Below, one piece after another: positions 1 to 64,000 of a DNA stretch of 64,000 nt. Every line of letters starts with the position of its first letter. The stretch's first letter is position 1. The position numbers were made by a program, and so were the translations under genes. The stretch comes from Parabacteroides sp. Its GTDB lineage: Bacteria; Bacteroidota; Bacteroidia; Bacteroidales; Tannerellaceae. Under the pieces are notes generated by a model. It was given only the letters and a program-made list of their open reading frames with translations. It was not told where the DNA came from and did no database searches. The stretch covers positions 124,001 to 188,000 of the forward strand of contig JAFUOJ010000021.1 of NCBI GenBank assembly GCA_017481945.1, written 5' to 3'.

Positions 1-1
1 T

Positions 2-544
<543 letters not shown>

Positions 545-575
545 GTAAGTAAGAATTATTAAATAACATGTAAAT

Positions 576-1919
576 ATGAAGAACATCAGTCTTAACATTG
601 ACAAAGCACTGGGTACAGTAAGCAAGGAACAAGTTTACGCTCAGGCAGCAAAGGCAAGCGAATGCAATGCTACATTGCAAAATGGTAACGGAGCCGGTAA
701 CGACTTCTTAGGTTGGTTACATCTCCCCTCTTCTATTACAGACGCAGAATTAGCGGACATTGAGAATACAGCAAACGTACTTCGTTCAAAATGTGAAGTA
801 GTCGTTGCTATCGGTATTGGTGGTAGCTATTTAGGAACTAAAGCAGTTGTAGAAGCATTAAACAACAGCTTCGATTGGTTGCAAGCAGACCGTAAAAATC
901 CAGTATTAGTATATGCAGGACACAATATTGGCGAAGATTATCTATATGAACTTTGCGAAATCCTAAAGAATAAGCAATTCGGTATCATTAACATCTCTAA
1001 GTCAGGAACAACAACTGAGCCTGCATTAGCATTCCGCATGTTGAAAAAACAGTTGGAAGACGCAGTAGGTAAGGAAGAAGCTAAGCAGCGCATTGTTGCC
1101 ATCACAGACGCAAAAAGAGGCGCACTTCGTACTTTAGCAGATCAAGAAGGATATAAAACTTTCATCATTCCTGATAACGTAGGTGGTCGCTTCTCTGTTT
1201 TAACTCCGGTTGGTTTGCTTCCTATTGCTGTTGCCGGTATCAACATTCGTGACTTAGTAGCAGGAGCTGTTTCTATGGAAAAGGCGACAGATGTAAGCGT
1301 TCCTTTCGCAGAAAACATCGCTGAAATCTATGCTGCTACTCGTAACGAACTTTATAAGAGCGGTAAGAAAGTAGAAATCTTGGCTAACTTCCATCCGAAA
1401 TTACATTACATCGCAGAATGGTGGAAACAGCTATACGGCGAAAGTGAAGGTAAAAACGGTAAAGGTATCTTCCCGGCTTCAGTTGATTTAACTACTGATT
1501 TGCACTCTATGGGACAATGGATCCAAGATGGAGAACGTACCATTTTCGAAACTGTTATCTCTGTAGAAGAACCGAATCACACAGTAGTAGTACCGACTGA
1601 TGAAGCAAACTTAGACGGTTTGAACTTCTTAGCAGGTAAACGTGTAGATGAAGTAAACAAGATGGCAGAATTGGGTACTCAGTTAGCACACGTAGACGGC
1701 GGTGTTCCAAATATCAAGATTACTATGCCGGAAGTAAGCGCTTACTACATCGGTCAATTGTTCTACTTCTTCGAAAGAGCATGTGGAATCAGCGGTTATA
1801 TTTTGGGTGTGAATCCATTTGACCAACCAGGCGTAGAAGCTTACAAAAAGAACATGTTTGCTTTATTGAACAAACCGGGATATGAAGCAGAAAGCGCCGC
1901 AATTCGTGCAAGATTGTAA
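576..1919 (+). CDS. pgi: Glucose-6-phosphate isomerase
   Basis: Interconverts glucose-6-phosphate and fructose-6-phosphate in glycolysis and gluconeogenesis. At 447 residues it is the short bacterial form. The sugar-phosphate binding loops are visible: GIGGSYLG near residue 80 and SKSGTTTEP near residue 142. The C-terminal signature has [10 protein letters not shown] with the catalytic lysine near residue 423. The ATG at 576 gives a complete N-terminus. It lies 31 bases after lysS and is followed by a strong terminator at 1941, which ends this transcription unit. Confidence 0.97.
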
Positions 1920-1940
1920 TGATAAATTTATTATACACTA

Positions 1941-1981
1941 AAGGAGAGTGCTTGAAAACAAGCTCTCTCCTTTTCTTTTTT
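1941..1981 (+). terminator. Rho-independent terminator after pgi
   Basis: Arms AAGGAGAG-t-GCTTG and CAAGC-t-CTCTCCTT enclose a four-base loop, followed by TTTTCTTTTT. Confidence 0.85.
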
Positions 1982-2003
1982 AACATAGCTCAATCTTATA
2001 TAA

Positions 2004-2744
2004 ATGATTCAAAAAGCAATTTCTCAATACTTACAAAAGCAACAGCATACCCGACTTACTCCTAAAGCTATCTTGTTTGATATGGACGGAGTTCTGTATG
2101 ATTCCATGCGTTTTCATGCACGCTCTTGGTATGAAACTGCAACAAACCATCATCTCATTTCTACTCCGCAGTTGTTTTATCTATATGAAGGAAGAACAGG
2201 AGATAGCACTATCAATGAATTGTATCAGACTACATTTCATCGGGATGCGACAGAAGAAGAGAAACAAAGTATCTACAAAGAAAAAGCAGATCTGTTCAAT
2301 CAATATAACGATGGTAAGGCAATGCCAGGTGCAGCCGAAGTTTTAGCAACAGTCAAAAGTTATAACTTACAAACTTTACTTGTAACAGGATCTGGACAAC
2401 ACAGCTTAATTAATAAATTAGAAAAAGATTATCCGGGTTGTTTCATTCGAGAAAAGATGGTGACAGGTTACGATGTAAAATACGGGAAACCTCATCCGGA
2501 ACCCTATCTTATGGGATTAGAAAAAGCAGGAGTCCAAGCTCACGAAGCAATTGTTATCGAGAATGCTCCTATTGGAGTACGAGCAGGCGTAGCAGCTGGT
2601 ATTTTTACTATTGCAGTCAATACAGGTCCTTTAGAAGACCAAGTACTATTAGAAGCAGGGGCAAACCTACTCTATCCCAATATGACTGCTTTAGCCAAAG
2701 ACTGGAGCAACATTATGAAAGCGATACAAGAAAGTCAATCTTAA
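2004..2744 (+). CDS. HAD-family phosphatase, beta-phosphoglucomutase-like
   Basis: A cytoplasmic haloacid-dehalogenase hydrolase with a phosphoglucomutase-like cap. Motif I is LFDMDGVLYDS (nucleophile Asp near residue 26). Motif II is LLVTGSG, motif III the lysine in KYGKPHPEP, and motif IV is degenerate (VIENAPIG, where an acidic ED pair is usual). The cap domain lies between about residues 40 and 110. The length (246 residues) fits the subfamily that dephosphorylates or isomerises small sugar phosphates. The substrate cannot be read from sequence, but the position after pgi suggests sugar phosphate metabolism. It has its own terminator and sits between two terminators. Confidence 0.85.
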   Translation: MIQKAISQYLQKQQHTRLTPKAILFDMDGVLYDSMRFHARSWYETATNHHLISTPQLFYLYEGRTGDSTINELYQTTFHRDATEEEKQSIYKEKADLFNQYNDGKAMPGAAEVLATVKSYNLQTLLVTGSGQHSLINKLEKDYPGCFIREKMVTGYDVKYGKPHPEPYLMGLEKAGVQAHEAIVIENAPIGVRAGVAAGIFTIAVNTGPLEDQVLLEAGANLLYPNMTALAKDWSNIMKAIQESQS

Positions 2745-2762
2745 TAAAAGATGTAAAGACTT

Positions 2763-2817
2763 AACAGGCGATAAGCTATCGGATCAAAAAATCTGAATGC
2801 TTATCGCCTGTTTTTTT
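2763..2817 (+). terminator. Terminator after HAD phosphatase
   Basis: Arms AACAGGCGATAAGC and GCTTATCGCCTGTT are perfect complements, followed by seven T. Confidence 0.9.
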
Positions 2818-2869
2818 CATGCCTACTCCTTTTTTGTTCCCTGCCTATCCATCTACAAATCTATGCCTA

Positions 2870-2917
2870 TCAAAAAACAAAAGAGCTGCTTCCCTTTATC
2901 GAGAAACAGCTCTTTTG
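2870..2917 (-). terminator. Terminator for the TIM-barrel gene
   Basis: Arms AAAAGAGCTG and CAGCTCTTTT. The A-rich flank on the low side gives the U tract for minus-strand transcription; the high side is also T-rich, so it may act in both directions. Confidence 0.75.
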
Positions 2918-2937
2918 TTTTTATTCTATAACCAATC

Positions 2938-3813
2938 TTATTTTACGAAAGCAGCATTGTTCAAATAATCAAAGCTCTTCTTTACATCTTCCTGTGGAGT
3001 TGTATCGTAACGTTCTACTTCGACATACCAGTCTTTCATACCGTTTGCGTATGCTTGATCAAAGATAGCCTTATAATCCAACTTACCACTACCACCGATA
3101 GCAGTTTCGTCTTTGATATGAAGGATTGGGAAACGATTCGGATATTTCTTCAAATATTCTACTGGATCTTTGCCACCGCGCATTACCCAATATACGTCCA
3201 TCTGGAACATTACATGGTCAGGACTTGAATTTTCCAACATTGCGTCATAGATTGTCTGTCCGTCAATCTGTTTGAATTCATAATCGTGGTTATGATACCC
3301 GAACTTAATACCTGCACCAGCAGCAGCTAAACCAATCTGATAGAAATAATCACCAAAGTATCTCTTCAAATCGTCCATTGTTGCCTTTTCATTAATCGGA
3401 GAAACAGGCATAACCATATATTTCATACCAGCGGTATTATGCGTTTCAATAGCCTTATTCCACCAATCCAAATCTTTAGCCATATCGTCGCTCAAGAACT
3501 TAGACAAGTGTGCACTGGTCGGCTTCATGCCCAAATCATTACAAATTTTCTTGAATTCAGCCGGATCCAAACCGTAAATCTTACCGTCGCTGTATCCTGC
3601 AGTTTCCAAATTCACATACCCCATCTTTGAAACGATTTCCAATACTTTCTGGATACCTAAATCTTTAATATCGTCTCTCAAAGAATACAACTGAAGACCT
3701 ATATTCTTAGCTGGAGCTGAACTTCCGGCACAAGAAGTTAATACTTGAGGCATTACCAAACCTCCTGCAAGCAACATAGAAGCCCGCTTTAAAAAGTCAC
3801 GTCTGTTCTGCAT
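2938..3813 (-). CDS. Secreted sugar phosphate isomerase/epimerase-like TIM-barrel protein
   Basis: The AP-endonuclease-2/xylose-isomerase-like TIM-barrel fold is suggested by GLQLYSLRDDI near residue 38, the histidine-rich strand FGYHNHDYEF, the QMDVYWV segment and the C-terminal WYVEVERYD. Metal ligands (Glu, His, Asp) typical of the fold appear in these strands. The N-terminus starts with a twin-arginine motif (NRRDFLKR), a hydrophobic stretch and LTSC, so it is probably exported through Tat and may be lipid-anchored in the periplasm. Length 291 is normal. A TAnnTTTG element lies at 3848-3855. The substrate is unknown; many paralogues act on oxidised sugars. Confidence 0.8.
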   Translation of the reverse strand: MQNRRDFLKRASMLLAGGLVMPQVLTSCAGSSAPAKNIGLQLYSLRDDIKDLGIQKVLEIVSKMGYVNLETAGYSDGKIYGLDPAEFKKICNDLGMKPTSAHLSKFLSDDMAKDLDWWNKAIETHNTAGMKYMVMPVSPINEKATMDDLKRYFGDYFYQIGLAAAGAGIKFGYHNHDYEFKQIDGQTIYDAMLENSSPDHVMFQMDVYWVMRGGKDPVEYLKKYPNRFPILHIKDETAIGGSGKLDYKAIFDQAYANGMKDWYVEVERYDTTPQEDVKKSFDYLNNAAFVK

Positions 3814-3847
3814 AGTATAAATAATTAAGTTTACTTCGGATTTTGCA

Positions 3848-3855
3848 CAAAAGTA
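3848..3855 (-). promoter_or_regulatory. Bacteroidetes -7 element for the TIM-barrel gene
   Basis: The minus strand reads TACTTTTG, matching TAnnTTTG, about 35 bases before the start codon. No clear -33 box. Confidence 0.55.
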
Positions 3856-3918
3856 AGATTATATTTTAATGAACTCTAACGAAACCACGTTAAAATCCTC
3901 AAAAAATTTCCATATCTA

Positions 3919-4824
3919 TTACTTTTCTAAAGTAAAGTTCTTACGACCGATTAAATTGCCATCAGCAAAGATGTCTACGCGGTACGTTCCCGGAGAAAGA
4001 AACTCTTCAATATTCCAATACATTGTCACCGAAAGTTCTTCTCCATCATACTCTACCATTTTCTTCATGGAGTAGTTAATTTCCTTTCCTTCAAAAGTAA
4101 AGACATCTGCACGACTCTTCAACAGTATATCATCATCCGGTTTCATAATACGCACGTAGATCGTTTTCTCTCCAACCGGGGCTGTAATATTTTTGGCAAT
4201 TCGGAAATCAACGACAAACTGTTCCATCTTCTTGATTACTTTCGCCTTTTTGCCTCGCCCATTTACCGGAGTTACAGTGATACCCGTTGCGTCCAAACGA
4301 CTGGCTAAAGTAACACGCTCTGTCAGTTTCTCTTTTTCCTTTTTCAATGCACTTGCAGTAGAAGAGGCTTGTTTATATTTCTTTACCGCTTCATTCTTCT
4401 CTACAGTCAACTTTTCATTTGCTCGGTTCAAAGAGTCGATTTGAATCACATAGTTACGCATAATCTTACGTAATGTCTGCAATTCTTTCTTCAAACGAGC
4501 TATTTCTTTTGTATTAGTAGCTTTAACCGTACGTAGTTCTTCTTGTAAGCGTTGCACCTTAGCTTGTTCCACAGATAACAAGTTCAACAAAGAATCGTTA
4601 CTAATGTTAAATTTATATCCCTCGTATTGCAAAGACAATTCGTTGAATTCATCTTCCAACATCTCCTTATCTAACGTGTACGTCTGTTCTAACTCTTCCA
4701 TTTGCTGATTTTGATGGAAAATATAATAGGCAGCACCAGCAACAATTAACAGTAATACAATCACTGCCACGATAAGCAGGGACATCTTATTTATTTCCTT
4801 AGTCTCTTTCTTTTCCGTATCCAT
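3919..4824 (-). CDS. Membrane-anchored coiled-coil protein of unknown function
   Basis: No family recognised. After a short charged N-terminus (MDTEKKETKEINK) comes one membrane helix (about residues 14-34). A long heptad-rich coiled coil (about 38-175) follows, then a globular C-terminal domain rich in beta strands. The domain ends with GTYRVDIFADGNLIGRK. The likely topology is a cytoplasmic N-terminus with a periplasmic coiled coil and sensor- or scaffold-like domain. An upstream in-frame ATG at 4848 exists, but the -7 element TACCTTTG at 4850-4857 would place the RNA start next to it, so the ATG at 4824 is preferred. It stands between the TIM-barrel gene and the MscS channel, all on the same strand. 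Confidence 0.75.
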   Translation of the reverse strand: MDTEKKETKEINKMSLLIVAVIVLLLIVAGAAYYIFHQNQQMEELEQTYTLDKEMLEDEFNELSLQYEGYKFNISNDSLLNLLSVEQAKVQRLQEELRTVKATNTKEIARLKKELQTLRKIMRNYVIQIDSLNRANEKLTVEKNEAVKKYKQASSTASALKKEKEKLTERVTLASRLDATGITVTPVNGRGKKAKVIKKMEQFVVDFRIAKNITAPVGEKTIYVRIMKPDDDILLKSRADVFTFEGKEINYSMKKMVEYDGEELSVTMYWNIEEFLSPGTYRVDIFADGNLIGRKNFTLEK

Positions 4825-4849
4825 ACAATCACTACTAAAAATGAACACG

Positions 4850-4857
4850 CAAAGGTA
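4850..4857 (-). promoter_or_regulatory. -7 element deciding the start of the coiled-coil gene
   Basis: The minus strand reads TACCTTTG. It lies immediately upstream of the alternative ATG at 4848, which argues for translation from 4824. Confidence 0.55.
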
Positions 4858-4925
4858 GTATTTAATCAGTTGTTAAGAAAAGGAATAGCAGGTTATTATA
4901 CTTTTTTTGCGAAAAAACGAGTGAA

Positions 4926-6218
4926 TCACTTATTTTCATTTGAGACATTTTCAGCTTCTCTTGGAACAGTAGAAGCATTTCCATTACGAAACGATGTATA
5001 GTGAGGAGAAAGTATTTCAACACCCGCTGCAATAAACTTATCTTGGATATTCTGATAAAGATTAGCATAAAGTTGATTTAAAGAGCCTGCCTCTTTTACA
5101 TAGGCATTAATCTGGTAGATAGGGAAAAAGTCACGCAATGCTGTCTCCTGTACGAAAGGTTCAGGTTCGCTACTTACTCCCGGAGTAGCTTTTGCTGCGT
5201 CAATCAATAGCTGATGAACCTTTCGCCAAGGGACCTCATAACTGATTGTTACCTCCGTATGTACGATCAATCCCAAATTCCGAGCAGATTCACTATAATT
5301 TGTTGTTTGAGAAGACATCATAAAAGAGTTAGGAATCGTAACCAATTCATTCTTGGGAGTTCGTATTCGAGTGACCAATGCACTTTTCTCCACTACAAAC
5401 CCAACTGTATCGTTCAGCTTTATTCGATCCCCTAATTTGAAAGGGCGCATATAAGTAATAACAAAGCCCGCAATAATATTCCCAATAACCGTACTCGATC
5501 CTAAAGAGACTATCAGACCCACAAAAACCGATATGCCTTTAAACTCTCCGGAATCGGCACCGGGCAGATAGGGATAAATCATTGCCAACATAAAAGCATA
5601 TAATAGAAAACGAACAATATGATAAGTAGGTTGTGCCCAATCTGCATAAAACCCGGCAATCTTTAACCGACCATCTTCTATTTGTTCCGTTATGTACCGG
5701 ATGAAACGCACGACATAACGAATGACTAAGACAATTACAATAATCGTACACAAATTAGGAATATAGTCCACGATTCCTCTCCATATTATTTTTATCGGTT
5801 TCCAAATATAAGAGAACAGTAAAGAGGCTAAATCCTTTGTTTCAGGGAATATAGAGAAAAGAATCGGAACCGAAATCAGTAGCTGTACACTTACCAAAAA
5901 CCAACGGACTAAATTGGCAAAAGAAATCAATATAGAGACCTGCTTGTCCGGATCTATCAATTCATAGCCATGAAAACTAATCGATTTCAGCTTTGTATCT
6001 CTCAATGCCGTAATCTTCCTCTTTACTCTTTTATAAACAAAAGAAGTTACGCCCAACAATAGTAGCTGAAACAATAAAACAAGGCCAAAAGAGAAGATTC
6101 GCCGGACCTCCAAATGCTCCAAAGAAAACGTTTGTACCTTCTTGATTAAGCCTCCTTCTGCTTGTAATAAAAACACAGACGAAAGTAACAAAAGTATTAA
6201 AAAAGCAAGTCGTTTCAT
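4926..6218 (-). CDS. MscS-type mechanosensitive channel
   Basis: An inner-membrane small-conductance mechanosensitive channel that releases solutes on hypo-osmotic shock. The protein has 430 residues: a signal-like N-terminal helix, several membrane helices between about 25 and 240, and the pore helix region GSSTVIGNIIAGFVITYMRPFKLGDRI. The beta domain (FVVEKSALVTRIRTPKNELVTIPNS) and the C-terminal alpha/beta domain (about 320-400) follow. The combination of pore sequence and beta domain is characteristic. The 430-residue length is longer than E. coli MscS and close to YnaI/YbdG-like members with extra N-terminal helices. It is divergent from guaA, sharing a 108-base intergenic region. Confidence 0.9.
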   Translation of the reverse strand: MKRLAFLILLLLSSVFLLQAEGGLIKKVQTFSLEHLEVRRIFSFGLVLLFQLLLLGVTSFVYKRVKRKITALRDTKLKSISFHGYELIDPDKQVSILISFANLVRWFLVSVQLLISVPILFSIFPETKDLASLLFSYIWKPIKIIWRGIVDYIPNLCTIIVIVLVIRYVVRFIRYITEQIEDGRLKIAGFYADWAQPTYHIVRFLLYAFMLAMIYPYLPGADSGEFKGISVFVGLIVSLGSSTVIGNIIAGFVITYMRPFKLGDRIKLNDTVGFVVEKSALVTRIRTPKNELVTIPNSFMMSSQTTNYSESARNLGLIVHTEVTISYEVPWRKVHQLLIDAAKATPGVSSEPEPFVQETALRDFFPIYQINAYVKEAGSLNQLYANLYQNIQDKFIAAGVEILSPHYTSFRNGNASTVPREAENVSNENK

Positions 6219-6291
6219 TTATTTTGTAACTTTAATGAATAATAGTATAACCTTTTGCCGAAAGAATGGTTCAATTTACAGAGATTATTTC

Positions 6292-6299
6292 TACCTTTG
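6292..6299 (+). promoter_or_regulatory. -7 element of guaA promoter
   Basis: TACCTTTG, 27 bases before the guaA ATG, matches the TAnnTTTG consensus. Confidence 0.65.
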
Positions 6300-6326
6300 C
6301 GCGACTCTATATAAATAATAATTTGC

Positions 6327-7847
6327 ATGCACGAGAAACTTATTATTCTTGATTTCGGCTCGCAAACAACTCAATTGATTGGACGAAGAATCCGCGAGTT
6401 GAATATGTACTGTGAGATTGTCCCTTACAACAAATTTCCGCATGACGCTACAGATGTAAAAGGAGTTATTCTCTCTGGAAGTCCCTACTCAGTGTACGAT
6501 GAAAATGCGTTCAAAGCAGATTTAAGTGAAATACGTGGCAAATATCCGGTGTTAGGTATTTGTTACGGTGCCCAGTTCTTAGCTTATACCTCTGGCGGAA
6601 ACGTTGAACCGGCTAATTCCCGAGAGTATGGACGAGCCAATTTATCGTTCATTGATAATAACGATGAATTACTGAAAGGTATCCACATTGGTTCACAAAT
6701 CTGGATGTCTCACGGGGATACAATTACAGTCCTACCTGATCATTTTAAAGTGATCGCAAGTACCAATGATGTGAAAGCTGCCGCATATCACGTAGAAGGA
6801 GAAAAAACCTGGGGTGTACAGTTTCATCCGGAAGTTTTCCATTCAACAGATGGCACAAAACTATTAGATAATTTCCTAACCATTTGTGGATGTGCCAAGG
6901 ATTGGACTCCCGCCTCTTTCATTGAATCTACCGTCACAGAACTAAAAGAAAAATTAGGTAACGACAAAGTAATTTTAGCTCTTTCAGGAGGAGTTGATTC
7001 TTCTGTAACAGCTGTGTTATTAAACAAAGCCATCGGAAAGAATTTAACTTGTATCTTCGTAAATCATGGACTACTTCGCAAAAACGAATTTGCAAACGTT
7101 TTAAAAGACTATGAACATTTAGGATTAAACGTTATCGGAGTAGACGCAAAAGCAAAATTCTATAAAGAATTGGCAGGAGTCACTGAGCCGGAAAAGAAAC
7201 GTAAAATCATCGGAAAAGGATTCATCGACGTCTTTGACGAGGAAGCCAGCAAACTAAAAGACATCAAATGGTTAGCTCAAGGAACCATCTATCCGGACGT
7301 AATCGAATCCCTTTCTATTACAGGAACAGTGATAAAAAGCCATCACAACGTTGGAGGTCTCCCTGCAAAAATGAACCTAAAGTTAGTCGAACCGTTACGC
7401 CTACTATTTAAAGACGAGGTCCGCCGTGTCGGTATCGAATTAGGAATGCAACCGCATTTAATCAAACGTCATCCCTTCCCCGGACCCGGCTTAGGTATTC
7501 GTATCTTAGGAGACATAACCCCTGAGAAAGTACGTATCCTGCAAGAGGCAGACGATATATACATGTCGCTCATGCGCGAATGGGGATTGTATGACAAAAT
7601 CTGGCAAGCAGGCGTTATTCTCCTCCCCATCCAATCCGTAGGAGTAATGGGTGATGAACGTACATACGAAAACACAGTCGCGTTACGTGCCGTAACCTCA
7701 ACAGACGCAATGACTGCCGACTGGGCACAACTTCCTTACGAATTCCTGGCCAAAGTTTCTAACGAAATCATCAACAAAGTCAAAGGCGTAAACCGCGTAG
7801 TGTACGACATCAGCTCCAAACCACCAGCAACAATTGAGTGGGAATAA
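6327..7847 (+). CDS. guaA: GMP synthase (glutamine-hydrolysing)
   Basis: Converts XMP to GMP with glutamine and ATP, the last step of GMP synthesis. The class I glutaminase domain (about 1-190) has the nucleophile in LGICYGAQF and the His-Glu pair in VQFHPEV. The ATP pyrophosphatase domain has the P-loop LSGGVDSS (near residue 215). The dimerisation domain ends with KPPATIEWE, the conserved C-terminus. Length 506 is normal. Transcribed alone: its own -7 element upstream and a terminator downstream. Confidence 0.98.
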
Positions 7848-7874
7848 AAAAAGCCCTTTTAAAAGCATATTTCG

Positions 7875-7911
7875 ATAACCTCAACCCTCAAAAAGTTGAG
7901 GTTATTTTATT
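7875..7911 (+). terminator. Terminator after guaA
   Basis: Arms ATAACCTCAAC and GTTGAGGTTAT around a nine-base loop, followed by TTTATTG. Confidence 0.8.
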
Positions 7912-8441
7912 GATACATAGCTTCCAGTATACTCTGGAGCCTTTTTTAGCAAATATATTAACGAATGTAATTTAACACCAATTTTTGACACCAGTACCAT
8001 TAGCAACCATTTTTCTAAGTAATATTTTGCCAGTAACTTTGAGGTAGAAAAAATATTGTTCAAGGGCCTCGACTTCTATTTTTGGAACACTATACTTTAA
8101 ATAAAAAGATAAGTTTTTAGATAGAAGGTTCGAAAGAGGGGATAGCCGACCTCAATGATTTTGATTTCTCAAAACAAGCAAAGGCCGTGCTCATGGAGCT
8201 CACTCTGAAAGGACAAAAACTTCGAGCGGTACATACAGCCGTGCTTTGGTGGACAACAATTCGTTAAAATGGATAAAACTACCCAATAATACGATGCCGA
8301 GGGTGGTGAAAATTTAATACCGGATGAGTTATGATTTAATCTCTAAAAAGTAACCCTATTCCACTATAGGACTGCTTTTGTGATTAAGATTTATTCAATG
8401 CATTTTTCTGTTATCCTTAAATAACGTTGTTCTAAAAGCTC
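7912..8441. other. Gene-poor stretch with a probable gene remnant
   Basis: Between guaA and the AspT-like gene there is no intact gene. A small hairpin (TTCCAG/CTGGAG at about 7922-7939, then CTTTTTT) may be a second terminator. The stretch at 8121-8267 is locally richer in GC and has coding-like character; it is listed separately. Nothing else was recognised. Confidence 0.6.
8121..8267 (+). pseudogene. Possible gene remnant, unidentified
   Basis: An open frame of 48 codons without a start codon follows an in-frame stop. It contains ADLNDFDFSKQAKAV and then KGQKLRAVHTAVLWW, and ends at a TAA. Base composition differs from the very AT-rich flanks, so this looks like the residue of a protein gene rather than ordinary spacer. 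I do not recognise the family. It could also be chance. Confidence 0.3.
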
Positions 8442-8449
8442 TATCTTTG
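8442..8449 (+). promoter_or_regulatory. -7 element of the AspT-like gene
   Basis: TATCTTTG, 23 bases before the ATG at 8473. Confidence 0.65.
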
Positions 8450-8472
8450 CACTAATTCAACAAAAACAAAAT

Positions 8473-10143
8473 ATGAATTGGTTACATGAGGCTTTTTTAG
8501 AGCCAACAAAGATACAGGCTATTATTATCATCTCATTGGTTTCGGCTATCGGATTGTATTTAGGACGAATCAAAGTTTTCAATATCTCTTTAGGTATCAC
8601 ATTTGTCTTTTTTGCGGGTATTTTGGCTGGACATTTCGGTATCGTAGTGAATCCAGATATGCTTCAGTTTGTTCAAAGTTTCGGGTTGGTTCTTTTCGTT
8701 TATGCTTTAGGATTGCAAGTCGGTCCTGGTTTCTTTTCTTCTTTGAAAAAGGGGGGAGTTGCCATGAATATGATGGGCTTAGGGGTGATCCTACTGGGGC
8801 TTTTAATGACTTTAATATTACATTGGACAACAGGAATTTCTCTTCCCAATATGATTGGGCTACTATGTGGAGCCGTTACCAATACACCAGCTTTAGGAGC
8901 TGCCCAGCAAGCGTTACTTCAAATAAATCCAGATAGCAACAACGAAGTTATGGATATGGCTTTGGCTTGTGCTGTCACCTATCCTCTTGGAGTTGTAGGG
9001 GTAATCTTAGCAATCATCCTTTTAAAAGGACTCTTTTTAGATAAACAGGGACAAGAACAGAAAGGACCAAGAGACAATACAACTTACATAGCCGAATTTC
9101 AAGTAAGTAATCCAGCTATTTATGGGAAAAGTATCAAAGACATAATGAAACTAACCAACAAACATTTCGTCATTTCCCGTATTTGGCGAAATGGGAAGGT
9201 GAGTATCCCAACGTCTGATACTTTATTGAATGAACACGACCATTTACTTATCATTTCTGTAAAATCAGACGTTGAAAACATTAAGACCCTCTTTGGGGAA
9301 CAGGAGAATGTAGATTGGAATAAGGAGGGGATAGATTGGAATGCGATTGACAGTCAACTAATATCTCGCCGTATTGTTGTTTCTCGTAGTAAAATAAACG
9401 GGGTTAAATTAGGTTCACTTCGTTTACGTAATTTATACGGTATTAATATCACTCGTGTAAACCGTGCAGGCATTGACCTGTTAGCCTCACCTGATTTACA
9501 TTTACAGATCGGTGACCGATTAACAATCGTAGGAGAAGCAAACTCTGTAAATACAGTAGGAAAAATTTTAGGAGATGAGATTAAACGATTAAACAATCCA
9601 AATCTGTTATCAGTATTCATCGGAATTTCTTTAGGTCTGTTATTAGGAGCTTTACCAATATCTATTCCTGGAATTAGTATGCCTATTAAATTGGGACTTG
9701 CAGGGGGACCCATCATAATTGGTATTTTAATGGGAGCTTTTGGTCCCCGCTTTCATTTGACAACTTATACAACAATGAGTGCAAACTTAATGCTTCGTCA
9801 ATTGGGTATTATTATTTATCTGGCAGGGTTAGGTATTGAATCCGGGGCTAACTTCTTCGAAACGGTTTTTCGTGCAGAGGGATTACTCTGGATCGGCTTA
9901 GGTTTCTTATTAACGATTGTACCGGTTTTAATTGTCGGATACATAGCTTCCCAATTCTTAAAATTAGACTATGCACACAATGTAGGTATGCTTTGCGGAT
10001 GTATGGCCAATCCAATGGCATTAAACTATGCAAATACTACCGTAGAGGGAGACTCTCCTTCAGTTGCTTATGCCACTGTTTATCCATTCTCAATGTTTAT
10101 ACGTGTTATCTCGGCACAGCTATTACTAATGTTTTTTCTTTAA
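8473..10143 (+). CDS. AspT/YidE-family transporter with two TrkA-C domains
   Basis: A 556-residue inner-membrane protein of the aspartate:alanine exchanger family. There are two membrane halves (about 10-190 and 380-556) of five or so helices each, with the conserved GLQVGPGFF and GCMANPMALNY segments. Between them lie two TrkA-C (RCK-C) regulatory domains (about 205-285 and 295-375; the second ends with LQIGDRLTIVG). The family exchanges small organic anions or amino acids; the substrate here is unknown. It ends convergently against the next gene with a four-base overlap. Confidence 0.88.
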   Translation: MNWLHEAFLEPTKIQAIIIISLVSAIGLYLGRIKVFNISLGITFVFFAGILAGHFGIVVNPDMLQFVQSFGLVLFVYALGLQVGPGFFSSLKKGGVAMNMMGLGVILLGLLMTLILHWTTGISLPNMIGLLCGAVTNTPALGAAQQALLQINPDSNNEVMDMALACAVTYPLGVVGVILAIILLKGLFLDKQGQEQKGPRDNTTYIAEFQVSNPAIYGKSIKDIMKLTNKHFVISRIWRNGKVSIPTSDTLLNEHDHLLIISVKSDVENIKTLFGEQENVDWNKEGIDWNAIDSQLISRRIVVSRSKINGVKLGSLRLRNLYGINITRVNRAGIDLLASPDLHLQIGDRLTIVGEANSVNTVGKILGDEIKRLNNPNLLSVFIGISLGLLLGALPISIPGISMPIKLGLAGGPIIIGILMGAFGPRFHLTTYTTMSANLMLRQLGIIIYLAGLGIESGANFFETVFRAEGLLWIGLGFLLTIVPVLIVGYIASQFLKLDYAHNVGMLCGCMANPMALNYANTTVEGDSPSVAYATVYPFSMFIRVISAQLLLMFFL

Positions 10144-11330
10144 ATAGGTTTCGTGCATTTAATTAATACCTTTTCGCCGTCTGACAAAGTGGAGGCAAAG
10201 AGATAGACAGACCCTCCATCCGTAATTTTTGTTCGCTTTCTTAATTCTTCTACGGAAAGAGGAAAATTACGAACCGTTATGTTGGCTTGTGGAATAATCT
10301 TCGATAATGTTTTACATAATTTTCCTGAAAAAGGATATACCTCTTCCACTACAAATGTACGTCCCGGGAAATTAGAGACAAGTCGATCTGAGGTATACAA
10401 GTGGCTGCTAATATGTAGTTTTTGAACATCAAAACGAATAGTAATTTGTTTGAATGCACCTGCTTTCAATACAGAAGCATTGGGTTCATATAAATAAGAA
10501 GCGATTGATTGAGCCATAGTGATAGTTGTTTCTTGCTCCTCTTTTAGAGTGAAAGAGAAAGAGGACTCACTTCCGTCTGAAGTCCAATTCAAGCAATGAA
10601 TAGTTGGGACTTGATTTCTTTCCTCTCGCTCCATGACAAAAATCAACTCTTTACACTCATTTTTTACAGATAGCACGTGGACAGAAATAGTTCCAGGTAG
10701 TAAATCTAATGTCATTTGTATATCTGCCATAGGGGAAAGTTTTGCAATCACTCGCGGAGCCAACTTTAATAGATGAGGTAACAAAAGAGGAAGATTCGGT
10801 TCACAATCAGACAAAGCAAAGACACGTTTGTTACATTCACCTCGACGAGCTGGATCTATATAGAAAGCGTCTACTTTTGGAAGCTCGTCTAAATATTGAG
10901 TTACATCAGCATTAACTACAGTTATATTATCAGCACCTAACACCTGAAAATTATGTTTTGCCACATCGCAATAGATTGGGAAACGCTCAATATAAACCAG
11001 CTGTTTTACCTTGCGAGAGAAAAAATAACTATCAATTCCTAACCCTCCTGTCAAATCACACATAGTCCACTCCTCTCCTACCAAGCGTTGCTTATATAGA
11101 GCTGTTTGTTCGGATGAACATTGTTCAGCTGCTATTTTTGTAGGAAAGACTAATTGTTCGTTCATATACCAAGAGGGTAGCTTTTCTCGTATCTGCCGCC
11201 GAGCTGCTATTTGTTCTACTAAAAATGGGATGTCAAGAGCTGTATATTTAGAAGCAGAGAGTAAAAGACGTGTTAAGTCATCCGTCGCATGTTCCTGTAT
11301 AAATTGAATTTGATCTGTTGTCAATAACAT
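10140..11330 (-). CDS. Class I SAM-dependent methyltransferase with THUMP-like C-terminal domain (PG_1098 type)
   Basis: A 396-residue cytoplasmic protein. The N-terminal helical part leads into a Rossmann methyltransferase domain with motif I CDLTGGLGIDS and the acidic loop ending motif II (YIERF). The catalytic-type motif DAFYIDPARRG is near residue 167. The C-terminal third includes FPGRTFVVEEVYPFSGK and TVRNFPLSVEELRKR. This resembles the ferredoxin-like plus THUMP-like architecture of the Bacteroidetes PG_1098 group, which suggests an RNA substrate. The exact target is unknown. The gene overlaps the stop of the convergent transporter gene by four bases and no terminator hairpin separates them. 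Confidence 0.82.
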   Translation of the reverse strand: MLLTTDQIQFIQEHATDDLTRLLLSASKYTALDIPFLVEQIAARRQIREKLPSWYMNEQLVFPTKIAAEQCSSEQTALYKQRLVGEEWTMCDLTGGLGIDSYFFSRKVKQLVYIERFPIYCDVAKHNFQVLGADNITVVNADVTQYLDELPKVDAFYIDPARRGECNKRVFALSDCEPNLPLLLPHLLKLAPRVIAKLSPMADIQMTLDLLPGTISVHVLSVKNECKELIFVMEREERNQVPTIHCLNWTSDGSESSFSFTLKEEQETTITMAQSIASYLYEPNASVLKAGAFKQITIRFDVQKLHISSHLYTSDRLVSNFPGRTFVVEEVYPFSGKLCKTLSKIIPQANITVRNFPLSVEELRKRTKITDGGSVYLFASTLSDGEKVLIKCTKPI

Positions 11331-11511
11331 ATTACTTTTGAATCTACCCGTTTGTTCTACAAAAGTAATAGATTCCTTTTATATCGCCATCTTATCCATC
11401 AAGTTATATTTTATAAAAGAGAAGCATTTATTCAAACAAAAGATTTTAAAAACCACATTTGGGTTTATCTTTTATTTAAAAAATTGTGATAACAAAAGGA
11501 ATATATTTAAT

Positions 11512-11519
11512 TAACTTTG
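11512..11519 (+). promoter_or_regulatory. -7 element of the ribokinase operon
   Basis: TAACTTTG, 37 bases before the ribokinase ATG. Confidence 0.6.
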
Positions 11520-11556
11520 TACCATCAATTGCATATCATATAAATTTAATAAGACA

Positions 11557-12489
11557 ATGGACACTACACAAGTCACAAAGCAACAGATTTTGGTTGTCGG
11601 TAGTACTAATACTGACATGGTAATTAAAGCCGCTCACTTACCACGTCCAGGTGAAACTATTTTGGGGGGTACATTCTTTATGAACCCAGGAGGAAAAGGT
11701 GCAAATCAAGCAGTAGCTATTGCCCGTTTAGGAGCTCCCGTTACTTTTATTTGTAAGACTGGTACTGATATTTTCGGTCATCAATCACAACAGCTATTTG
11801 AAGCAGAAGGAATCAATACTTCTTATGTTTTTTCTGATCCTCAAAATCCATCAGGCGTTGCATTGATTAGTGTAGATGACAAAGCAGAGAATTGTATTGT
11901 TGTTGCTTCTGGTGCAAATGCAAATTTAACTCCTGAAGATTTAAAAAAGGCAGAAGAAGCAATCGATCAATGTGACATCGTTTTGTTACAATTAGAAATT
12001 CCAATGGAAACTGTAGAATACGTAGCTAAGATAGCTTCCGAAAAGGGTAAAAAAGTAATCTTAAACCCAGCTCCAGCCCAACCTTTATCAGCAGAATTAC
12101 TTAGCCACCTATATTTAATTACTCCAAATGAAACAGAAGCTGAGATGATTTCAGGCGTAAAAATCACAGATGAAGTTTCTGCAAATGAAGCTGCTCAAGT
12201 TCTTTCAGAAAAGGGAGTACAAAATGTTATCATCACTTTAGGTTCTAAAGGAGCTTTAGTATATAGTAACGGCGAAAGTGAAGTAGTTCCTGCATATAAA
12301 GTAAATGCTATAGATACAACAGCTGCAGGTGATGTCTTCAATGGAGCTTTAACAGTCGCCCTTTCAGAAGGTCGCGATTTAAAAGAGGCTTCTCGTTTTG
12401 GTTGTAAAGCGTCAGCTATTTCTGTAACTCGTTCAGGAGCACAATCTTCAGCTCCTTACCGTAATGAAGTTGATATTTTCAGAATTTAA
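11557..12489 (+). CDS. rbsK: Ribokinase
   Basis: A PfkB-family kinase phosphorylating ribose to ribose-5-phosphate in the cytoplasm. PfkB signature 1 is NPGGKGANQAVAIARLG (near residue 45). Signature 2 is DTTAAGDVFNGAL, with the catalytic Asp near residue 253. The N-terminal NTDMVIKAAHLPRPGET is typical of ribokinases rather than fructokinases. Length 310 is normal. It is the first gene of an apparent operon with three ADP-ribosylglycohydrolase-family lipoproteins; only 15 bases separate it from the first. The context suggests it captures ribose liberated by those enzymes. No ribose transporter is adjacent. Confidence 0.93.
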   Translation: MDTTQVTKQQILVVGSTNTDMVIKAAHLPRPGETILGGTFFMNPGGKGANQAVAIARLGAPVTFICKTGTDIFGHQSQQLFEAEGINTSYVFSDPQNPSGVALISVDDKAENCIVVASGANANLTPEDLKKAEEAIDQCDIVLLQLEIPMETVEYVAKIASEKGKKVILNPAPAQPLSAELLSHLYLITPNETEAEMISGVKITDEVSANEAAQVLSEKGVQNVIITLGSKGALVYSNGESEVVPAYKVNAIDTTAAGDVFNGALTVALSEGRDLKEASRFGCKASAISVTRSGAQSSAPYRNEVDIFRI

Positions 12490-12504
12490 AATAAGATTGC
12501 TATC

Positions 12505-14073
12505 ATGAAGAAATTAATTTTACCAGTATTTGCAACAATGATGGCTCTAAGTACAACTTCATGTACTCAGTCAACAGCAAAGCAAGAAACAAAAACAATG
12601 CCTGAATCGGTAACACTTACAAAAGAGGTGTTAATGGATAAGGTAAAAGGAGGTTGGGCAGGACAAACCATAGGGGTTGTATATGGTGGTCCAACAGAAT
12701 TTGTATACAGAAGTGCTATGATCCCTGACCATTATCCCATTAAAGCCAAATATACAGATGGCAAAGCGAAATGGTATTTCGATCACAGTTCCGGTTTATT
12801 TGATGATATCTACATGGATTTGACCTTTGTAGAAGTATTCGATCGTGTAGGAATGGATGCTCCAGTTGATTCTTTTGCAAATGCATTTGCCTATGCAGGT
12901 TATGGTCTATGGCACGCAAACCAAGCAGCACGTTATAATATTGTAAATGGTATTATGCCGCCAGAATCTGGTCATTGGAAAAATAATCCACATGCTGATG
13001 ACATTGATTACCAAATTGAAGCAGACTTTGCTGGTTTAATGACCCCGGGTATGCCAAACACTCAAGCAGAAATTTCTGATAAGATTGGTCATATCATGAA
13101 CTATGGAGATGGTTGGTATGGAGGTGTTTATGTTGGAGCAATGTACTCTTTGGCTTATGTTTCTGATGACATCCATTTTGTCGTAGAAGAAGCCTTGAAA
13201 ACAATTCCTGTTGAAAGCCGTTTCCACAAATGTATGACAGATATCATCAACTGGCATAAAGAGTTTCCTAATGATTGGAAACGTGCATGGTTCGAATGTG
13301 AAAAGAAATGGAATCATGATATAGGTTGTCCTGAGGGGACATTAGCACCTTATAACATTGACGCAGTTATCAACAGTGCCTATATTCTAATCGGTCTATT
13401 ATATGGTGAAGGTGACTTATTCAAAACTATCGATATCGCTACTCGTTGTGGCCAAGATTCAGACTGTAACCCAGCTTCTGCTGCAGGTATCTTGTGTACT
13501 ATGAAAGGTTACAATTGGATTGCTGAAGAATGGATTAAGAATATCAAAGAGGTGGAAGACATTCCTTTCCCTTATACAAGTAGTTCTTTAAACAAAACAT
13601 ACCAAATGTCTTTCAATCATGCATTGCAAATGATTGAGCGTAATGGAGGTAAGGTGACAGATAAAGATGTAACAATCGCTTATCAAACACCTACTCCTGT
13701 TCGTTTGGAACAAGGTTTCCCTAATCTATATCCGTACGAACGTCAGCGTATTCAAAAAGATTTAACACAAGGTGGTGAAGTTGAATTAAATGGTACAGGA
13801 ATTGTATTCGGTGGTTGGATCGAAACAGATGAGAAACCACACGAATGGAAATATGTTGCAGAGGTTGAAATGTATATGGATGGACAATTAGTAGAAACAG
13901 CTAAATTACCTACAGGTAGAAAACGTCGCGTAGATCTATTCTGGAAATATGAAATTCCTAAAGGTAAACATGTCTTTACATTCAAACATTTGAATCCAAG
14001 ACCAAATGCACGTGTATACTTTAGCGATGTAATAAAATATTCTGATACTCCATATTCAGAAGTACAATATTAA
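12505..14073 (+). CDS. ADP-ribosylglycohydrolase-family lipoprotein, copy 1
   Basis: A 522-residue protein with a lipoprotein signal (hydrophobic stretch ending STTSC, Cys 20), so anchored in the periplasm or outer membrane. The DraG/ADPRH catalytic fold spans about residues 40-395. Acidic metal-binding motifs are FDDIYMDL (near residue 100) and GQDSDCNPASAAG (near residue 317), the counterparts of TDDT and GxDTD in the family. The C-terminal 125 residues form a beta-rich domain with YMDGQLVETAKLP and GKHVFTF. The family cleaves ADP-ribose linkages; an extracytoplasmic member next to ribokinase suggests release of ribose from ribosides or ADP-ribose. Substrate not proven. Confidence 0.85.
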   Translation: MKKLILPVFATMMALSTTSCTQSTAKQETKTMPESVTLTKEVLMDKVKGGWAGQTIGVVYGGPTEFVYRSAMIPDHYPIKAKYTDGKAKWYFDHSSGLFDDIYMDLTFVEVFDRVGMDAPVDSFANAFAYAGYGLWHANQAARYNIVNGIMPPESGHWKNNPHADDIDYQIEADFAGLMTPGMPNTQAEISDKIGHIMNYGDGWYGGVYVGAMYSLAYVSDDIHFVVEEALKTIPVESRFHKCMTDIINWHKEFPNDWKRAWFECEKKWNHDIGCPEGTLAPYNIDAVINSAYILIGLLYGEGDLFKTIDIATRCGQDSDCNPASAAGILCTMKGYNWIAEEWIKNIKEVEDIPFPYTSSSLNKTYQMSFNHALQMIERNGGKVTDKDVTIAYQTPTPVRLEQGFPNLYPYERQRIQKDLTQGGEVELNGTGIVFGGWIETDEKPHEWKYVAEVEMYMDGQLVETAKLPTGRKRRVDLFWKYEIPKGKHVFTFKHLNPRPNARVYFSDVIKYSDTPYSEVQY

Positions 14074-14103
14074 TAAAGTAAAATCATAACAAATAAAAAC
14101 TGT

Positions 14104-15660
14104 ATGAATAAAAACATTCTAAATGTAGGTATTGCTGTTTTTCTTTTAGGAGCAGCTTCCTGCTCTCAACAACCTACAAAAGAGACAGCCACTCTTCCTG
14201 AGACTAAAACACTCACAAAAGAGGTGTTGATGGATAAAATAAAGGGAGCTTGGGCTGGACAAACAATCGGATGTACTTATGGTGGCCCGACAGAGTTCAA
14301 GTTTAATGGAACAATGATTCAAGACAATATACCAATCGAATGGCATGATCATTATATCAAATGGTGGTATGACAATACCCCAGGTCTATATGATGATGTC
14401 TATATGGACTTGACATTTGTTGATGTTTTCGACCGTGTTGGTTTAGATGCTCCCGTTGATTCTTTTGCCAATGCATTCGCTTATGCCGAATACAATTTAT
14501 GGCACGCTAATCAGGCAGCTCGTTACAATATTAAAAATGGTATCATGCCTCCCGCTTCTGGTCACTGGTTGAATAACCCACATGCAAATGACTTAGATTA
14601 CCAAATTGAAGCTGATTATGCTGGTATTATGACACCAGGTATGCCCAACTCTGCTTCAGAAATTTCTGACAAGATTGGACATATTATGAACTATGGTGAT
14701 GGCTGGTACGGTGGTGTTTATGTAGGAGCTATGTACTCATTAGCTTTTGTTTCTGATGATATCAATTTCATTGTAGAAGAGGCATTGAAGACTATCCCAA
14801 CAGAAAGTCACTATTATCAATGTATGAATGATGTAATCAACTGGCACAAACAATATCCAAATGATTGGAAACAAACTTGGTTCGAATGTCAAAAGAAATG
14901 GGTTTCTGAAGAAGGTTGTCCAGATGGAGCATTCAACACTTTCAATATTGACGCAGTAATCAATAGTGCTTACATCCTTATTGGTTTACTTTATGGTGAA
15001 GGAGATTTCTTTAAAACAATGGATATTTCTACCCGTTGCGGTCAAGACTCAGACTGTAATCCAGCTTCTGCTGCAGGTATTTTATGCGCAATGAAAGGAT
15101 ATAGCCAAATTCCTGAATATTGGATGAAGAGTTTACGTGAAGTTGAAGACATGAACTTTGCCTATACAACCATTTCATTAAACAAGGCTTATCAATTGTC
15201 ATTCAACCAAGCAATTCAAATGATCGAGAAAAACGGAGGTAAAGTAACTGATAATGATGTTACAATCAAATGTCAGAATCCTATACCTGTACGTTTCGAA
15301 AAATCCTTTGAAGGAACCTATCTTGTTAAAAAGACTCCATATAATAAAGATATTATTGAAGCTGGTAATATTGAAATTGATGGTAACGGCGTAGTATTTA
15401 AAGGACGCGTTCGTTATGCTGATCCAAGTTACGTAGCTAAAGTTGAAATGTATATGGATGGAGAACTGGTTGAAAGTGCAAATTTACCAGCTGATTCTAA
15501 CAGAAAAGATTACCGTCCGACTTTATTCTGGAAGTATCAAATACCGAAAGGTAAACATACCTTTACATTCAAATGGTTAAATCCAGTTCCAAAAGTAAGT
15601 ATTTACTTAGCAGAAACATTAACATATTCTGACGCTCCGGTAATTCCGAATCATCAATAA
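14104..15660 (+). CDS. ADP-ribosylglycohydrolase-family lipoprotein, copy 2
   Basis: This 518-residue paralogue aligns end to end with copies 1 and 3. The lipobox is AASC (Cys 20). The catalytic motifs are LYDDVYMDL and GQDSDCNPASAAG. Beside copy 1 it differs mainly around the pocket loop after TEFKFNG and in the C-terminal beta domain, where FEKSFEGTYLVKK replaces LEQGFPNLYPYER. Such local divergence in tandem copies suggests different ligands. It starts 30 bases after copy 1, consistent with one transcript. Confidence 0.85.
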   Translation: MNKNILNVGIAVFLLGAASCSQQPTKETATLPETKTLTKEVLMDKIKGAWAGQTIGCTYGGPTEFKFNGTMIQDNIPIEWHDHYIKWWYDNTPGLYDDVYMDLTFVDVFDRVGLDAPVDSFANAFAYAEYNLWHANQAARYNIKNGIMPPASGHWLNNPHANDLDYQIEADYAGIMTPGMPNSASEISDKIGHIMNYGDGWYGGVYVGAMYSLAFVSDDINFIVEEALKTIPTESHYYQCMNDVINWHKQYPNDWKQTWFECQKKWVSEEGCPDGAFNTFNIDAVINSAYILIGLLYGEGDFFKTMDISTRCGQDSDCNPASAAGILCAMKGYSQIPEYWMKSLREVEDMNFAYTTISLNKAYQLSFNQAIQMIEKNGGKVTDNDVTIKCQNPIPVRFEKSFEGTYLVKKTPYNKDIIEAGNIEIDGNGVVFKGRVRYADPSYVAKVEMYMDGELVESANLPADSNRKDYRPTLFWKYQIPKGKHTFTFKWLNPVPKVSIYLAETLTYSDAPVIPNHQ

Positions 15661-15681
15661 TTTTAAATTATAACAATAGAA

Positions 15682-15720
15682 AGGAATAGGAGGAGAACAA
15701 AATTGTTTTCTTCCTATTTC
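15682..15720 (+). promoter_or_regulatory. Intra-operon hairpin between copies 2 and 3
   Basis: GAATAGGAGGAGAACA can pair with TGTTTTCTTCCTATTTC (two G-U pairs) around AAAT, followed by a T-rich run to 15740. It looks like a leaky terminator or processing hairpin that could lower expression of copy 3 relative to copies 1 and 2. Confidence 0.55.
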
Positions 15721-15746
15721 ATTTTCTACTTTTCATTTTTTAGATT

Positions 15747-17306
15747 ATGAATAAAAATATTTTAAGTATAAGTTTTGCGACTCTATTATTCGCAACAACA
15801 TCTTGTTCGCAACAATCATCAAATCAGGAGTTAGCCTCTCTTCCTGAAACAAAAACACTCACAAAAGAGGTATTGATGGATAAAATCAAAGGTGGTTGGG
15901 CTGGTCAAACAATTGGTTGTACTTACGGTGGTCCAACTGAATTTCAATTCAAAGGAGGATTTATTCAAGATAATGTCAGAATTCCTTGGAGAGATGGATA
16001 TATAAAATGGTGGTACGAAAATCAACCGGGATTATATGACGATATTTACATGGATTTGACTTTCGTGGATGTTTTTGACCGTTTAGGATTAGATGCTCCA
16101 GCAGACTCATTCGCGGTCGCATTTGCTTATGCCGACTATAATCTATGGCATGCGAATCAAGCAGCACGTTATAATATCATGCATGGTATTATGCCTCCTG
16201 CTTCTGGTCACTGGCTAAACAATCCACATGCTAACGACATTGACTATCAAATTGAAGCTGATTTCGCGGGCTTAATGTCTCCAGGTATGCCAAATGCAGC
16301 TTCTGAAGTATCTGATAAAATTGGTCACATCATGAATTATGGAGATGGTTGGTACGGAGGTGTATACATTGGAGCAATGTATACCTTAGCTTTTATCTCT
16401 GATGATATTAATTTTATTGTAGAAGAAGCTCTTAAGACAATCCCCAAAGAAAGTCACTACTACCAATGTATGAGTGATATCATCCGTTGGCATAAAGAAT
16501 ATCCAAATGATTGGAAAGAAACTTGGTTTGAATGCCAGAAAAAATGGGATGAAGAAGTAGGTTGTCCAAGTGGTGCATTTTCATCATTTAATATTGACGC
16601 TGTAGTCAATAGCGCATACATTCTAATAGGTTTATTGTATGGAGAAGGTGATTTCTACAAAACAATGGATATTTCAACTCGTTGTGGCCAAGATTCAGAC
16701 TGTAACCCTGCTTCAGCTTGCGGTATTTTAGGTACAATGATGGGATACAGTAAAATTCCTGAATATTGGATGAAGAATTTGAGAGAAGTAGAAGATATGA
16801 ACTTCGCTCATACAAACATCTCTTTGAACAAAACTTACCAAATGTCTTTTGATCAGGCAATTCAAATGATAGAAAAGAACGGTGGTAAAGTAACTGAAAA
16901 TGAGGTAACAATTAAATGTCAACAACCTGAACCGGTTCGTTTAGAAATTTCTTTTGAAGGGTTGTATCCAATTGAGAACCGTATAATGCACAAGGATCTT
17001 GACTTAGTTGATAAAGTAGAAATCGAAGGTACAGGTGCTGTATTCAAAGGACGTGTAAAAGACGCTCCTGAAGATTATGTAGCAATAGTTGAAGTATTTA
17101 TGGACGGAAAACTAATAGAAACAGCTCAATTACCATCTGTTGCCAACACAAAGACTTACCGTGTAGATCTATTCTGGAAATACCCTATTGAAAAAGGTAA
17201 ACATATCTTTACATTCAATTGGAAAAATCCAATACCTAAAGCCGAAGTGGTACTTTCGTCTGTTTTAGTTTACTCAGACACACCAGTAAGTCCTCATCAT
17301 CAATAA
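15747..17306 (+). CDS. ADP-ribosylglycohydrolase-family lipoprotein, copy 3
   Basis: A 519-residue lipoprotein (lipobox ATTSC, Cys 20) closest to copy 2; both share the short internal phrases DINFIVEEALKTIP and FYKTMDISTRCGQDSD with one or two changes. All three copies keep the WHANQAARYNI and MNYGDGWYGGVY segments that line the ADPRH pocket. It differs in ASACGIL after the last metal motif. It is separated from copy 2 by 86 bases holding a hairpin, and ends before a bidirectional terminator. Confidence 0.85.
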   Translation: MNKNILSISFATLLFATTSCSQQSSNQELASLPETKTLTKEVLMDKIKGGWAGQTIGCTYGGPTEFQFKGGFIQDNVRIPWRDGYIKWWYENQPGLYDDIYMDLTFVDVFDRLGLDAPADSFAVAFAYADYNLWHANQAARYNIMHGIMPPASGHWLNNPHANDIDYQIEADFAGLMSPGMPNAASEVSDKIGHIMNYGDGWYGGVYIGAMYTLAFISDDINFIVEEALKTIPKESHYYQCMSDIIRWHKEYPNDWKETWFECQKKWDEEVGCPSGAFSSFNIDAVVNSAYILIGLLYGEGDFYKTMDISTRCGQDSDCNPASACGILGTMMGYSKIPEYWMKNLREVEDMNFAHTNISLNKTYQMSFDQAIQMIEKNGGKVTENEVTIKCQQPEPVRLEISFEGLYPIENRIMHKDLDLVDKVEIEGTGAVFKGRVKDAPEDYVAIVEVFMDGKLIETAQLPSVANTKTYRVDLFWKYPIEKGKHIFTFNWKNPIPKAEVVLSSVLVYSDTPVSPHHQ

Positions 17307-17360
17307 TATGAATCATTGTTCTTCTTTTAAGAAGATGTATGATAAATATCTATTCAAATT

Positions 17361-17406
17361 CAAAAAGAAAAGGTTCAAAGAAATTTCTTCGAACCTTTTC
17401 TTTTTG
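17361..17406. terminator. Bidirectional terminator between ADPRH copy 3 and rubrerythrin
   Basis: AAAAAGAAAAGGTTC and GAACCTTTTCTTTTT are perfect complements; A and T runs are built into the arms, so it can serve both convergent genes. Confidence 0.9.
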
Positions 17407-17419
17407 GCATAAAATAATA

Positions 17420-17971
17420 TTACTTAAAATAACGGTTATATAGCCCTTCAAAGCCTTTACCATGACGAGCTTCATCTTTACACATTTCATGAACAGTATC
17501 ATGAATTGCGTCCAAATTTAATTGTTTAGCACGAACAGCAATACGTTTTTTATCTTCACAGGCGCCACATTCTGCGTCTTTACGTTTTTCCAAATTTGTC
17601 TTAGTATCCCAAACTACATCTCCCAACAATTCAGCAAATTTAGCTGCATGTTCTGCTTCTTCCCAAGCATAACGTTTAAAAGCTTCTGCAACTTCAGGAT
17701 ATCCTTCACGATCTGCCTGACGACTCATAGCCAGATACATTCCCACTTCAGTACATTCTCCCATGAAATGAGCATTCAAATCCTTTATCATTTCATCGTC
17801 ACAACCTTTAGCTACACCAATTACGTGCTCATCTGCAAAAGTTAATGCGCCTGTTGTTTCAACTAATTCTTTAAACTTATTTTTAGGTTGCTTACACTGA
17901 GGACATTTTTCAGGAGCTTCATCACCTTCATGTACATAACCACATACTGTGCAAATCCATTTCTTTTTCAT
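17420..17971 (-). CDS. Reverse rubrerythrin
   Basis: A non-haem iron peroxidase of anaerobes that reduces hydrogen peroxide with electrons passing through a rubredoxin centre. Here the rubredoxin domain is N-terminal (CTVCGYVH ... CPQC, residues 8-24) and the four-helix ferritin-like domain follows (about 50-183). This is the reverse of classical rubrerythrin order. Di-iron ligands are seen in [20 protein letters not shown] and [10 protein letters not shown]. An extra CGAC pair lies near residue 134, between the helical pairs. The gene is preceded by a -7 element at 18037-18044, so it is a single-gene unit. Likely an oxidative stress defence gene. Confidence 0.92.
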
Positions 17972-18036
17972 GTCTGTAAATTTTTATTGGTTTATAATCG
18001 CTTATTTTTATTGTAACACTTAATTTTTATTTATTG

Positions 18037-18044
18037 CAAATGTA
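18037..18044 (-). promoter_or_regulatory. -7 element of the rubrerythrin gene
   Basis: The minus strand reads TACATTTG about 65 bases before the start codon. The 307-base gap to the next gene otherwise holds only the terminator of the S9 peptidase gene. Confidence 0.55.
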
Positions 18045-18213
18045 GAAAACATTCCAATATAAAACTAACAAAAGCTGATAAATTTATTCTATCAACTAAT
18101 CGATAAAAACTATAAACCAAATTACCTTCTCCCCTGTTATTAGTATAAAGTTTTCATATTATGGGTATATCAACGACTACTTCTCCATAAGGAAGTAATC
18201 AAAAGGGTTATTA

Positions 18214-18254
18214 CAAAAAAACACCGCCTCAGTAGCACAACTGGACGGTGTTTT
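18214..18254 (-). terminator. Terminator of the S9 peptidase gene
   Basis: AAAACACCG pairs with CGGTGTTTT; the A run on the low side gives the U tract for minus-strand RNA. Confidence 0.8.
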
Positions 18255-18278
18255 GATTTATCAAAGAGTTTTTTTAAT

Positions 18279-20393
18279 TTACTTCTTCAACCATTTATCC
18301 AACCATTCAAAGAAAGTACGTTGCCAAAGTACTCCATTCTGAGGTTTCAATACCCAATGATTTTCATCCGGATAAATTAATAATTCTGCAGGGATATCAC
18401 GAAGAACAGCAGAATTAAACGCTGCCATTCCTTGATTTGCTAAGATACGATAATCCTTTTCACCATGAATACAAAGAATCGGAGTATCCCATTTATCTAC
18501 AAAACGATGTGGGGAATTAGCAAACGTACGCTGTGCTACTGCATTCTGTTTTTCCCAATAAGCGCCACCCATATCCCAGTTGGCAAACCACATCTCTTCT
18601 GTTTCCAAATACTGCATTTCCATATTAAAGATACCATCATGTGCAATAAAAGCTTTGAAACGTTTATCATGATGACCTGCTAACCAATATACAGAGAAAC
18701 CACCGAAGCTTGCACCAACACAACCTAAACGGTCTTTATCAACAAATGGTTCTTTTGCCATTTCGTCTATTGCAGTCAAGTAATCTTTCATACATTGACC
18801 ACCATAATCTCCACTGATCTGTTCGTTCCACTCCATACCAAAACCAGGAAGACCACGACGGTTTGGAGCTACCACAATATAATCATTAGCAGCCATAATC
18901 TGCATATTCCAACGATAAGACCAGAACTGACTGACCGGACTCTGTGGTCCTCCTTCGCAGAACAATAATGTAGGATATTTCTTATTCGGGTCGAAATGAG
19001 GAGGATAAATCACCCATGTAAGCATTTGCTTACCATCGGTTGTCTTCATCCAACGACCTTCTACTTTACCCATAGTCAACTGATCATAAATATGTTTATT
19101 CTCATTTGTCAACTGAGTTACCTTATTATTATCAGACAAATCAATTGTATAAATTTCATCACCCATACTGAAAGAATGACGTTTAGCAATCAACTTGTTT
19201 TCACCCAATAGCGAGACACTTGCATAGTCATGCATACCTGATGTCAACGCAGTAATTTTATTACCTGCAGTCAAGTCAATCTTATACATCTGGGCTTCTC
19301 CATGCCATACACCTGTAAAATAAAGAGACTTAGCGTCCGTACTCCAAACGAAGGCGTCCACATTGGAATCGAAATCTTTGCTAACGAAAGTCTTTTCACC
19401 TGTTTCTAAGTTCATTACCATCAAACGATTCTGGTCTGATTCATAACCATCTCGCTCCATACTTAACCAAGCTATTGACTTTCCATCCGGCGAATACTGC
19501 GGATTAGTATCATACCCCATGATTCCTTCGCTGATATTTACCGTCTGCTTCGTCTTCAAATCATATACATAAATATCAGAGTTAGTTGACAACGCATAAG
19601 CTTTACCTGTTTTCTTACGACAAGTATAAGCTACCTTATCAGAAGTTGTATTCCATGCCAATTGTTCAATACCACCAAAAGGTTTCATAGGACTCTCATA
19701 CGGCTCACCCTCCAAAATATCAACTGGATTACTTACTGCATTACCATCAAAGTCTGCAACAAACGGATGTGGAGCTGTTGTTCCCCACTCGTCCCAATGT
19801 TTATACATCAAATCCGTAACAATGATACCGGTTGTTTTATCCAAATCCGGATACTTATCAACTGTACTCTTAACCGTCTTTACCTGAGAAATCAATAAAA
19901 CTTTCTTTTCATCTGGAGAAAAAGCAAATCCCTCAACATCACCCTCATAATTAGAAAGCTGTTTGCGTCCTGTTCCGTCCGGGTTCATTTCCCAAAGCTG
20001 ACTACTGCCACTGGCACCACAAAGGAAAGCAATCTTTGTCCCCCCCTTAATCCATACAGCTTCATTTTCAGAATAAGGAGTATTCGTAATCTGTTTATTA
20101 TCCGTACCATCTGCATTCATAACAAACACTTCACGATTGCTCTTATTTTCCGGTACACTATAATAAGCGACTGTGTACACCACTTTCTTCCCGTCTGGTG
20201 AAACATGAAGCCCACCAATACGTCCCATAGCCCACAACGCCTCCGGCGTCATTCGTCCTCCTTTGATTTGAATGTCCGAACGTCCAATCAGATTGTCAGC
20301 CTTTCCATTTGCATTCATACTTGCGTCATTGTTACTACAAGCACCCAATAATAAGGATGTTGCCATAACCATTGTTCCGATAGATTTATTCAT
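18279..20393 (-). CDS. S9-family prolyl-oligopeptidase-like lipoprotein
   Basis: An exported serine peptidase of the dipeptidyl peptidase IV / acylaminoacyl peptidase type. The signal peptide ends at LLLGAC, so it is a lipoprotein in the cell envelope. A beta-propeller with repeated SPDGKK-like blades (WD40-like TolB motifs) spans about residues 60-440. The C-terminal alpha/beta-hydrolase has the nucleophile in GCVGASFGGFS, an Asp near HGEKDYR and the catalytic His in PDENHWV. An upstream in-frame ATG at 20423 exists, but a TACTTTCG -7-like sequence lies there; the ATG at 20393 starts the signal peptide directly (MNKSIGTMVM) and is preferred. It probably trims peptides in the periplasm for nutrition. 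Confidence 0.9.
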   Translation of the reverse strand: MNKSIGTMVMATSLLLGACSNNDASMNANGKADNLIGRSDIQIKGGRMTPEALWAMGRIGGLHVSPDGKKVVYTVAYYSVPENKSNREVFVMNADGTDNKQITNTPYSENEAVWIKGGTKIAFLCGASGSSQLWEMNPDGTGRKQLSNYEGDVEGFAFSPDEKKVLLISQVKTVKSTVDKYPDLDKTTGIIVTDLMYKHWDEWGTTAPHPFVADFDGNAVSNPVDILEGEPYESPMKPFGGIEQLAWNTTSDKVAYTCRKKTGKAYALSTNSDIYVYDLKTKQTVNISEGIMGYDTNPQYSPDGKSIAWLSMERDGYESDQNRLMVMNLETGEKTFVSKDFDSNVDAFVWSTDAKSLYFTGVWHGEAQMYKIDLTAGNKITALTSGMHDYASVSLLGENKLIAKRHSFSMGDEIYTIDLSDNNKVTQLTNENKHIYDQLTMGKVEGRWMKTTDGKQMLTWVIYPPHFDPNKKYPTLLFCEGGPQSPVSQFWSYRWNMQIMAANDYIVVAPNRRGLPGFGMEWNEQISGDYGGQCMKDYLTAIDEMAKEPFVDKDRLGCVGASFGGFSVYWLAGHHDKRFKAFIAHDGIFNMEMQYLETEEMWFANWDMGGAYWEKQNAVAQRTFANSPHRFVDKWDTPILCIHGEKDYRILANQGMAAFNSAVLRDIPAELLIYPDENHWVLKPQNGVLWQRTFFEWLDKWLKK

Positions 20394-20444
20394 ATAGTTT
20401 ACAATATATTGTGTTTTGGGCACGAAAGTACAAAATATAATTTA

Positions 20445-20452
20445 TATCTTTG
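20445..20452 (+). promoter_or_regulatory. -7 element of the SPOR gene
   Basis: TATCTTTG, 26 bases before the ATG at 20479, in the divergent region shared with the S9 peptidase gene. Confidence 0.6.
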
Positions 20453-20478
20453 CCGCATAAATTTAAGAACTGAATAGT

Positions 20479-20964
20479 ATGAATAAGATTTGGTTATTTG
20501 GAGCCTCTTTATGTATGATTTTGTCTTTAGGTTCTTGTAAGCCTAAACAGAGTGCATATAAGGCAGCTTACGAACAAGCAAAGGAAAAAGAAACAACAGC
20601 TCCGGTTGAAGTTGTTGAAGAAGAAGTAGTAGAAGAAGTAACTCCGGTTTCTAAACCTAGAACTTCCAACGTTAGCACACGTGCCGAAAGAATTAATGCC
20701 GCACAAGGAGAAGACGCAAGCCGATTAAAACGTTACAGTGTCGTTATTGGTAGTTTTAAGAATAAAACAAACGCTTACGCATTGAAAGAACGTATGCAAA
20801 ACGCGGGTTATAACGCTGTATTAGGAGAAAACGAACAAGGAATGTTACGTGTAATTGTTGCCAGCTTCAATGATAAAGCAGACGCAGCAGACAGTCGTGA
20901 CGCTATCAAAGCAAAATATGCACCAAACTTCCAAGACGCTTGGATTTTGGAAAGACAATATTAA
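20479..20964 (+). CDS. SPOR-domain lipoprotein
   Basis: A 161-residue envelope protein. The lipobox is LGSC (Cys 20). A Glu/Val-rich linker (about 40-60) precedes a C-terminal SPOR domain (about 88-158: YSVVIGSFKNKTNAYALKER, then LRVIVASFNDKADAADSR). SPOR domains bind septal peptidoglycan lacking stem peptides. In Bacteroidetes, small SPOR lipoproteins of this kind are common single-gene units. It probably takes part in cell division or envelope maintenance. Confidence 0.9.
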   Translation: MNKIWLFGASLCMILSLGSCKPKQSAYKAAYEQAKEKETTAPVEVVEEEVVEEVTPVSKPRTSNVSTRAERINAAQGEDASRLKRYSVVIGSFKNKTNAYALKERMQNAGYNAVLGENEQGMLRVIVASFNDKADAADSRDAIKAKYAPNFQDAWILERQY

Positions 20965-20980
20965 TAGTATAGTTCTATAG

Positions 20981-21023
20981 CAAGAAAGGCCAGTCTTAAT
21001 CTTTTAAGACTGGCCTTTCTTGT
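20981..21023 (+). terminator. Terminator after the SPOR gene
   Basis: AAGAAAGGCCAGTCTTAA pairs with TTAAGACTGGCCTTTCTT around a four-base loop; the repeat can act on both strands. Confidence 0.88.
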
Positions 21024-21079
21024 TACATATATATATTATCTGAAAATCTTTATTCGATTTGGATTTACTAAGATCTATT

Positions 21080-21149
21080 GTTTCAAAAAGTTTCAGCTCA
21101 TGAAACTCAAAGTTTCAACTGTGAAACCAAAAGTTTCATGGGCTGAAAC
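21080..21149. repeat. Periodic palindrome array A (word GTTTCA/TGAAAC)
   Basis: Seven copies of a six-base word begin at 21080, 21090, 21101, 21112, 21122, 21133 and 21144. The orientations are GTTTCA, GTTTCA, TGAAAC, GTTTCA, TGAAAC, GTTTCA, TGAAAC. Steps are 10, 11, 11, 10, 11 and 11, close to one helical turn, so all words face the same side of the DNA. As inverted pairs the period is 21-22. The array lies between the SPOR terminator and a decayed gene. Confidence 0.85.
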
Positions 21150-21171
21150 TCTCTAACAGTTCAACAATAAA

Positions 21172-21390
21172 CTAATCCAACAATATCACTTTCGCTTTTT
21201 GATTATCCATTCCCGGCATTGTTATTCCAACAGGTGCTCCTATATAAGTAGGGTCACAAATAATATATTTTCGGTTATTAAGCGCGACATAGTCACCTGT
21301 TACTTGCTCTGTAAAACAAACAGCTGTAGCCAAATGTCCCGGATAATACACTAATAGGACTTTTAGTCCCAACAAATATAATTGAAACAA
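21172..21390 (-). pseudogene. Truncated transglutaminase-like protein remnant
   Basis: A frame of 72 codons that begins mid-domain. YYPGHLATAVCF followed by GDYVAL, KYIICDPTYIGAPVG and TMPGMDN matches the C-terminal half of a transglutaminase-like exported protein. The His in GHLATAV and the Asp in CDPTY are the expected catalytic pair, while the Cys-containing N-terminal half is missing. It sits directly downstream of the 339-residue lipoprotein gene, which ends 19 bases away. I read this as a deletion remnant, not a functional small gene. The family assignment is from memory of related Bacteroides proteins. Confidence 0.6.
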
Positions 21391-21409
21391 ATTTACAAAA
21401 AATCAAAAA

Positions 21410-22429
21410 TCAATTGATCTCTATCGTTTCTCCTACTTCAACTTCTTTATCTTCCAATACAACATTCACTTTACTAGAAAGTTCATTTCCTGTATCAACC
21501 TCGCTTTCATCCAATTTAAAAGAAACCGTTGTCATTTTACAACGAGGGAATGACAGACTTTTGTTATAAACAGTTTCTTCCACTTTTCCATCTGAATGAA
21601 TATGAACTATTTTTAAATCAAATGAATGTGAAAAAGTATATCCGATATAGGAAATTTTTTCAAAACGCCATATAGTCGATAAAGAGGAAGTCTCATAATC
21701 TCCATAAGAAAATATTTCTTCTAAAAGGATCTGTGTTTCTGTACTCGGTTGAACAACAAACGAAGTTGCAACATTTGAATTAAAAACATTTAAAGAGACT
21801 TTCAATGTTCCTTCCTTAAAAGGCTGTACTATTAATTTAGCACCAAATACCATACGTAACATCTCAATAGTAACATTTTCCTTTCCCGCTGGTTCAAAAT
21901 CTTGCACCTCACCATAATAACGATCAATAGTAGGATGACTATAATCAATACCATATTTATTATTAAGATTAGCATCCCCACTTTCTAAAAAAGACAAGTA
22001 TTTACTATCTGAATAAATAAATGTATTATTTAAATAACCTCTAAAAGGCAATCCATAGTGCATATAAACATCGTTTTCTCCTTGACTATGATAAATATCG
22101 TCTTTTCCCTTAATCACACAAGTTGATACAAACTTATACATATATCCATCTTTTAATGTAATCTTTAAATCACTGATATCATCAAACAGTCCATAAGCAT
22201 AATGAGTATAACTGTCATTTGTTGTTTTTCGAGCATATACTTGAATTCCATACAAGTCATCTCCACTTGCTTTACTTAAAGGAACTTGTGTCACATCAAG
22301 TATTTCTCCTGCCACTCCAATAGAAACTACATACTCTTTGTTGTTTTCTATTATTTCAATTTCATCTGTAATAGAGTTACAACTTACTAAACACAGGAAC
22401 ATTAATAATAAAACTGTAATCCGTTTCAT
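21410..22429 (-). CDS. Lipoprotein of unknown function
   Basis: A 339-residue predicted lipoprotein: MKRITVLLLMFLCLVSC with the lipid-bearing Cys at 17. The mature part is rich in beta strands, Tyr and Asp. LYGIQVYAR near residue 60, repeated polar Y-x-F strands and a C-terminal SFPRCKMTTVSFKL segment recall fimbrillin-like or surface lipoproteins of Bacteroidales. I cannot assign a family with confidence. It is followed on the same strand by a decayed transglutaminase-like gene, so the pair may once have been an operon. Confidence 0.65.
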   Translation of the reverse strand: MKRITVLLLMFLCLVSCNSITDEIEIIENNKEYVVSIGVAGEILDVTQVPLSKASGDDLYGIQVYARKTTNDSYTHYAYGLFDDISDLKITLKDGYMYKFVSTCVIKGKDDIYHSQGENDVYMHYGLPFRGYLNNTFIYSDSKYLSFLESGDANLNNKYGIDYSHPTIDRYYGEVQDFEPAGKENVTIEMLRMVFGAKLIVQPFKEGTLKVSLNVFNSNVATSFVVQPSTETQILLEEIFSYGDYETSSLSTIWRFEKISYIGYTFSHSFDLKIVHIHSDGKVEETVYNKSLSFPRCKMTTVSFKLDESEVDTGNELSSKVNVVLEDKEVEVGETIEIN

Positions 22430-22477
22430 ACAATTATAAATTTAGTGAGCCTATAAGTCCCCAAAGTCAGCTGTGAA

Positions 22478-22730
22478 TAAAAAAAGAAAAGCGTGAGACT
22501 TGTTCTGTTCATCGAAAACAGGCATCGCCAAACGCCTCACAGAAATGAACGAAGAAACAATATTCTCACGCTGTATGTTTATGTATAGGTACAGCAATTG
22601 CATACCAAGTACATATACAACACAGATGAGCGTTGCATTGTCCTCATCCTTCTGTTTTGAAATTGGCGATTTCGTTTTCAGGATAAAGCAAAAAACGCTT
22701 TCTAAAAAGTCTAGCTATTTCTCCTGCTAG
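22478..22730 (-). ncRNA. Candidate structured small RNA, about 250 nt
   Basis: A promoter-like TACTTTTG (22737-22744, minus strand) is followed by a non-coding stretch full of hairpins. These are TCTAGC/GCTAGA (22712-22733), AAAGC/GCTTT (22684-22703), GATGAG/CTCATC (22625-22650) and TGTATA-GTAC/GTAC-TATACA (22582-22619). A long rod follows: AGCGTGAG (22565-22572) pairs with CTCACGCT (22490-22497), and inside it GTTCAT/ATGAAC and AGGC/GCCT. The rod ends in TTTTCTTTTTTT, a terminator. No convincing frame exists on either strand. It is not tmRNA, RNase P or SRP RNA by their conserved cores. I cannot name it; a 6S-like RNA or another Bacteroidales RNA is possible. Confidence 0.55.
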
Positions 22731-22736
22731 ATTTCG

Positions 22737-22744
22737 CAAAAGTA
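22737..22744 (-). promoter_or_regulatory. -7 element of the 22.5-kb small RNA
   Basis: The minus strand reads TACTTTTG about 8 bases before the inferred 5' end. Confidence 0.5.
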
Positions 22745-22974
22745 CGCTTTCTTTTTAACAATGCAACGCTATCTGAGAATATTATTTCTTCAAAAATCCT
22801 GTTTTTCTATTTATTTTGAATAAACGAATATAAGAACTATAACCGTAGGAACAAATCTATAGATAAATGTTTTTTCTTTTTATAGGGAACTCATACTTCG
22901 TTTTGGTTTCTGTTTAAAGTTTTTTCTATCAAATTTCAACTTTTCCTTAAAAAAACACTTGCATTTGAAAAATA

Positions 22975-23277
22975 ATGTGTAATATTGCCACCGCAAAAAA
23001 TAAAAACACAAACAGCATTACAAATGACATTTACAGGTTTCACATATCATACCTGGACATTTACAATGACCCCCTGGGGGGTGTAGTTTATTCAATCATA
23101 ACAAGGGCAGCGACCACGTCCTGCATTGTTGCAATTTTATTATTGCATTCTATTTTTCAATCAATAAAACATAATTTAAGTAGTAAACAACTGACATATA
23201 CAAGTTGAGCAGATAAGTTGATTCTATTCAAACAGCGAAATATACTTGTTAATTGTCAACTAAATAAATCCATATCA
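22975..23277 (+). promoter_or_regulatory. Long thrA leader with repeats, hairpins and a possible attenuator
   Basis: The roughly 300 bases before thrA contain a direct repeat GACATTTACA at 23026 and 23056, exactly 30 bases apart. They also contain an inverted repeat ACAGGT/ACCTGG (23033/23051) and a GC dyad at 23069-23082 (ACCCC..GGGGT). A hairpin TGCAAT/ATTGCA (23130-23147) is followed by TTCTATTTTT. An open frame from 22975 to 23208 runs through Thr, Ile and Asn codons and then reads IITRAATTS just before the T-rich hairpin. This is consistent with ribosome-mediated attenuation by threonine or isoleucine, but the frame is long (77 codons) for a leader peptide and the start is uncertain. Confidence 0.45.
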
Positions 23278-25716
23278 ATGAAAGTCTTAAAGTTTGGGGG
23301 AACATCTGTTGGTTCTGTAGAAGGTATTTTAAGCGTAAAAAAGATTGTAGAGGCTATTGAAGAGCCTGTAGTAGTTGTTGTATCTGCCTTGGGAGGTATT
23401 ACAGATAAATTATTGAAAACAGCTTCTATGGCTGCCAATGGAGAGGTTGGGTATGAAAAAGAATATTCTGAGATTGTTACTCGTCATTTAGATATTATAC
23501 AAGGGGTTATTCCTGATAAAGTTCAACGAAATGAGGTTGAAAAACAGGTAATGGAACTGTTAGATGAACTTGAGAATATTTATCGAGGAGTTTATTTGAT
23601 CAATGACTTATCCATTAAAACTTCAGATACAATTGTCAGCTATGGAGAACGTATCTCTTCTTTAATCATATCAAATGTAATAGCTGAAGCTAAATTATTT
23701 GACGCACGTAAATTCATCAAAACAGTTCAACAATTCAATAAACATCTTGTTGACTTTGAAAAAACAAATAAATTAATAGAAGAGACGTTCAATCCACTCC
23801 CTAAAGTATCTTTGGTTCCAGGATTTATTTCTTCCAATGAAGAGGGACTTGTCACAAACTTAGGACGTGGTGGTTCTGACTATACAGCTTCAATTTTAGC
23901 AACAGCATTGAATGCGCGCAGGTTGGAAATCTGGACAGATGTTGATGGATTTATGACAGCAGATCCGCGTGTCATTAGTTCGGCTTATGTCATTGATAGA
24001 CTAACATTCACAGAAGCAATGGAGTTATGTAACTTCGGAGCTAAAGTGATTTATCCACCAACAATTTATCCGGTTTATCACAAGAACATTCCTATTCGTA
24101 TATTAAATACTTTTAATCCAACGGCACGTGGAACTTATATATCTAAAGATAAAGTCAAATACGAAGGTAAAGCTTTGATTAAAGGAATCTCATCTATTAA
24201 CGATACCTGCTTGATTACTGTACATGGATTAGGTATGGTTGGAGTTATTGGGGTAAACCACCGTATCTTTAAGACATTGGCAAAAAATGGTATCAGCGTG
24301 TTTATGGTATCCCAAGCTAGTTCTGAAAACAATACAACTTTTGCTGTTCGTAATGCAGATGCAGATTTGGCAGTTAAGGTTTTAGACGAAGAATTTGCAT
24401 TAGAAAGAGCACAAGGGGATATGAACGATACTGTAGCTGAAAAAGATTTAGCAACTGTTGCTATCGTTGGTGAAAATATGAAACGTACACCCGGTATTGC
24501 AGGTAAACTATTCGGGTCATTAGGTCGAGCTGGTATCAGCGTTATCGCTTGTGCACAAGGTGCTTCAGAGACAAATATTTCGTTTGTCATTAAACTGAAA
24601 TATTTAAAGAAAGCCTTAAATACACTTCATGATTCTTTCTTTCTTTCCGAATATAAAGTGATGAATCTATTCATTGCAGGTGTAGGAACCGTTGGCGGAA
24701 ACCTTTTGGAACAAATCCGTATCCAACAGCCCAAATTAATGCAACAAAATGGATTAAAAATAAATGTAGTTGGAGTTGCCAACAGTAAGCACGCTCTTTT
24801 CTGTCGAGAAGGTTTGAATTTAGAGACCTGTATTGAAGAATTAAAAAAGAATGGAGAACCCAGTTCACCTGAACATCTAAGAGACGAAATTCTTAAGATG
24901 AACATCTTTAACTCGGTATTCGTAGACTGTACAGCTAATCAGTCAATAGCAGAACTTTACGAACCATTATTGAATGGCAACGTTTCAGTAGTCGCAGCAA
25001 ATAAGATTGCAGCTTCTTCTTCTTACGACAACTATATCAAATTAAAAGAAGTAGCTCGTCATCGGGGTATTAAATTCTTATTTGAAACCAATGTCGGTGC
25101 AGGATTACCTATTATTAATACGATGAACAATCTGATTAATAGTGGCGACCATATTTCAAAGTTAGAAGCAGTTCTTTCCGGTACGTTAAACTATATATTC
25201 AATACGTTAAGTGCAGATGTTCCTTTCAGTAGAGCGATTCAAATGGCAAAAGAAGAAGGGTATTCAGAGCCAGATCCACGTATTGATTTAAGTGGAAAAG
25301 ATGTTATTCGCAAATTAGTTATTTTAGCTCGTGAAGCTGGATATATCGTTGAGCAAGATGATGTAAAACGAAATCTGTTTGTTCCAAATAAATACTTCGA
25401 GGGTTCTTTAGATGACTTCTGGCAGAACATTCACGAATTAGATGAAGAATTTGAACAGAAACGTCAGCAATTAGCCGCTGAAAACAAACGTCTTCGCTTT
25501 GTTGCCAAGATGGAAAACGGTATTTGTGAAGTGGGTTTACAAGAGGTAGACGCACATCATCCGTTCTATGAACTGGAAGGTAGTAACAACATCATCATGA
25601 TTACGACAGAACGTTACCATGAATATCCTATGATCATAAAAGGATACGGAGCAGGAGCAGATGTAACAGCAGCAGGTGTTTTTGCTGATATTATCTCAAT
25701 TGCGAACATTAGATAA
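23278..25716 (+). CDS. thrA: Bifunctional aspartokinase / homoserine dehydrogenase
   Basis: Carries out the first and third steps of the aspartate pathway to threonine. The aspartokinase domain (about 1-290) starts with KVLKFGGTSVGS, and FITSNEEG-type substrate segments follow (FISSNEEGLVTNLGRGGSDYT). Paired ACT domains (about 315-460) suit allosteric control by threonine. The homoserine dehydrogenase domain (about 465-812) has the NAD(P) loop GVGTVGGNLL, catalytic-region KIAASSSYD and GTLNYIF. An earlier in-frame start at 23218 adds 20 residues unlike the family; the ATG at 23278 begins the conserved strand. It leads an operon with the apgM-like gene (5 bases later) and thrC. Confidence 0.97.
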   Translation: MKVLKFGGTSVGSVEGILSVKKIVEAIEEPVVVVVSALGGITDKLLKTASMAANGEVGYEKEYSEIVTRHLDIIQGVIPDKVQRNEVEKQVMELLDELENIYRGVYLINDLSIKTSDTIVSYGERISSLIISNVIAEAKLFDARKFIKTVQQFNKHLVDFEKTNKLIEETFNPLPKVSLVPGFISSNEEGLVTNLGRGGSDYTASILATALNARRLEIWTDVDGFMTADPRVISSAYVIDRLTFTEAMELCNFGAKVIYPPTIYPVYHKNIPIRILNTFNPTARGTYISKDKVKYEGKALIKGISSINDTCLITVHGLGMVGVIGVNHRIFKTLAKNGISVFMVSQASSENNTTFAVRNADADLAVKVLDEEFALERAQGDMNDTVAEKDLATVAIVGENMKRTPGIAGKLFGSLGRAGISVIACAQGASETNISFVIKLKYLKKALNTLHDSFFLSEYKVMNLFIAGVGTVGGNLLEQIRIQQPKLMQQNGLKINVVGVANSKHALFCREGLNLETCIEELKKNGEPSSPEHLRDEILKMNIFNSVFVDCTANQSIAELYEPLLNGNVSVVAANKIAASSSYDNYIKLKEVARHRGIKFLFETNVGAGLPIINTMNNLINSGDHISKLEAVLSGTLNYIFNTLSADVPFSRAIQMAKEEGYSEPDPRIDLSGKDVIRKLVILAREAGYIVEQDDVKRNLFVPNKYFEGSLDDFWQNIHELDEEFEQKRQQLAAENKRLRFVAKMENGICEVGLQEVDAHHPFYELEGSNNIIMITTERYHEYPMIIKGYGAGADVTAAGVFADIISIANIR

Positions 25717-25721
25717 GGAGT

Positions 25722-26924
25722 ATGAAAACAATCATCATCTTAGGAGATGGAATGGCCGATGAACCGATTGAGGCTTTAGGCGGTAAAACGCCTTTACAAT
25801 ATGCTCATACTCCCTATATGGATAAACTCGCCACATTAGGTGTAACCGGACGTTTGAAAACTGTCGCTGACGGTTTTCATCCGGGAAGCGAGGTAGCCAA
25901 CATGGCTATTTTAGGTTATGATTTACCCACTGTCTATGAAGGAAGAGGTGTATTGGAAGCTGCCAGTATAGGTTACAACCTACAGCCGGGAGAAATGGCT
26001 ATGCGTTGTAATCTCATTTGTGTAGAAGGAGACATATTAAAAAATCACTCTGCCGGTCATATTACAACAGAAGAGGCGGATGAACTTATCCGTTTCTTAA
26101 ATGAGAAATTAGGTTCTGAACGCATACATTTCTATACAGGTGTCTCTTATCGTCATCTGTTAGTCATTAAAGGAGCTGATAAACGATTAGATTGTACACC
26201 TCCTCATGATGTACCTCTTCAACCGTTCCATCCGTTATTGATTAAACCGGAAGTAGCAGAGGCACAAGAGACTGCTGATTTATTAAATGAATTGATTCTT
26301 AAATCTCAAGAGATACTGGAAAGTCATCCTATCAATCAAAAGCGTATTGCAGCCGGTAAAGACCCAGCAAATAGTATTTGGCCTTGGTCACCCGGATACC
26401 GTCCTGCTATGCATACCCTACAAGAGATGTATGGTATCAAACAAGGAGCAGTTATTTCTGCAGTTGACTTAATCCGGGGTATCGGTGTTTATGCCGGATT
26501 AAAAGTCATTGATGTAAAAGGAGCTACCGGTTTATACGATACCAATTACGAAGGGAAAGCACAGGCTGCTCTCGAAGCACTCAAAACAAACGATTTTGTA
26601 TATCTTCATGTAGAGGCCAGCGATGAAGCCGGTCATGAGGGAGATGTCGATCTAAAAATTCAAACCATTGAGAATTTAGATAAACGTGCTATCGGTATTC
26701 TATTCGAAGAGTTACAAAAATGGGAAGAACCAGTCACAATAGCTGTGCTACCGGATCACCCTACTCCTTGTGCTGTTCGTACACATACCAATACGCCTAT
26801 CCCCTTTGTCATTTACAAACCGGGGCAACAACCCGACCCAGTGACTCGTTTTGATGAATACGCAGTACAGGAAGGAAAATACAGTATCTTAGAGAAAGAT
26901 GAATTTATAAAAGAATTATTATGA
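25722..26924 (+). CDS. ApgM-family protein, probable homoserine kinase (ThrB2-like)
   Basis: By sequence this is an alkaline-phosphatase-superfamily, cofactor-independent phosphoglycerate mutase of the archaeal ApgM type. Metal motifs are ILGDGMADEP at the N-terminus, HVEASDEAGHEGD near residue 297 and PDHPTPCAVRTHT near residue 345. It lies between thrA and thrC, five bases after the first and overlapping the second by four. No thrB of the GHMP family is present. Comparative genomics has proposed ApgM-like ThrB2 proteins as alternative homoserine kinases in Bacteroidetes; the context here supports that role. Mutase activity cannot be excluded. Length 400 is normal. Confidence 0.85.
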   Translation: MKTIIILGDGMADEPIEALGGKTPLQYAHTPYMDKLATLGVTGRLKTVADGFHPGSEVANMAILGYDLPTVYEGRGVLEAASIGYNLQPGEMAMRCNLICVEGDILKNHSAGHITTEEADELIRFLNEKLGSERIHFYTGVSYRHLLVIKGADKRLDCTPPHDVPLQPFHPLLIKPEVAEAQETADLLNELILKSQEILESHPINQKRIAAGKDPANSIWPWSPGYRPAMHTLQEMYGIKQGAVISAVDLIRGIGVYAGLKVIDVKGATGLYDTNYEGKAQAALEALKTNDFVYLHVEASDEAGHEGDVDLKIQTIENLDKRAIGILFEELQKWEEPVTIAVLPDHPTPCAVRTHTNTPIPFVIYKPGQQPDPVTRFDEYAVQEGKYSILEKDEFIKELL

Positions 26925-28234
26925 AATATTATAGCACAAACAAACAGGCTCCTTTTGCCTCTCTGGAAGAAGCTGTTGTCAAAGGCCTTGCCAGTGATAA
27001 GGGGTTATTTATGCCGGAGTCTATTCAACCAATCGACAAAGACGTTATTACTGATTTAAAAAATAAAACATTCCACGAGATTGCCTGCACCGTTGCACAA
27101 GCATTCTTTGGGCAGGATATTGAGCCGGATACATTGAATGAAATAGTAAAAGATACTCTATCATTTGAAACTCCAGTCGTAAACGTTCGTGACAATATTT
27201 ACAGTCTCGAACTTTTTCACGGACCTACATTGGCTTTTAAAGACGTTGGGGCACGCTTTATGGCTCGCCTATTAGGTTATTTTATCCAGAAAGAGGGATT
27301 AAAGCAGGTGAATGTTTTGGTAGCGACTTCCGGAGATACGGGTAGTGCAGTAGCAAATGGTTTCTTAGGAGTACCCGGTATTCATGTATATGTACTTTAT
27401 CCCAAAGGTAAAGTCAGCCCTATCCAAGAATGCCAGTTCACAACATTAGGTCAGAACATTACCGCATTGGAGATTGACGGAACGTTTGATGACTGCCAAG
27501 CATTAGTTAAATCGGCTTTCATGGACGAAGCATTAAATCAGCACATGAAGCTAACTTCAGCGAACTCTATCAATGTAGCTCGTTTCCTTCCGCAGTCATT
27601 TTATTATTTCAATGCGTACGCACAATTAGATCGAATCGGTGAAGCTGATGAATTAGTTGTTTCTGTTCCAAGTGGCAACTTCGGGAATATCACTGCCGGT
27701 ATATTTGCTTACTGGATGGGATTACCCATTAAACGATTTATTGCTGCCAATAATCGTAACGACGTTTTCTTAGAGTATCTGAATACAGGAGTCTATACTC
27801 CACGTCCTTCTGTCTCTACTTTAGCAAACGCAATGGATGTAGGTAATCCTAGTAACTTTGCTCGTATTCTGGATCTATTTGGTAAATATGAAGATCCTCA
27901 TAAGGAAATCTGTAAACGAATCTCCGGTTATCGTTTTACAGATGAAGAGATTGCTGCGACCATGAAACAAACATATACGGAAACCGGTTACATTTTAGAT
28001 CCGCACGGAGCTTGTGGTTATCAAGCATTGGTTAATAATCATCTTACACCTAATGAGACCGGAGTCTTTTTAGAAACGGCTCATCCTGCTAAGTTCAAAG
28101 GGGTAGTTGATCAGATTTTATCAACCGACATTAAAATCCCAGCAAAGCTAAAAGCCTTCATGCAAGGTAAAAAACAAAGCATTGAACTTAGCAAAGACTT
28201 TGAAGGGTTTAAACAGTTCTTACTGCAACAGTAA
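26921..28234 (+). CDS. thrC: Threonine synthase
   Basis: A PLP enzyme making threonine from phosphohomoserine. The PLP lysine is in GPTLAFKDVGARF (near residue 110), with the phosphate-binding loop SGDTGSAVANGF, PSGNFGNITAG and the C-terminal EPHGACG-like LDPHGACGYQA. Length 437 fits the longer bacterial class. Its start ATG overlaps the stop of the apgM-like gene (ATGA), consistent with coupled translation. A terminator follows at 28253. Confidence 0.97.
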   Translation: MKYYSTNKQAPFASLEEAVVKGLASDKGLFMPESIQPIDKDVITDLKNKTFHEIACTVAQAFFGQDIEPDTLNEIVKDTLSFETPVVNVRDNIYSLELFHGPTLAFKDVGARFMARLLGYFIQKEGLKQVNVLVATSGDTGSAVANGFLGVPGIHVYVLYPKGKVSPIQECQFTTLGQNITALEIDGTFDDCQALVKSAFMDEALNQHMKLTSANSINVARFLPQSFYYFNAYAQLDRIGEADELVVSVPSGNFGNITAGIFAYWMGLPIKRFIAANNRNDVFLEYLNTGVYTPRPSVSTLANAMDVGNPSNFARILDLFGKYEDPHKEICKRISGYRFTDEEIAATMKQTYTETGYILDPHGACGYQALVNNHLTPNETGVFLETAHPAKFKGVVDQILSTDIKIPAKLKAFMQGKKQSIELSKDFEGFKQFLLQQ

Positions 28235-28252
28235 TTATTTCTTTATTATAAA

Positions 28253-28292
28253 ACAACGGGAACTAAATCTGATTTAGCTCCCGTTTCTTTTT
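28253..28292 (+). terminator. Terminator of the threonine operon
   Basis: AACGGGAaCTAAATC and GATTTAGcTCCCGTT with TTCTTTTTT after it; one internal mismatch. Confidence 0.88.
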
Positions 28293-28298
28293 TACTGC

Positions 28299-28394
28299 TT
28301 ATTCTTCAGTAGTTTCTTCTTCTGTCGTTATACTATCACCGATGATTATTTCTTTACCGATTTGCTCAACAACATTCCTAAAAGAAATCTTTTC
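28299..28394 (-). pseudogene. Possible remnant of a small gene, C-terminal end
   Basis: An open frame of 31 codons on the minus strand without a start codon, following an in-frame TAG. It contains NVVEQIGKEIIIGDSI and an acidic Thr/Glu tail, and ends in TAA. It looks like the end of a former protein. A -7-like TTCCTTTG lies just upstream. No family recognised. Confidence 0.3.
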
Positions 28395-28438
28395 CTATTC
28401 GGAAGCAAAGGAAAAACTACTTTCTTACAGGCAAAAAG

Positions 28439-28545
28439 TTACTTACTAAGTAGAGCTTCCTCTACTTAATAAGCAGACTTTCTTCTACTTATCGAGTAGA
28501 CAAACCTCTACTTACCGAGTAGATTTGACTCTACTTAGTAAGTAG
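28439..28545. repeat. Periodic palindrome array B (word CTACTT/AAGTAG)
   Basis: Five inverted-repeat units follow each other with an exact 23-base period. Left arms start at 28439 (degenerate TTACTT), 28462, 28485, 28508 and 28531. Right arms AAGTAG, AAGCAG, GAGTAG, GAGTAG and AAGTAG start at 28448, 28471, 28494, 28517 and 28540. Arms are separated by three bases; the spacers between units are not conserved. Confidence 0.9.
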
Positions 28546-28739
28546 ATTTTAAGCCATTTACTTCCGTCCTGAAATTTTATAGCAATCCTTTCTAAACCTT
28601 TTACCGCTTTAACTTGTTTCATAGTCAGAACAGAAGCAGAGTGACAGGCGATTTCATCGCTGAACTCTAAGCAATCCTTTCGTTCGGCTACAATAGCAAC
28701 AATATCTGATATTTGGACAGACAGAAAGGGACTACCTGC
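28512..28739 (-). pseudogene. Gene remnant overlapping the palindrome array
   Basis: An open frame of 75 codons on the minus strand with no ATG at its beginning (it follows a TGA). It includes SDIVAIVAERKDCLEF, KQVKAVKGLERIAIKF and GSKWLKIYLLSR. Composition is protein-like. The last codons run into repeat array B, where the frame stops. I cannot name the family. It reads as the C-terminal part of a lost gene whose end merges with the array. Confidence 0.4.
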
Positions 28740-28762
28740 TCATCAGATAGCCCCTTTCTTTA
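28723..28762 (+). terminator. Hairpin, probable terminator
   Basis: AGAAAGGG pairs with CCCTTTCT, extended by CTA/TAG, followed by TTATTTCC. The T tract is weak, so direction is uncertain. Confidence 0.5.
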
Positions 28763-28779
28763 TTTCCGGTATTCATGAA

Positions 28780-29217
28780 TCAATCAACAGCCCACAGTTT
28801 CATCTCATACATATCCAGATATTCCTCCCATTCCGGATCGACTTCTGTATATATTGAGATGGGAAGCAGTTCAAAAACAGCCAAGACTTCGTTCAGTCGT
28901 TCGCCAAAGACACGAGCCGTACGGGTGTAATACACCCATATCTTCTCTCCGCCTCCGGTATAGACACTGGTCAGGATAGCCAGTTTATCCTTCTCCATAG
29001 CTTTCTTTAAAACTTCCTGTACCTCCTCTATCTGTTCGGCTAAAGCCTCTGAAGGCATACCTTTGTCGTCACCTTCATATTTCCAAGTGATTTCAACTCG
29101 CTCCTTAAACTTGCCAGACTGAACAAATTCAGTCAATTCATCTCGTCCGGATACGGTCACTAACTGACCGGATTCATTCTCAGAAAGAGCAGTGAACCAT
29201 TCATTGCTTAGTTTCAT
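28780..29217 (-). CDS. DUF695-domain protein
   Basis: A 145-residue cytoplasmic protein. An N-terminal NEWFTALSENESGQLVTV, a central VEITWKYEGD and the C-terminal ISIYTEVDPEWEEYLDMY fit the DUF695 family, whose function is not established. In the family the first half is often followed by a DUF695 YTEVDPEW-type end exactly as here. No signal peptide. It lies downstream of the decayed region on the same strand and is divergent from the GNAT gene. Confidence 0.75.
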   Translation of the reverse strand: MKLSNEWFTALSENESGQLVTVSGRDELTEFVQSGKFKERVEITWKYEGDDKGMPSEALAEQIEEVQEVLKKAMEKDKLAILTSVYTGGGEKIWVYYTRTARVFGERLNEVLAVFELLPISIYTEVDPEWEEYLDMYEMKLWAVD

Positions 29218-29293
29218 ATCTCTATTTTATTGATCTTCTATTCCACAAAAATAGAGAATATCATTCGAAGAAAATAAAATTCAATTGTTTTTT

Positions 29294-29301
29294 TACCTTT
29301 G
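29294..29301 (+). promoter_or_regulatory. -7 element of the GNAT gene
   Basis: TACCTTTG, 33 bases before the ATG at 29335. Confidence 0.65.
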
Positions 29302-29334
29302 TGAAAGAAACAAGTATATAAGGAGTAAAAAGAC

Positions 29335-29823
29335 ATGATTCGACCGGTAAAATCAGAAGACGCAAGTGCGATCACCCGCATATATAATGAATACATAGTG
29401 AACAGTACGGTCACTTTCGAAGAAGAGCCGTTGCAAGAGGAGGAAATGCGTAAGCGTATCCTCACCATTTCTGCCCATCATCCCTACTTTGTTTATGAAA
29501 CAGAGGAGGGAATCATAGGCTATTGTTACGCACATCCTTGGAAAGAACGTTCAGCTTATTGCTATACATTAGAGACCACTGTCTACCTCACTCCTGCTTG
29601 TATTGGGAAAGGAATAGGAGAACTACTTATGCAACAGCTCATCCATTCCTGCCGCACCATGGGGTATCACGCATTGATCGCCTGCATTACGGAAGAGAAT
29701 CAAGGGAGCATACACTTTCACGAACGGTTAGGTTTCAAGCAGGTTTCCCGTTTTGAGAAGGTGGGAATCAAGTTTAACCGTTGGTTAGATGTGGTAGATT
29801 ACGAGTTGCTATTGGAACCTTGA
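29335..29823 (+). CDS. GNAT acetyltransferase, phosphinothricin/methionine-sulfoximine type
   Basis: A 162-residue N-acetyltransferase. The start IRPVKSEDASAITRIYNEYI with VTFEEEPL is typical of the Pat/MddA group, which acetylates phosphinothricin, methionine sulfoximine or related toxic amino acid analogues. The acetyl-CoA loop is in PACIGKGIGELLM (near residue 96), and the C-terminus has GFKQVSRFEKVGIKF. The actual substrate here is unknown. The gene is convergent with the SBF transporter and their 3' ends overlap by 25 bases. Confidence 0.9.
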   Translation: MIRPVKSEDASAITRIYNEYIVNSTVTFEEEPLQEEEMRKRILTISAHHPYFVYETEEGIIGYCYAHPWKERSAYCYTLETTVYLTPACIGKGIGELLMQQLIHSCRTMGYHALIACITEENQGSIHFHERLGFKQVSRFEKVGIKFNRWLDVVDYELLLEP

Positions 29824-30767
29824 GCTTCCCGTTTGCGTTTCTTCCAAAGTTGGTAGCTATTAAAAATGTTCTGCCATAAGACGTATGAACCGGGACCTAC
29901 TGAGGACAATGGGTCTAAATAGGTATAAGCCATCCAGATAGCAAGCACCGTATTTTTCTGTCCTAAGGCTTGTCCTGCGCTGATACGGTCAGAATATCGG
30001 GAGCCAATCCGCTTTCCTAAATAAAATTGGAGTGCACAAGTGAGTAAACCTGCCAAAGCAATCAGTACCTCAACACCCACTGCGGCATCGCTGTTTACCA
30101 AAGAACGTACCGTCTGTGCCGTCACAATTGCCAAGGCAATACTCCAAAGATAGAAAGCCATATCCCGTAAACCTAACAGCAACTGATGAACTTTCGGCAG
30201 CCAATAACGGAACAACAGAGCTAAGAAGAAGGGACATAAAAGCAAAGGAAAGACCTTACTCAATATCTTTAAGAAAGCAACAATAAAAGTTATATCGGCA
30301 TGAGGTTCCACCAAAGGAAACATCAGCGGGACAACTATGGCAGCTAATACGTTGGAAAGAAGTGTATAGGTCGTCAGACTGGAAGCACTTCCTCCTAATT
30401 TACCTGTAATTACCGCAGCAGCCGTAGCAGTTGGACAGATCAAACAGACCATTGCTCCTTCAAATACCTCTTTATACGCCCCCTCTATCCTCATAAATAT
30501 CAATAGAGAAGCGATAAGTGCAGCCGAAAAAAACTGAAATAACAGTAGCCAACCATGCCAAGGCGAAGGCATTAATTCGCGAGGTTCTATCTTACAAAAG
30601 GTCAATAGTAACTGAGCAAATATCAAAGCGGGAGTTAAATAGGCTACAAATGTATTCACAAAAGGCTTTGTCGGTCCCAATATCTCTATGTTCGCAAAAG
30701 CCAAATATCCCAAAACACCGACCAACATGGCTATCGGTAACGTCCAGTTCTTCAAAAAATTCAACAT
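29799..30767 (-). CDS. Bile acid:sodium symporter (SBF)-like transporter
   Basis: An integral membrane protein of about 322 residues with nine or ten predicted helices. The conserved segment MVCLICPTATAAAVITGKLGG and the helix LTTYTLLSNVLAAIVVPLMFPL fit the SBF/BASS superfamily. Substrates of this branch are not known and need not be bile acids. An upstream in-frame ATG at 30806 would lie before the transcription start predicted by TATCTTTG at 30796-30803; the ATG at 30767 is chosen. The 3' end overlaps the GNAT gene. Confidence 0.82.
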   Translation of the reverse strand: MLNFLKNWTLPIAMLVGVLGYLAFANIEILGPTKPFVNTFVAYLTPALIFAQLLLTFCKIEPRELMPSPWHGWLLLFQFFSAALIASLLIFMRIEGAYKEVFEGAMVCLICPTATAAAVITGKLGGSASSLTTYTLLSNVLAAIVVPLMFPLVEPHADITFIVAFLKILSKVFPLLLCPFFLALLFRYWLPKVHQLLLGLRDMAFYLWSIALAIVTAQTVRSLVNSDAAVGVEVLIALAGLLTCALQFYLGKRIGSRYSDRISAGQALGQKNTVLAIWMAYTYLDPLSSVGPGSYVLWQNIFNSYQLWKKRKREAQGSNSNS

Positions 30768-30795
30768 AGCTATTAATGTCTTTCTTTTCGGGCGA

Positions 30796-30803
30796 CAAAG
30801 ATA
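30796..30803 (-). promoter_or_regulatory. -7 element of the SBF gene
   Basis: The minus strand reads TATCTTTG. It touches the U tract of the upstream gcvT terminator. Confidence 0.6.
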
Positions 30804-30805
30804 CA

Positions 30806-30841
30806 ATAAAAAAGCCCTCTCCTTTAGCGGAAAGGGCTTCT
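30806..30841 (-). terminator. Terminator of the pepT-gcvT operon
   Basis: GAAGCCCTTT and AGAGGGCTTTTTT (minus strand) form a hairpin with a T tract. Confidence 0.82.
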
Positions 30842-30866
30842 AAATTATTTATTACCCACAGAGTTT

Positions 30867-31952
30867 TTATTTGCGGAAAGGAGCTTTCACAACCTGAGCT
30901 TTTAAATTGCGGTTACGGACTTTGATATAAATTTCTGAACCGACTTTTGACAAGTCTGTTCTTACATATCCCATACCAATTCCTTTCTTTAAAACAGGAG
31001 ACATGGTTCCGGAAGTAACCACACCGATGATGTTACCTTCTGCGTCTGCAATCTCATACCCATGACGAGGGATTCCTTTATCTACCAATTCAAAGGCACA
31101 TAATTTACGAGTAACGCCTTCTTTCTTCTGACGTTCCAATTCAGCACGGTTGGTAAATTCTTTGCCTTCAACAAACTTTGTAATCCATCCCAAGCCGGCT
31201 TCAATAGGAGAAGTCGTATCATCCAAATCATTACCATACAAGCAGAAGCCCATTTCCAAACGTAAAGTATCGCGTGCACCCAAACCAATCGGTTTGATAC
31301 CTTCCGGTTTGCCGGCTTCAAAGATTGCATTCCAGATTGTCATAGCGTCTTCCAAATGGAAATATAATTCAAAACCTCCGGCACCAGTATAACCAGTATT
31401 AGAAATAATTACCTCCTTACAACCGGCAAACTCTCCCGTAGTAAACGCATAATAAGGAATAGCCGATAGGTCAACCGGAGTTAAACGTTGCAATACTTCA
31501 ATCGCTTTCGGACCTTGAATAGCCAACTGTCCTGTACGAGCAGAAGAATTTTCCAATTCAGCACCCACTGTATTATGGCTGACACACCAGTCCCAATCTT
31601 TATCAATGTTACCGGCATTCACTACCAATAAGTACTTTTCCGGTTCATAATGGTACACCAATAGGTCATCCACAATACCCCCTTTTTCATTCGGGAAGCA
31701 AGTATATTGAGCCTTTCCTAAAGGTAAGTTAGAAGCGTCATTTGAAGTTATGCTCTGAATAAAAGCCAAAGCGTTCGGACCTTTTACCCAAAATTCACCC
31801 ATGTGAGAGACATCAAAGACACCTACACCATTAACAACTGTCATGTGTTCATCAATAATACCAGAATATTCAATCGGCATATTAAAACCTGCAAATTCAT
31901 GCATTTTAGCTCCAAGTGCAATATGCACATCGGTAAAGGGAGTTGTTTTCAT
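30867..31952 (-). CDS. gcvT: Aminomethyltransferase (glycine cleavage T protein)
   Basis: T protein of the glycine cleavage system, which transfers the methylene group from the lipoylated H protein to tetrahydrofolate. A length of 361 residues is normal. The N-terminal [14 protein letters not shown], the [11 protein letters not shown] segment, the folate-binding core with [14 protein letters not shown] and the C-terminal [16 protein letters not shown] are all typical. Catalytic Asp is in VFDVSHMG. The partner genes gcvP and gcvH are not in the window. It follows pepT after 22 bases, probably one transcript. Confidence 0.97.
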
Positions 31953-31974
31953 GATTTTATGATTATGATTTTTA

Positions 31975-33195
31975 TTATGATTTCTGAGCCAACAGCTCTG
32001 CTATTTTAATTACAGTTTCCATACTCTTTACTAAAGACTGAACCGGAAGGAATTCATATCTGCCATGAAAGTTCAAACCTCCGGCAAAGATATTCGGACA
32101 AGGCAATCCCATAAAGGAAAGACGTGCGCCATCAGTACCGCCACGAATCGGTTTAACTAACGGAGTTACTCCAGAAGCTTCCATCGCTTCAAAAGCCAAA
32201 TCAATAATATATTGCTTCGGTTCTACGACTTCACGCATGTTATAATACTGGTCACGCAATTCCAAAGTCGTACTACCCGGATGTAGTTCATTCATACGTT
32301 TTACCAACTCCTGCAACAACGTTTTCTTCTGTTCAAACGCAGTTCGGTCGTGATCACGAATAATATAAGAAAGAGAAGCCGCCTCAACAGTTCCGCTCAT
32401 TCCGGTCAAATGGAAGAAACCTTCATAACCTGTTGTGTGTTCAGGACGCTGTTCTGCCGGCAACCAAGAAGCTAATTCCAAAGCCAATAAAGAGGCATTG
32501 ACCATCTTATCCTTAGCATATCCCGGATGAACGTTTAATCCTTTGAATGAAATCTTAGCAGCAGCGGCATTAAAGTTTTCATATTCAAGCTCACCAATCT
32601 GCCCACCATCAATCGTATAAGCCCAGTCACATCCAAACTTTTCTACGTCGAAGTAGTCAGCACCTGCACCAATTTCTTCATCAGGAGTAAAGCTTACGCG
32701 AATCTTTCCATGTTCTATTTCCGGATGATCTTTTAGATATTTTACTGCGGAAATAATAGCAGCGACTCCGCCTTTATCATCAGCTCCTAACAAAGTCTTA
32801 CCATTTGTTACAATAATATCTTGATTCTTGTAATCCTCCAATTCAGGGAACATCTTCGGAGAAAGCACAATATTTTCCTCCTCACACAAAACAATTTCTC
32901 CCCCCTTATAGGCAACAATACGAGGTTGTACGTCCTTTCCTGACATATCAGGACTGGTATCCAAATGAGCAATGAAACCAATTGTTGGGATCTTTTTCGT
33001 AGTATTAGCAGGCAAAGTAGCCATCAAATAGCTCTTTTCATCCAGCGTAATTTCTTCCAAACCAATTTCTTCTAACTCTTTAACCAAAGCTTCTGCAAAC
33101 ACACGTTGCCCCGGTGTACTCGGAGTTACCCCTGTAGTTTCGCTTGACTGCGTGTCAAACGTCACATACTTCAAAAATCTATCTGTTACAGTCAT
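31975..33195 (-). CDS. pepT: Peptidase T (tripeptidase)
   Basis: A cytoplasmic M20-family zinc aminotripeptidase of 406 residues. The metal and catalytic residues are visible: IAHLDTSPD (His, Asp), GADDKGG (bridging Asp), TPDEEIGAG (catalytic Glu and ligand Glu), [12 protein letters not shown] (Asp ligand) and [13 protein letters not shown] (His ligand). Length is normal. It is the first gene of a pepT-gcvT unit. Confidence 0.97.
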
Positions 33196-33227
33196 ACAGT
33201 TATCTTTAATATATATTTGTTCTATTT

Positions 33228-33344
33228 TTATTCATCATTCAAATCTTTTATAAATTCATCCAAACAGATAATACAAACACTTGGAAAAGGAATATCTTGA
33301 AGAACCCGAAAATCTATCAAGTACAACATTACGAGAATCCATCA
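33228..33344 (-). pseudogene. PIN-family toxin with internal deletion
   Basis: The stop of the antitoxin gene overlaps an ATGATGG. From there the frame reads MDSRNVVLD, the first PIN strand ending in its catalytic Asp. It then shifts by one base into DFRVLQDIPFPSVCIIC and [11 protein letters not shown], which match the end of PIN-family toxins (the IPFP and LDEFL type). About 90-100 codons of the ordinary domain are missing between the two pieces. The small frame that remains open (33228-33329) would encode 33 residues. I read this as an inactivated toxin gene. Confidence 0.6.
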
Positions 33345-33563
33345 TTTATAAAGTGTTCTAAGATGAGTGTTTCTCAATTCTGCCAATTTCTTCTCATTCC
33401 ATTGACCACTTTGCCAAAGTTTTTCCATTTCTTCATCCGCTCGACGAGCAAAAAACTCGCTTATAGCATGTTTTAAAGCCATCAACTCTTCATTTGATGT
33501 AATGGAAGCCATTACATCTAACAATTCTAATTGAGCCGGATTAAAAACAGTTGTTGTCTTCAT
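33342..33563 (-). CDS. Antitoxin-like small protein of a decayed PIN toxin pair
   Basis: A 73-residue protein: MKTTTVFNPAQLELLDVMA, then helices with ALKHAISEFFARRADEEMEKLW and a C-terminal NTHLRTLYK. It resembles small Bacteroidetes antitoxins encoded directly before PIN-family toxins. The in-frame ATG at 33620 lies upstream of a -7 element (TATCTTTG, 33593-33600), so the ATG at 33563 is the real start. Its TGA overlaps the ATG of the remnant toxin. With the toxin destroyed it may persist as an orphan repressor. Confidence 0.65.
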   Translation of the reverse strand: MKTTTVFNPAQLELLDVMASITSNEELMALKHAISEFFARRADEEMEKLWQSGQWNEKKLAELRNTHLRTLYK

Positions 33564-33592
33564 CTCTTCCTCCTTTTTATCATATTCTGCTT

Positions 33593-33600
33593 CAAAGATA
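33593..33600 (-). promoter_or_regulatory. -7 element of the antitoxin gene
   Basis: The minus strand reads TATCTTTG, 30 bases before the ATG at 33563; it decides that start. Confidence 0.6.
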
Positions 33601-33742
33601 ACAATTAAAAAACAAAACACTCCCTCGAAGACAAATATTTATCACCAACCTATACTATTACACAGTTATATCTTCTAACAAATATCACCTACTATTAACA
33701 AAAGTACGATTCACATAACAAATCGTATTAAAATTCAATCAA

Positions 33743-33788
33743 TAAAAATAATCCACCAATGGAAACTTACTACCATTGATGGATTATC
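33743..33788 (-). terminator. Terminator of the four-gene unknown operon
   Basis: ATAATCCAcCAATGG pairs with CCATTGaTGGATTAT around ten bases; the A-rich low side supplies the U tract for the minus strand. Confidence 0.78.
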
Positions 33789-33886
33789 TTTGATAAAATT
33801 CTATTATTCAAAATTTATATTTCCTACGATAAAAAGGAAAACAAGTTATCTTACTATATCAACAAACTCAAATACTAAATATAATA

Positions 33887-34084
33887 TTATTTTTCAATAT
33901 CAGGTTTATTATTAAGCCACTCATTTTTCTTCTTTTCTTCTTCCTCTTTTTTATTAGCACGAGAAATTAAATACCCACCTATTGCAATCCAAATAAGGCT
34001 TCCCGCATGAAATTGACCAGACATTAATAGACCAATAAGTCCAAAAACTCCAAGCAATAGCAAAATCCAACCTAAAACTTTCAT
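33887..34084 (-). CDS. Small membrane protein, unknown (operon gene 4)
   Basis: 65 residues with two membrane helices (about 3-20 and 27-43) and a Lys/Glu-rich cytoplasmic tail. No family recognised. It starts two bases after the preceding gene ends, so it is translated as part of the operon beginning at 35145. Confidence 0.6.
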   Translation of the reverse strand: MKVLGWILLLLGVFGLIGLLMSGQFHAGSLIWIAIGGYLISRANKKEEEEKKKNEWLNNKPDIEK

Positions 34085-34086
34085 AA

Positions 34087-34317
34087 CTATTTATTTACAT
34101 CTATAAATTCCGTATCTTTCTTTTTGGAGCACAATACAATAATAAGACCTACAAGAGGATTTAACACTAATGAAAAAACAAAAGCCCATCCAAATCCAAT
34201 CTTCCGTTTTTTTCCTAAGCACGCAACACCATAAGAAAAAAGAATACTTAATAATAAAAGAAACAAAAATTCACCTGAAGATGAAATTTGAGCTAAAATT
34301 AAACACATTTGTCCCAT
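34087..34317 (-). CDS. Small membrane protein, unknown (operon gene 3)
   Basis: 76 residues. Two hydrophobic segments (about 15-34 and 43-63) flank a basic loop GKKRKIG. Similar short two-helix proteins with the GxxxxLGxxKR loop are common as unannotated genes. It sits 11 bases after the J-domain-like gene and two bases before the last gene. Confidence 0.6.
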   Translation of the reverse strand: MGQMCLILAQISSSGEFLFLLLLSILFSYGVACLGKKRKIGFGWAFVFSLVLNPLVGLIIVLCSKKKDTEFIDVNK

Positions 34318-34328
34318 AAGTTTTTATT

Positions 34329-34748
34329 TTAAAAAGTAATATTCAATTCTTTTTCAGCCCTACTTTTCAATAAAGAAAGAGCTTTATAATTATACTTGTT
34401 CTCTACTATCAATGCAAAGATCTTTGTAGCTTTTTCTTCTAATATTGGATTTGTCGAAAAACGATCAGGATGACATTTCTTTTTTAACATGTCATAAAGT
34501 TCTTGAGAATAAAAAGCATTATTTATTACTCCATTAAAATCAACAGGTTCACTTTTCATTTTTTGTTTTAACTGAAAATATTTCGAACTCCTCCGTCGTA
34601 CTATTCCATAAGAAACTAAAGCGATAGCAATAGCCCCTCCTAACCAATATACCCACTGATAACTCTCTGTTTGAGAGACTTTAGCTGTCGTATTAACTGT
34701 ATTTGTTAATGTGTCAACGACTTGCGTCAAACTATCTATTGAATTCAT
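34329..34748 (-). CDS. Membrane-anchored J-domain-like protein (operon gene 2)
   Basis: 139 residues. An N-terminal Ser/Thr-rich segment (1-30) precedes one membrane helix (about 33-50). The cytoplasmic C-terminal part has a short helix, then LYDMLKKKCHPDRF, which carries the HPD tripeptide that defines DnaJ domains, followed by a helix EEKATKIFALIVENKYNYKAL resembling J-domain helix III. It would recruit an Hsp70 to the membrane. The J domain is short and lacks the Gly/Phe region, so function is only inferred. The start overlaps the end of the preceding gene by 17 bases. Confidence 0.65.
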   Translation of the reverse strand: MNSIDSLTQVVDTLTNTVNTTAKVSQTESYQWVYWLGGAIAIALVSYGIVRRRSSKYFQLKQKMKSEPVDFNGVINNAFYSQELYDMLKKKCHPDRFSTNPILEEKATKIFALIVENKYNYKALSLLKSRAEKELNITF

Positions 34749-35145
34749 TTAGTGCACCTCCCATATTTGCATAATCAATTAATTTCCAACGACATCCATA
34801 AATTCCCGTATCATCATGAATTTCTAACGTATCCCAACCCAAAGCAATTAATTGTCGAACTAAAGCAGTATCATGTAAAACAACCATACCTATGACAATC
34901 ATTTCATCTTTACTTAAGGAACGTCCAGAGAGTGCTTGAATACGAAATCCTGTATTCATCCAAGCAGAAAATTGATGTCTATATTCAGAATTACCTTTTG
35001 AGATACTAGCTTTTAGCATTGTGGGAGCCAAACCTAATACAAAAGCCTTACGAGCAGCACTATTAAAACTTCGAACCAAACTATTTCGTTCAGAACGATC
35101 ATTAAACCAATCTAAAACATTATTCCAGATATTCTCAAACAACAT
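34732..35145 (-). CDS. Protein of unknown function (operon gene 1)
   Basis: 137 residues, no signal or membrane segment. Predominantly helical: NIWNNVLDWFNDRSERNSLVRSF at the start, KEAFVLG-like KAFVLGLAPTMLKASISKG in the middle, and a C-terminal DTLEIHDDTGIYGCRWKL. I do not recognise the family. It is the first gene of a tight four-gene operon with a membrane J-like protein and two tiny membrane proteins. A hairpin GAACCgtccGGTTC (35178-35191) lies in the 5' leader, after a -7-like TATCTTTC. Confidence 0.6.
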   Translation of the reverse strand: MLFENIWNNVLDWFNDRSERNSLVRSFNSAARKAFVLGLAPTMLKASISKGNSEYRHQFSAWMNTGFRIQALSGRSLSKDEMIVIGMVVLHDTALVRQLIALGWDTLEIHDDTGIYGCRWKLIDYANMGGALNEFNR

Positions 35146-35217
35146 TATAATATGATAAATATTGTCCGCAGCTCCCGAACCGGACGGTTCTATAAAAAAG
35201 AAAGATACATATACAAA

Positions 35218-35497
35218 AAAGCGCGGGATCTGTACCTGTTACTTATCCCACGTTCCAGGCCTTCGCATTGCCTACTATACAAGGATAAGCAACGCAGAAG
35301 CCCACGCCGATATGCGATATAACCTCACACTTAAATAAGCATGAAGCATATAATACATACCCCCGCAGACATCTACTGCTGCCTCGTCTCCTTGTATAGT
35401 TCTAAAGTTGCGAAGTTTGGAACATAGAAGACAAGACGTCAAGTAAACGCCTTTCAAATATATGTCTGCCCCTATCCTCATAAATCGGCGAAGGGAC
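35218..35497 (-). ncRNA. Candidate large structured RNA with long-range loop pairing, about 280 nt
   Basis: Bounded by a -7 element TACATTTG (35502-35509) and a terminator (GCGGGAT 35223-35229 with ATCCCAC 35245-35251, then six T in minus RNA). It is GC-rich against very AT-rich flanks. Helices that can form together are CGCCGA 35305-35310 with TCGGCG 35485-35490; GCAGACAT 35365-35372 with ATGTCTGC 35462-35469; and GCCTCGTCTC 35381-35390 with AAGACAAGAC 35428-35437. A 3' hairpin pairs 35258-35272 with 35289-35303. The loop of that hairpin, ACTATACAAGG (35274-35284), is perfectly complementary over 11 bases to CCTTGTATAGT (35390-35400), giving a pseudoknot or alternative fold. It lacks tmRNA, RNase P and SRP signatures. 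Identity unknown; Bacteroidales-1 or 6S-type RNA should be tested. A small frame across it (35275-35499) is probably accidental. Confidence 0.65.
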
Positions 35498-35501
35498 ATG
35501 G

Positions 35502-35509
35502 CAAATGTA
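35502..35509 (-). promoter_or_regulatory. -7 element of the 35-kb structured RNA
   Basis: The minus strand reads TACATTTG directly upstream of the inferred 5' end; no standard -33 box at the usual spacing. Confidence 0.55.
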
Positions 35510-36030
35510 TAAATTATTTATTACTAAATGAAAAAAACAAAAACAAATCTTTTAAAAAACACCACTTTACCAGTTCATCAAAACGACACCTATTTCCCAC
35601 AAACAAAATCTTTTCGCTTTAAACAATACATTTTCTATTTCATTTCGTCAAACTTTAACTTTTGGAGAATTGAATATTTGAAAAGAGAACAAAGACTTTG
35701 CATGTAGGATGGAAATATACAAGGGGTATATTTTTTACTTGGGGAGGTATTTGAAAAAAGTTTGGATATTTTTCGGAAAAAGTCTAAACTTTTTGTGTAA
35801 AAAGTCCAGACTTTTAAAATCAAAAGTTTAGACTTTTTTCATCCTAAAAAACGGGTAAAAGTGACAAAAACCGATACTTTCAGCGCAAAAAGTACTGTTT
35901 TCTCCCTCTTTTTCCCATAAACTACGATTTTGGAAACCTTTTATCTCCGATTTTTAGTTTCTATTTTACTCCATTTTTGAATCAAATTTGAATTGACAAA
36001 ATGTCACTTTTCATTCGAGCGACATCACAC
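35510..36030. other. Long AT-rich intergenic region
   Basis: Apart from repeat array C, this region shows no gene, RNA signal or repeat I can defend. It separates the ncRNA promoter from the terminator of the PurF-like gene. Confidence 0.6.
35756..35837. repeat. Periodic palindrome array C (word AAAAGT/ACTTTT)
   Basis: AAAAGT begins at 35756, 35778, 35800 and 35822, an exact 22-base period. ACTTTT begins at 35788, 35810 and 35832, also exactly 22 apart; in the first unit the right arm is degenerate. The full units read AAAAGTYYRRACTTTT with small variation in the centre. Confidence 0.88.
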
Positions 36031-36069
36031 AAAAAAGCAAGAACCTCTCCTATTGAGATCCTTGCTTTC
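36031..36069 (-). terminator. Terminator of the PurF-like gene
   Basis: AAAGCAAG and CTTGCTTT with an inner CTC/GAG; the A run on the low side gives the minus-strand T tract. Confidence 0.8.
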
Positions 36070-36096
36070 TTCATTATTCAAAATGAATCATTTCAT

Positions 36097-37503
36097 TTAG
36101 AAACAACTACTTCCATCAAAACAGTGTGTACAAACCTTACATTTCGGCAAACCAATCGCCTCTACTAAAGTTTCAACTGTATTAAATTTCAGAGAGGTTA
36201 GGCTAAAACGATCGGCAATGATTTGCACCATTTTCTTATATTCCGGTGAATCTGTTGTAGCATACTTCTCTAAGTTTTTGTTTTCATCTCCCTCTAATTC
36301 CTTGATAATTCGGCGAGTAATCAACTCTAAAGGTGTCTTGGAAGAAGTAAAGCCTATGAAAGGACAACTATAAATCAATGGAGGACAGGCGATACGCATG
36401 TGGACTTCCTTAGCTCCATAATCATATAATATCTTTACATTATCACGAAGTTGCGTTCCACGTACGATAGAGTCATCGCAGAACAGAATGCGTTTTCCCT
36501 CCAACATGGCACGGTTCGGGATCAACTTCATCTTAGCAACCAAAGAACGTAGTTCTTGATTAGCCGGGGTAAAGCTACGAGGCCAAGTCGGTGTATATTT
36601 AGCAATTGCCCGATGATAAGGAGCCCCTTTTCCTTCAGCATAGCCTAAAGCCATTCCAACTCCGGAGTCAGGAATACCACAAACACAGTCTACTTCGTTT
36701 TCATCTTTCTTACCCATCTTATAACCACATTGGAATCGTACCTCCTCAACATTCCGACCTTCATAGCAAGAAACCGGGAAACCATAATAGACCCAAAGGA
36801 ATGAACAAACCTGCATTTCTTCGTTTGGTTTACGTATTTGCTCAATACCATCAGCACGTAAACGAAGGATTTCTCCCGGACCTACATATCTATCTATTTC
36901 ATAATCCAAGTTCGGCAAACTACTGGATTCACTGGTTGCAGCGAATGCACCCTCTTTTTTTCCAATAATAATCGGTGTACGTCCCCATTTATCACGGGCA
37001 ACAATAATCCCATCTTCGGTTAATAATAGCAATGAACAGGAACCTTTTATCCGGTTATATACATTCTCTATCCCCTCAACAAAGTTTTTTCCCTGCGTAA
37101 TCAACAAGGCAACCAACTCTGTTTGATTGGTCTTACCAGAGCTTAATTCAGAGAAATGCATATTCGCATCCAATAATTCACGCTCCAATTCATCTAAATT
37201 ATTAATCTTAGCAACCGTTACAATTGCGAATTTTCCTAAATGAGAATTAATAACAATAGGCTGTGCGTCCGTATCACTAATAATACCAATACCGGCATTA
37301 CCTACAAACTTAGGAAGAGAAGATTCAAACTTTGTACGGAAATAAGAGCTTTCCAAATTGTGAATAGAACGAGTAAAACCAGACTCTTTATCATAGGTTA
37401 CCATACCACCACGGCGAGTCCCTAAATGAGAATTATAGTCGGTTCCATAGAATAAATCAGTAGAACAAGCCGACTTTGAAATAGTTCCAAAAAAACCACC
37501 CAT
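36097..37503 (-). CDS. Amidophosphoribosyltransferase paralogue lacking the N-terminal cysteine
   Basis: 468 residues with the overall PurF plan: a class II glutamine amidotransferase domain (about 1-230) and a type I phosphoribosyltransferase domain with the PRPP loop ILFCDDSIVRGTQL (near residue 343). In true PurF the residue after the initiator or propeptide is the catalytic Cys. Here the protein begins MGGFFG, with Gly in that place and the nearest Cys at 13. The rest of the glutaminase pocket (GTRRGGM, NAGIG) is still recognisable. A Cys-rich end, CKVCTHCFDGSSC, could bind metal or an Fe-S cluster. It is a single gene with its own -7 element and terminator. It may use ammonia or a partner glutaminase, or act as something other than the purine enzyme. 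Confidence 0.82.
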   Translation of the reverse strand: MGGFFGTISKSACSTDLFYGTDYNSHLGTRRGGMVTYDKESGFTRSIHNLESSYFRTKFESSLPKFVGNAGIGIISDTDAQPIVINSHLGKFAIVTVAKINNLDELERELLDANMHFSELSSGKTNQTELVALLITQGKNFVEGIENVYNRIKGSCSLLLLTEDGIIVARDKWGRTPIIIGKKEGAFAATSESSSLPNLDYEIDRYVGPGEILRLRADGIEQIRKPNEEMQVCSFLWVYYGFPVSCYEGRNVEEVRFQCGYKMGKKDENEVDCVCGIPDSGVGMALGYAEGKGAPYHRAIAKYTPTWPRSFTPANQELRSLVAKMKLIPNRAMLEGKRILFCDDSIVRGTQLRDNVKILYDYGAKEVHMRIACPPLIYSCPFIGFTSSKTPLELITRRIIKELEGDENKNLEKYATTDSPEYKKMVQIIADRFSLTSLKFNTVETLVEAIGLPKCKVCTHCFDGSSCF

Positions 37504-37529
37504 GTGTTTTTAAATTTTGAATTTGGCTG

Positions 37530-37537
37530 CAAAGGTA
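37530..37537 (-). promoter_or_regulatory. -7 element of the PurF-like gene
   Basis: The minus strand reads TACCTTTG, 26 bases before the ATG. Confidence 0.6.
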
Positions 37538-37678
37538 TAAGATTATTTCAAAAATCCTTTAAGAGAATAAAAACAATCACACACTTTTTATTACTTCAAT
37601 TTATCAACACAAAAGAGAATCTTAATACTTATTTTGCTCAAAAAGAACTAAAATGTGCAGATTCTAAATCAAAAGTTC

Positions 37679-37708
37679 TTTGAGATAAAGAATGTTTGAT
37701 TACATTTG
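37679..37708 (+). promoter_or_regulatory. Promoter of the etf operon (-33 and -7 boxes)
   Basis: TTTG at 37679-37682 and TACATTTG at 37701-37708 with an 18-base spacer; the best complete Bacteroidetes promoter in the window. Confidence 0.7.
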
Positions 37709-37773
37709 CAACCGGATAATTATGCTTAAATTTGTACTAATTATCTAATATTGAAATCTAATATTCTTATAAT

Positions 37774-38652
37774 ATGAGTTTAAAAATTATTGTATTAGCG
37801 AAGCAAGTTCCGGATACACGCAATGTAGGAAAGGACGCGATGAAAGAAGACGGTACTATCAACCGTGCTGCTCTTCCCGCTATTTTCAACCCGGAAGACT
37901 TGAATGCTCTTGAACAAGCGCTTCGTTTGAAAGACACCTATCCAGGAACTACTGTAACCCTATTAACAATGGGTCCTGGTCGTGCCGCAGAAATTATTCG
38001 TGAAGGTTTATATCGTGGTGCTGATGGTGGTTATTTATTAACTGACCGTGCCTTTGCTGGTGCTGACACGTTAGCTACTTCTTATGCATTGGCAACAGCT
38101 ATCAAGAAAATCGGAGAATATGACATTATTATCGGTGGTCGTCAAGCTATTGATGGAGATACAGCTCAAGTAGGTCCACAGGTCGCTGAAAAATTGGGAT
38201 TGACTCAAATCACTTATGCTGAAGAGATCTTAAATGTAGATGAAGCGACTCGTCGTATCACAGTAAAACGTCATATTGATGGTGGTGTTGAAACCGTAGA
38301 AGGTCCTCTTCCTATTGTCATCACTGTAAACGGTTCGGCAGCTCCTTGTCGTCCACGCAATGCTAAATTAGTGATGAAATACAAACGTGCTTTAGGAGCA
38401 CAGGAAAAAGCAGCTACTACAGTAGATATGCCTGAATTGTATGAAACTCGCCCCTATTTGAATATTCAAGAATGGAGTGTTGCTGATGTAAATGGTGATT
38501 TGGCACAATGCGGTTTGTCAGGCTCACCAACTAAAGTTAAAGCCATCCAGAATATTGTTTTCCAAGCGAAAGAAAGCAAGACACTGACTGGGTCAGACAA
38601 GGATGTTGAAGATTTGATTGTTGAACTGTTAGCTAACCACACAATTGGGTAA
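37774..38652 (+). CDS. etfB: Electron transfer flavoprotein beta subunit
   Basis: Small subunit of the EtfAB flavoprotein, carrying electrons from acyl-CoA dehydrogenase. The protein (292 residues) begins KIIVLAKQVPDTR, typical of EtfB. The AMP- or NAD-binding segment DGDTAQVGPQVAEKLGL and the signature VKRHIDGGVETVEGPLPIVITV are visible. Its length is above that of mitochondrial type (about 255). Whether it is of the electron-bifurcating class cannot be settled by eye. Operon with etfA (2 bases later) and an acyl-CoA dehydrogenase. Confidence 0.94.
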   Translation: MSLKIIVLAKQVPDTRNVGKDAMKEDGTINRAALPAIFNPEDLNALEQALRLKDTYPGTTVTLLTMGPGRAAEIIREGLYRGADGGYLLTDRAFAGADTLATSYALATAIKKIGEYDIIIGGRQAIDGDTAQVGPQVAEKLGLTQITYAEEILNVDEATRRITVKRHIDGGVETVEGPLPIVITVNGSAAPCRPRNAKLVMKYKRALGAQEKAATTVDMPELYETRPYLNIQEWSVADVNGDLAQCGLSGSPTKVKAIQNIVFQAKESKTLTGSDKDVEDLIVELLANHTIG

Positions 38653-38654
38653 TT

Positions 38655-39674
38655 ATGAATAATGTATTTGTATATTGTGAACTTGAAGGCACAACAGTTG
38701 CCGATGTAAGTCTCGAACTTTTGACCAAAGGTCGTAAGTTAGCGAATCAGTTAAACTGCCAATTGGAAGCAATTGTTGCCGGTTCTGGTTTAGAAGGTAT
38801 TGAAAAGCAGGTAATGCCATTTGGAGTAGACAAAGTACATGTATTCGACGCTCCGGGTTTATTCCCTTATACTTCACTTCCTCACGCTTCTATCCTAATT
38901 AATTTATTTAAAGAAGAAAAGCCACAAATCTGTTTGATGGGTGCAACTGTCATCGGTCGTGACTTAGGTCCTCGTGTTTCTTCTGCTTTGACAAGTGGTT
39001 TGACAGCGGACTGTACTTCTCTTGAAATTGGTTCACACGAAGATAAAAAGGCAGGTATTACTTATGAAAATCTATTATATCAGATTCGTCCGGCTTTCGG
39101 AGGTAATATCGTTGCTACGATTATCAACCCGGAACATCGTCCACAAATGGCGACAGTTCGTGAAGGTGTGATGAAGAAAGAAGTTTTAGATGTAAACTAT
39201 CAAGGTGAAGTTGTTAAACATGACGTAGCAAAGTATGTTCCTGAAACAGACTACGTAGTAAAAGTAATTGACCGTCACGTTGAAAAGGCTAAACATAATT
39301 TGAAAGGAGCTCCAATTGTAATCGCTGGTGGTTACGGTATGGGATCCAAAGAGGGATTCGACATGTTGTTCGAATTGGCAAAAGAGCTTCATGCAGAAGT
39401 TGGTGCCAGCCGTGCAGCTGTTGACGCAGGCTTCTGTGATCATGATCGTCAAATCGGTCAAACAGGTGTAACTGTTCGCCCTAAATTGTATATAGCTTGT
39501 GGTATATCCGGACAGATTCAGCACATTGCCGGTATGCAAGATGCTGGTATCATCATCTCTATCAATAACGATGAGAATGCTCCTATCAATACTATCGCTG
39601 ATTATGTAATCAACGGTACAGTAGAAGAAGTCATCCCGAAGATGATTAAGTATTACAAACAGAACAGCAAGTAA
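38655..39674 (+). CDS. etfA: Electron transfer flavoprotein alpha subunit
   Basis: FAD-binding large subunit of ETF, 339 residues. The C-terminal FAD domain has IVIAGGYGMGSKEGFD, GASRAAVDAGF, QIGQTGVTVRPKLYIACGISGQIQH and INNDENAPI, all canonical. Start two bases after etfB and four bases before the dehydrogenase. Part of an acyl-CoA oxidation or reduction module. Confidence 0.96.
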   Translation: MNNVFVYCELEGTTVADVSLELLTKGRKLANQLNCQLEAIVAGSGLEGIEKQVMPFGVDKVHVFDAPGLFPYTSLPHASILINLFKEEKPQICLMGATVIGRDLGPRVSSALTSGLTADCTSLEIGSHEDKKAGITYENLLYQIRPAFGGNIVATIINPEHRPQMATVREGVMKKEVLDVNYQGEVVKHDVAKYVPETDYVVKVIDRHVEKAKHNLKGAPIVIAGGYGMGSKEGFDMLFELAKELHAEVGASRAAVDAGFCDHDRQIGQTGVTVRPKLYIACGISGQIQHIAGMQDAGIIISINNDENAPINTIADYVINGTVEEVIPKMIKYYKQNSK

Positions 39675-39678
39675 AGAG

Positions 39679-41385
39679 ATGGCAAATTATTATACAGACA
39701 TTCCGGAACTCAAGTATCACTTGAACAATCCGATGATGGAACGTATTTGCGAACTGAAAGAACGCAATTACAGAGACAAAGATGAATTTGACTATGCACC
39801 GCAGAACTACGCTGACGCATTGGATTCATTCGACAAAGTACTCGAAATTACAGGTGAAATCACAGGTGAAATCATTGCTCCAAACGCAGAAGGGGTAGAC
39901 GCAGAAGGCCCTCATTGTGCAAATGGTCGTGTGGAATATGCTTCAGGTACAAAGCAAAATTTGGAAGCAACTGTTAAAGCAGGCTTAAATGGTATGACTA
40001 TGCCTCGCCGTTTTGGTGGTTTGAATTTCCCAATTACTCCATACACAATGTGTGCAGAAATTGTTGCTGCTGCTGACGCTGGTTTTGGCAATATCTGGTC
40101 ATTACAGGACTGTATTGAAACACTTTATGAATTTGGTAATGAAGATCAACACAGTCGTTTCATTCCGCGTATTTGTGCAGGGGAAACAATGTCAATGGAC
40201 TTAACCGAACCAGACGCGGGTTCAGACTTACAGTCTGTAATGTTGAAAGCTACATTCGACGAAAAGGAAAACTGCTGGCGTTTGAACGGGGTTAAACGTT
40301 TCATCACAAACGGTGACGCAGACTTGCATTTGGTATTGGCTCGCTCAGAAGAAGGTACAAAAGATGGACGCGGTCTATCTATGTTCATCTATGACAAAAA
40401 TGATGGTGGTGTAAATGTTCGCCGTATTGAAAATAAATTGGGTATTCACGGTTCTCCTACTTGTGAATTAGTTTACAAAAATGCAAAAGCTGAGCTTTGT
40501 GGAGATCGTAAATTAGGTTTGATTAAATACGTCATGGCCTTGATGAACGGTGCTCGTTTGGGTATCGCTGCACAGTCAGTAGGTTTAAGTCAAGCAGCTT
40601 ACAATGAAGGATTAGCATACGCAAAAGAGCGTAAACAGTTTGGTAAAGCTATTATTGAATTCCCTGCTGTTTATGATATGTTATCCATCATGAAAGCCAA
40701 ATTGGACGCGGGTCGTGCTCTATTGTATCAGACATCTCGTTACGTAGATATTTACAAAGCATTAGATGATATTGCTCGCGAACGTAAATTAACTCCAGAA
40801 GAACGTCAAGAACAAAAGAAGTTTGCAAAATTAGCAGACGCTTTCACACCGTTAGCAAAAGGTATGAACTCTGAATATTGTAATCAGAATGCGTATGATT
40901 GTATCCAGATTCATGGAGGTTCCGGTTTCATGTTGGAATATGCGTGTCAGCGAATTTATCGCGATGCTCGTATTACTTCTATCTATGAAGGAACGACTCA
41001 ATTACAAACAGTAGCAGCTATTCGTTACGTGACTAATGGTTCTTACTTGGCAACTATCCGCGAATATGAAGCGATACCTTGTGCTCCCGAAATGGAAACT
41101 TTAATGGCGCGTTTGAAAGTTATGACAGACAAGTTTGAAGCTTGTACTAATATTGCTAAAGCTGCTCAAAACCAAGAATTACAAGATTTCGTTGCACGTC
41201 GTTTGATGGAAATGGCAGCAGATTGTATCATGGCCCATTTATTAATCCAAGATGCAACTAAAGCTCCAGAAATGTTTGCGAAATCTGCAGTTGTTTATAT
41301 GAACTATGCAGAAGCAGAAGTTGAAAAGCATACTAACTTTATCACCAACTTTAATGCTGACGCTTTAGTAAATTACAGACAATAA
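39679..41385 (+). CDS. Acyl-CoA dehydrogenase, long form with C-terminal extension
   Basis: 568 residues. The flavin dehydrogenase domains are clear: CAEIVAAADAGFGNIWSLQDC, SMDLTEPDAGSDLQS (flavin and substrate strand), ERKQFGKAI, IHGGSGFM and YEGTTQLQ with the catalytic Glu. The extra length beyond about 460 residues is a helical domain as in the longer FadE5/AcdA-like forms. With EtfBA it forms an acyl-CoA/enoyl-CoA redox unit, possibly tied to butyrate or branched-chain metabolism in an anaerobe; no other fatty acid gene is adjacent. A terminator follows directly. Confidence 0.93.
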   Translation: MANYYTDIPELKYHLNNPMMERICELKERNYRDKDEFDYAPQNYADALDSFDKVLEITGEITGEIIAPNAEGVDAEGPHCANGRVEYASGTKQNLEATVKAGLNGMTMPRRFGGLNFPITPYTMCAEIVAAADAGFGNIWSLQDCIETLYEFGNEDQHSRFIPRICAGETMSMDLTEPDAGSDLQSVMLKATFDEKENCWRLNGVKRFITNGDADLHLVLARSEEGTKDGRGLSMFIYDKNDGGVNVRRIENKLGIHGSPTCELVYKNAKAELCGDRKLGLIKYVMALMNGARLGIAAQSVGLSQAAYNEGLAYAKERKQFGKAIIEFPAVYDMLSIMKAKLDAGRALLYQTSRYVDIYKALDDIARERKLTPEERQEQKKFAKLADAFTPLAKGMNSEYCNQNAYDCIQIHGGSGFMLEYACQRIYRDARITSIYEGTTQLQTVAAIRYVTNGSYLATIREYEAIPCAPEMETLMARLKVMTDKFEACTNIAKAAQNQELQDFVARRLMEMAADCIMAHLLIQDATKAPEMFAKSAVVYMNYAEAEVEKHTNFITNFNADALVNYRQ

Positions 41386-41401
41386 TTGATTCTCCTTATT
41401 A

Positions 41402-41440
41402 TAAAAAGGACAGAGATTATAAACACTCTGTCCTTTTTTG
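41402..41440. terminator. Bidirectional terminator overlapping the MATE stop region
   Basis: AAAAAGGACAGAG pairs with CTCTGTCCTTTTTT. It ends the etf operon, and the convergent MATE gene stops at 41417 within it, so its last codons are encoded by one arm. Confidence 0.85.
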
Positions 41441-42721
41441 TTTATGACGAAACAGAATCCATTCCATAATTCCTCGTAATAAAAGATAAGCTAAAAAAGC
41501 CATCCATAAAGCATGATTTCCTAAATAACCTGAAAAGCTATAATATATTAAAAAGAAACAAACTGAAGCTATTAACATCGAATAAAGCATAAATCGGGTT
41601 TCTGTTGCCCCAATTAAAATACCATCCCAAAGGAAGGCGGCAAAACCAGCAAATGGTATTGCTAATACCCAATAAAAATATCCTCCAGCTTCTCGAATTA
41701 CCAAGGTATCATTTGTCAAAAGAGAAAGAAAGTTTTTTCCTCCTAATCCATATAATAGAGTAAAAAAAAGAGCCAATCCAACTCCCCAACCAAATAAAAA
41801 ATGAACCATACGCTCAAATCCTTTTGAGTTCTGTGCCCCAATATATCGACCTGCTAAGGCTTCACCAGCATAAGCAAACCCATCCATTATATAAGAGAAA
41901 AGAGTAAAAAGTTGCATTAACAAAGTATTAACTGCCAAAATAACATCTCCCTGTTTTGCACCCGTTGAAGTAAAAAAAGTAGTAACAGCGACCAAACAAA
42001 GTGTTCGGAAAAAAATATCACTATTTACCTGAAAGAAACGGCGCATAGAAACTTTATCTATCAGATCTTGCCAACAAACTTGTCCTTTTAATCGCTTTCG
42101 ATAATAGGTAAACCATAAATACAGAGCAAGAAAAAAACCTGCATATTGTGCAATTAAAGTTCCTAAAGCAACACCCTCAACTTTCATTCCCAACACAAAT
42201 ACGAAAAGAAGACTAACAACTATATTGATTACATTTTGAGCAATCGCAACAAACATAGGGAAACGAGAATTTTGCATACCTATAAACCAACCTGAAAAAC
42301 CATATAATCCTAATACAGCAGGTGCTCCCCAAACACAAATATTAAAATAAGAAATAGCTAAAGTTTCAACTGCCTCCGTTGTATCTAATAAAGAAAAAGC
42401 AACATTTCGAATGGGATATTGAAAAAGAAGTAACAGCAAAGAGATAAAAAATCCAATTCCAACAGCTCGATATAAAACTCGTGTCACATCCTGTAAATCC
42501 CGTCTTCCTAAAGCTTGAGAAGTCATTCCACTGGTTCCCATACGCAAAAAACCAAAAAGCCAATAGATAATATTAAATAACATACTACCTATAGCAATCG
42601 CACCAATATAAGAAGCTGCCCCTAAATGACCAACAATTGCAACATCAACTAACCCCAACAAAGGAACAGTAATATTAGAAACAATGGAAGGAAATGCCAA
42701 TTGAAGTATTTTTCTATTCAT
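41417..42721 (-). CDS. MATE-family efflux transporter (DinF-like)
   Basis: 434 residues, twelve predicted membrane helices, starting MNRKILQLAFPSIVSNITVPLLGLVDVAIVGHLG, a signature of the DinF/NorM branch. MATE proteins export cationic drugs or small metabolites by sodium or proton antiport. Family is clear; substrate is not. The C-terminus is encoded within the terminator shared with the etf operon. A -7 element is at 42750-42757. Confidence 0.93.
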   Translation of the reverse strand: MNRKILQLAFPSIVSNITVPLLGLVDVAIVGHLGAASYIGAIAIGSMLFNIIYWLFGFLRMGTSGMTSQALGRRDLQDVTRVLYRAVGIGFFISLLLLLFQYPIRNVAFSLLDTTEAVETLAISYFNICVWGAPAVLGLYGFSGWFIGMQNSRFPMFVAIAQNVINIVVSLLFVFVLGMKVEGVALGTLIAQYAGFFLALYLWFTYYRKRLKGQVCWQDLIDKVSMRRFFQVNSDIFFRTLCLVAVTTFFTSTGAKQGDVILAVNTLLMQLFTLFSYIMDGFAYAGEALAGRYIGAQNSKGFERMVHFLFGWGVGLALFFTLLYGLGGKNFLSLLTNDTLVIREAGGYFYWVLAIPFAGFAAFLWDGILIGATETRFMLYSMLIASVCFFLIYYSFSGYLGNHALWMAFLAYLLLRGIMEWILFRHKQKRTECL

Positions 42722-42749
42722 CTTTTTTTCTCTTTTTTCTTTTAGAGTT

Positions 42750-42757
42750 CAAAGATA
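42750..42757 (-). promoter_or_regulatory. -7 element of the MATE gene
   Basis: The minus strand reads TATCTTTG, 29 bases before the ATG. Confidence 0.6.
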
Positions 42758-42771
42758 AACAAAAACAGTTA

Positions 42772-42808
42772 TAAAAAACGAAAGCCGCGGGATTCACATC
42801 CGGCGGCC
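42772..42808 (-). terminator. Terminator of tpx
   Basis: GCCGCCGGAT pairs with ATCCCGCGGC (minus strand), followed by TTTCGTTTTTTA. Confidence 0.8.
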
Positions 42809-42858
42809 TCCTACACTAACCCTTAACTTTAACCAATGAAAAACAATAATCTTTTTAA

Positions 42859-43362
42859 TCAAATTCTTAACGAAGCAACCGCTGCTTCAAAATTCGGTTC
42901 ATTTATAATCTCTGGAACTAATTCCCTATAAATAATCTTACCTGATTCATCAATCACAATCACACTTCGAGCTAATAAACCTGCAAGTGGACCGTCAATC
43001 ATCAATAGTCCATATTCCCTTTCAAAACAAGAATCCCGGAACATAGAAATAGGAATAACCCTCTCAATTCCTTCCGTTGTACAAAAACGTCCTTGTGCGA
43101 AAGGCAAGTCTTTTGATACTGCAAGCACCACTGTATTTAAACAAGAAGCAGCTTCTTTATTAAAACGTCTCACAGAAGCAGCACAGACTGCAGTATCCAA
43201 ACTTGGAAATACATTAATCACTACTTTTTTCCCTCTTAAAGATTTCAGATGTAATTCTGACAAATCACTTCTTACGCCTTTAAAATCCGGAGCCTCTGCT
43301 CCTACTTCTGGTAATACACCATTCGTATTTACCTCTTGTCCTTTAAATGTTATCTTCGCCAT
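42859..43362 (-). CDS. tpx: Thiol peroxidase
   Basis: A 167-residue peroxiredoxin of the Tpx class reducing peroxides with thioredoxin. The peroxidatic Cys is in DTAVCAASVRRF (residue 60) and the resolving Cys in GRFCTTEGIERV (residue 94). N-terminal ITFKGQEVNTNG is family-typical. A -7 element TACATTTG lies at 43398-43405, and a terminator follows at 42772, so it is a single-gene unit. Confidence 0.96.
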   Translation of the reverse strand: MAKITFKGQEVNTNGVLPEVGAEAPDFKGVRSDLSELHLKSLRGKKVVINVFPSLDTAVCAASVRRFNKEAASCLNTVVLAVSKDLPFAQGRFCTTEGIERVIPISMFRDSCFEREYGLLMIDGPLAGLLARSVIVIDESGKIIYRELVPEIINEPNFEAAVASLRI

Positions 43363-43397
43363 AATGAAATATTTATCGCTTCATTTAAAGTTGCATA

Positions 43398-43405
43398 CAA
43401 ATGTA
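43398..43405 (-). promoter_or_regulatory. -7 element of tpx
   Basis: The minus strand reads TACATTTG, 36 bases before the ATG. Confidence 0.6.
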
Positions 43406-43493
43406 AGAAACTTTTTACCACATAACCAAATAGAAATGAAGATTGTTTTCTTATTTAACTCTTTTTAACAACATTCTTATATAATACTTTGTA

Positions 43494-43501
43494 TATATTT
43501 G
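43494..43501 (+). promoter_or_regulatory. -7 element deciding the rmuC start
   Basis: TATATTTG overlaps an upstream in-frame TTG at 43499, so translation must begin at the ATG at 43520. Confidence 0.6.
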
Positions 43502-43519
43502 TCGAAAACAAACAAAAAA

Positions 43520-44776
43520 ATGAACGAATTGATTATTGGCCTACTTTTAGTAGTCATCTTATTACAAATTATTTTACGTCCTAAAAAAAGTCAGGAGGAG
43601 GTCGCAAATGAAATAAAACGATTATTAGACGAAATGCAACGTTCTTTTGATCGAATCGAAAAAAACTTCAAAGAAGATTTTCGTTTGAATCGGGAAGAAA
43701 GTCGTATAATCGCAAAAGATAATCGAGATGAATTGACTCAATCTATGACTGAGTTTCGTATTTCTTTCGAGAAAGGTATTACCTCATTTAATAATTTACA
43801 AAAAGAGAAGTTCACAAGTTTAAATGAACAACAACATCTTCTTATCAACAATACAGAAAAAAGGTTGGAAGAAATCCGAATTACTGTAGATGAGAAATTA
43901 CAAAAGACTTTAAATGACAGAATTGGACAATCTTTTCGTTTAGTAACTGAACAATTAGAGAATGTTCAAAAGGGATTGGGAGAAATGCAAACTTTAGCAC
44001 AAGATGTTGGAGGATTAAAACGAGTCCTGAGTAATGTAAAAACACGAGGAAATATAGGAGAAATTCAATTAAGTATGCTTCTCGAACAGATGTTAGCCCC
44101 TGAACAATATGAGGCAAATGTACATACACGCAAAGGTTCAGACTCTGTTGTGGAATTTGCAGTTAAACTTCCAGGACGTGATGACGTACGTGAATTTGTA
44201 TATTTACCTATTGACGCTAAATTTCCAAAAGAAGTCTATGAACAACTATTAGACGCTTACGACCAAGCAGACTCACAAGCAATAGAAAGTGCAGGGAAAT
44301 TATTAGAAGCAACGATCAAAAAAATGGCTAAGGACATATCTGATAAATATCTATCTCCACCCACAACAACAGATTTCGGTATAATGTTTCTCCCCTTTGA
44401 AAGTATATATGCAGAAGTAATCCGTCGTTCTTCTTTATTAGAAGAACTACAGCGAAAATACAAAGTAGTCGTAACAGGTCCAACAACATTAGCCGCTATT
44501 TTAAACAGTTTACAGATGGGGTTCCGAACTCTCGCAATTCAAAAGCATTCAGGAGAAGTCTGGACTATTTTAGGGGCTGTAAAAAAAGAATTTGAAAAAG
44601 TAGGAGGAATGTTAGAAAAGGCTCAGAAGAACTTACAAACAGCCAGTGGACAAATAGAAGAAGTTCTGGGTACTCGAACTCGGGTCATTCAACGAAAATT
44701 AAAAGACATAGATACTTTGAGCGACCGAGAAGCACGAGCAATCTTACCAGAAATAGGAGATTTAAACTTAGAATAA
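43520..44776 (+). CDS. rmuC: RmuC-family DNA recombination protein
   Basis: 418 residues: an N-terminal membrane helix (about 3-18), a long coiled coil (about 25-135), and the RmuC nuclease-like domain. The domain has KTRGNIGEIQLSMLLEQML, the PD-like PIDAKFPKEVYEQL and MFLPFESIYAEV. RmuC proteins limit inversions at short repeats in E. coli. The product probably sits on the membrane near the chromosome. Translated from 43520 because of the promoter placement. A terminator follows at 44778. Confidence 0.92.
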   Translation: MNELIIGLLLVVILLQIILRPKKSQEEVANEIKRLLDEMQRSFDRIEKNFKEDFRLNREESRIIAKDNRDELTQSMTEFRISFEKGITSFNNLQKEKFTSLNEQQHLLINNTEKRLEEIRITVDEKLQKTLNDRIGQSFRLVTEQLENVQKGLGEMQTLAQDVGGLKRVLSNVKTRGNIGEIQLSMLLEQMLAPEQYEANVHTRKGSDSVVEFAVKLPGRDDVREFVYLPIDAKFPKEVYEQLLDAYDQADSQAIESAGKLLEATIKKMAKDISDKYLSPPTTTDFGIMFLPFESIYAEVIRRSSLLEELQRKYKVVVTGPTTLAAILNSLQMGFRTLAIQKHSGEVWTILGAVKKEFEKVGGMLEKAQKNLQTASGQIEEVLGTRTRVIQRKLKDIDTLSDREARAILPEIGDLNLE

Positions 44777-44777
44777 C

Positions 44778-44815
44778 AAAAAGGTTCCGTTGATATTTAC
44801 AACGGAACCTTTTTT
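44778..44815. terminator. Bidirectional terminator between rmuC and lsrF
   Basis: AAAAAGGTTCCGTTG and CAACGGAACCTTTTT are perfect complements, usable by both convergent genes. Confidence 0.9.
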
Positions 44816-44833
44816 ATAAATAAGAAATATTAG

Positions 44834-45706
44834 TTACTTAGATAAGTCCTGAAACATTTCATATCCCTGTTCCGGAGTCAAACCATCGTGAACAACTGCA
44901 TGAACAGCCTGAATCATAGCTGCAGGGTTTTCACTCTGGAAGACGTTACGACCCATATCTACACCTACAGCACCGTCATTTACAGCGTTGTAACACAATT
45001 CTAATGCCTCTTTCTCCGGCAATTTCTTTCCACCGGCTATCACGATAGGTACAGGACAAGCGGCTGCAACCTTTTCAAAACCTTCACAATAGTAGGTCTT
45101 GACAATAGAAGCTCCGTTTTCTGCACATACACGAGATGCCAATGCAAAGTAACGAGCGTCACGAGCCATCTGCTTACCAACTGCTGTTACACCCATCACC
45201 GGTATACCATAGCGATTTCCCAAATCAGCGGCTTCTACCAAGTTTGCTGCTGTTATCGCTTCCTGTTCACCGTCTCCGGCTGAGAACATAACAGCCATTG
45301 CTGAAGCATTGAAACGGATTGCGTCTTCAACATCGATCAATACGTTACGGTTCAATTCTGTCAAGATTGTTGTTCCTGCGTCTGAACGTAAACAAACCGG
45401 TTTATTGATATTTGCCGGTACTGAAGACTGAAGTATTCCACGGGTACACATGATACAGTCTGCATACTGAATCAACGGTACAATGTTCAAATCTATACGT
45501 TCCAAACCGGATGTCGGTCCCATAATAAAACCATGATCGAATGCCAACATCACTACACGACCGGTCTTAGGATTGAAGATACGAGACAAACGGTCTTTCA
45601 TACCCCAAGGTAAGTTAGACGCTCCTTTTACATGAAAACTATCAAACTGGGCTGTCTGTCCAAATCCAAAATTGTTGGCTTCTCTGAAGCCATCCATATC
45701 TGCCAT
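44834..45706 (-). CDS. lsrF: LsrF-type class I aldolase/thiolase
   Basis: 290 residues, closely resembling E. coli LsrF: LSRIFNPKTGRVVMLAFDHGF, CTRGILQSSVPANI, KTYYCEGFEKVAAACPVPIVIAGGKK (carrying the Schiff-base lysine region) and VDMGRNVFQS. LsrF splits 3-hydroxy-5-phosphonooxypentane-2,4-dione with CoA into acetyl-CoA and DHAP in AI-2 degradation. Here it is the last gene of an operon VOC-dhaK-dhaL-lsrF, with no lsrK, lsrG or lsr transporter. So the substrate is probably a related phosphorylated dione or ketose. Confidence 0.88.
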   Translation of the reverse strand: MADMDGFREANNFGFGQTAQFDSFHVKGASNLPWGMKDRLSRIFNPKTGRVVMLAFDHGFIMGPTSGLERIDLNIVPLIQYADCIMCTRGILQSSVPANINKPVCLRSDAGTTILTELNRNVLIDVEDAIRFNASAMAVMFSAGDGEQEAITAANLVEAADLGNRYGIPVMGVTAVGKQMARDARYFALASRVCAENGASIVKTYYCEGFEKVAAACPVPIVIAGGKKLPEKEALELCYNAVNDGAVGVDMGRNVFQSENPAAMIQAVHAVVHDGLTPEQGYEMFQDLSK

Positions 45707-45742
45707 AATTTACTCTTTTTATTGTTTGTTTTCTATATTCTA

Positions 45743-46357
45743 TTATAATGCCTGTGCAAATGACTCAAACATGCAGCTCCAGGAAGTTGCACCACTATCT
45801 GCAAAACCTATTGAACGTTCTCCATAGTTACGAGCACGACCGAAGTTAGCCTTCAAATTCACCGTTGAAGCAGCTCCTTCCAAAGCAGCCTTGGCTCCTG
45901 CTTCCAAGATTTCCTTAATGTCACCAGACGGGCAAGCTTGAATGGCTTCTACTGCCGGTATCAAGGCGTCCATCATTGTCTTGTCACCTCTTTGTGCTTT
46001 TGTCTGTTTCTGTACGTTCGCCAAACCACCGGCAAACATCGCTTTTACGGCCGCAGCGTCCAGCTCTGTTCCTGCTGCATGATCACTCATTCCCAAGAAG
46101 AAAGCTCCTAAAAGCGTACTGGTTGATCCGCTTACCTGCAACATTACGTCAAAGCCCATATCGTTCAGCATTGACTTGAACTCGGTTCCTTTTTGAGCTG
46201 TTGCTACAATGGCTGACATGGCTGTTACGATTGCCTGACCATGATCACCGTCACCGATCACTGCGTCTAATTTTGAAAATTCGTCTTCGCGCTCTTTTAT
46301 ATTCTTCAACGCGTTGTTCAACATCGCCTTGAAGTTGTCTATTGTCAATTGTTCCAT
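45743..46357 (-). CDS. dhaL: Dihydroxyacetone kinase-type subunit DhaL
   Basis: The nucleotide-binding subunit of an ATP- or PEP-dependent dihydroxyacetone-type kinase (204 residues). The Mg-binding acidic motif is DAVIGDGDHGQ (near residue 29), followed by SGSTSTLLGAFF and the C-terminal GRARNYGERSIGFADSGA, where DSGA replaces the usual DPGA. An upstream start at 46402 would add 15 residues within dhaK; the ATG at 46357 is the family start and lies 13 bases after the dhaK stop. No DhaM (PTS) subunit is nearby, so ATP is the likely donor. Confidence 0.9.
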   Translation of the reverse strand: MEQLTIDNFKAMLNNALKNIKEREDEFSKLDAVIGDGDHGQAIVTAMSAIVATAQKGTEFKSMLNDMGFDVMLQVSGSTSTLLGAFFLGMSDHAAGTELDAAAVKAMFAGGLANVQKQTKAQRGDKTMMDALIPAVEAIQACPSGDIKEILEAGAKAALEGAASTVNLKANFGRARNYGERSIGFADSGATSWSCMFESFAQAL

Positions 46358-46370
46358 ATATACTGCTTTA

Positions 46371-47390
46371 TTATTTACCGATAGTTGTCCAATAAGGAGC
46401 ATTAGAAGCTTTATTCTTCAAATAGTCGATATGATCTTCATCCAATATAGCGGCGATCATCTGGAAACCCGCTTGTTCCTGTACCGTCAGGATTTCCTGG
46501 ATACGACCAAAGACTACTTCCATCCCACGTGCCTGTAATTCCAAGTGCGCCTTGCGGTAAATAATGTTCAATTCCATGTGAGTTGTTGCCCCTACACCAT
46601 TTATGATCAATAACATCTTATCGCCGGCTTTTGGTTGTAACTGTTGGCAAAGAAGGTCTACCATTTCTACGGCTGTCTCATCTGCTGACACCAATGGTTT
46701 CTGACCACCGCTACCGCCTTCACCATGCTGACCCATACCGATTTCCATCATGCCCAAAGGTAGGTCGGCTATGGTTGCTCCATTCTGAGGATGTGAACAA
46801 GAGCGCATAGCGACTGCTAATGTTGCTACTTTCTGATTGTAACGTTCTGCAATTTCTACCAATTCATCCAATGATTTACCTTCATCTGCTGCTGCTCCCA
46901 AAATCTTATACAAAGGAACACAACCGGCCAAACCACGGCGATCGGTATCATCTGCTCCGATTCCGGCACTGATATCATCGTGAGTCAATACCTGTTTTAC
47001 TTTGATTCCGACACGTTCTGCCAACTGGCAAGCCATGTTCGCACTCATCACGTCACCGGAGTGGTTCAATACAACCAACAATATTCCGGCTTCACGTTTC
47101 ATCAATTGCAAAGCTTGGAACAGGCGTTGAGCACCCGGAGCGGCAAATACGTCACCTACTACTGAGCAGTCCAACATGCCATCACCAACAAAGCCACTTA
47201 ATGCAGGTTCATGACCGGAACCGCCTAAAGTTACTATCGCTACTTTATCTTCGCTTTTCGGGGTCGCACGTACTACAATATTTTCTGCAGCTAATTTTAC
47301 TTGGTCTGGATAAGCCAATACATAACCTTCCAATAATTCAGCTGTGATTTGTTCGGGATCATTGATAAATTTTGTCTTTACTTCTGACAT
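46371..47390 (-). CDS. dhaK: Dihydroxyacetone kinase-type subunit DhaK
   Basis: 339 residues, the substrate-binding subunit. GGSGHEPALSGFVGDGMLD near residue 55, the VVLNHSGDVMS segment and GMGQHGEGG, with the His that binds the ketone as a hemiaminal (near residue 218), are all present. In the known family, DhaK with DhaL phosphorylates dihydroxyacetone or other small ketoses such as erythrulose. Its neighbour LsrF suggests that in this operon the substrate may be a C4-C5 ketose or dione. Confidence 0.92.
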   Translation of the reverse strand: MSEVKTKFINDPEQITAELLEGYVLAYPDQVKLAAENIVVRATPKSEDKVAIVTLGGSGHEPALSGFVGDGMLDCSVVGDVFAAPGAQRLFQALQLMKREAGILLVVLNHSGDVMSANMACQLAERVGIKVKQVLTHDDISAGIGADDTDRRGLAGCVPLYKILGAAADEGKSLDELVEIAERYNQKVATLAVAMRSCSHPQNGATIADLPLGMMEIGMGQHGEGGSGGQKPLVSADETAVEMVDLLCQQLQPKAGDKMLLIINGVGATTHMELNIIYRKAHLELQARGMEVVFGRIQEILTVQEQAGFQMIAAILDEDHIDYLKNKASNAPYWTTIGK

Positions 47391-47425
47391 GTGTTTTTCC
47401 TCCTTTTTATTTTTTAATAGTACAA

Positions 47426-47740
47426 TTATTTTACTTCCATTAATTCAATTGAAATACCTTCTTCTTCGATGAAAGCGATTGTCAAATGTTCGTCGCAAAC
47501 GGCCGGACCAAAAATCACTTTCTTTCCCTTCAATTCTTCTTCCAAAGAAGGTACAACATAAGCTATGTGACTTTGAGTTTGTACCAATTCCGGCATACAG
47601 CTACCAGCCTCAAATTTCAAAAACTCAATCTTGTTCGCACTTTGATTGGGATCGGTCAACCATACGCTCAAACCTTCATTGTAAACTGATCCTGCTACCT
47701 TCTCGGATACGACTATCCCAATGTGATGTAATGTTCTCAT
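47426..47740 (-). CDS. Vicinal oxygen chelate (glyoxalase-like) protein
   Basis: A single VOC module of 104 residues. The metal-site residues are at expected places: LHHIGIVV (His), KIEFLKF (Glu), SHIAYVV (His) and SIELMEV (Glu). Proteins of this fold isomerise, dioxygenate or open methylglyoxal-type adducts. As first gene of the dhaK-dhaL-lsrF operon it may isomerise the sugar intermediate, in the place LsrG holds in the lsr pathway. A -7 element TAACTTTG lies at 47780-47787. Confidence 0.85.
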   Translation of the reverse strand: MRTLHHIGIVVSEKVAGSVYNEGLSVWLTDPNQSANKIEFLKFEAGSCMPELVQTQSHIAYVVPSLEEELKGKKVIFGPAVCDEHLTIAFIEEEGISIELMEVK

Positions 47741-47779
47741 GACTAATAAATTTAATTTGTTATGTTACATTATGAGAGT

Positions 47780-47787
47780 CAAAGTTA
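47780..47787 (-). promoter_or_regulatory. -7 element of the VOC-dhaKL-lsrF operon
   Basis: The minus strand reads TAACTTTG, about 40 bases before the VOC ATG. Confidence 0.6.
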
Positions 47788-47849
47788 TAGAATTTTTCTT
47801 TGCAATAAATTAAGTTTTAGCAAAAATCTGAAGAAAAACTTATTTTACC

Positions 47850-47894
47850 CCAAAAATAGGAAGGAGAATTTCTTTCTAAGACTCTCCTCCTTCA
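47850..47894 (-). terminator. Terminator after the HlyD-type gene
   Basis: GAAGGAGgAGA and TCTCCTTCC (minus strand) with ATTTTTGGGG after it; the arm has one bulge. Confidence 0.65.
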
Positions 47895-47908
47895 TTAATA
47901 TAAGCCAC

Positions 47909-49159
47909 TCATTCTAAAACTAATATCTCATTTTCTTTATAACTTTCATAGCTTGAAACTATTACTTTCTCACCAGCCTCTAAACCTTCAAGGACTTCAT
48001 AATATTGTGGATTCTGACGACCGATTTTAATTTTACGACGATAAGCTTTCTTTCCTTCCTTATCCAATACAAAAATCCAACTACCTCCTGTACTTTGAAA
48101 AAATGTACCACGGGGAATAATAATACTTTCCGTTGGTTGTCCCAGTTCCAGATTAATATAATAGGTCTGCCCACTACGAATATTATCCGGACGTTCTCCT
48201 GTAAAAACAAAATCTGTTCTAAATTTTCCATCTCGAACTTCTGGATATACCTTACGAACTGTTAAAGTAAAATCAGATCCTTGTCGTTCAAAGTTAGCTG
48301 TTAATCCTGGTTTAACTCGATCAATATAATGTTCATCAATAAGAGCCTCTATTTTATAATCTGAAAAATCATTGATCTGCCCTATCTTTTGCCCTGCTGT
48401 CACATTCTGTCCTAAGACGACATCTAACAACCCTAATTCTCCATCAATTTGTGATCGTACATTCAAATGTTCTTTTCGTTCATGAACCAAAGCTATATTC
48501 TTACGCATATTTGCCAAACTTGTTTCCATTTCCTCCATCTGGATAGTCCTTGAAATTGAGTCCTGACGTAAACGCTCCACAACTAAATCATATTTTTTAC
48601 TAGCTAACTCATAATCTTCTTTTGCCTTCAAGTATTCTTCTTTTGCAATCAATTCTTCATCATACAGTCTTTTCTGTTGTTGATAAGCACGACGATAGCG
48701 AGTTATATCCATATCTAATTGTGCCTTCTCTAACTGATTATTTAATTTATCCTGTTCCATCGTAACTTGAGTATTACGAAGGAAATTTTGTTTTTCAGCC
48801 AATTGTGCTTCTGCATCTAAAATTTGCAAATCAAGATTTGAATTAGACAAACGAATAATAATATCCCCTTTTTTAACCTGTGCCCCTTCTTCTACCACTT
48901 TTTCCTGAACAATACCCCCTTCTTCTGGACTCAACTGAACAATTGTTATCGGTTGTACTTGTCCATCCATCCGGACAAAATCATTAAACTGTTCATAAGT
49001 AACATTTCCTATATTTAGATTCTGACTATTCACTTTTAATGTTGAGACATGATCACCCCAAATAATCCAGCATAACAAAGCCAAGAAAAAGACACTTCCT
49101 ATTATATAAGGTATATGTTTTTTCTGAATTCCTTTTCTTTTTTCTAACTGTATATCCAT
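47909..49159 (-). CDS. HlyD/MacA-type periplasmic adaptor
   Basis: 416 residues: a short basic N-terminus, one membrane helix (about 17-35), a lipoyl half-motif (LSPEEGGIVQEKVVEEGAQVKKGD), a long coiled-coil hairpin (about 110-235), the second lipoyl half (DGELGLLDVVLGQNVTAGQKIG) and C-terminal beta domains. It links an inner-membrane exporter to TolC. It is co-transcribed with the TolC gene, 46 bases upstream, but no exporter gene is adjacent and a terminator follows. Confidence 0.9.
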   Translation of the reverse strand: MDIQLEKRKGIQKKHIPYIIGSVFFLALLCWIIWGDHVSTLKVNSQNLNIGNVTYEQFNDFVRMDGQVQPITIVQLSPEEGGIVQEKVVEEGAQVKKGDIIIRLSNSNLDLQILDAEAQLAEKQNFLRNTQVTMEQDKLNNQLEKAQLDMDITRYRRAYQQQKRLYDEELIAKEEYLKAKEDYELASKKYDLVVERLRQDSISRTIQMEEMETSLANMRKNIALVHERKEHLNVRSQIDGELGLLDVVLGQNVTAGQKIGQINDFSDYKIEALIDEHYIDRVKPGLTANFERQGSDFTLTVRKVYPEVRDGKFRTDFVFTGERPDNIRSGQTYYINLELGQPTESIIIPRGTFFQSTGGSWIFVLDKEGKKAYRRKIKIGRQNPQYYEVLEGLEAGEKVIVSSYESYKENEILVLE

Positions 49160-49205
49160 AATTATTATCTTTTTATTATTTCCTAATCTATATTTATTCT
49201 CTCTT

Positions 49206-50540
49206 TTACTCTGTAATCAACGGTCTTCCTTTATAATAATCCACTTGTCTACATTTTATCATATATAATAAACGCTTTTGTAATAAATCTGCTCTTGAAT
49301 TCAATAAAGCAGTTGCATTAGTTTGTACATCCAAAGGGCTCATTAATCCTTCTTCATATTTACGAAGTGTTACTTGGTATGACAAGGCATCCGCCTTTAC
49401 TTTCTTTTCCATTTGAGTGGTCTCTTTCGCATATCCCTCACGATCTAAAACGGCTTGTTCAACATCTGCTTGCAATTGACGAAGTACTTCTGTCTGTTTT
49501 TCATAAGCAATTCGTATATTATTTCGAGCACGACGTAAATTGGTAATTCGTGATAATCCATCAAACAAGGGCAAACTAAAATTTAAATAAATATATTCAC
49601 CTCGATTATTTTTAAATTGATCTTTAAAAGCAACTGGTGTATTGGTCGATTTTAAATTTTCAAAATAACTCGTTGAGACACCAGCCTGTAACGTAATAGA
49701 AGGGAATAACTTACCTTTCATTATTAAATAATTCATTCGACTAGTTTTCAATTGAAAAGCAGCTTGTAAAGCCGTCGGATTATTAGCAATAGCACAATCC
49801 TGAATTTCACTGATTACTTCTTGTTCAAAAAAGCTATTTATAACAGGAATCACTGTATCTACATTCAAAATAGAATCTAAAGGATAATTCATTTTATTTT
49901 TTAAACTAATCAAGGCTGTATTATAAAGATTCTGTTGATGAGTCAAATTATAATCATCCCCTGCTACCTGTGACTCTATTTGGGCGACATCTGCTTTTCC
50001 TTTTAACCCCAACTCTTCTTGCCGACGAGTTTTATACAACAAACGTTCACTTTCCAAAAGCTTTTCAGCACACATTTTTACTAAACCTTGATAATAGAGA
50101 ACAGAAACAAAAGCATTCATTACATCAATAGCCAAATCGTCTTTTTGCTTTCGTAAGTCATTTTTCCCCATATAACGATTAACATTTGCCAATCTCAATT
50201 GATTAATCAGCTGCCCCCCCTTAAACAAAGGTAAGCTCAGATAAGCTCCATAACCATTATTAAAGGTAGAAGTATTAACATAAGTATTTGTTTCTGGGTC
50301 TACAGAACGCCCAAATCGATATTGTGCATCTATTTCCGTTCCTATAGATGGAAGAAAAGAAGCTATTGCGGACTGTTGTTCTGTCTTATATGTATTATTT
50401 GTATAGATCTGTTGCTTTACTTTTGGACTATTCTCTATCGCATATCGCATACATGCATCCATATTCCATCTATCATTTTGTGCTATAGTCGAAACAACTA
50501 TATTTAAAGAAATAATCGTTATTGTTGCTATCTTTTTCAT
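49206..50540 (-). CDS. TolC-family outer-membrane protein
   Basis: 444 residues. Signal peptide (cleaved after about residue 20), then the OEP repeats: two copies of long helical hairpins, with QYRFGRSVDPETNTY and ARRARNNIRIAYEK-like segments and the second-half LFDGLSRITNLRRARNN. It forms the trimeric outer-membrane tunnel of a tripartite exporter. The first gene of a two-gene unit with the adaptor. Confidence 0.93.
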   Translation of the reverse strand: MKKIATITIISLNIVVSTIAQNDRWNMDACMRYAIENSPKVKQQIYTNNTYKTEQQSAIASFLPSIGTEIDAQYRFGRSVDPETNTYVNTSTFNNGYGAYLSLPLFKGGQLINQLRLANVNRYMGKNDLRKQKDDLAIDVMNAFVSVLYYQGLVKMCAEKLLESERLLYKTRRQEELGLKGKADVAQIESQVAGDDYNLTHQQNLYNTALISLKNKMNYPLDSILNVDTVIPVINSFFEQEVISEIQDCAIANNPTALQAAFQLKTSRMNYLIMKGKLFPSITLQAGVSTSYFENLKSTNTPVAFKDQFKNNRGEYIYLNFSLPLFDGLSRITNLRRARNNIRIAYEKQTEVLRQLQADVEQAVLDREGYAKETTQMEKKVKADALSYQVTLRKYEEGLMSPLDVQTNATALLNSRADLLQKRLLYMIKCRQVDYYKGRPLITE

Positions 50541-50635
50541 TACTTTATATTTTTACCTAATCACACACAAATATTATGCCATATTATATAAGTAACTATC
50601 AAACAATAGATTAGCAAAATCATCTACTCTTTCAA

Positions 50636-50675
50636 GTGTCAAAAAATTAGACAGTAGTGTCAAAAAAATGGACAC
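50636..50675. repeat. Periodic palindrome array D (word GTGTC/GACAC)
   Basis: GTGTC starts at 50636 and 50657; GACA starts at 50650 and 50671. Both steps are 21 bases, giving two inverted-repeat units. Confidence 0.7.
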
Positions 50676-50823
50676 TCTACCATGAATCTCCATTAGGACA
50701 AAACATGTTCTCTTCTTAAAAAATTAATCCACATTTAAGCTTTCGGTTCCAAATAAATTCAAAATGGCTGTAAAACATATAAAATTATCTAATAAATTCT
50801 ATCCAGAAAATTTTTAATTAGCA

Positions 50824-50831
50824 TATATTTG
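50824..50831 (+). promoter_or_regulatory. -7 element of ppdK
   Basis: TATATTTG, 57 bases before the ATG at 50889. Confidence 0.55.
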
Positions 50832-50888
50832 CAGCACTGCAATTTTAAGATTGCATAAAACTGAAATCTATTATTTTTAATATTGTAT

Positions 50889-53609
50889 ATGGAAAGAAAA
50901 AGAGTTTACACCTTCGGTAACGGACAAGCTGAAGGTAAGGCAGATATGAGAAATCTGCTAGGTGGTAAAGGGGCAAACCTTGCCGAAATGAATCTTATCG
51001 GTGTTCCTGTTCCTCCGGGATTCACTATCACTACTGAAGTTTGTACTGAGTATTTTGAATTAGGAAAAGATAAAGTCGTTGAGATTTTGAAAGACGATGT
51101 GATGAAGGCAGTTGCTAACATCGAAGCGTTGATGAATTCAAAATTTGGCGATGTTGAGAATCCTTTGTTGGTTTCTGTTCGTTCCGGAGCTCGTGCTTCT
51201 ATGCCGGGTATGATGGATACCATCCTGAACTTGGGTTTGAATGACGAAGTAGTAGAAGGTATGATCCGTAAGACCGGCCGTCCTCGCTTCGCTTGGGACT
51301 CTTACCGTCGTTTTGTACAGATGTACGGTGACGTGGTGTTAGGGATGAAACCGGTAAACAAAGAAGATATCGATCCATTCGAAGCTATCATCGAAGAGGT
51401 GAAAGAAGCCAAAGGCGTGAAGTTGGATAACGAATTGGAAGTGGAAGACCTACAGGAACTTGTTAAACGTTTCAAAGCTGCTGTTAAGGCTCAGACCGGT
51501 CAGGATTTCCCGACAGACGCTTACGAACAGCTTTGGGGGGCTATCTGCGCTGTATTCGATTCTTGGATGAACGAACGTGCAATCCTTTACCGTAAGATGG
51601 AAGGTATTCCGGCTGAATGGGGTACTGCTGTAAACGTACAGGCTATGGTATTCGGTAACATGGGGGATACTTCTGCTACTGGTGTTTGCTTCTCTCGTGA
51701 CGCAGGTAACGGTGAAGATCTTTTCAACGGTGAATATTTGATCAATGCTCAGGGTGAAGACGTGGTGGCTGGTATCCGTACTCCGCAACAGATCACAAAG
51801 ATCGGTTCTCAACGCTGGGCTGAACGTGCTGGTATCTCTGAAGAAGAACGTGCTGCCAAGTATCCGTCTATGGAAGAGGCTATGCCGGAAATCTATAAAG
51901 AATTGGACGAACTTCAGACGAAGTTGGAAAACCATTACCGCGATATGCAGGATATGGAATTCACCGTTCAGGAAGGTAAACTTTGGTTCTTGCAGACTCG
52001 TAACGGTAAACGTACCGGTTCTGCTATGGTTAAGATTGCTATGGACTTGTTACGTCAGGGCATGATTGACGAAAAGACTGCTTTGGAACGTTGTGAACCG
52101 CAGAAATTGGATGAACTGTTGCACCCTGTCTTCGATAAGAATGCATTGAAACAGGCTAAAGTTTTGACACGTGGTCTTCCGGCTTCTCCGGGTGCAGCTA
52201 CCGGTCAGATCGTTTTCTTCGCTGAAGACGCTGCTAAATGGAGAGCTGACGGCAAGAAGGTGGTAATGGTTCGTATCGAAACTTCTCCGGAAGACTTGGC
52301 TGGTATGGCTGTGGCAGAAGGTATCTTGACCGCTCGTGGTGGTATGACTTCTCACGCTGCTGTTGTTGCTCGTGGTATGGGTAAATGCTGCGTTTCCGGT
52401 GCCGGTGCTATCAATGTAGACTACAAAGCACGTACTGTTGAAATCGATGGTATTGTATTAAAAGAGGGTGATTTCATCTCTATCAACGGTACTACAGGGG
52501 AAGTTTATCAGGGTAAAGTGGAAACAAAAGCTGCTGAAGTATCTGGTGACTTTGCTGACTTGATGGCGCTTTGCGATAAATATACAAAGTTATTGGTTCG
52601 TACTAACGCAGATACTCCGCATGACGCAGAAGTTGCTCGTGCATTCGGTGCACAAGGTATCGGTCTTTGCCGTACAGAGCACATGTTCTTCGAAGCTGAA
52701 AAGATCGTGGCTATGCGCGAAATGATTTTGGCTCCGGACGTAGAAGGACGTAAGAAAGCGTTGGCTAAATTGTTACCGTATCAGAAAGCTGACTTCAAGG
52801 GTATCTTCAAAGCAATGAACGGCTTCCCTGTAAACGTTCGTCTGTTAGACCCTCCTTTGCATGAGTTTGTTCCTCACGATGCAAAAGGTCAGGAAGAGAT
52901 GGCTCAGGCTATGGGCGTAACTGTTGAATACATCAAACAGCGCGTTGAAAGCCTTTGCGAACACAATCCGATGTTAGGTCACCGTGGTTGTCGTTTAGGT
53001 AACACTTATCCGGAAATCACTGAAATGCAGACTCGTGCTATCTTAGGCGCTGCTGTTGAATTGAAGAAAGAAGGTTTGGATCCTCATCCTGAAATCATGG
53101 TTCCATTAACCGGTATCTTGTATGAATTCGAAGCACAGGAAAAGGTAATCCGTGAGACTGCTGCTGCCTTGTTCGCTGAAGAAGGTGTTGAAATCCCATT
53201 CAAGGTAGGTACAATGATTGAAATCCCACGTGCTGCTTTGACTGCTAACCGTATCGCAAGCCGCGCTGAATACTTCTCATTCGGTACAAACGACTTGACT
53301 CAGATGACATTCGGTTACTCTCGTGACGATATCGCTTCATTCTTGCCGGTATATTTGGAAAAGAAGATCTTGAAGGTCGATCCGTTCCAGGTATTAGACC
53401 AGAATGGTGTTGGTCAGTTGGTGAACATGGCTGTAGAAAAGGGACGTTCTGTTCGTCCGGACTTGAAGTGCGGTATCTGTGGTGAACACGGTGGTGAACC
53501 TTCTTCTGTTAAGTTCTGTCACAGAGCAGGTTTGAACTACGTTTCTTGTTCTCCGTTCCGCGTGCCTATCGCACGTTTGGCTGCTGCACAAGCTGCTGTG
53601 GAAGAATAA
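50889..53609 (+). CDS. ppdK: Pyruvate, phosphate dikinase
   Basis: 906 residues. Interconverts pyruvate, ATP and phosphate with PEP, AMP and pyrophosphate, a glycolytic or gluconeogenic step in anaerobes. The ATP-grasp domain has LLGGKGANLAEM and SVRSGARASMPGMMD. The swivelling phosphohistidine domain has GGMTSHAAVVARGMGK. The PEP-binding TIM barrel ends with CGICGEHGGEPSS. A TTG at 50883 is in frame, but the ATG at 50889 starts the conserved N-terminus. Codon use is noticeably more biased (many GGT, GCT, CGT), as expected for a highly expressed gene. A strong terminator follows. Confidence 0.98.
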   Translation: MERKRVYTFGNGQAEGKADMRNLLGGKGANLAEMNLIGVPVPPGFTITTEVCTEYFELGKDKVVEILKDDVMKAVANIEALMNSKFGDVENPLLVSVRSGARASMPGMMDTILNLGLNDEVVEGMIRKTGRPRFAWDSYRRFVQMYGDVVLGMKPVNKEDIDPFEAIIEEVKEAKGVKLDNELEVEDLQELVKRFKAAVKAQTGQDFPTDAYEQLWGAICAVFDSWMNERAILYRKMEGIPAEWGTAVNVQAMVFGNMGDTSATGVCFSRDAGNGEDLFNGEYLINAQGEDVVAGIRTPQQITKIGSQRWAERAGISEEERAAKYPSMEEAMPEIYKELDELQTKLENHYRDMQDMEFTVQEGKLWFLQTRNGKRTGSAMVKIAMDLLRQGMIDEKTALERCEPQKLDELLHPVFDKNALKQAKVLTRGLPASPGAATGQIVFFAEDAAKWRADGKKVVMVRIETSPEDLAGMAVAEGILTARGGMTSHAAVVARGMGKCCVSGAGAINVDYKARTVEIDGIVLKEGDFISINGTTGEVYQGKVETKAAEVSGDFADLMALCDKYTKLLVRTNADTPHDAEVARAFGAQGIGLCRTEHMFFEAEKIVAMREMILAPDVEGRKKALAKLLPYQKADFKGIFKAMNGFPVNVRLLDPPLHEFVPHDAKGQEEMAQAMGVTVEYIKQRVESLCEHNPMLGHRGCRLGNTYPEITEMQTRAILGAAVELKKEGLDPHPEIMVPLTGILYEFEAQEKVIRETAAALFAEEGVEIPFKVGTMIEIPRAALTANRIASRAEYFSFGTNDLTQMTFGYSRDDIASFLPVYLEKKILKVDPFQVLDQNGVGQLVNMAVEKGRSVRPDLKCGICGEHGGEPSSVKFCHRAGLNYVSCSPFRVPIARLAAAQAAVEE

Positions 53610-53637
53610 TGGATATATATCCTGTTAATAAGTAAAT

Positions 53638-53690
53638 ACAAAAATCCCCGGTAACAGATAATATTTCTGTCACCGGGGATTTTTATTTCT
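53638..53690 (+). terminator. Terminator of ppdK
   Basis: AAAAATCCCCGGTaACAGA and TCTGTcACCGGGGATTTTT, long stem with one mismatch and T runs on both sides. Confidence 0.9.
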
Positions 53691-53773
53691 CTGCCGGGAT
53701 TACTAAAGAAAAACCGGTATGAAAAAGAAAGGATTTATATACATGTCCGAACCAAACATATCTTCCATATTTT

Positions 53774-53972
53774 TTATGTAAGATAGATAACTTTCAACTG
53801 ATCACATCCATTGAATACTTTATATCCAATCTATGTAACAGAATTTGGTATAGTTATATTTGTAATACTTTCTTCACAGCTAAATACATTATCCCCAATA
53901 ATATTAACTCCTTCCTCTATTTTGTCTGACCCAATATTGTTGTATAAAACTAACAAATCATTTTTGTTGAAT
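53774..53972 (-). pseudogene. Remnant of a BspA-like leucine-rich repeat surface protein
   Basis: On the minus strand, a frame reads EEGVNIIGDNVFSCEE, then SITNITIPNSVT, a TAG at 53831-53833, and IGYKVFNGCDQLKVIYLT. These are consecutive LRR_5 repeats of the BspA type (GVxxIGxxAFxxCxxLxxIxIPxSVT). The fragment covers about two and a half repeats, has no start, and is cut by an internal stop. So it is a decayed piece of a larger surface protein. Confidence 0.7.
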
Positions 53973-54021
53973 AAAAACGTTAACTGTTAGTTCTTGTTTA
54001 AATACTTTTTTACATGAAAAC

Positions 54022-54084
54022 AACTCTAAACCTTACTCGAGGAGTAAAGCGGACGTTACTCGAGGAGTAAGATTTTTTAGAGTT
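54022..54084. repeat. Periodic palindrome array E (word TTACTC/GAGTAA) within an outer inverted repeat
   Basis: Two palindromes TTACTCGAGGAGTAA start at 54033 and 54056, 23 bases apart. An outer pair AACTCTAAA (54022-54030) and TTTAGAGTT (54076-54084) encloses them, so the whole could form a nested cruciform. Confidence 0.85.
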
Positions 54085-54205
54085 GATAACATTTGTCAGT
54101 CCTGATTGTGTTAAACAAGAAAGCGAATAACCGGATTGAATCCAATTATCTTTTGATTTTCTCAAAGAAAATCTATTAATCTTGATTTTTCTCAAATATT
54201 ATTTC

Positions 54206-54213
54206 TACTTTTG
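54206..54213 (+). promoter_or_regulatory. -7 element of the phosphoesterase gene
   Basis: TACTTTTG, 43 bases before the ATG at 54257. Confidence 0.6.
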
Positions 54214-54256
54214 ACATATTTCTAAGATTTTAGGAGAGAAAAAATCAATAAGTTGG

Positions 54257-55243
54257 ATGAAAATGAATAGACGCAATTTTATACAATTATGTGGTGGTGT
54301 GATTCTTGCAACAGAGTTACCGGATAATGTGTGGGCAGAAGTAAAACGTCCTGTACGAAGTCTAAAACCTTTAAATATCAAGGAGATAACTATTCCGGTG
54401 GGATGTTCTAAACCTTTTTCTGCACTACATATTTCAGATACACATATTTCTCGTGTTGATAATCGGGATGTAGAGAGGAAAATTAAACTTGCTTCCAAAC
54501 GTTCTAAATTATTTCCTTGGGGTGAACATTATTTTAATGAGGCCATACGTTATGCTAAAGAACATGGTATGAATTTATTTCATACAGGGGACTTAATAGA
54601 TTTTGTCAGTGAAGCAAATCTTGATTTTACAGCAACTCATTATAAAACTGAAGATTGGTTTGTCGCTGCGGGTAATCACGAATACTCTCAGTTTGTAGGT
54701 GAAGCAAAGGAAGATGAACTTTATAAAGCAGAAAGTTATCCTAAGGTGCAAGAGGCCTATCCGAATGATTTGACATTTTGTTCTCGTATTATCAATGGTG
54801 TTAATTTTGTCGCTATTGATGATGTTTATTATAATATTACGGAACGTCAGCATGAATTGATGGAATTGGAAGTTCGTAAAGGATTACCTATTATTATGCT
54901 TTGTCATGTTCCGCTCTACACACCAAAGCATTGTCAATATGGTTTGGAACAGACTAAAGGGAAGGCGGCCTATATGACTGGTGCTCCTCTTGAAATTACA
55001 TCTAAATATGAACATAATCCGAATCTGTCTCCAGAGGAACAGTGGCGTAATCGGACTGTACAACAAAAAGCAGATAAACCAACGCTTGACTTTATCGCTT
55101 GGTTAAAGGAACAAAAGTTATTAAAGGGAATTCTTTGTGGACATTGTCATTATTTCTTTCAAGAACAATTTTCTCCTACAGCGATTCAATATACAGTTGG
55201 TGCGACGTACCAAGGGGACGCTTATGCCGTTCATTTCATTTAA
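54257..55243 (+). CDS. Exported calcineurin-like metallophosphoesterase
   Basis: 328 residues. The N-terminus carries a twin-arginine motif (NRRNFIQLC) and a hydrophobic stretch, so it is probably exported by Tat. The metallophosphoesterase metal and catalytic residues are present: LHISDTHIS, FHTGDLIDF, AAGNHEYS, MLCHVPLY and CGHCHYF. Substrate unknown; secreted members act on nucleotides, phospholipids or phosphoproteins. It lies 58 bases before a LytTR gene and opens the signalling region. An internal ATG at 54263 is an equally good start. Confidence 0.88.
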   Translation: MKMNRRNFIQLCGGVILATELPDNVWAEVKRPVRSLKPLNIKEITIPVGCSKPFSALHISDTHISRVDNRDVERKIKLASKRSKLFPWGEHYFNEAIRYAKEHGMNLFHTGDLIDFVSEANLDFTATHYKTEDWFVAAGNHEYSQFVGEAKEDELYKAESYPKVQEAYPNDLTFCSRIINGVNFVAIDDVYYNITERQHELMELEVRKGLPIIMLCHVPLYTPKHCQYGLEQTKGKAAYMTGAPLEITSKYEHNPNLSPEEQWRNRTVQQKADKPTLDFIAWLKEQKLLKGILCGHCHYFFQEQFSPTAIQYTVGATYQGDAYAVHFI

Positions 55244-55272
55244 ATATTGGATGTAAAATAAATAAAATGTAG

Positions 55273-55280
55273 TATTTTTG
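55273..55280 (+). promoter_or_regulatory. -7 element of the LytTR gene
   Basis: TATTTTTG, 21 bases before the ATG at 55301. Confidence 0.5.
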
Positions 55281-55300
55281 TTTTTACGTAAAAAGTAAGC

Positions 55301-55678
55301 ATGGATATGGAGCGATATTTAATTATAAAAACAAGAGATGAATTATTACGTATTAAGATAGGGCAGATACTCTATTTTGAGGCAGATAGAAATTATACTA
55401 AATTATTGTTATCCAATAATATTCAATTTACATTTGCTATTAATATAGGAAAAATAGAAGAGCTGTTAGAGAAACAGGTAGCAGGTTGTAATGCAATTTT
55501 AATGCGCGTAGGTAAAAGTCATATCATTAACAAGAATCATATCTTACAAATTAATTTGCCTAAACAACGTTTGTTATTACTCACTCAAGACGGAAAACCA
55601 AAGGAATTAGTAATATCAAAAGATCCTTTGAAGATGTTGAAAGATACACTTGAAAAGGAGATGGGAGAATTAAAATAA
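55301..55678 (+). CDS. Stand-alone LytTR DNA-binding protein
   Basis: 125 residues made almost entirely of a LytTR domain: GQILYFEADRNYTKLLL (beta strands), MRVGKSHIINKNHILQI and RLLLLTQDGKPKELVIS. There is no receiver domain, so regulation must come from protein level or a partner. LytTR proteins bind direct repeats in promoters. It precedes the FHA and kinase genes and could control them. A downstream ATG at 55307 is an alternative start. Confidence 0.88.
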   Translation: MDMERYLIIKTRDELLRIKIGQILYFEADRNYTKLLLSNNIQFTFAINIGKIEELLEKQVAGCNAILMRVGKSHIINKNHILQINLPKQRLLLLTQDGKPKELVISKDPLKMLKDTLEKEMGELK

Positions 55679-55694
55679 TTAAAAGGCTTTGTTC

Positions 55695-56345
55695 ATGATT
55701 ATAAAAATAGGGAAAGCAGTAGATAATAATTTTATTGTAAATGATCCTCATGTTAGTCGACATCATGCACAGCTGATTCATAAAGAAGAGGGTTGGATTT
55801 TAGAAGATTTAAATTCAACTAATGGTACGTTTGTTAATGGTGTTCAGATTGTTAAGAAATATGTTACTTTGACAGATACAATTAAATTAGGAGATAATTA
55901 TGTATTGGATATTTCGGAGGTTTTGAAATTTAATAATGACTATAGTGAAGAGTTCTTAGCTTTAAAAAAGGTATATGATAATTATATCCAGGAAAAAGTT
56001 CGAATTCAATCGGCCAATCAATTTAAGACACGAATTTTCCAATCTTTACCGTTTGCTCTTCCTGGTATAATTGGTATAATCATAGGTTTTTTAGGAGAAA
56101 GAAATCCTTTATTATTAGGGGTTAGTTTGTTTATTGCGATTTGTGCACCCACAATTGGTATTTATTTAGGAGCAAAACAATCCGCTAAAATACCTCTTTT
56201 ACTTCAGGATCTCGTTAATCAATTTAAAATTGATTATGTTTGTCCTAAGTGTGGAACCTTTTTAGGAGAAGTGCCCTGGGAATCACTACGGAATCGTAAA
56301 CAATGTCCGGTTTCATCATGTAAAGCAAAGTGGGTTAGTGAATAA
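55695..56345 (+). CDS. FHA-domain membrane protein with C-terminal zinc ribbon
   Basis: 216 residues. The N-terminal FHA domain (1-75) has the phosphothreonine-binding set: DPHVSRHHAQ, and NSTNGTFVNG (near residue 40). A helical linker, two membrane helices (about 115-155) and a C-terminal zinc ribbon with CPKCG and CPVSSC follow. A TTG at 55689 is in frame, but the ATG at 55695 fits the FHA start. It probably brings phosphorylated partners of the neighbouring kinase to the membrane. Confidence 0.88.
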   Translation: MIIKIGKAVDNNFIVNDPHVSRHHAQLIHKEEGWILEDLNSTNGTFVNGVQIVKKYVTLTDTIKLGDNYVLDISEVLKFNNDYSEEFLALKKVYDNYIQEKVRIQSANQFKTRIFQSLPFALPGIIGIIIGFLGERNPLLLGVSLFIAICAPTIGIYLGAKQSAKIPLLLQDLVNQFKIDYVCPKCGTFLGEVPWESLRNRKQCPVSSCKAKWVSE

Positions 56346-56443
56346 ATCATAGTTTTATATACTAAAAGTAATACTTTCGTACAGTAAACCCAAACGTTTG
56401 ATTATAAGGATTTATTTTATGTTTTAAGTCCAATCAGATTCCT

Positions 56444-56451
56444 TACTTTTG
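56444..56451 (+). promoter_or_regulatory. -7 element of the kinase operon
   Basis: TACTTTTG, 29 bases before the ATG at 56481, with a TTTT-containing -33-like sequence 19 bases before it. Confidence 0.6.
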
Positions 56452-56480
56452 TTTCCAGAAAATTTAATTATAACATCATT

Positions 56481-56720
56481 ATGCAAGAAGAGGATTACAC
56501 ATTCGTGACATTAGACAGCGAAGACACAAATTTGTCCGAAGCTGTTATCTTGGATGTGGACGGGGAAAATGATTTATCAGATATTGTAATGATTGATGAA
56601 GGTATAGAAGTTTCTGATTTTATCACATTATCTGACGATACAATTATGTTATCTGATACAGATACATTAGATACGTATTCAACAGATATTGAAGGTTCTG
56701 ATATTTCATTTATCTTATGA
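56481..56720 (+). CDS. Short acidic protein of unknown function
   Basis: 79 residues, with Asp, Glu, Ser and Thr making up most of it and no Lys or Arg: EEDYTFVTLDSEDTNLSEA, later TIMLSDTDTLDTYSTD. Highly negative and probably disordered. Its last codons overlap the start of the zinc-ribbon FHA gene (ATGA), so translation is coupled. Its many Thr and Ser in acidic context would make it a natural substrate for the nearby kinase and ligand for the FHA domains. That is inference; I recognise no family. Confidence 0.7.
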   Translation: MQEEDYTFVTLDSEDTNLSEAVILDVDGENDLSDIVMIDEGIEVSDFITLSDDTIMLSDTDTLDTYSTDIEGSDISFIL

Positions 56721-57220
56721 TTTCCGTTAAATGTCCACATTGCCATGTTGGGTTAAAAGTAGACGAGGGGAAAATTCCCCTCGATATTACTTCTTTTAAG
56801 TGCCCTAAATGTAAACAACCGATTTCAGTCTCTTTTTTAAAGGAAAGTCAAACTGAATCAGAAACGATTGTTATACAGCCACAACGATTAACAACAGGAT
56901 GTCTTACAGTGGTTGCTAATGAAGATACACAAGAACAAAAGTTTTTACTTCAAGAAGGTAGTTATACTATAGGTCGAAAATCAAGTACTTCAAAAGCCAC
57001 AATTGGAATTTTGACAGCGGATAAGTCAATGAGTCGTGAACATATTCGTATTGAAGTAAAAAAAGATGTGAAAGGAGGGTATAGACACTATCTTTCTGAC
57101 AATAATAGTAAAAATCAAACGTTATATAATAGCAACTTTCTAAGAAATGGAGAGATCGTTGTATTAAAAGATAATGATGAAATTATTATCGGTCGAACTA
57201 TTCTTCGTTTTAATGAGTAA
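56717..57220 (+). CDS. Zinc-ribbon plus FHA protein
   Basis: 167 residues, with the domain order of the previous FHA protein reversed. An N-terminal MJ0042-type zinc ribbon (CPHC at 6-9, CPKC at 29-32) is followed by a linker. The C-terminal FHA domain (about 75-165) has YTIGRKSS, KSMSREHIRIEV, SKNQTLYNSN and LRNGEIVVLKDNDEI. No membrane segment. It should bind phosphothreonine peptides in the cytoplasm. Overlaps the acidic gene and precedes PP2C by 12 bases. Confidence 0.88.
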   Translation: MISVKCPHCHVGLKVDEGKIPLDITSFKCPKCKQPISVSFLKESQTESETIVIQPQRLTTGCLTVVANEDTQEQKFLLQEGSYTIGRKSSTSKATIGILTADKSMSREHIRIEVKKDVKGGYRHYLSDNNSKNQTLYNSNFLRNGEIVVLKDNDEIIIGRTILRFNE

Positions 57221-57232
57221 AATTTCTATGCT

Positions 57233-58036
57233 ATGGATATAACAATCGGCAAACCTTGGGGAATAAGTGAAAAAGGAGGCAGATTGAATAATGAAGATTC
57301 CATCTACCCTCAACCAGAAACTGCGAATTCCAATCATAAACTATTTTTAGTGTGTGATGGAGTTGGAGGAGCTGAGAAGGGAGAGATTGCAAGTGCATTG
57401 GCCTGTGACTCTTTTGAAACTTATTTTTCTACTTTTTATGAAGGAGATCTAACAAAAACTTTTATAGATAAAGCCGTTATTTATACAGAAACTCGTTTTG
57501 ATGAATATATAACGAGCCATCCAGAGGCTGCCGGTATGGCAACGACTCTAACGATGGCTTATGTGGGTTCAAATGGTGTTACATTAGCTCATATAGGGGA
57601 TAGTCGAATCTACCATTTTAGAAAAGGAGAGATTTTATATCAGACAGAAGATCATTCTTTAGTAAGTGAGTTTGTAAAATTGGGTAAGATAACCAAAGAA
57701 GAGGCTCGAAAACATCCGCAACGAAATGTTATTTTACGTGCTATCCAGGGATGTGCTCATTCAACAGAGGCAGATGTTGTGTCTTTGAGAGATATTAAAG
57801 CGGGGGATTATCTGTTTATGTGTTCGGATGGAGTGTTAGAAAATCTAACGAACGAAGATCTATCTGCTATTTTCAAGCAATCCAATGGGGTTGAAGAAAT
57901 CAAAACGAAGATTATGAGTTACTGCGAAGGAAAAACACGAGATAATTTTTCATTCTATATAATTCCTATACAAAATGTGTTAGAATCTAAAGGTTTTAAG
58001 CAAAATATTCTTTCTTTTCTTTATTCTTTTATGTAA
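57233..58036 (+). CDS. PP2C-family Ser/Thr protein phosphatase
   Basis: 267 residues covering the PPM fold. The metal and catalytic motifs are GGRLNNEDSI, FLVCDGVGGAEKGE (near residue 40), GMATTLTMAYV, LAHIGDSRIY, DHSLVSEFV, RNVILRAIQG, MCSDGVLENL and RDNFSFYII. No signal peptide, so cytoplasmic. It probably dephosphorylates targets of the neighbouring kinase. The start ATG lies 12 bases after the FHA gene. Confidence 0.94.
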   Translation: MDITIGKPWGISEKGGRLNNEDSIYPQPETANSNHKLFLVCDGVGGAEKGEIASALACDSFETYFSTFYEGDLTKTFIDKAVIYTETRFDEYITSHPEAAGMATTLTMAYVGSNGVTLAHIGDSRIYHFRKGEILYQTEDHSLVSEFVKLGKITKEEARKHPQRNVILRAIQGCAHSTEADVVSLRDIKAGDYLFMCSDGVLENLTNEDLSAIFKQSNGVEEIKTKIMSYCEGKTRDNFSFYIIPIQNVLESKGFKQNILSFLYSFM

Positions 58037-58042
58037 AAGATG

Positions 58043-58071
58043 TACTTTTACAACTTGATTAAGTAAAAGTA
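58043..58071 (+). promoter_or_regulatory. Hairpin directly before the kinase start codon
   Basis: TACTTTTAC and GTAAAAGTA are perfect complements around an 11-base loop and end five bases before the kinase ATG. It could dampen translation of the kinase relative to the phosphatase, or be an RNA processing site. Confidence 0.55.
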
Positions 58072-58076
58072 TAGTT

Positions 58077-59879
58077 ATGAATTTGCCAAACGAATATGTT
58101 CTTCAAAACGGGAAATACCGAATAACTCACACCATTGGACAAGGAGGGTTTGGTATAACATATAAAGGCGTTTGGTATACGGAAGTCAAGGGCTCATTAG
58201 GAACAGTTAAAACAGAAGTACCGATTTGTATAAAAGAATATTTCTTTAAAGACTACTGCTATAGGGATACAAATGACTCTTTTACTGTCAAAGTTCATTC
58301 AGAAACAGGTAGAGTTCTTTTCAATAAATTCAAGGAAAAGCTTATCAAAGAGGCGAAAATACTTTCTGAAGTCCATCATCCACACATTGTAAATGTGTTA
58401 GAAGTTTTCGAAGAAAATGGGACAGCCTATATAGCTATGGAATATATTTCAGGTTGTTCTCTCAAATCCATGATGGATAGGGAAGGGGTACTGCCAGAAG
58501 CAAAGGTGCTTCGATATGTTCATCAGATAGGAGAGGCGCTTCAGTTTGTACATGAGAAAAATATTCTTCATTTAGATATTAAGCCCAGCAACATCCTTAT
58601 TGATTCGTCCGGAAAAGCTCGTCTCATAGATTTTGGTGTAAGTAAAAGATATGATGTTGAGCAGCAAGAGACCAGTACGACAATGTTGACTCTCTCTAAA
58701 GGATTTGCTTCAATAGAACAGTATGATAATGAAGGAATACAAAATTTTTCTCCATGCCCGGATATTTATTCGTTGGGAGCTACCATGTACAATTTATTGA
58801 CAGGAAAAATCCCTACAGAGTCTATTTTAAGAGCTACACGTCCTTTATTGGAGCCAACGAAACTAAATAAAGACATATCTTCTAAGACTGAGGCTGTAAT
58901 CATTAAAGCTATGCAGATTATTCCGGCAGATCGTTTTCAAACAATCACCGAAATGATGGCTGCATTGGATTTTCCGGCAGAGGAGGAAGAAACTAATTTA
59001 TTAACTGAAAAATTAGAATCAGATAGTAAAGAGGATGAAACAACAGTTTTAAATATAAAAGAACAAACTTCTCCCGAGGAGGAGGATGAACAAACAATTA
59101 TAAGAAGAGAAACTATCTCTTCTTTCTCTAACAAAAAGAAAAGTAAGGGAAAGCTTTTACTAATACCGATATTTGTAGTTGCGATTATTTGCTCAGGTGT
59201 CATTTTATTTTTGAGAGCACGAGGAAATAAAATAGATATTGAAGAGAGAGTTCAAGTAGATAGTTTGTTATTGAAGAAAAATCCTGTAGATTCTAATGTA
59301 ATAGAGGATAAACAAGAACTTTTTGTTGAGAAGAAAGTGGATACCTCCAAAATCAATCAGGAATTAAAACAGAAGACAGAAAAAGCTATAATCGAGAAGA
59401 AGGTTGATGTTAAAGAAAATACGACTAAGAAGAATGATGTTCAGCCACAGCCAGAACAACATTCAGTCCAAGATATAGAGACTAAGTATGCAACATTGAT
59501 TCTTTCAGGTAAAGAAAAAATGGAGAATGCTGATTTTATAAATGCAAGATTAGATTTTACAAAAGCAAAAGAAATTAAGCTCACAGAAGAGGTTATACGT
59601 CTTTTAATTACTTGTGATGAAGAAGAAGCTATAAAACAACTTGCAGATAGGAAAGCTCAATATGAAATCAAAAAGACTTTTGGAAATTTCATGATTGTAC
59701 GAAAGAAATCAACAAAGTTATATGGGGCGATTGATGAAGAGGCTAAAGAATGTATTCCTTGTATTTATTTGAATGTAGGAATTACTGATAATGGCCGTGC
59801 TTTTGAACGTAAAGATGGGTTATTTGACATTTATAATGCCAAGGGGATATTAATAAATGAAGGAGTAACCTATTATTAA
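58077..59879 (+). CDS. Transmembrane Ser/Thr protein kinase
   Basis: 600 residues. Kinase domain about 14-297: glycine loop GQGGFG (21-26), Lys 53 in ICIKEYF, Glu 92, HLDIKPSN (165-172), DFG (185-187) and PDIYSLG. The catalytic loop reads HLD instead of HRD, so it is a non-RD kinase, often active without activation-loop phosphorylation. An acidic linker with many Ser/Thr (300-350) leads to one membrane helix (359-380). The extracytoplasmic part holds a Lys/Glu-rich stretch, a TPR-like helical pair (about 475-525) and a WG-repeat-like end (KLYGAIDEEAKECIP). It likely senses an envelope signal. Confidence 0.93.
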   Translation: MNLPNEYVLQNGKYRITHTIGQGGFGITYKGVWYTEVKGSLGTVKTEVPICIKEYFFKDYCYRDTNDSFTVKVHSETGRVLFNKFKEKLIKEAKILSEVHHPHIVNVLEVFEENGTAYIAMEYISGCSLKSMMDREGVLPEAKVLRYVHQIGEALQFVHEKNILHLDIKPSNILIDSSGKARLIDFGVSKRYDVEQQETSTTMLTLSKGFASIEQYDNEGIQNFSPCPDIYSLGATMYNLLTGKIPTESILRATRPLLEPTKLNKDISSKTEAVIIKAMQIIPADRFQTITEMMAALDFPAEEEETNLLTEKLESDSKEDETTVLNIKEQTSPEEEDEQTIIRRETISSFSNKKKSKGKLLLIPIFVVAIICSGVILFLRARGNKIDIEERVQVDSLLLKKNPVDSNVIEDKQELFVEKKVDTSKINQELKQKTEKAIIEKKVDVKENTTKKNDVQPQPEQHSVQDIETKYATLILSGKEKMENADFINARLDFTKAKEIKLTEEVIRLLITCDEEEAIKQLADRKAQYEIKKTFGNFMIVRKKSTKLYGAIDEEAKECIPCIYLNVGITDNGRAFERKDGLFDIYNAKGILINEGVTYY

Positions 59880-59889
59880 GTATTAGTTT

Positions 59890-60840
59890 ATGAAAAGTTT
59901 TTGGATTATAATTTTTCTTATTGTATTACCAATAAGTTTAAGTGCTCAACAAAGAGCAGAATATAATAGAAATGGGGACGAGGCTATGAAACGTCTCGAT
60001 TATAGTGATGCCAGAATGTGGTATGAAGAAGGTGTTGTAGAATGTGATTCATATAGTATTGGGCAATTAACTACAATTTGGTTATCTAATCAAGAAATGC
60101 GTTCCTCTATGCGTAGCTTGATGAATAAGTGTTTAAATTGTCTAACTGTTATGGCTAATGAAAATGATACAATCGCAATATCAAGATTGATTACTTATTA
60201 TACGGAGGGGATAGGGACCCCTAAAAATGAAGAATTGGCAATCTATTGGCAAGAACGTTTAAATACGTTACGTGAGCCTGTAAAAGAAACTAATGTTTCT
60301 TTAGGGAATCAAGATCTACCGGAAAAGAAGAAAGAACCTATGAAATTCTTTGTAGGTTATACCTATTCAAAAGAAGCTCCTTATGGTATAACTGTTGGAG
60401 GAATAAAATCCCGCTTAGGTTGGTTTGTCCGTTTTCGAACGAATCTGGGATTTGATAATTATGAAAATGAATGTAAAGGAAATGGACAAATAGTAGGCTC
60501 TGTGACAGGTAGCCCTTTTATACGTTTTACAGACAACCAAAAGGTAAATTGCTATGCAGGAACCGCAGGTATTGTTGTAAAATGTACATCTTGGTTATAT
60601 ACTTCTTTAGGTTTAGGGTATGGTAGTAGAAAATTACTTTGTGAATATAAATCTATTGACGCAGTTGATCACACAATAGAAAGTTCATATTGGAGTAAAA
60701 ATATTGATTATTCTTATAATGGTTTGGCTGCAGATTTAGACTTTATGATAAAATTAGGACCTATCTATGTTAATGCAGGATGTAATACTATAAATTTTAA
60801 ATATATAGACTTTAATGCAGGTCTTGGTGTGTTTTTTTAA
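59890..60840 (+). CDS. Exported TPR-like protein with beta-rich, barrel-like C-terminus
   Basis: 316 residues. Signal peptide to about residue 20. Residues 22-140 are helical and TPR/Sel1-like (YNRNGDEAMKRLDYSDARMWYEEG; later YTEGIGTPKNEELAIYWQE). Residues 155-316 are beta-rich with alternating aromatics (FFVGYTYSKEAP, LGWFVRFRTNLGFDNY) and end in a terminal FF, as in small outer-membrane barrels. Unassigned family. It starts ten bases after the kinase and probably forms one transcript with it; a role in signal reception or envelope attachment is inferred. Confidence 0.75.
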   Translation: MKSFWIIIFLIVLPISLSAQQRAEYNRNGDEAMKRLDYSDARMWYEEGVVECDSYSIGQLTTIWLSNQEMRSSMRSLMNKCLNCLTVMANENDTIAISRLITYYTEGIGTPKNEELAIYWQERLNTLREPVKETNVSLGNQDLPEKKKEPMKFFVGYTYSKEAPYGITVGGIKSRLGWFVRFRTNLGFDNYENECKGNGQIVGSVTGSPFIRFTDNQKVNCYAGTAGIVVKCTSWLYTSLGLGYGSRKLLCEYKSIDAVDHTIESSYWSKNIDYSYNGLAADLDFMIKLGPIYVNAGCNTINFKYIDFNAGLGVFF

Positions 60841-60852
60841 TAGTTGAATGAT

Positions 60853-63054
60853 ATGAAACGTATATATATTTTCTTTTTATTTTGTTCGTTAGCAGGATTT
60901 GTTTTTAGTTGTATAGATGATCCTGTCATGGATACGCATTTACAAAACGGAATAGCTCCAGAGGTTTCTGAAACTTCAGAAATATCAAAAAAAGCATCGA
61001 CTATTACACTAAAAGCAAGTATATTAAAAGAAAATGGTTCACAAATATTAGAATGTGGCGTTTGTTGGAGTGATAAGTCTGATTATCTACCTCAAAAGAA
61101 TATTTCTGAAGGTCGATATAAAAAGGCTACAAATTTAGAAAATAGGGAATTTCAGGTTACTATATCGGATCTTAATGATAATACAGAATATTATGTATAT
61201 GCTTATGCGATAAATGAAACTGATACGGCATTCTCTACAAAAAGTGCTTATAAAACAGTTCTTGGAGTAGGAGAGGTAAAGACTCTTCCAATAGATAGTA
61301 CTCATATAAAAGCAACCTCGGTCTTGGTTAGTGGACAAATAAAAAATAGAGGAGAGGGTATCGATAAGGCAGGATTTTATTTGTCAGAAGAAAATGATGT
61401 ACCTTCATCTAACGATTCTATCATTTTATGTAATGAGGATATAACAGAAGTGGATTCTTTTAGCTGTTTCATTTCTAATTTAAAACCAAGTACACTTTAT
61501 TATGTACGAGCATTTGCAACTAATTCTTTTGGAGAGTTTGCATTTAATGTGGATTCATTTTATACAACAGATGGAATGCCTATATTAGATGTGCTATCTT
61601 TAGATAGTATAAGTTTTACTTCTGTTGATTTATCAGCTTCATTAATTAGCGAAGGAGACTCTTCCTTGACAGCTTTTGGATTCTGTTGGGGAACAATGGA
61701 GGAACCAACTATCGAAAATACCGACACAAGTGTTTGTTCTGAGATAGTAGATAATAAATTTAGTGGTAGTATATATGATCTACAATCAAATAAGAAATAT
61801 TATGTACGTGCGTACGCAACAAATGTCTTTGGTACAGCTTATAGTTCTAATACAAAAGCATTTTTTACTAAAAGTCAGTTACCAACAGTTCTAACTCTTC
61901 CTGTCACAGAGGAAACGATAAAGAATGGAACTGCTGTAGTAGGTGGAGAGTTACAAGATGAAGGAATGTCTGAAGTAACAACTATTGGTATTTGTTGGTC
62001 TATTAATAATGAAAATCCTAATCTTTCAGATATGAATTGTTTTTATAAAGAAATACCATTGGAAAGATTAGATGAAAATAATATATTCACCGACTCATTG
62101 ACAGATTTAACAGGAGGAACAACCTATTATGTTAATACATATGCGATTAATGAAAATGGGATTCAATATGGGAATGTAGAGTCTTTTAAGACACCATCAA
62201 TTTTAGTCGAAAGGAATATTTATTCAGGAGCCAAACGTTCTTTTTCTGCAGGTTTTACTATCAATAACCAAGCATACATTGTTGGTGGAGATTTAGGAAA
62301 TGAGCGAACAAATGAAACATATAGTTATAATGCAGATATAGACGAATGGACTTTGGCTGCTCCATATATAAAAGCTTATTCACAAATGGCAGCATGTACA
62401 GACGAAGAAAAAGCATATATTATAGGAGGAACTGATAAGTCTATTTATGCTACTGATGTACAATGTTATCAACCAACGTCTAACACTTGGGTTTCAATGC
62501 CTTCTTTGCCTGAAGGAGAAGGAAGGTATGACGCAGTTAGTTTCGTCTATCGAGATTCTATTTATGTATTAGGAGGAGTTAGCAATAATGAAAACTCAAG
62601 AGAACTTTGGCAATATACAGGAGATTCATGGATATTGAAAACCACTGAGTTCCCAATACCTCAACAAAAGGGTGTAATTTTAGTTGTAAATGATACTGTA
62701 TATGCTGGATTAGGAAGTAATACAGGTCTAACAAGAGGATTTTGGATGGCCTCTGATAGTTTAACTACGTGGGAAGATGTGCCGGGAACTTTACCCAGCA
62801 ATATTGGAATAATATCATCTTCTGTATATTATAAGAATGAAAATAGGAATAGTTTCTTCATGATTGATAATAATGGTAAGATATGGGAATACAACTTGTC
62901 TGAAAATAAATGGTTAGAACATCTTACAACCTTACAACGTATGAATAATTATCATATGTTTGTATTGAATGATAAAATTTACATTTTAGGGCAAGATCGT
63001 TTTGAGAATAATTTCTTTGTAATGTATGATCCAATTTGGGATCCTGTAAAGTAA
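60853..63054 (+). CDS. Large lipoprotein with FN3-like repeats and a Kelch propeller
   Basis: 733 residues. Lipoprotein signal ends FVFSC. Four repeats of about 95 residues follow, each with ECGVCWS or GFCWG and a terminal YYVRAYATN / TYYVNTYAINENG strand, typical of FN3-like modules in Bacteroidetes surface proteins. The last 270 residues are a Kelch propeller: AYIVGGDLGNERT, AYIIGGTDKSIYATDV, IYVLGGVSNNE and IYILGQDRF. Probably exposed on the cell surface, binding a ligand or partner. A TTG at 60844 is in frame, but the ATG at 60853 is the likely start. Same transcript as the kinase genes by spacing. Confidence 0.85.
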   Translation: MKRIYIFFLFCSLAGFVFSCIDDPVMDTHLQNGIAPEVSETSEISKKASTITLKASILKENGSQILECGVCWSDKSDYLPQKNISEGRYKKATNLENREFQVTISDLNDNTEYYVYAYAINETDTAFSTKSAYKTVLGVGEVKTLPIDSTHIKATSVLVSGQIKNRGEGIDKAGFYLSEENDVPSSNDSIILCNEDITEVDSFSCFISNLKPSTLYYVRAFATNSFGEFAFNVDSFYTTDGMPILDVLSLDSISFTSVDLSASLISEGDSSLTAFGFCWGTMEEPTIENTDTSVCSEIVDNKFSGSIYDLQSNKKYYVRAYATNVFGTAYSSNTKAFFTKSQLPTVLTLPVTEETIKNGTAVVGGELQDEGMSEVTTIGICWSINNENPNLSDMNCFYKEIPLERLDENNIFTDSLTDLTGGTTYYVNTYAINENGIQYGNVESFKTPSILVERNIYSGAKRSFSAGFTINNQAYIVGGDLGNERTNETYSYNADIDEWTLAAPYIKAYSQMAACTDEEKAYIIGGTDKSIYATDVQCYQPTSNTWVSMPSLPEGEGRYDAVSFVYRDSIYVLGGVSNNENSRELWQYTGDSWILKTTEFPIPQQKGVILVVNDTVYAGLGSNTGLTRGFWMASDSLTTWEDVPGTLPSNIGIISSSVYYKNENRNSFFMIDNNGKIWEYNLSENKWLEHLTTLQRMNNYHMFVLNDKIYILGQDRFENNFFVMYDPIWDPVK

Positions 63055-63057
63055 TTA

Positions 63058-63939
63058 ATGATGAATAGAGTTGATATATTAAAAGAAATTCAGAAAAATG
63101 CAGACCTTTTGTCTACATCTGAGTATAAATATATTCCATTACATAAAAATTCATCGCCATCAGTAATTGTTCTACGGGAAATTATGCAGTTACTTAGGAG
63201 AGTTTTATTTCCTGGATTTTTCGGAACAGAACAAGAAGTACAGAATGAGTCTATTCAATATTATATAGGAGTATATTTAGAACAAATATATGATTCTTTA
63301 CAAGAACAGATTTATAATGGCTTATGTTTTGAAACAGAACGTTCTCATATATTTAAAGAACAAGCTTCTAAAATAGCAATTGATTTTATTAATAAGATAC
63401 CGAATATTAAATACTTATTGTCAACAGATGTAAAGGCAATTTTAGATGGAGATCCGGCAGCAAAAAGTTCTAGTGAAATAATTTTTTGTTATCCGGCTAT
63501 TCATGCAATTTTATACCAGCGAGTTGCACATGAGTTATTAAAATTAGAAGTACCAGTAATACCACGAATAATTACAGAATTGGCACATTCAGATACTGGT
63601 ATTGATATACATCCTGGTGCACAAATTGGAGAATATTTTAGTATTGACCATGGTACGGGTATTGTTATAGGAGAAACTACAATTATAGGAAACCATGTTC
63701 GATTATATCAGGGAGTAACACTTGGTGCAAAGAGTTTTGTTTTAGATGAAAATGGATTACCTTTGAATATACCAAGACATCCTATAATAGAAGATCATGT
63801 AACAATTTATTCAAACACGTCTGTATTAGGAAGAATAAAAATTGGACATAATTCTATTATTGGTGGAAATATTTGGTTAACTCATGACGTTCCTCCAAAT
63901 TCGAAAGTGTTACAGACTCGTGCTATTGAAGATAGATAA
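63058..63939 (+). CDS. cysE: Serine O-acetyltransferase
   Basis: 293 residues. An N-terminal helical domain (about 1-165), then left-handed hexapeptide repeats. These include TGIDIHPGAQIGEYFSIDHGTG, with the catalytic His-Asp pair, VVIGETT-like IVIGETTIIGNHVRLYQGVTLGA and the end IGGNIWLTHDVPPN. It makes O-acetylserine for cysteine synthesis. It starts three bases after the stop of the Kelch lipoprotein gene, so it is probably read from the same message, an unexpected metabolic companion to a kinase operon. A terminator follows. Two adjacent ATGs (63058, 63061) are possible starts. Confidence 0.93.
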   Translation: MMNRVDILKEIQKNADLLSTSEYKYIPLHKNSSPSVIVLREIMQLLRRVLFPGFFGTEQEVQNESIQYYIGVYLEQIYDSLQEQIYNGLCFETERSHIFKEQASKIAIDFINKIPNIKYLLSTDVKAILDGDPAAKSSSEIIFCYPAIHAILYQRVAHELLKLEVPVIPRIITELAHSDTGIDIHPGAQIGEYFSIDHGTGIVIGETTIIGNHVRLYQGVTLGAKSFVLDENGLPLNIPRHPIIEDHVTIYSNTSVLGRIKIGHNSIIGGNIWLTHDVPPNSKVLQTRAIEDR

Positions 63940-63970
63940 AAGGATTATTTATCTTCTATCTTTGTTTTTT
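63930..63970 (+). terminator. Terminator after cysE
   Basis: AGATAAA and TTTATCT around seven bases, followed by TCTATCTTTGTTTTTT. The same stretch contains TATCTTTG (63957-63964), which might also be the -7 element of a gene beyond the window. Confidence 0.6.
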
Positions 63971-64000
63971 ATAATTACCATTATGTTTAATTGTATCTTT

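Follow-up and report, generated by a model that had tools for sequence, protein, structure and literature searches.

What kind of sequence gives rise to several short arrays of inverted repeats that have their spacing in common and yet each carry a word of their own? Five such arrays (A to E) were noted in a preliminary description of the window, the whole 64,000-nucleotide stretch of Parabacteroides DNA analysed here, where each word was held to be conserved within its locus but not between loci, in contrast to REP elements. From this, either a process that coins locus-specific words or a structural role, in which geometry matters and the word does not, was proposed. The window lies on contig 13 of a Parabacteroides-like metagenome-assembled genome (G000, the own genome; 2.79 Mb, 83% complete), and the nearest named relatives of its threonine synthase gene thrC are from Parabacteroides. 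Coordinates are collected in Table 1.

Table 1. Arrays and anchoring genes in the window (lengths and pitch in bp)
Feature	Position	Strand	Description
Array A	21080..21150	.	Lone GTTTCA at 21080, then 3 hairpin units, pitch 21-22
Threonine synthase gene thrC	26921..28234	+	Left of array B; anchor for orthologous gaps
Element around array B	28401..28565	.	~165 bp; outer limits by eye
Array B lattice	28439..28545	.	Five CTACTTANYRAGTAG-type units, pitch exactly 23
Array C	35754..35837	.	Four AAAAGTYYRRACTTTT-type units, first degenerate, pitch 22
Array D	50635..50676	.	Two units AGTGTC-n9-GACA(C/G)T, pitch 21
Pyruvate phosphate dikinase gene (presumed)	50883..53609	+	Between arrays D and E
Array E	54033..54070	.	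Two identical TTACTCGAGGAGTAA units, pitch 23

When the units were located individually, all five arrays were found where they had been described, with a pitch of 21, 22 or 23 bp, and all lay in noncoding gaps, outside open reading frames (ORFs) of at least 80 aa. The units of array A (GTTTCA-n4/5-TGAAAC) start at 21090, 21112 and 21133, with a half-site spacing that varies by 1 bp. In array B, 15-mers start at 28439, 28462, 28485, 28508 and 28531; the surrounding element is edged on the left by an outer GGAAGCAAA and a half unit CTACTT, and on the right by a degenerate half unit. Array C has units at 35778, 35800 and 35822 and its degenerate unit near 35756. Array D consists of two 21-mers at 50635 and 50656 with imperfect arms, which were missed with 5-base arms but found with 4-base arms and as a period-21 tandem repeat; array E is a pair of identical 15-mers at 54033 and 54056, and the B and E words have YTACTY..RAGTAR in common. 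The gene between arrays D and E, which we take to encode pyruvate phosphate dikinase, there being a PPDK_N Pfam match among the flanking proteins, could be aligned in relatives, the alignments ending short of both arrays. Pfam searches of the neighbouring ORFs at 21413-22429 and 34735-35145 gave no match, nor did an Rfam search of the window. CRISPR was set aside, as it had been in the preliminary description, on the basis of repeats of only ~15-21 bp, spacers of a few bp and the lack of any Rfam match in the window.

For a wider survey, a sample of 1,078,944 bases (1.08 Mb, 39% of the own genome) was used, of which 130,053 were included for the B or C arrays in them; gene calls were approximated by ORFs. 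In the window itself, chains of units were detected by 5-bp exact arms, the same word and a pitch of 18-27. The enrichment over shuffled sequence that had been anticipated was seen in the 8,075 noncoding bases of the window, with 4 detector hits against a mean of 0.15 and a maximum of 1 in 20 dinucleotide shuffles, as well as in the genome sample, where shuffles averaged at most 0.3 chains per pitch bin. Across this sample, 24 chains fell in 101,825 bp of noncoding DNA and 5 in 977,119 bp of ORF, with 1 mixed, a density ~46 times higher outside ORFs than inside in a sample that includes loci chosen for their arrays.

The claim that each word is confined to its locus did not survive this survey, since all five recur. 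Whole-genome searches of the own genome were made with the B and C words, and recurrence of A, D and E was taken from the 1.08 Mb sample. The A word occurs at 4 loci (the window, C13:200220, L265:7016 and L266:5677); the B element at 5 places, the window counted, with its closest copies on C10 (95% identical) and C7 (91%) in unrelated flanks; and the C word AAAAGTYYRRACTTTT at 15 exact sites in 6 loci, where neighbouring sites are 22, 44 or 66 bp apart, against 0 sites for the reversed control. The D word has one further locus (L272:9309), making 2 in total, and the E word also has 2 loci, with a related array of four units, counted by eye, at C13:27413. Locus-specific words were therefore rejected for the five given, each of which is the mark of a dispersed family in the manner of REP, and a process that coins such words is not needed; yet arms do switch inside some arrays, as described below. 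Copies of B and of C in the own genome have the same low unit number.

About a dozen words were found in the own genome, some of which alternate in pairs every 41-42 bp. Besides A to E, these include F (GCGAC arms), G (TAGAC), H (ATACC) and the period 41-42 arrays. The H, 41b, 42c, 41d, 42e and CTCAC words have one locus each in the 39% of the genome sampled, and AGAAT, CGTAG, TTTCC and AATGT arrays were likewise seen at one place each in this sample. Arrays of two unlike palindromes in alternation, the pair repeating every 41-42 bp, lie at L035:17587-17847, L272:15254-15473, L046:27-167 and L269:9775-9958, and a further word outside the array list, a tandem GATGTC-n-GACAT with a pitch of 23, lies at L037:7473-7560.

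The geometry of these families proved to be narrow. Families B, E, F, G and H have a pitch of 23, and A, C and D of 21-22. When hairpin pairs of one word were sorted by spacing in the own genome, the main peak lay at 21-23 bp; harmonics appeared near 44-46 and 66-69, and there was an extra peak at 41. Apart from two-unit chains whose words contain nothing but A and T, the 1.08 Mb sample held 11 two-unit and 10 longer chains in the 18-24.5 bin and 21 and 6, respectively, in the 39-46.5 bin, which includes second harmonics of the 22-23 bp arrays; no chain fell in the 14-17.5, 25-31.5 or 32-38.5 bins. In the first 370,700 bases, which were not chosen for arrays, the same pattern was seen (3 chains at 18-24.5, 9 at 39-46.5 and 0 in the other bins). 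At thrC-region loci of other Tannerellaceae-like genomes, 5 two-unit chains and 1 longer chain were found at 18-24.5, 7 and 4 at 39-46.5, and 2 and 0, 1 and 2, and 3 and 0 in the remaining three bins. The corresponding values for other Bacteroidales were 0 and 4, 6 and 1, and then 1 and 0, 2 and 0, and 4 and 0, with a shuffle mean of at most 0.25 for both sets. No chain in any bin was detected in a small control of 200 kb of E. coli K-12 (20,896 noncoding bases). The proposal that geometry is what the arrays have in common is supported in that different words share the pitch, here and in other Bacteroidales; the limit on pitch is less strict outside the own genome, where the other bins account for a minority of the chains. 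Pitches span ~20.5 to 24 and do not mark one exact helical phase.

Families of this kind were also followed in relatives, where drafts are among the genomes compared and site counts refer to exact patterns only. A search of 118 genomes of the family found B in 11, the own genome counted, and all 11 belong to the own genus. In a relative (G136), the gap orthologous to array C (locus L061) holds TACATCGGATGTA-type units at a similar pitch, and this word, searched as TACATCNGATGTA, has 29 sites in G136 (27 places by our own count) and 0 in five other genomes. The pattern used as the reversed control for C, TTTTCARRYYTGAAAA, turned out to occur in another genome (G009), with 11 sites spread over 4 loci; within a locus these are 42 or 84 bp apart, a single interval measuring 171. 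Strong arrays of other words were found at L083 (nine regular units, pitch 23), L120 and L122 (pitch ~22) and L077 (pitch 23). Word turnover at one place was examined by eye for 10 array rows with both flanks in the other genome, of which 2 were non-collinear and were dropped. Six of the 8 remaining gaps have no array in the other genome (L272, one of these, has an ambiguous flank), and 2 hold a different word, namely window array C against TACATC and L239:3309 against a looser repeat at ~C13:208550-208850; these 2 are suggestive of turnover, not proof. Elsewhere in G136, one array (C13:25054; L216/L245) passes from GTTTC..GAAAC units to TTTCATCCGATGAAA and then to TTACATCCGATGTAA, and on contig 25 a TACATC array runs straight into a second repeat of CCCTGGGCAGG-like units (L280:2111-2330).

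Comparison of copies gave some indication of how the arrays change, from array lists that were partly hand-picked and unit calls that take in weak units at array edges. By eye, unit number differs in 2 of 3 orthologous pairs: G002 has one clean extra 23-bp unit relative to G019, the right end of which is also shortened, and the four units of G000 correspond to three in G023, the spacing having changed by 1 bp; G019 and G024 have equal numbers. Arms differ between neighbouring units with the core kept at L077, L261 and L263. At L077, successive units read TTGAC-core-GTCAA, TCCAC-core-GTCAA, TCCAC-core-GTGGA (twice) and TGTGC-core-GCACA (twice), so that arms change, in one case by half a unit, around a constant core AACGYT. 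In the own genome, the F and G arrays at C26:7540 and C4:23280 are alike over ~89 bp but for one mismatch, and the point at which they part falls within a unit, with GCGAC arms beyond it in one and TAGAC arms in the other; an H array goes from ATACC to ATAAC around a core of the same type. Over 44 unit groups, 316 of the 501 cells with variable arm pairs hold a Watson-Crick pair, whereas 500 permutations gave a mean of 269.8 and a maximum of 290, a compensation signal that comes mainly from a few arrays (L077, L120 and L244). Within arrays, one-sided arm differences are the commonest (293), followed by two-sided paired (118) and two-sided unpaired (94).

One F element has 12-bp terminal inverted repeats (TTTCCATTCGCG...CACGAATGGAAA); by eye, ends were recognised as TTTCCATTCGCG in this element and as GGAAGCAAA in some B copies, with no long leader or tail. 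By eye, neither a clear target-site duplication at the B, C and F ends nor a close empty site was seen, and no filled and empty pair was found at strain level, the empty gaps being those of diverged species. No mobiliser was found. Genes for Y1/RAYT transposases (PF01797) numbered 0 in the 83%-complete own genome, with 5 of 14 control genomes positive, and RAYT-driven REP elements were rejected on this basis. Among 103 array-flanking proteins there was no recurring partner family, no Pfam family being present in more than 3, and the 5 matches of the F end sequence included no autonomous element. Carriage of B by plasmids or phages was likewise rejected, a match being absent from both plasmid and phage collections; in IMG/VR, B-like units were met on 4 contigs, always singly and never as a lattice. 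The TACATC tandem pattern gave 0 matches. Four G136 contig ends (L246, L248, L253 and L230) carry near-identical starts of PF13102 recombinase genes, each directly after a TACATC array. In the own genome, tyrosine recombinase genes on contig 12 (L312:2018-2700) and contig 11 (L314:1369-1409) have paired CTTATTTCATAAATAAG sites at their 3' ends, and on contig 12 an inverted CTTATTTCATAAATAAG copy follows after ~500 bp, an arrangement suggestive of an invertible segment.

Three other explanations were weighed against this evidence. The arrays might be double-stranded sites for nucleoid or regulatory proteins, one dimer per palindrome at about two helical turns and a different protein for each word. 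Such sites would suit the palindromic units, several of which in the C family and the G136 arrays are palindromic through the centre, and the own-genome pitch confined to 20.5-24 bp; they fit poorly with neighbouring units that swap arms and keep the core (L077, L261 and L263) and with the 1-bp shift in half-site spacing in array A. Nor are the arrays confined to promoters: of 29 listed in the own genome, 28 could be classed by gap, 13 as codirectional, 9 as convergent and 6 as divergent (background gaps of at least 150 bp: 113, 31 and 59, respectively). The confinement to promoter regions that would mark the operators of a transcription-factor regulon was not seen, convergent gaps holding 9 of these 28 and 4 of the 23 classed arrays in G136 (27 listed). 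We regard protein sites of this kind as unlikely.

Tandem hairpins acting in RNA, on termination or RNA stability, would agree with units able to form 5-7 bp hairpins with loops similar within a family, with several arrays that by eye come after terminator-like hairpins, and with a certain over-representation of convergent gaps in the own genome (9 of 28 against 31 of 203). Mismatched stem pairs, however, have no bias to G-U over A-C (11 GT, 16 AC and 24 other), every gap type is used, the window has no Rfam match, and RNA hairpins would not predict a strict pitch, which makes a role in RNA improbable. We would give similarly little credit to a partnership with tyrosine recombinases, in which the arrays are sites or relics of these enzymes and every word family has a recombinase to itself, in the way that REP goes with RAYT. 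The four G136 contig ends where the TACATC array immediately precedes near-identical recombinase gene starts speak for it, as do a TACATC array that lies 7 bp from a fifth G136 recombinase gene, at its 3' end, two TTACATCGGA half units ~1.3 kb from a sixth, and CTTATTTCATAAATAAG pairs at the 3' ends of 2 of the 8 PF13102 genes in the own genome. The four G136 copies are duplicates, though, and worth about one; the own-genome pairs resemble ordinary invertase sites, no recombinase family figures among the 25 that are commonest in the 103 flanking proteins, and most of 20 recombinase loci have no array. The link to tyrosine recombinases is one of few loci and is not general.

On balance, the five arrays are probably single copies from several families of short, noncoding, dispersed BrickBuilt/REP-like elements that hold a palindromic minisatellite. 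In this best explanation the elements are ~40-260 bp long, with hairpin-forming units of ~15-21 bp set head to tail every 20.5-24 bp. It draws on the recurrence of all five words, the close B copies in unrelated flanks and the restriction of B to the own genus; on the two-bin pitch with harmonics and the mostly noncoding chains of the own genome; on the G136 word, with 29 sites against 0 in five genomes, and the TTTTCARRYYTGAAAA sites in G009, mostly at multiples of 42 bp; and on the unit number change in 2 of 3 pairs, the F/G arm switch, the F terminal inverted repeats and the arm pairing in 316 of 501 cells. Weighing against it are the mobiliser that was not found, the lack of a clear target-site duplication or a strain-level filled and empty pair, the several one-locus words, and arm differences that are mostly one-sided, with compensation from few arrays. 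Copies would spread as non-autonomous MITE/REP-like elements through an enzyme acting in trans, and slippage or unequal exchange may add to the number of units. Palindromy and pitch may persist because the dyad or hairpin geometry plus the core, not one fixed arm sequence, would be what is read by the copying enzyme or by a bound protein; the evidence does not need a benefit to the host. A bolder version, which we consider possible but doubtful, is a Bacteroidales element class set by geometry (dyad units about every two helical turns, a conserved core and interchangeable palindromic arms), in which new words would come from in-register recombination through the shared core, half-changed units would be made symmetrical again, and the resulting species dialects would be read by a structure-specific protein.

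On this reading, a repeat class published as one family of Porphyromonas gingivalis would extend to several Bacteroidales genera, with many words at nearly one geometry and with arm switching. In major gut bacteria, such arrays may have consequences for gene spacing, for strain typing and for where assemblies break, and the families offer a natural test of whether a mobile element is recognised by structure or by sequence.

Among known systems, CsrB-type arrays have regularly spaced hairpins with conserved loops, and lambda operator triplets have three palindromes at a 20-24 bp pitch, each at single loci with a known reader; the arrays here share the regular spacing but form dispersed families. 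REP/BIME elements, and REPINs with RAYT (TnpA-REP), are short dispersed intergenic palindromes with species-specific words, found in arrays. The families described here resemble them, as far as accessible accounts go, in being dispersed intergenic palindromes in arrays with one word per family, and differ in the lack of a Y1/RAYT gene, in far fewer copies per family and in the head-to-tail 20.5-24 bp lattice. Among the titles and abstract openings surveyed, a literature largely without subscription papers, none was seen to describe these families, either for Parabacteroides or for Bacteroidales at large; besides PMC4596501, accessible text of PMC12306157, PMC7366714, PMC3733652 and PMC5771137 was compared, and a term search of that of PMC2267715 gave no match.

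The closest likeness is to BrickBuilt of P. gingivalis, described in the accessible text of PMC4596501 as a MITE/minisatellite that occupies 19 loci, is built of 23-nt units that are gained and lost, and has inverted-repeat ends and a 4-bp target-site duplication; 41-, 23- and 22-nt tandem repeats of strain W83 are mentioned in the same text. Common to both are tandem units of 23 nt, dispersal over many loci between genes, expansion and contraction by whole units, the potential to form stem-loops, inverted-repeat ends and confinement to close relatives (PMC4596501). The arrays here indeed have units of ~23 nt in tandem at several dispersed intergenic loci and, by eye, gain or lose whole units at orthologous loci; no leader or tail with 12-bp IS5-type terminal inverted repeats was seen at the ends inspected. 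BrickBuilt, as far as that text goes, is one family with a long leader and tail and 12-bp IS5-type ends GAGACCTTTGCA (PMC4596501), from which the ends here differ, whereas the families here have many words per genome, the same low unit number in B and C copies, and arm switching. Relative to published BrickBuilt, the breadth and the arm switching are new, and so, presumably, are the palindromic units.
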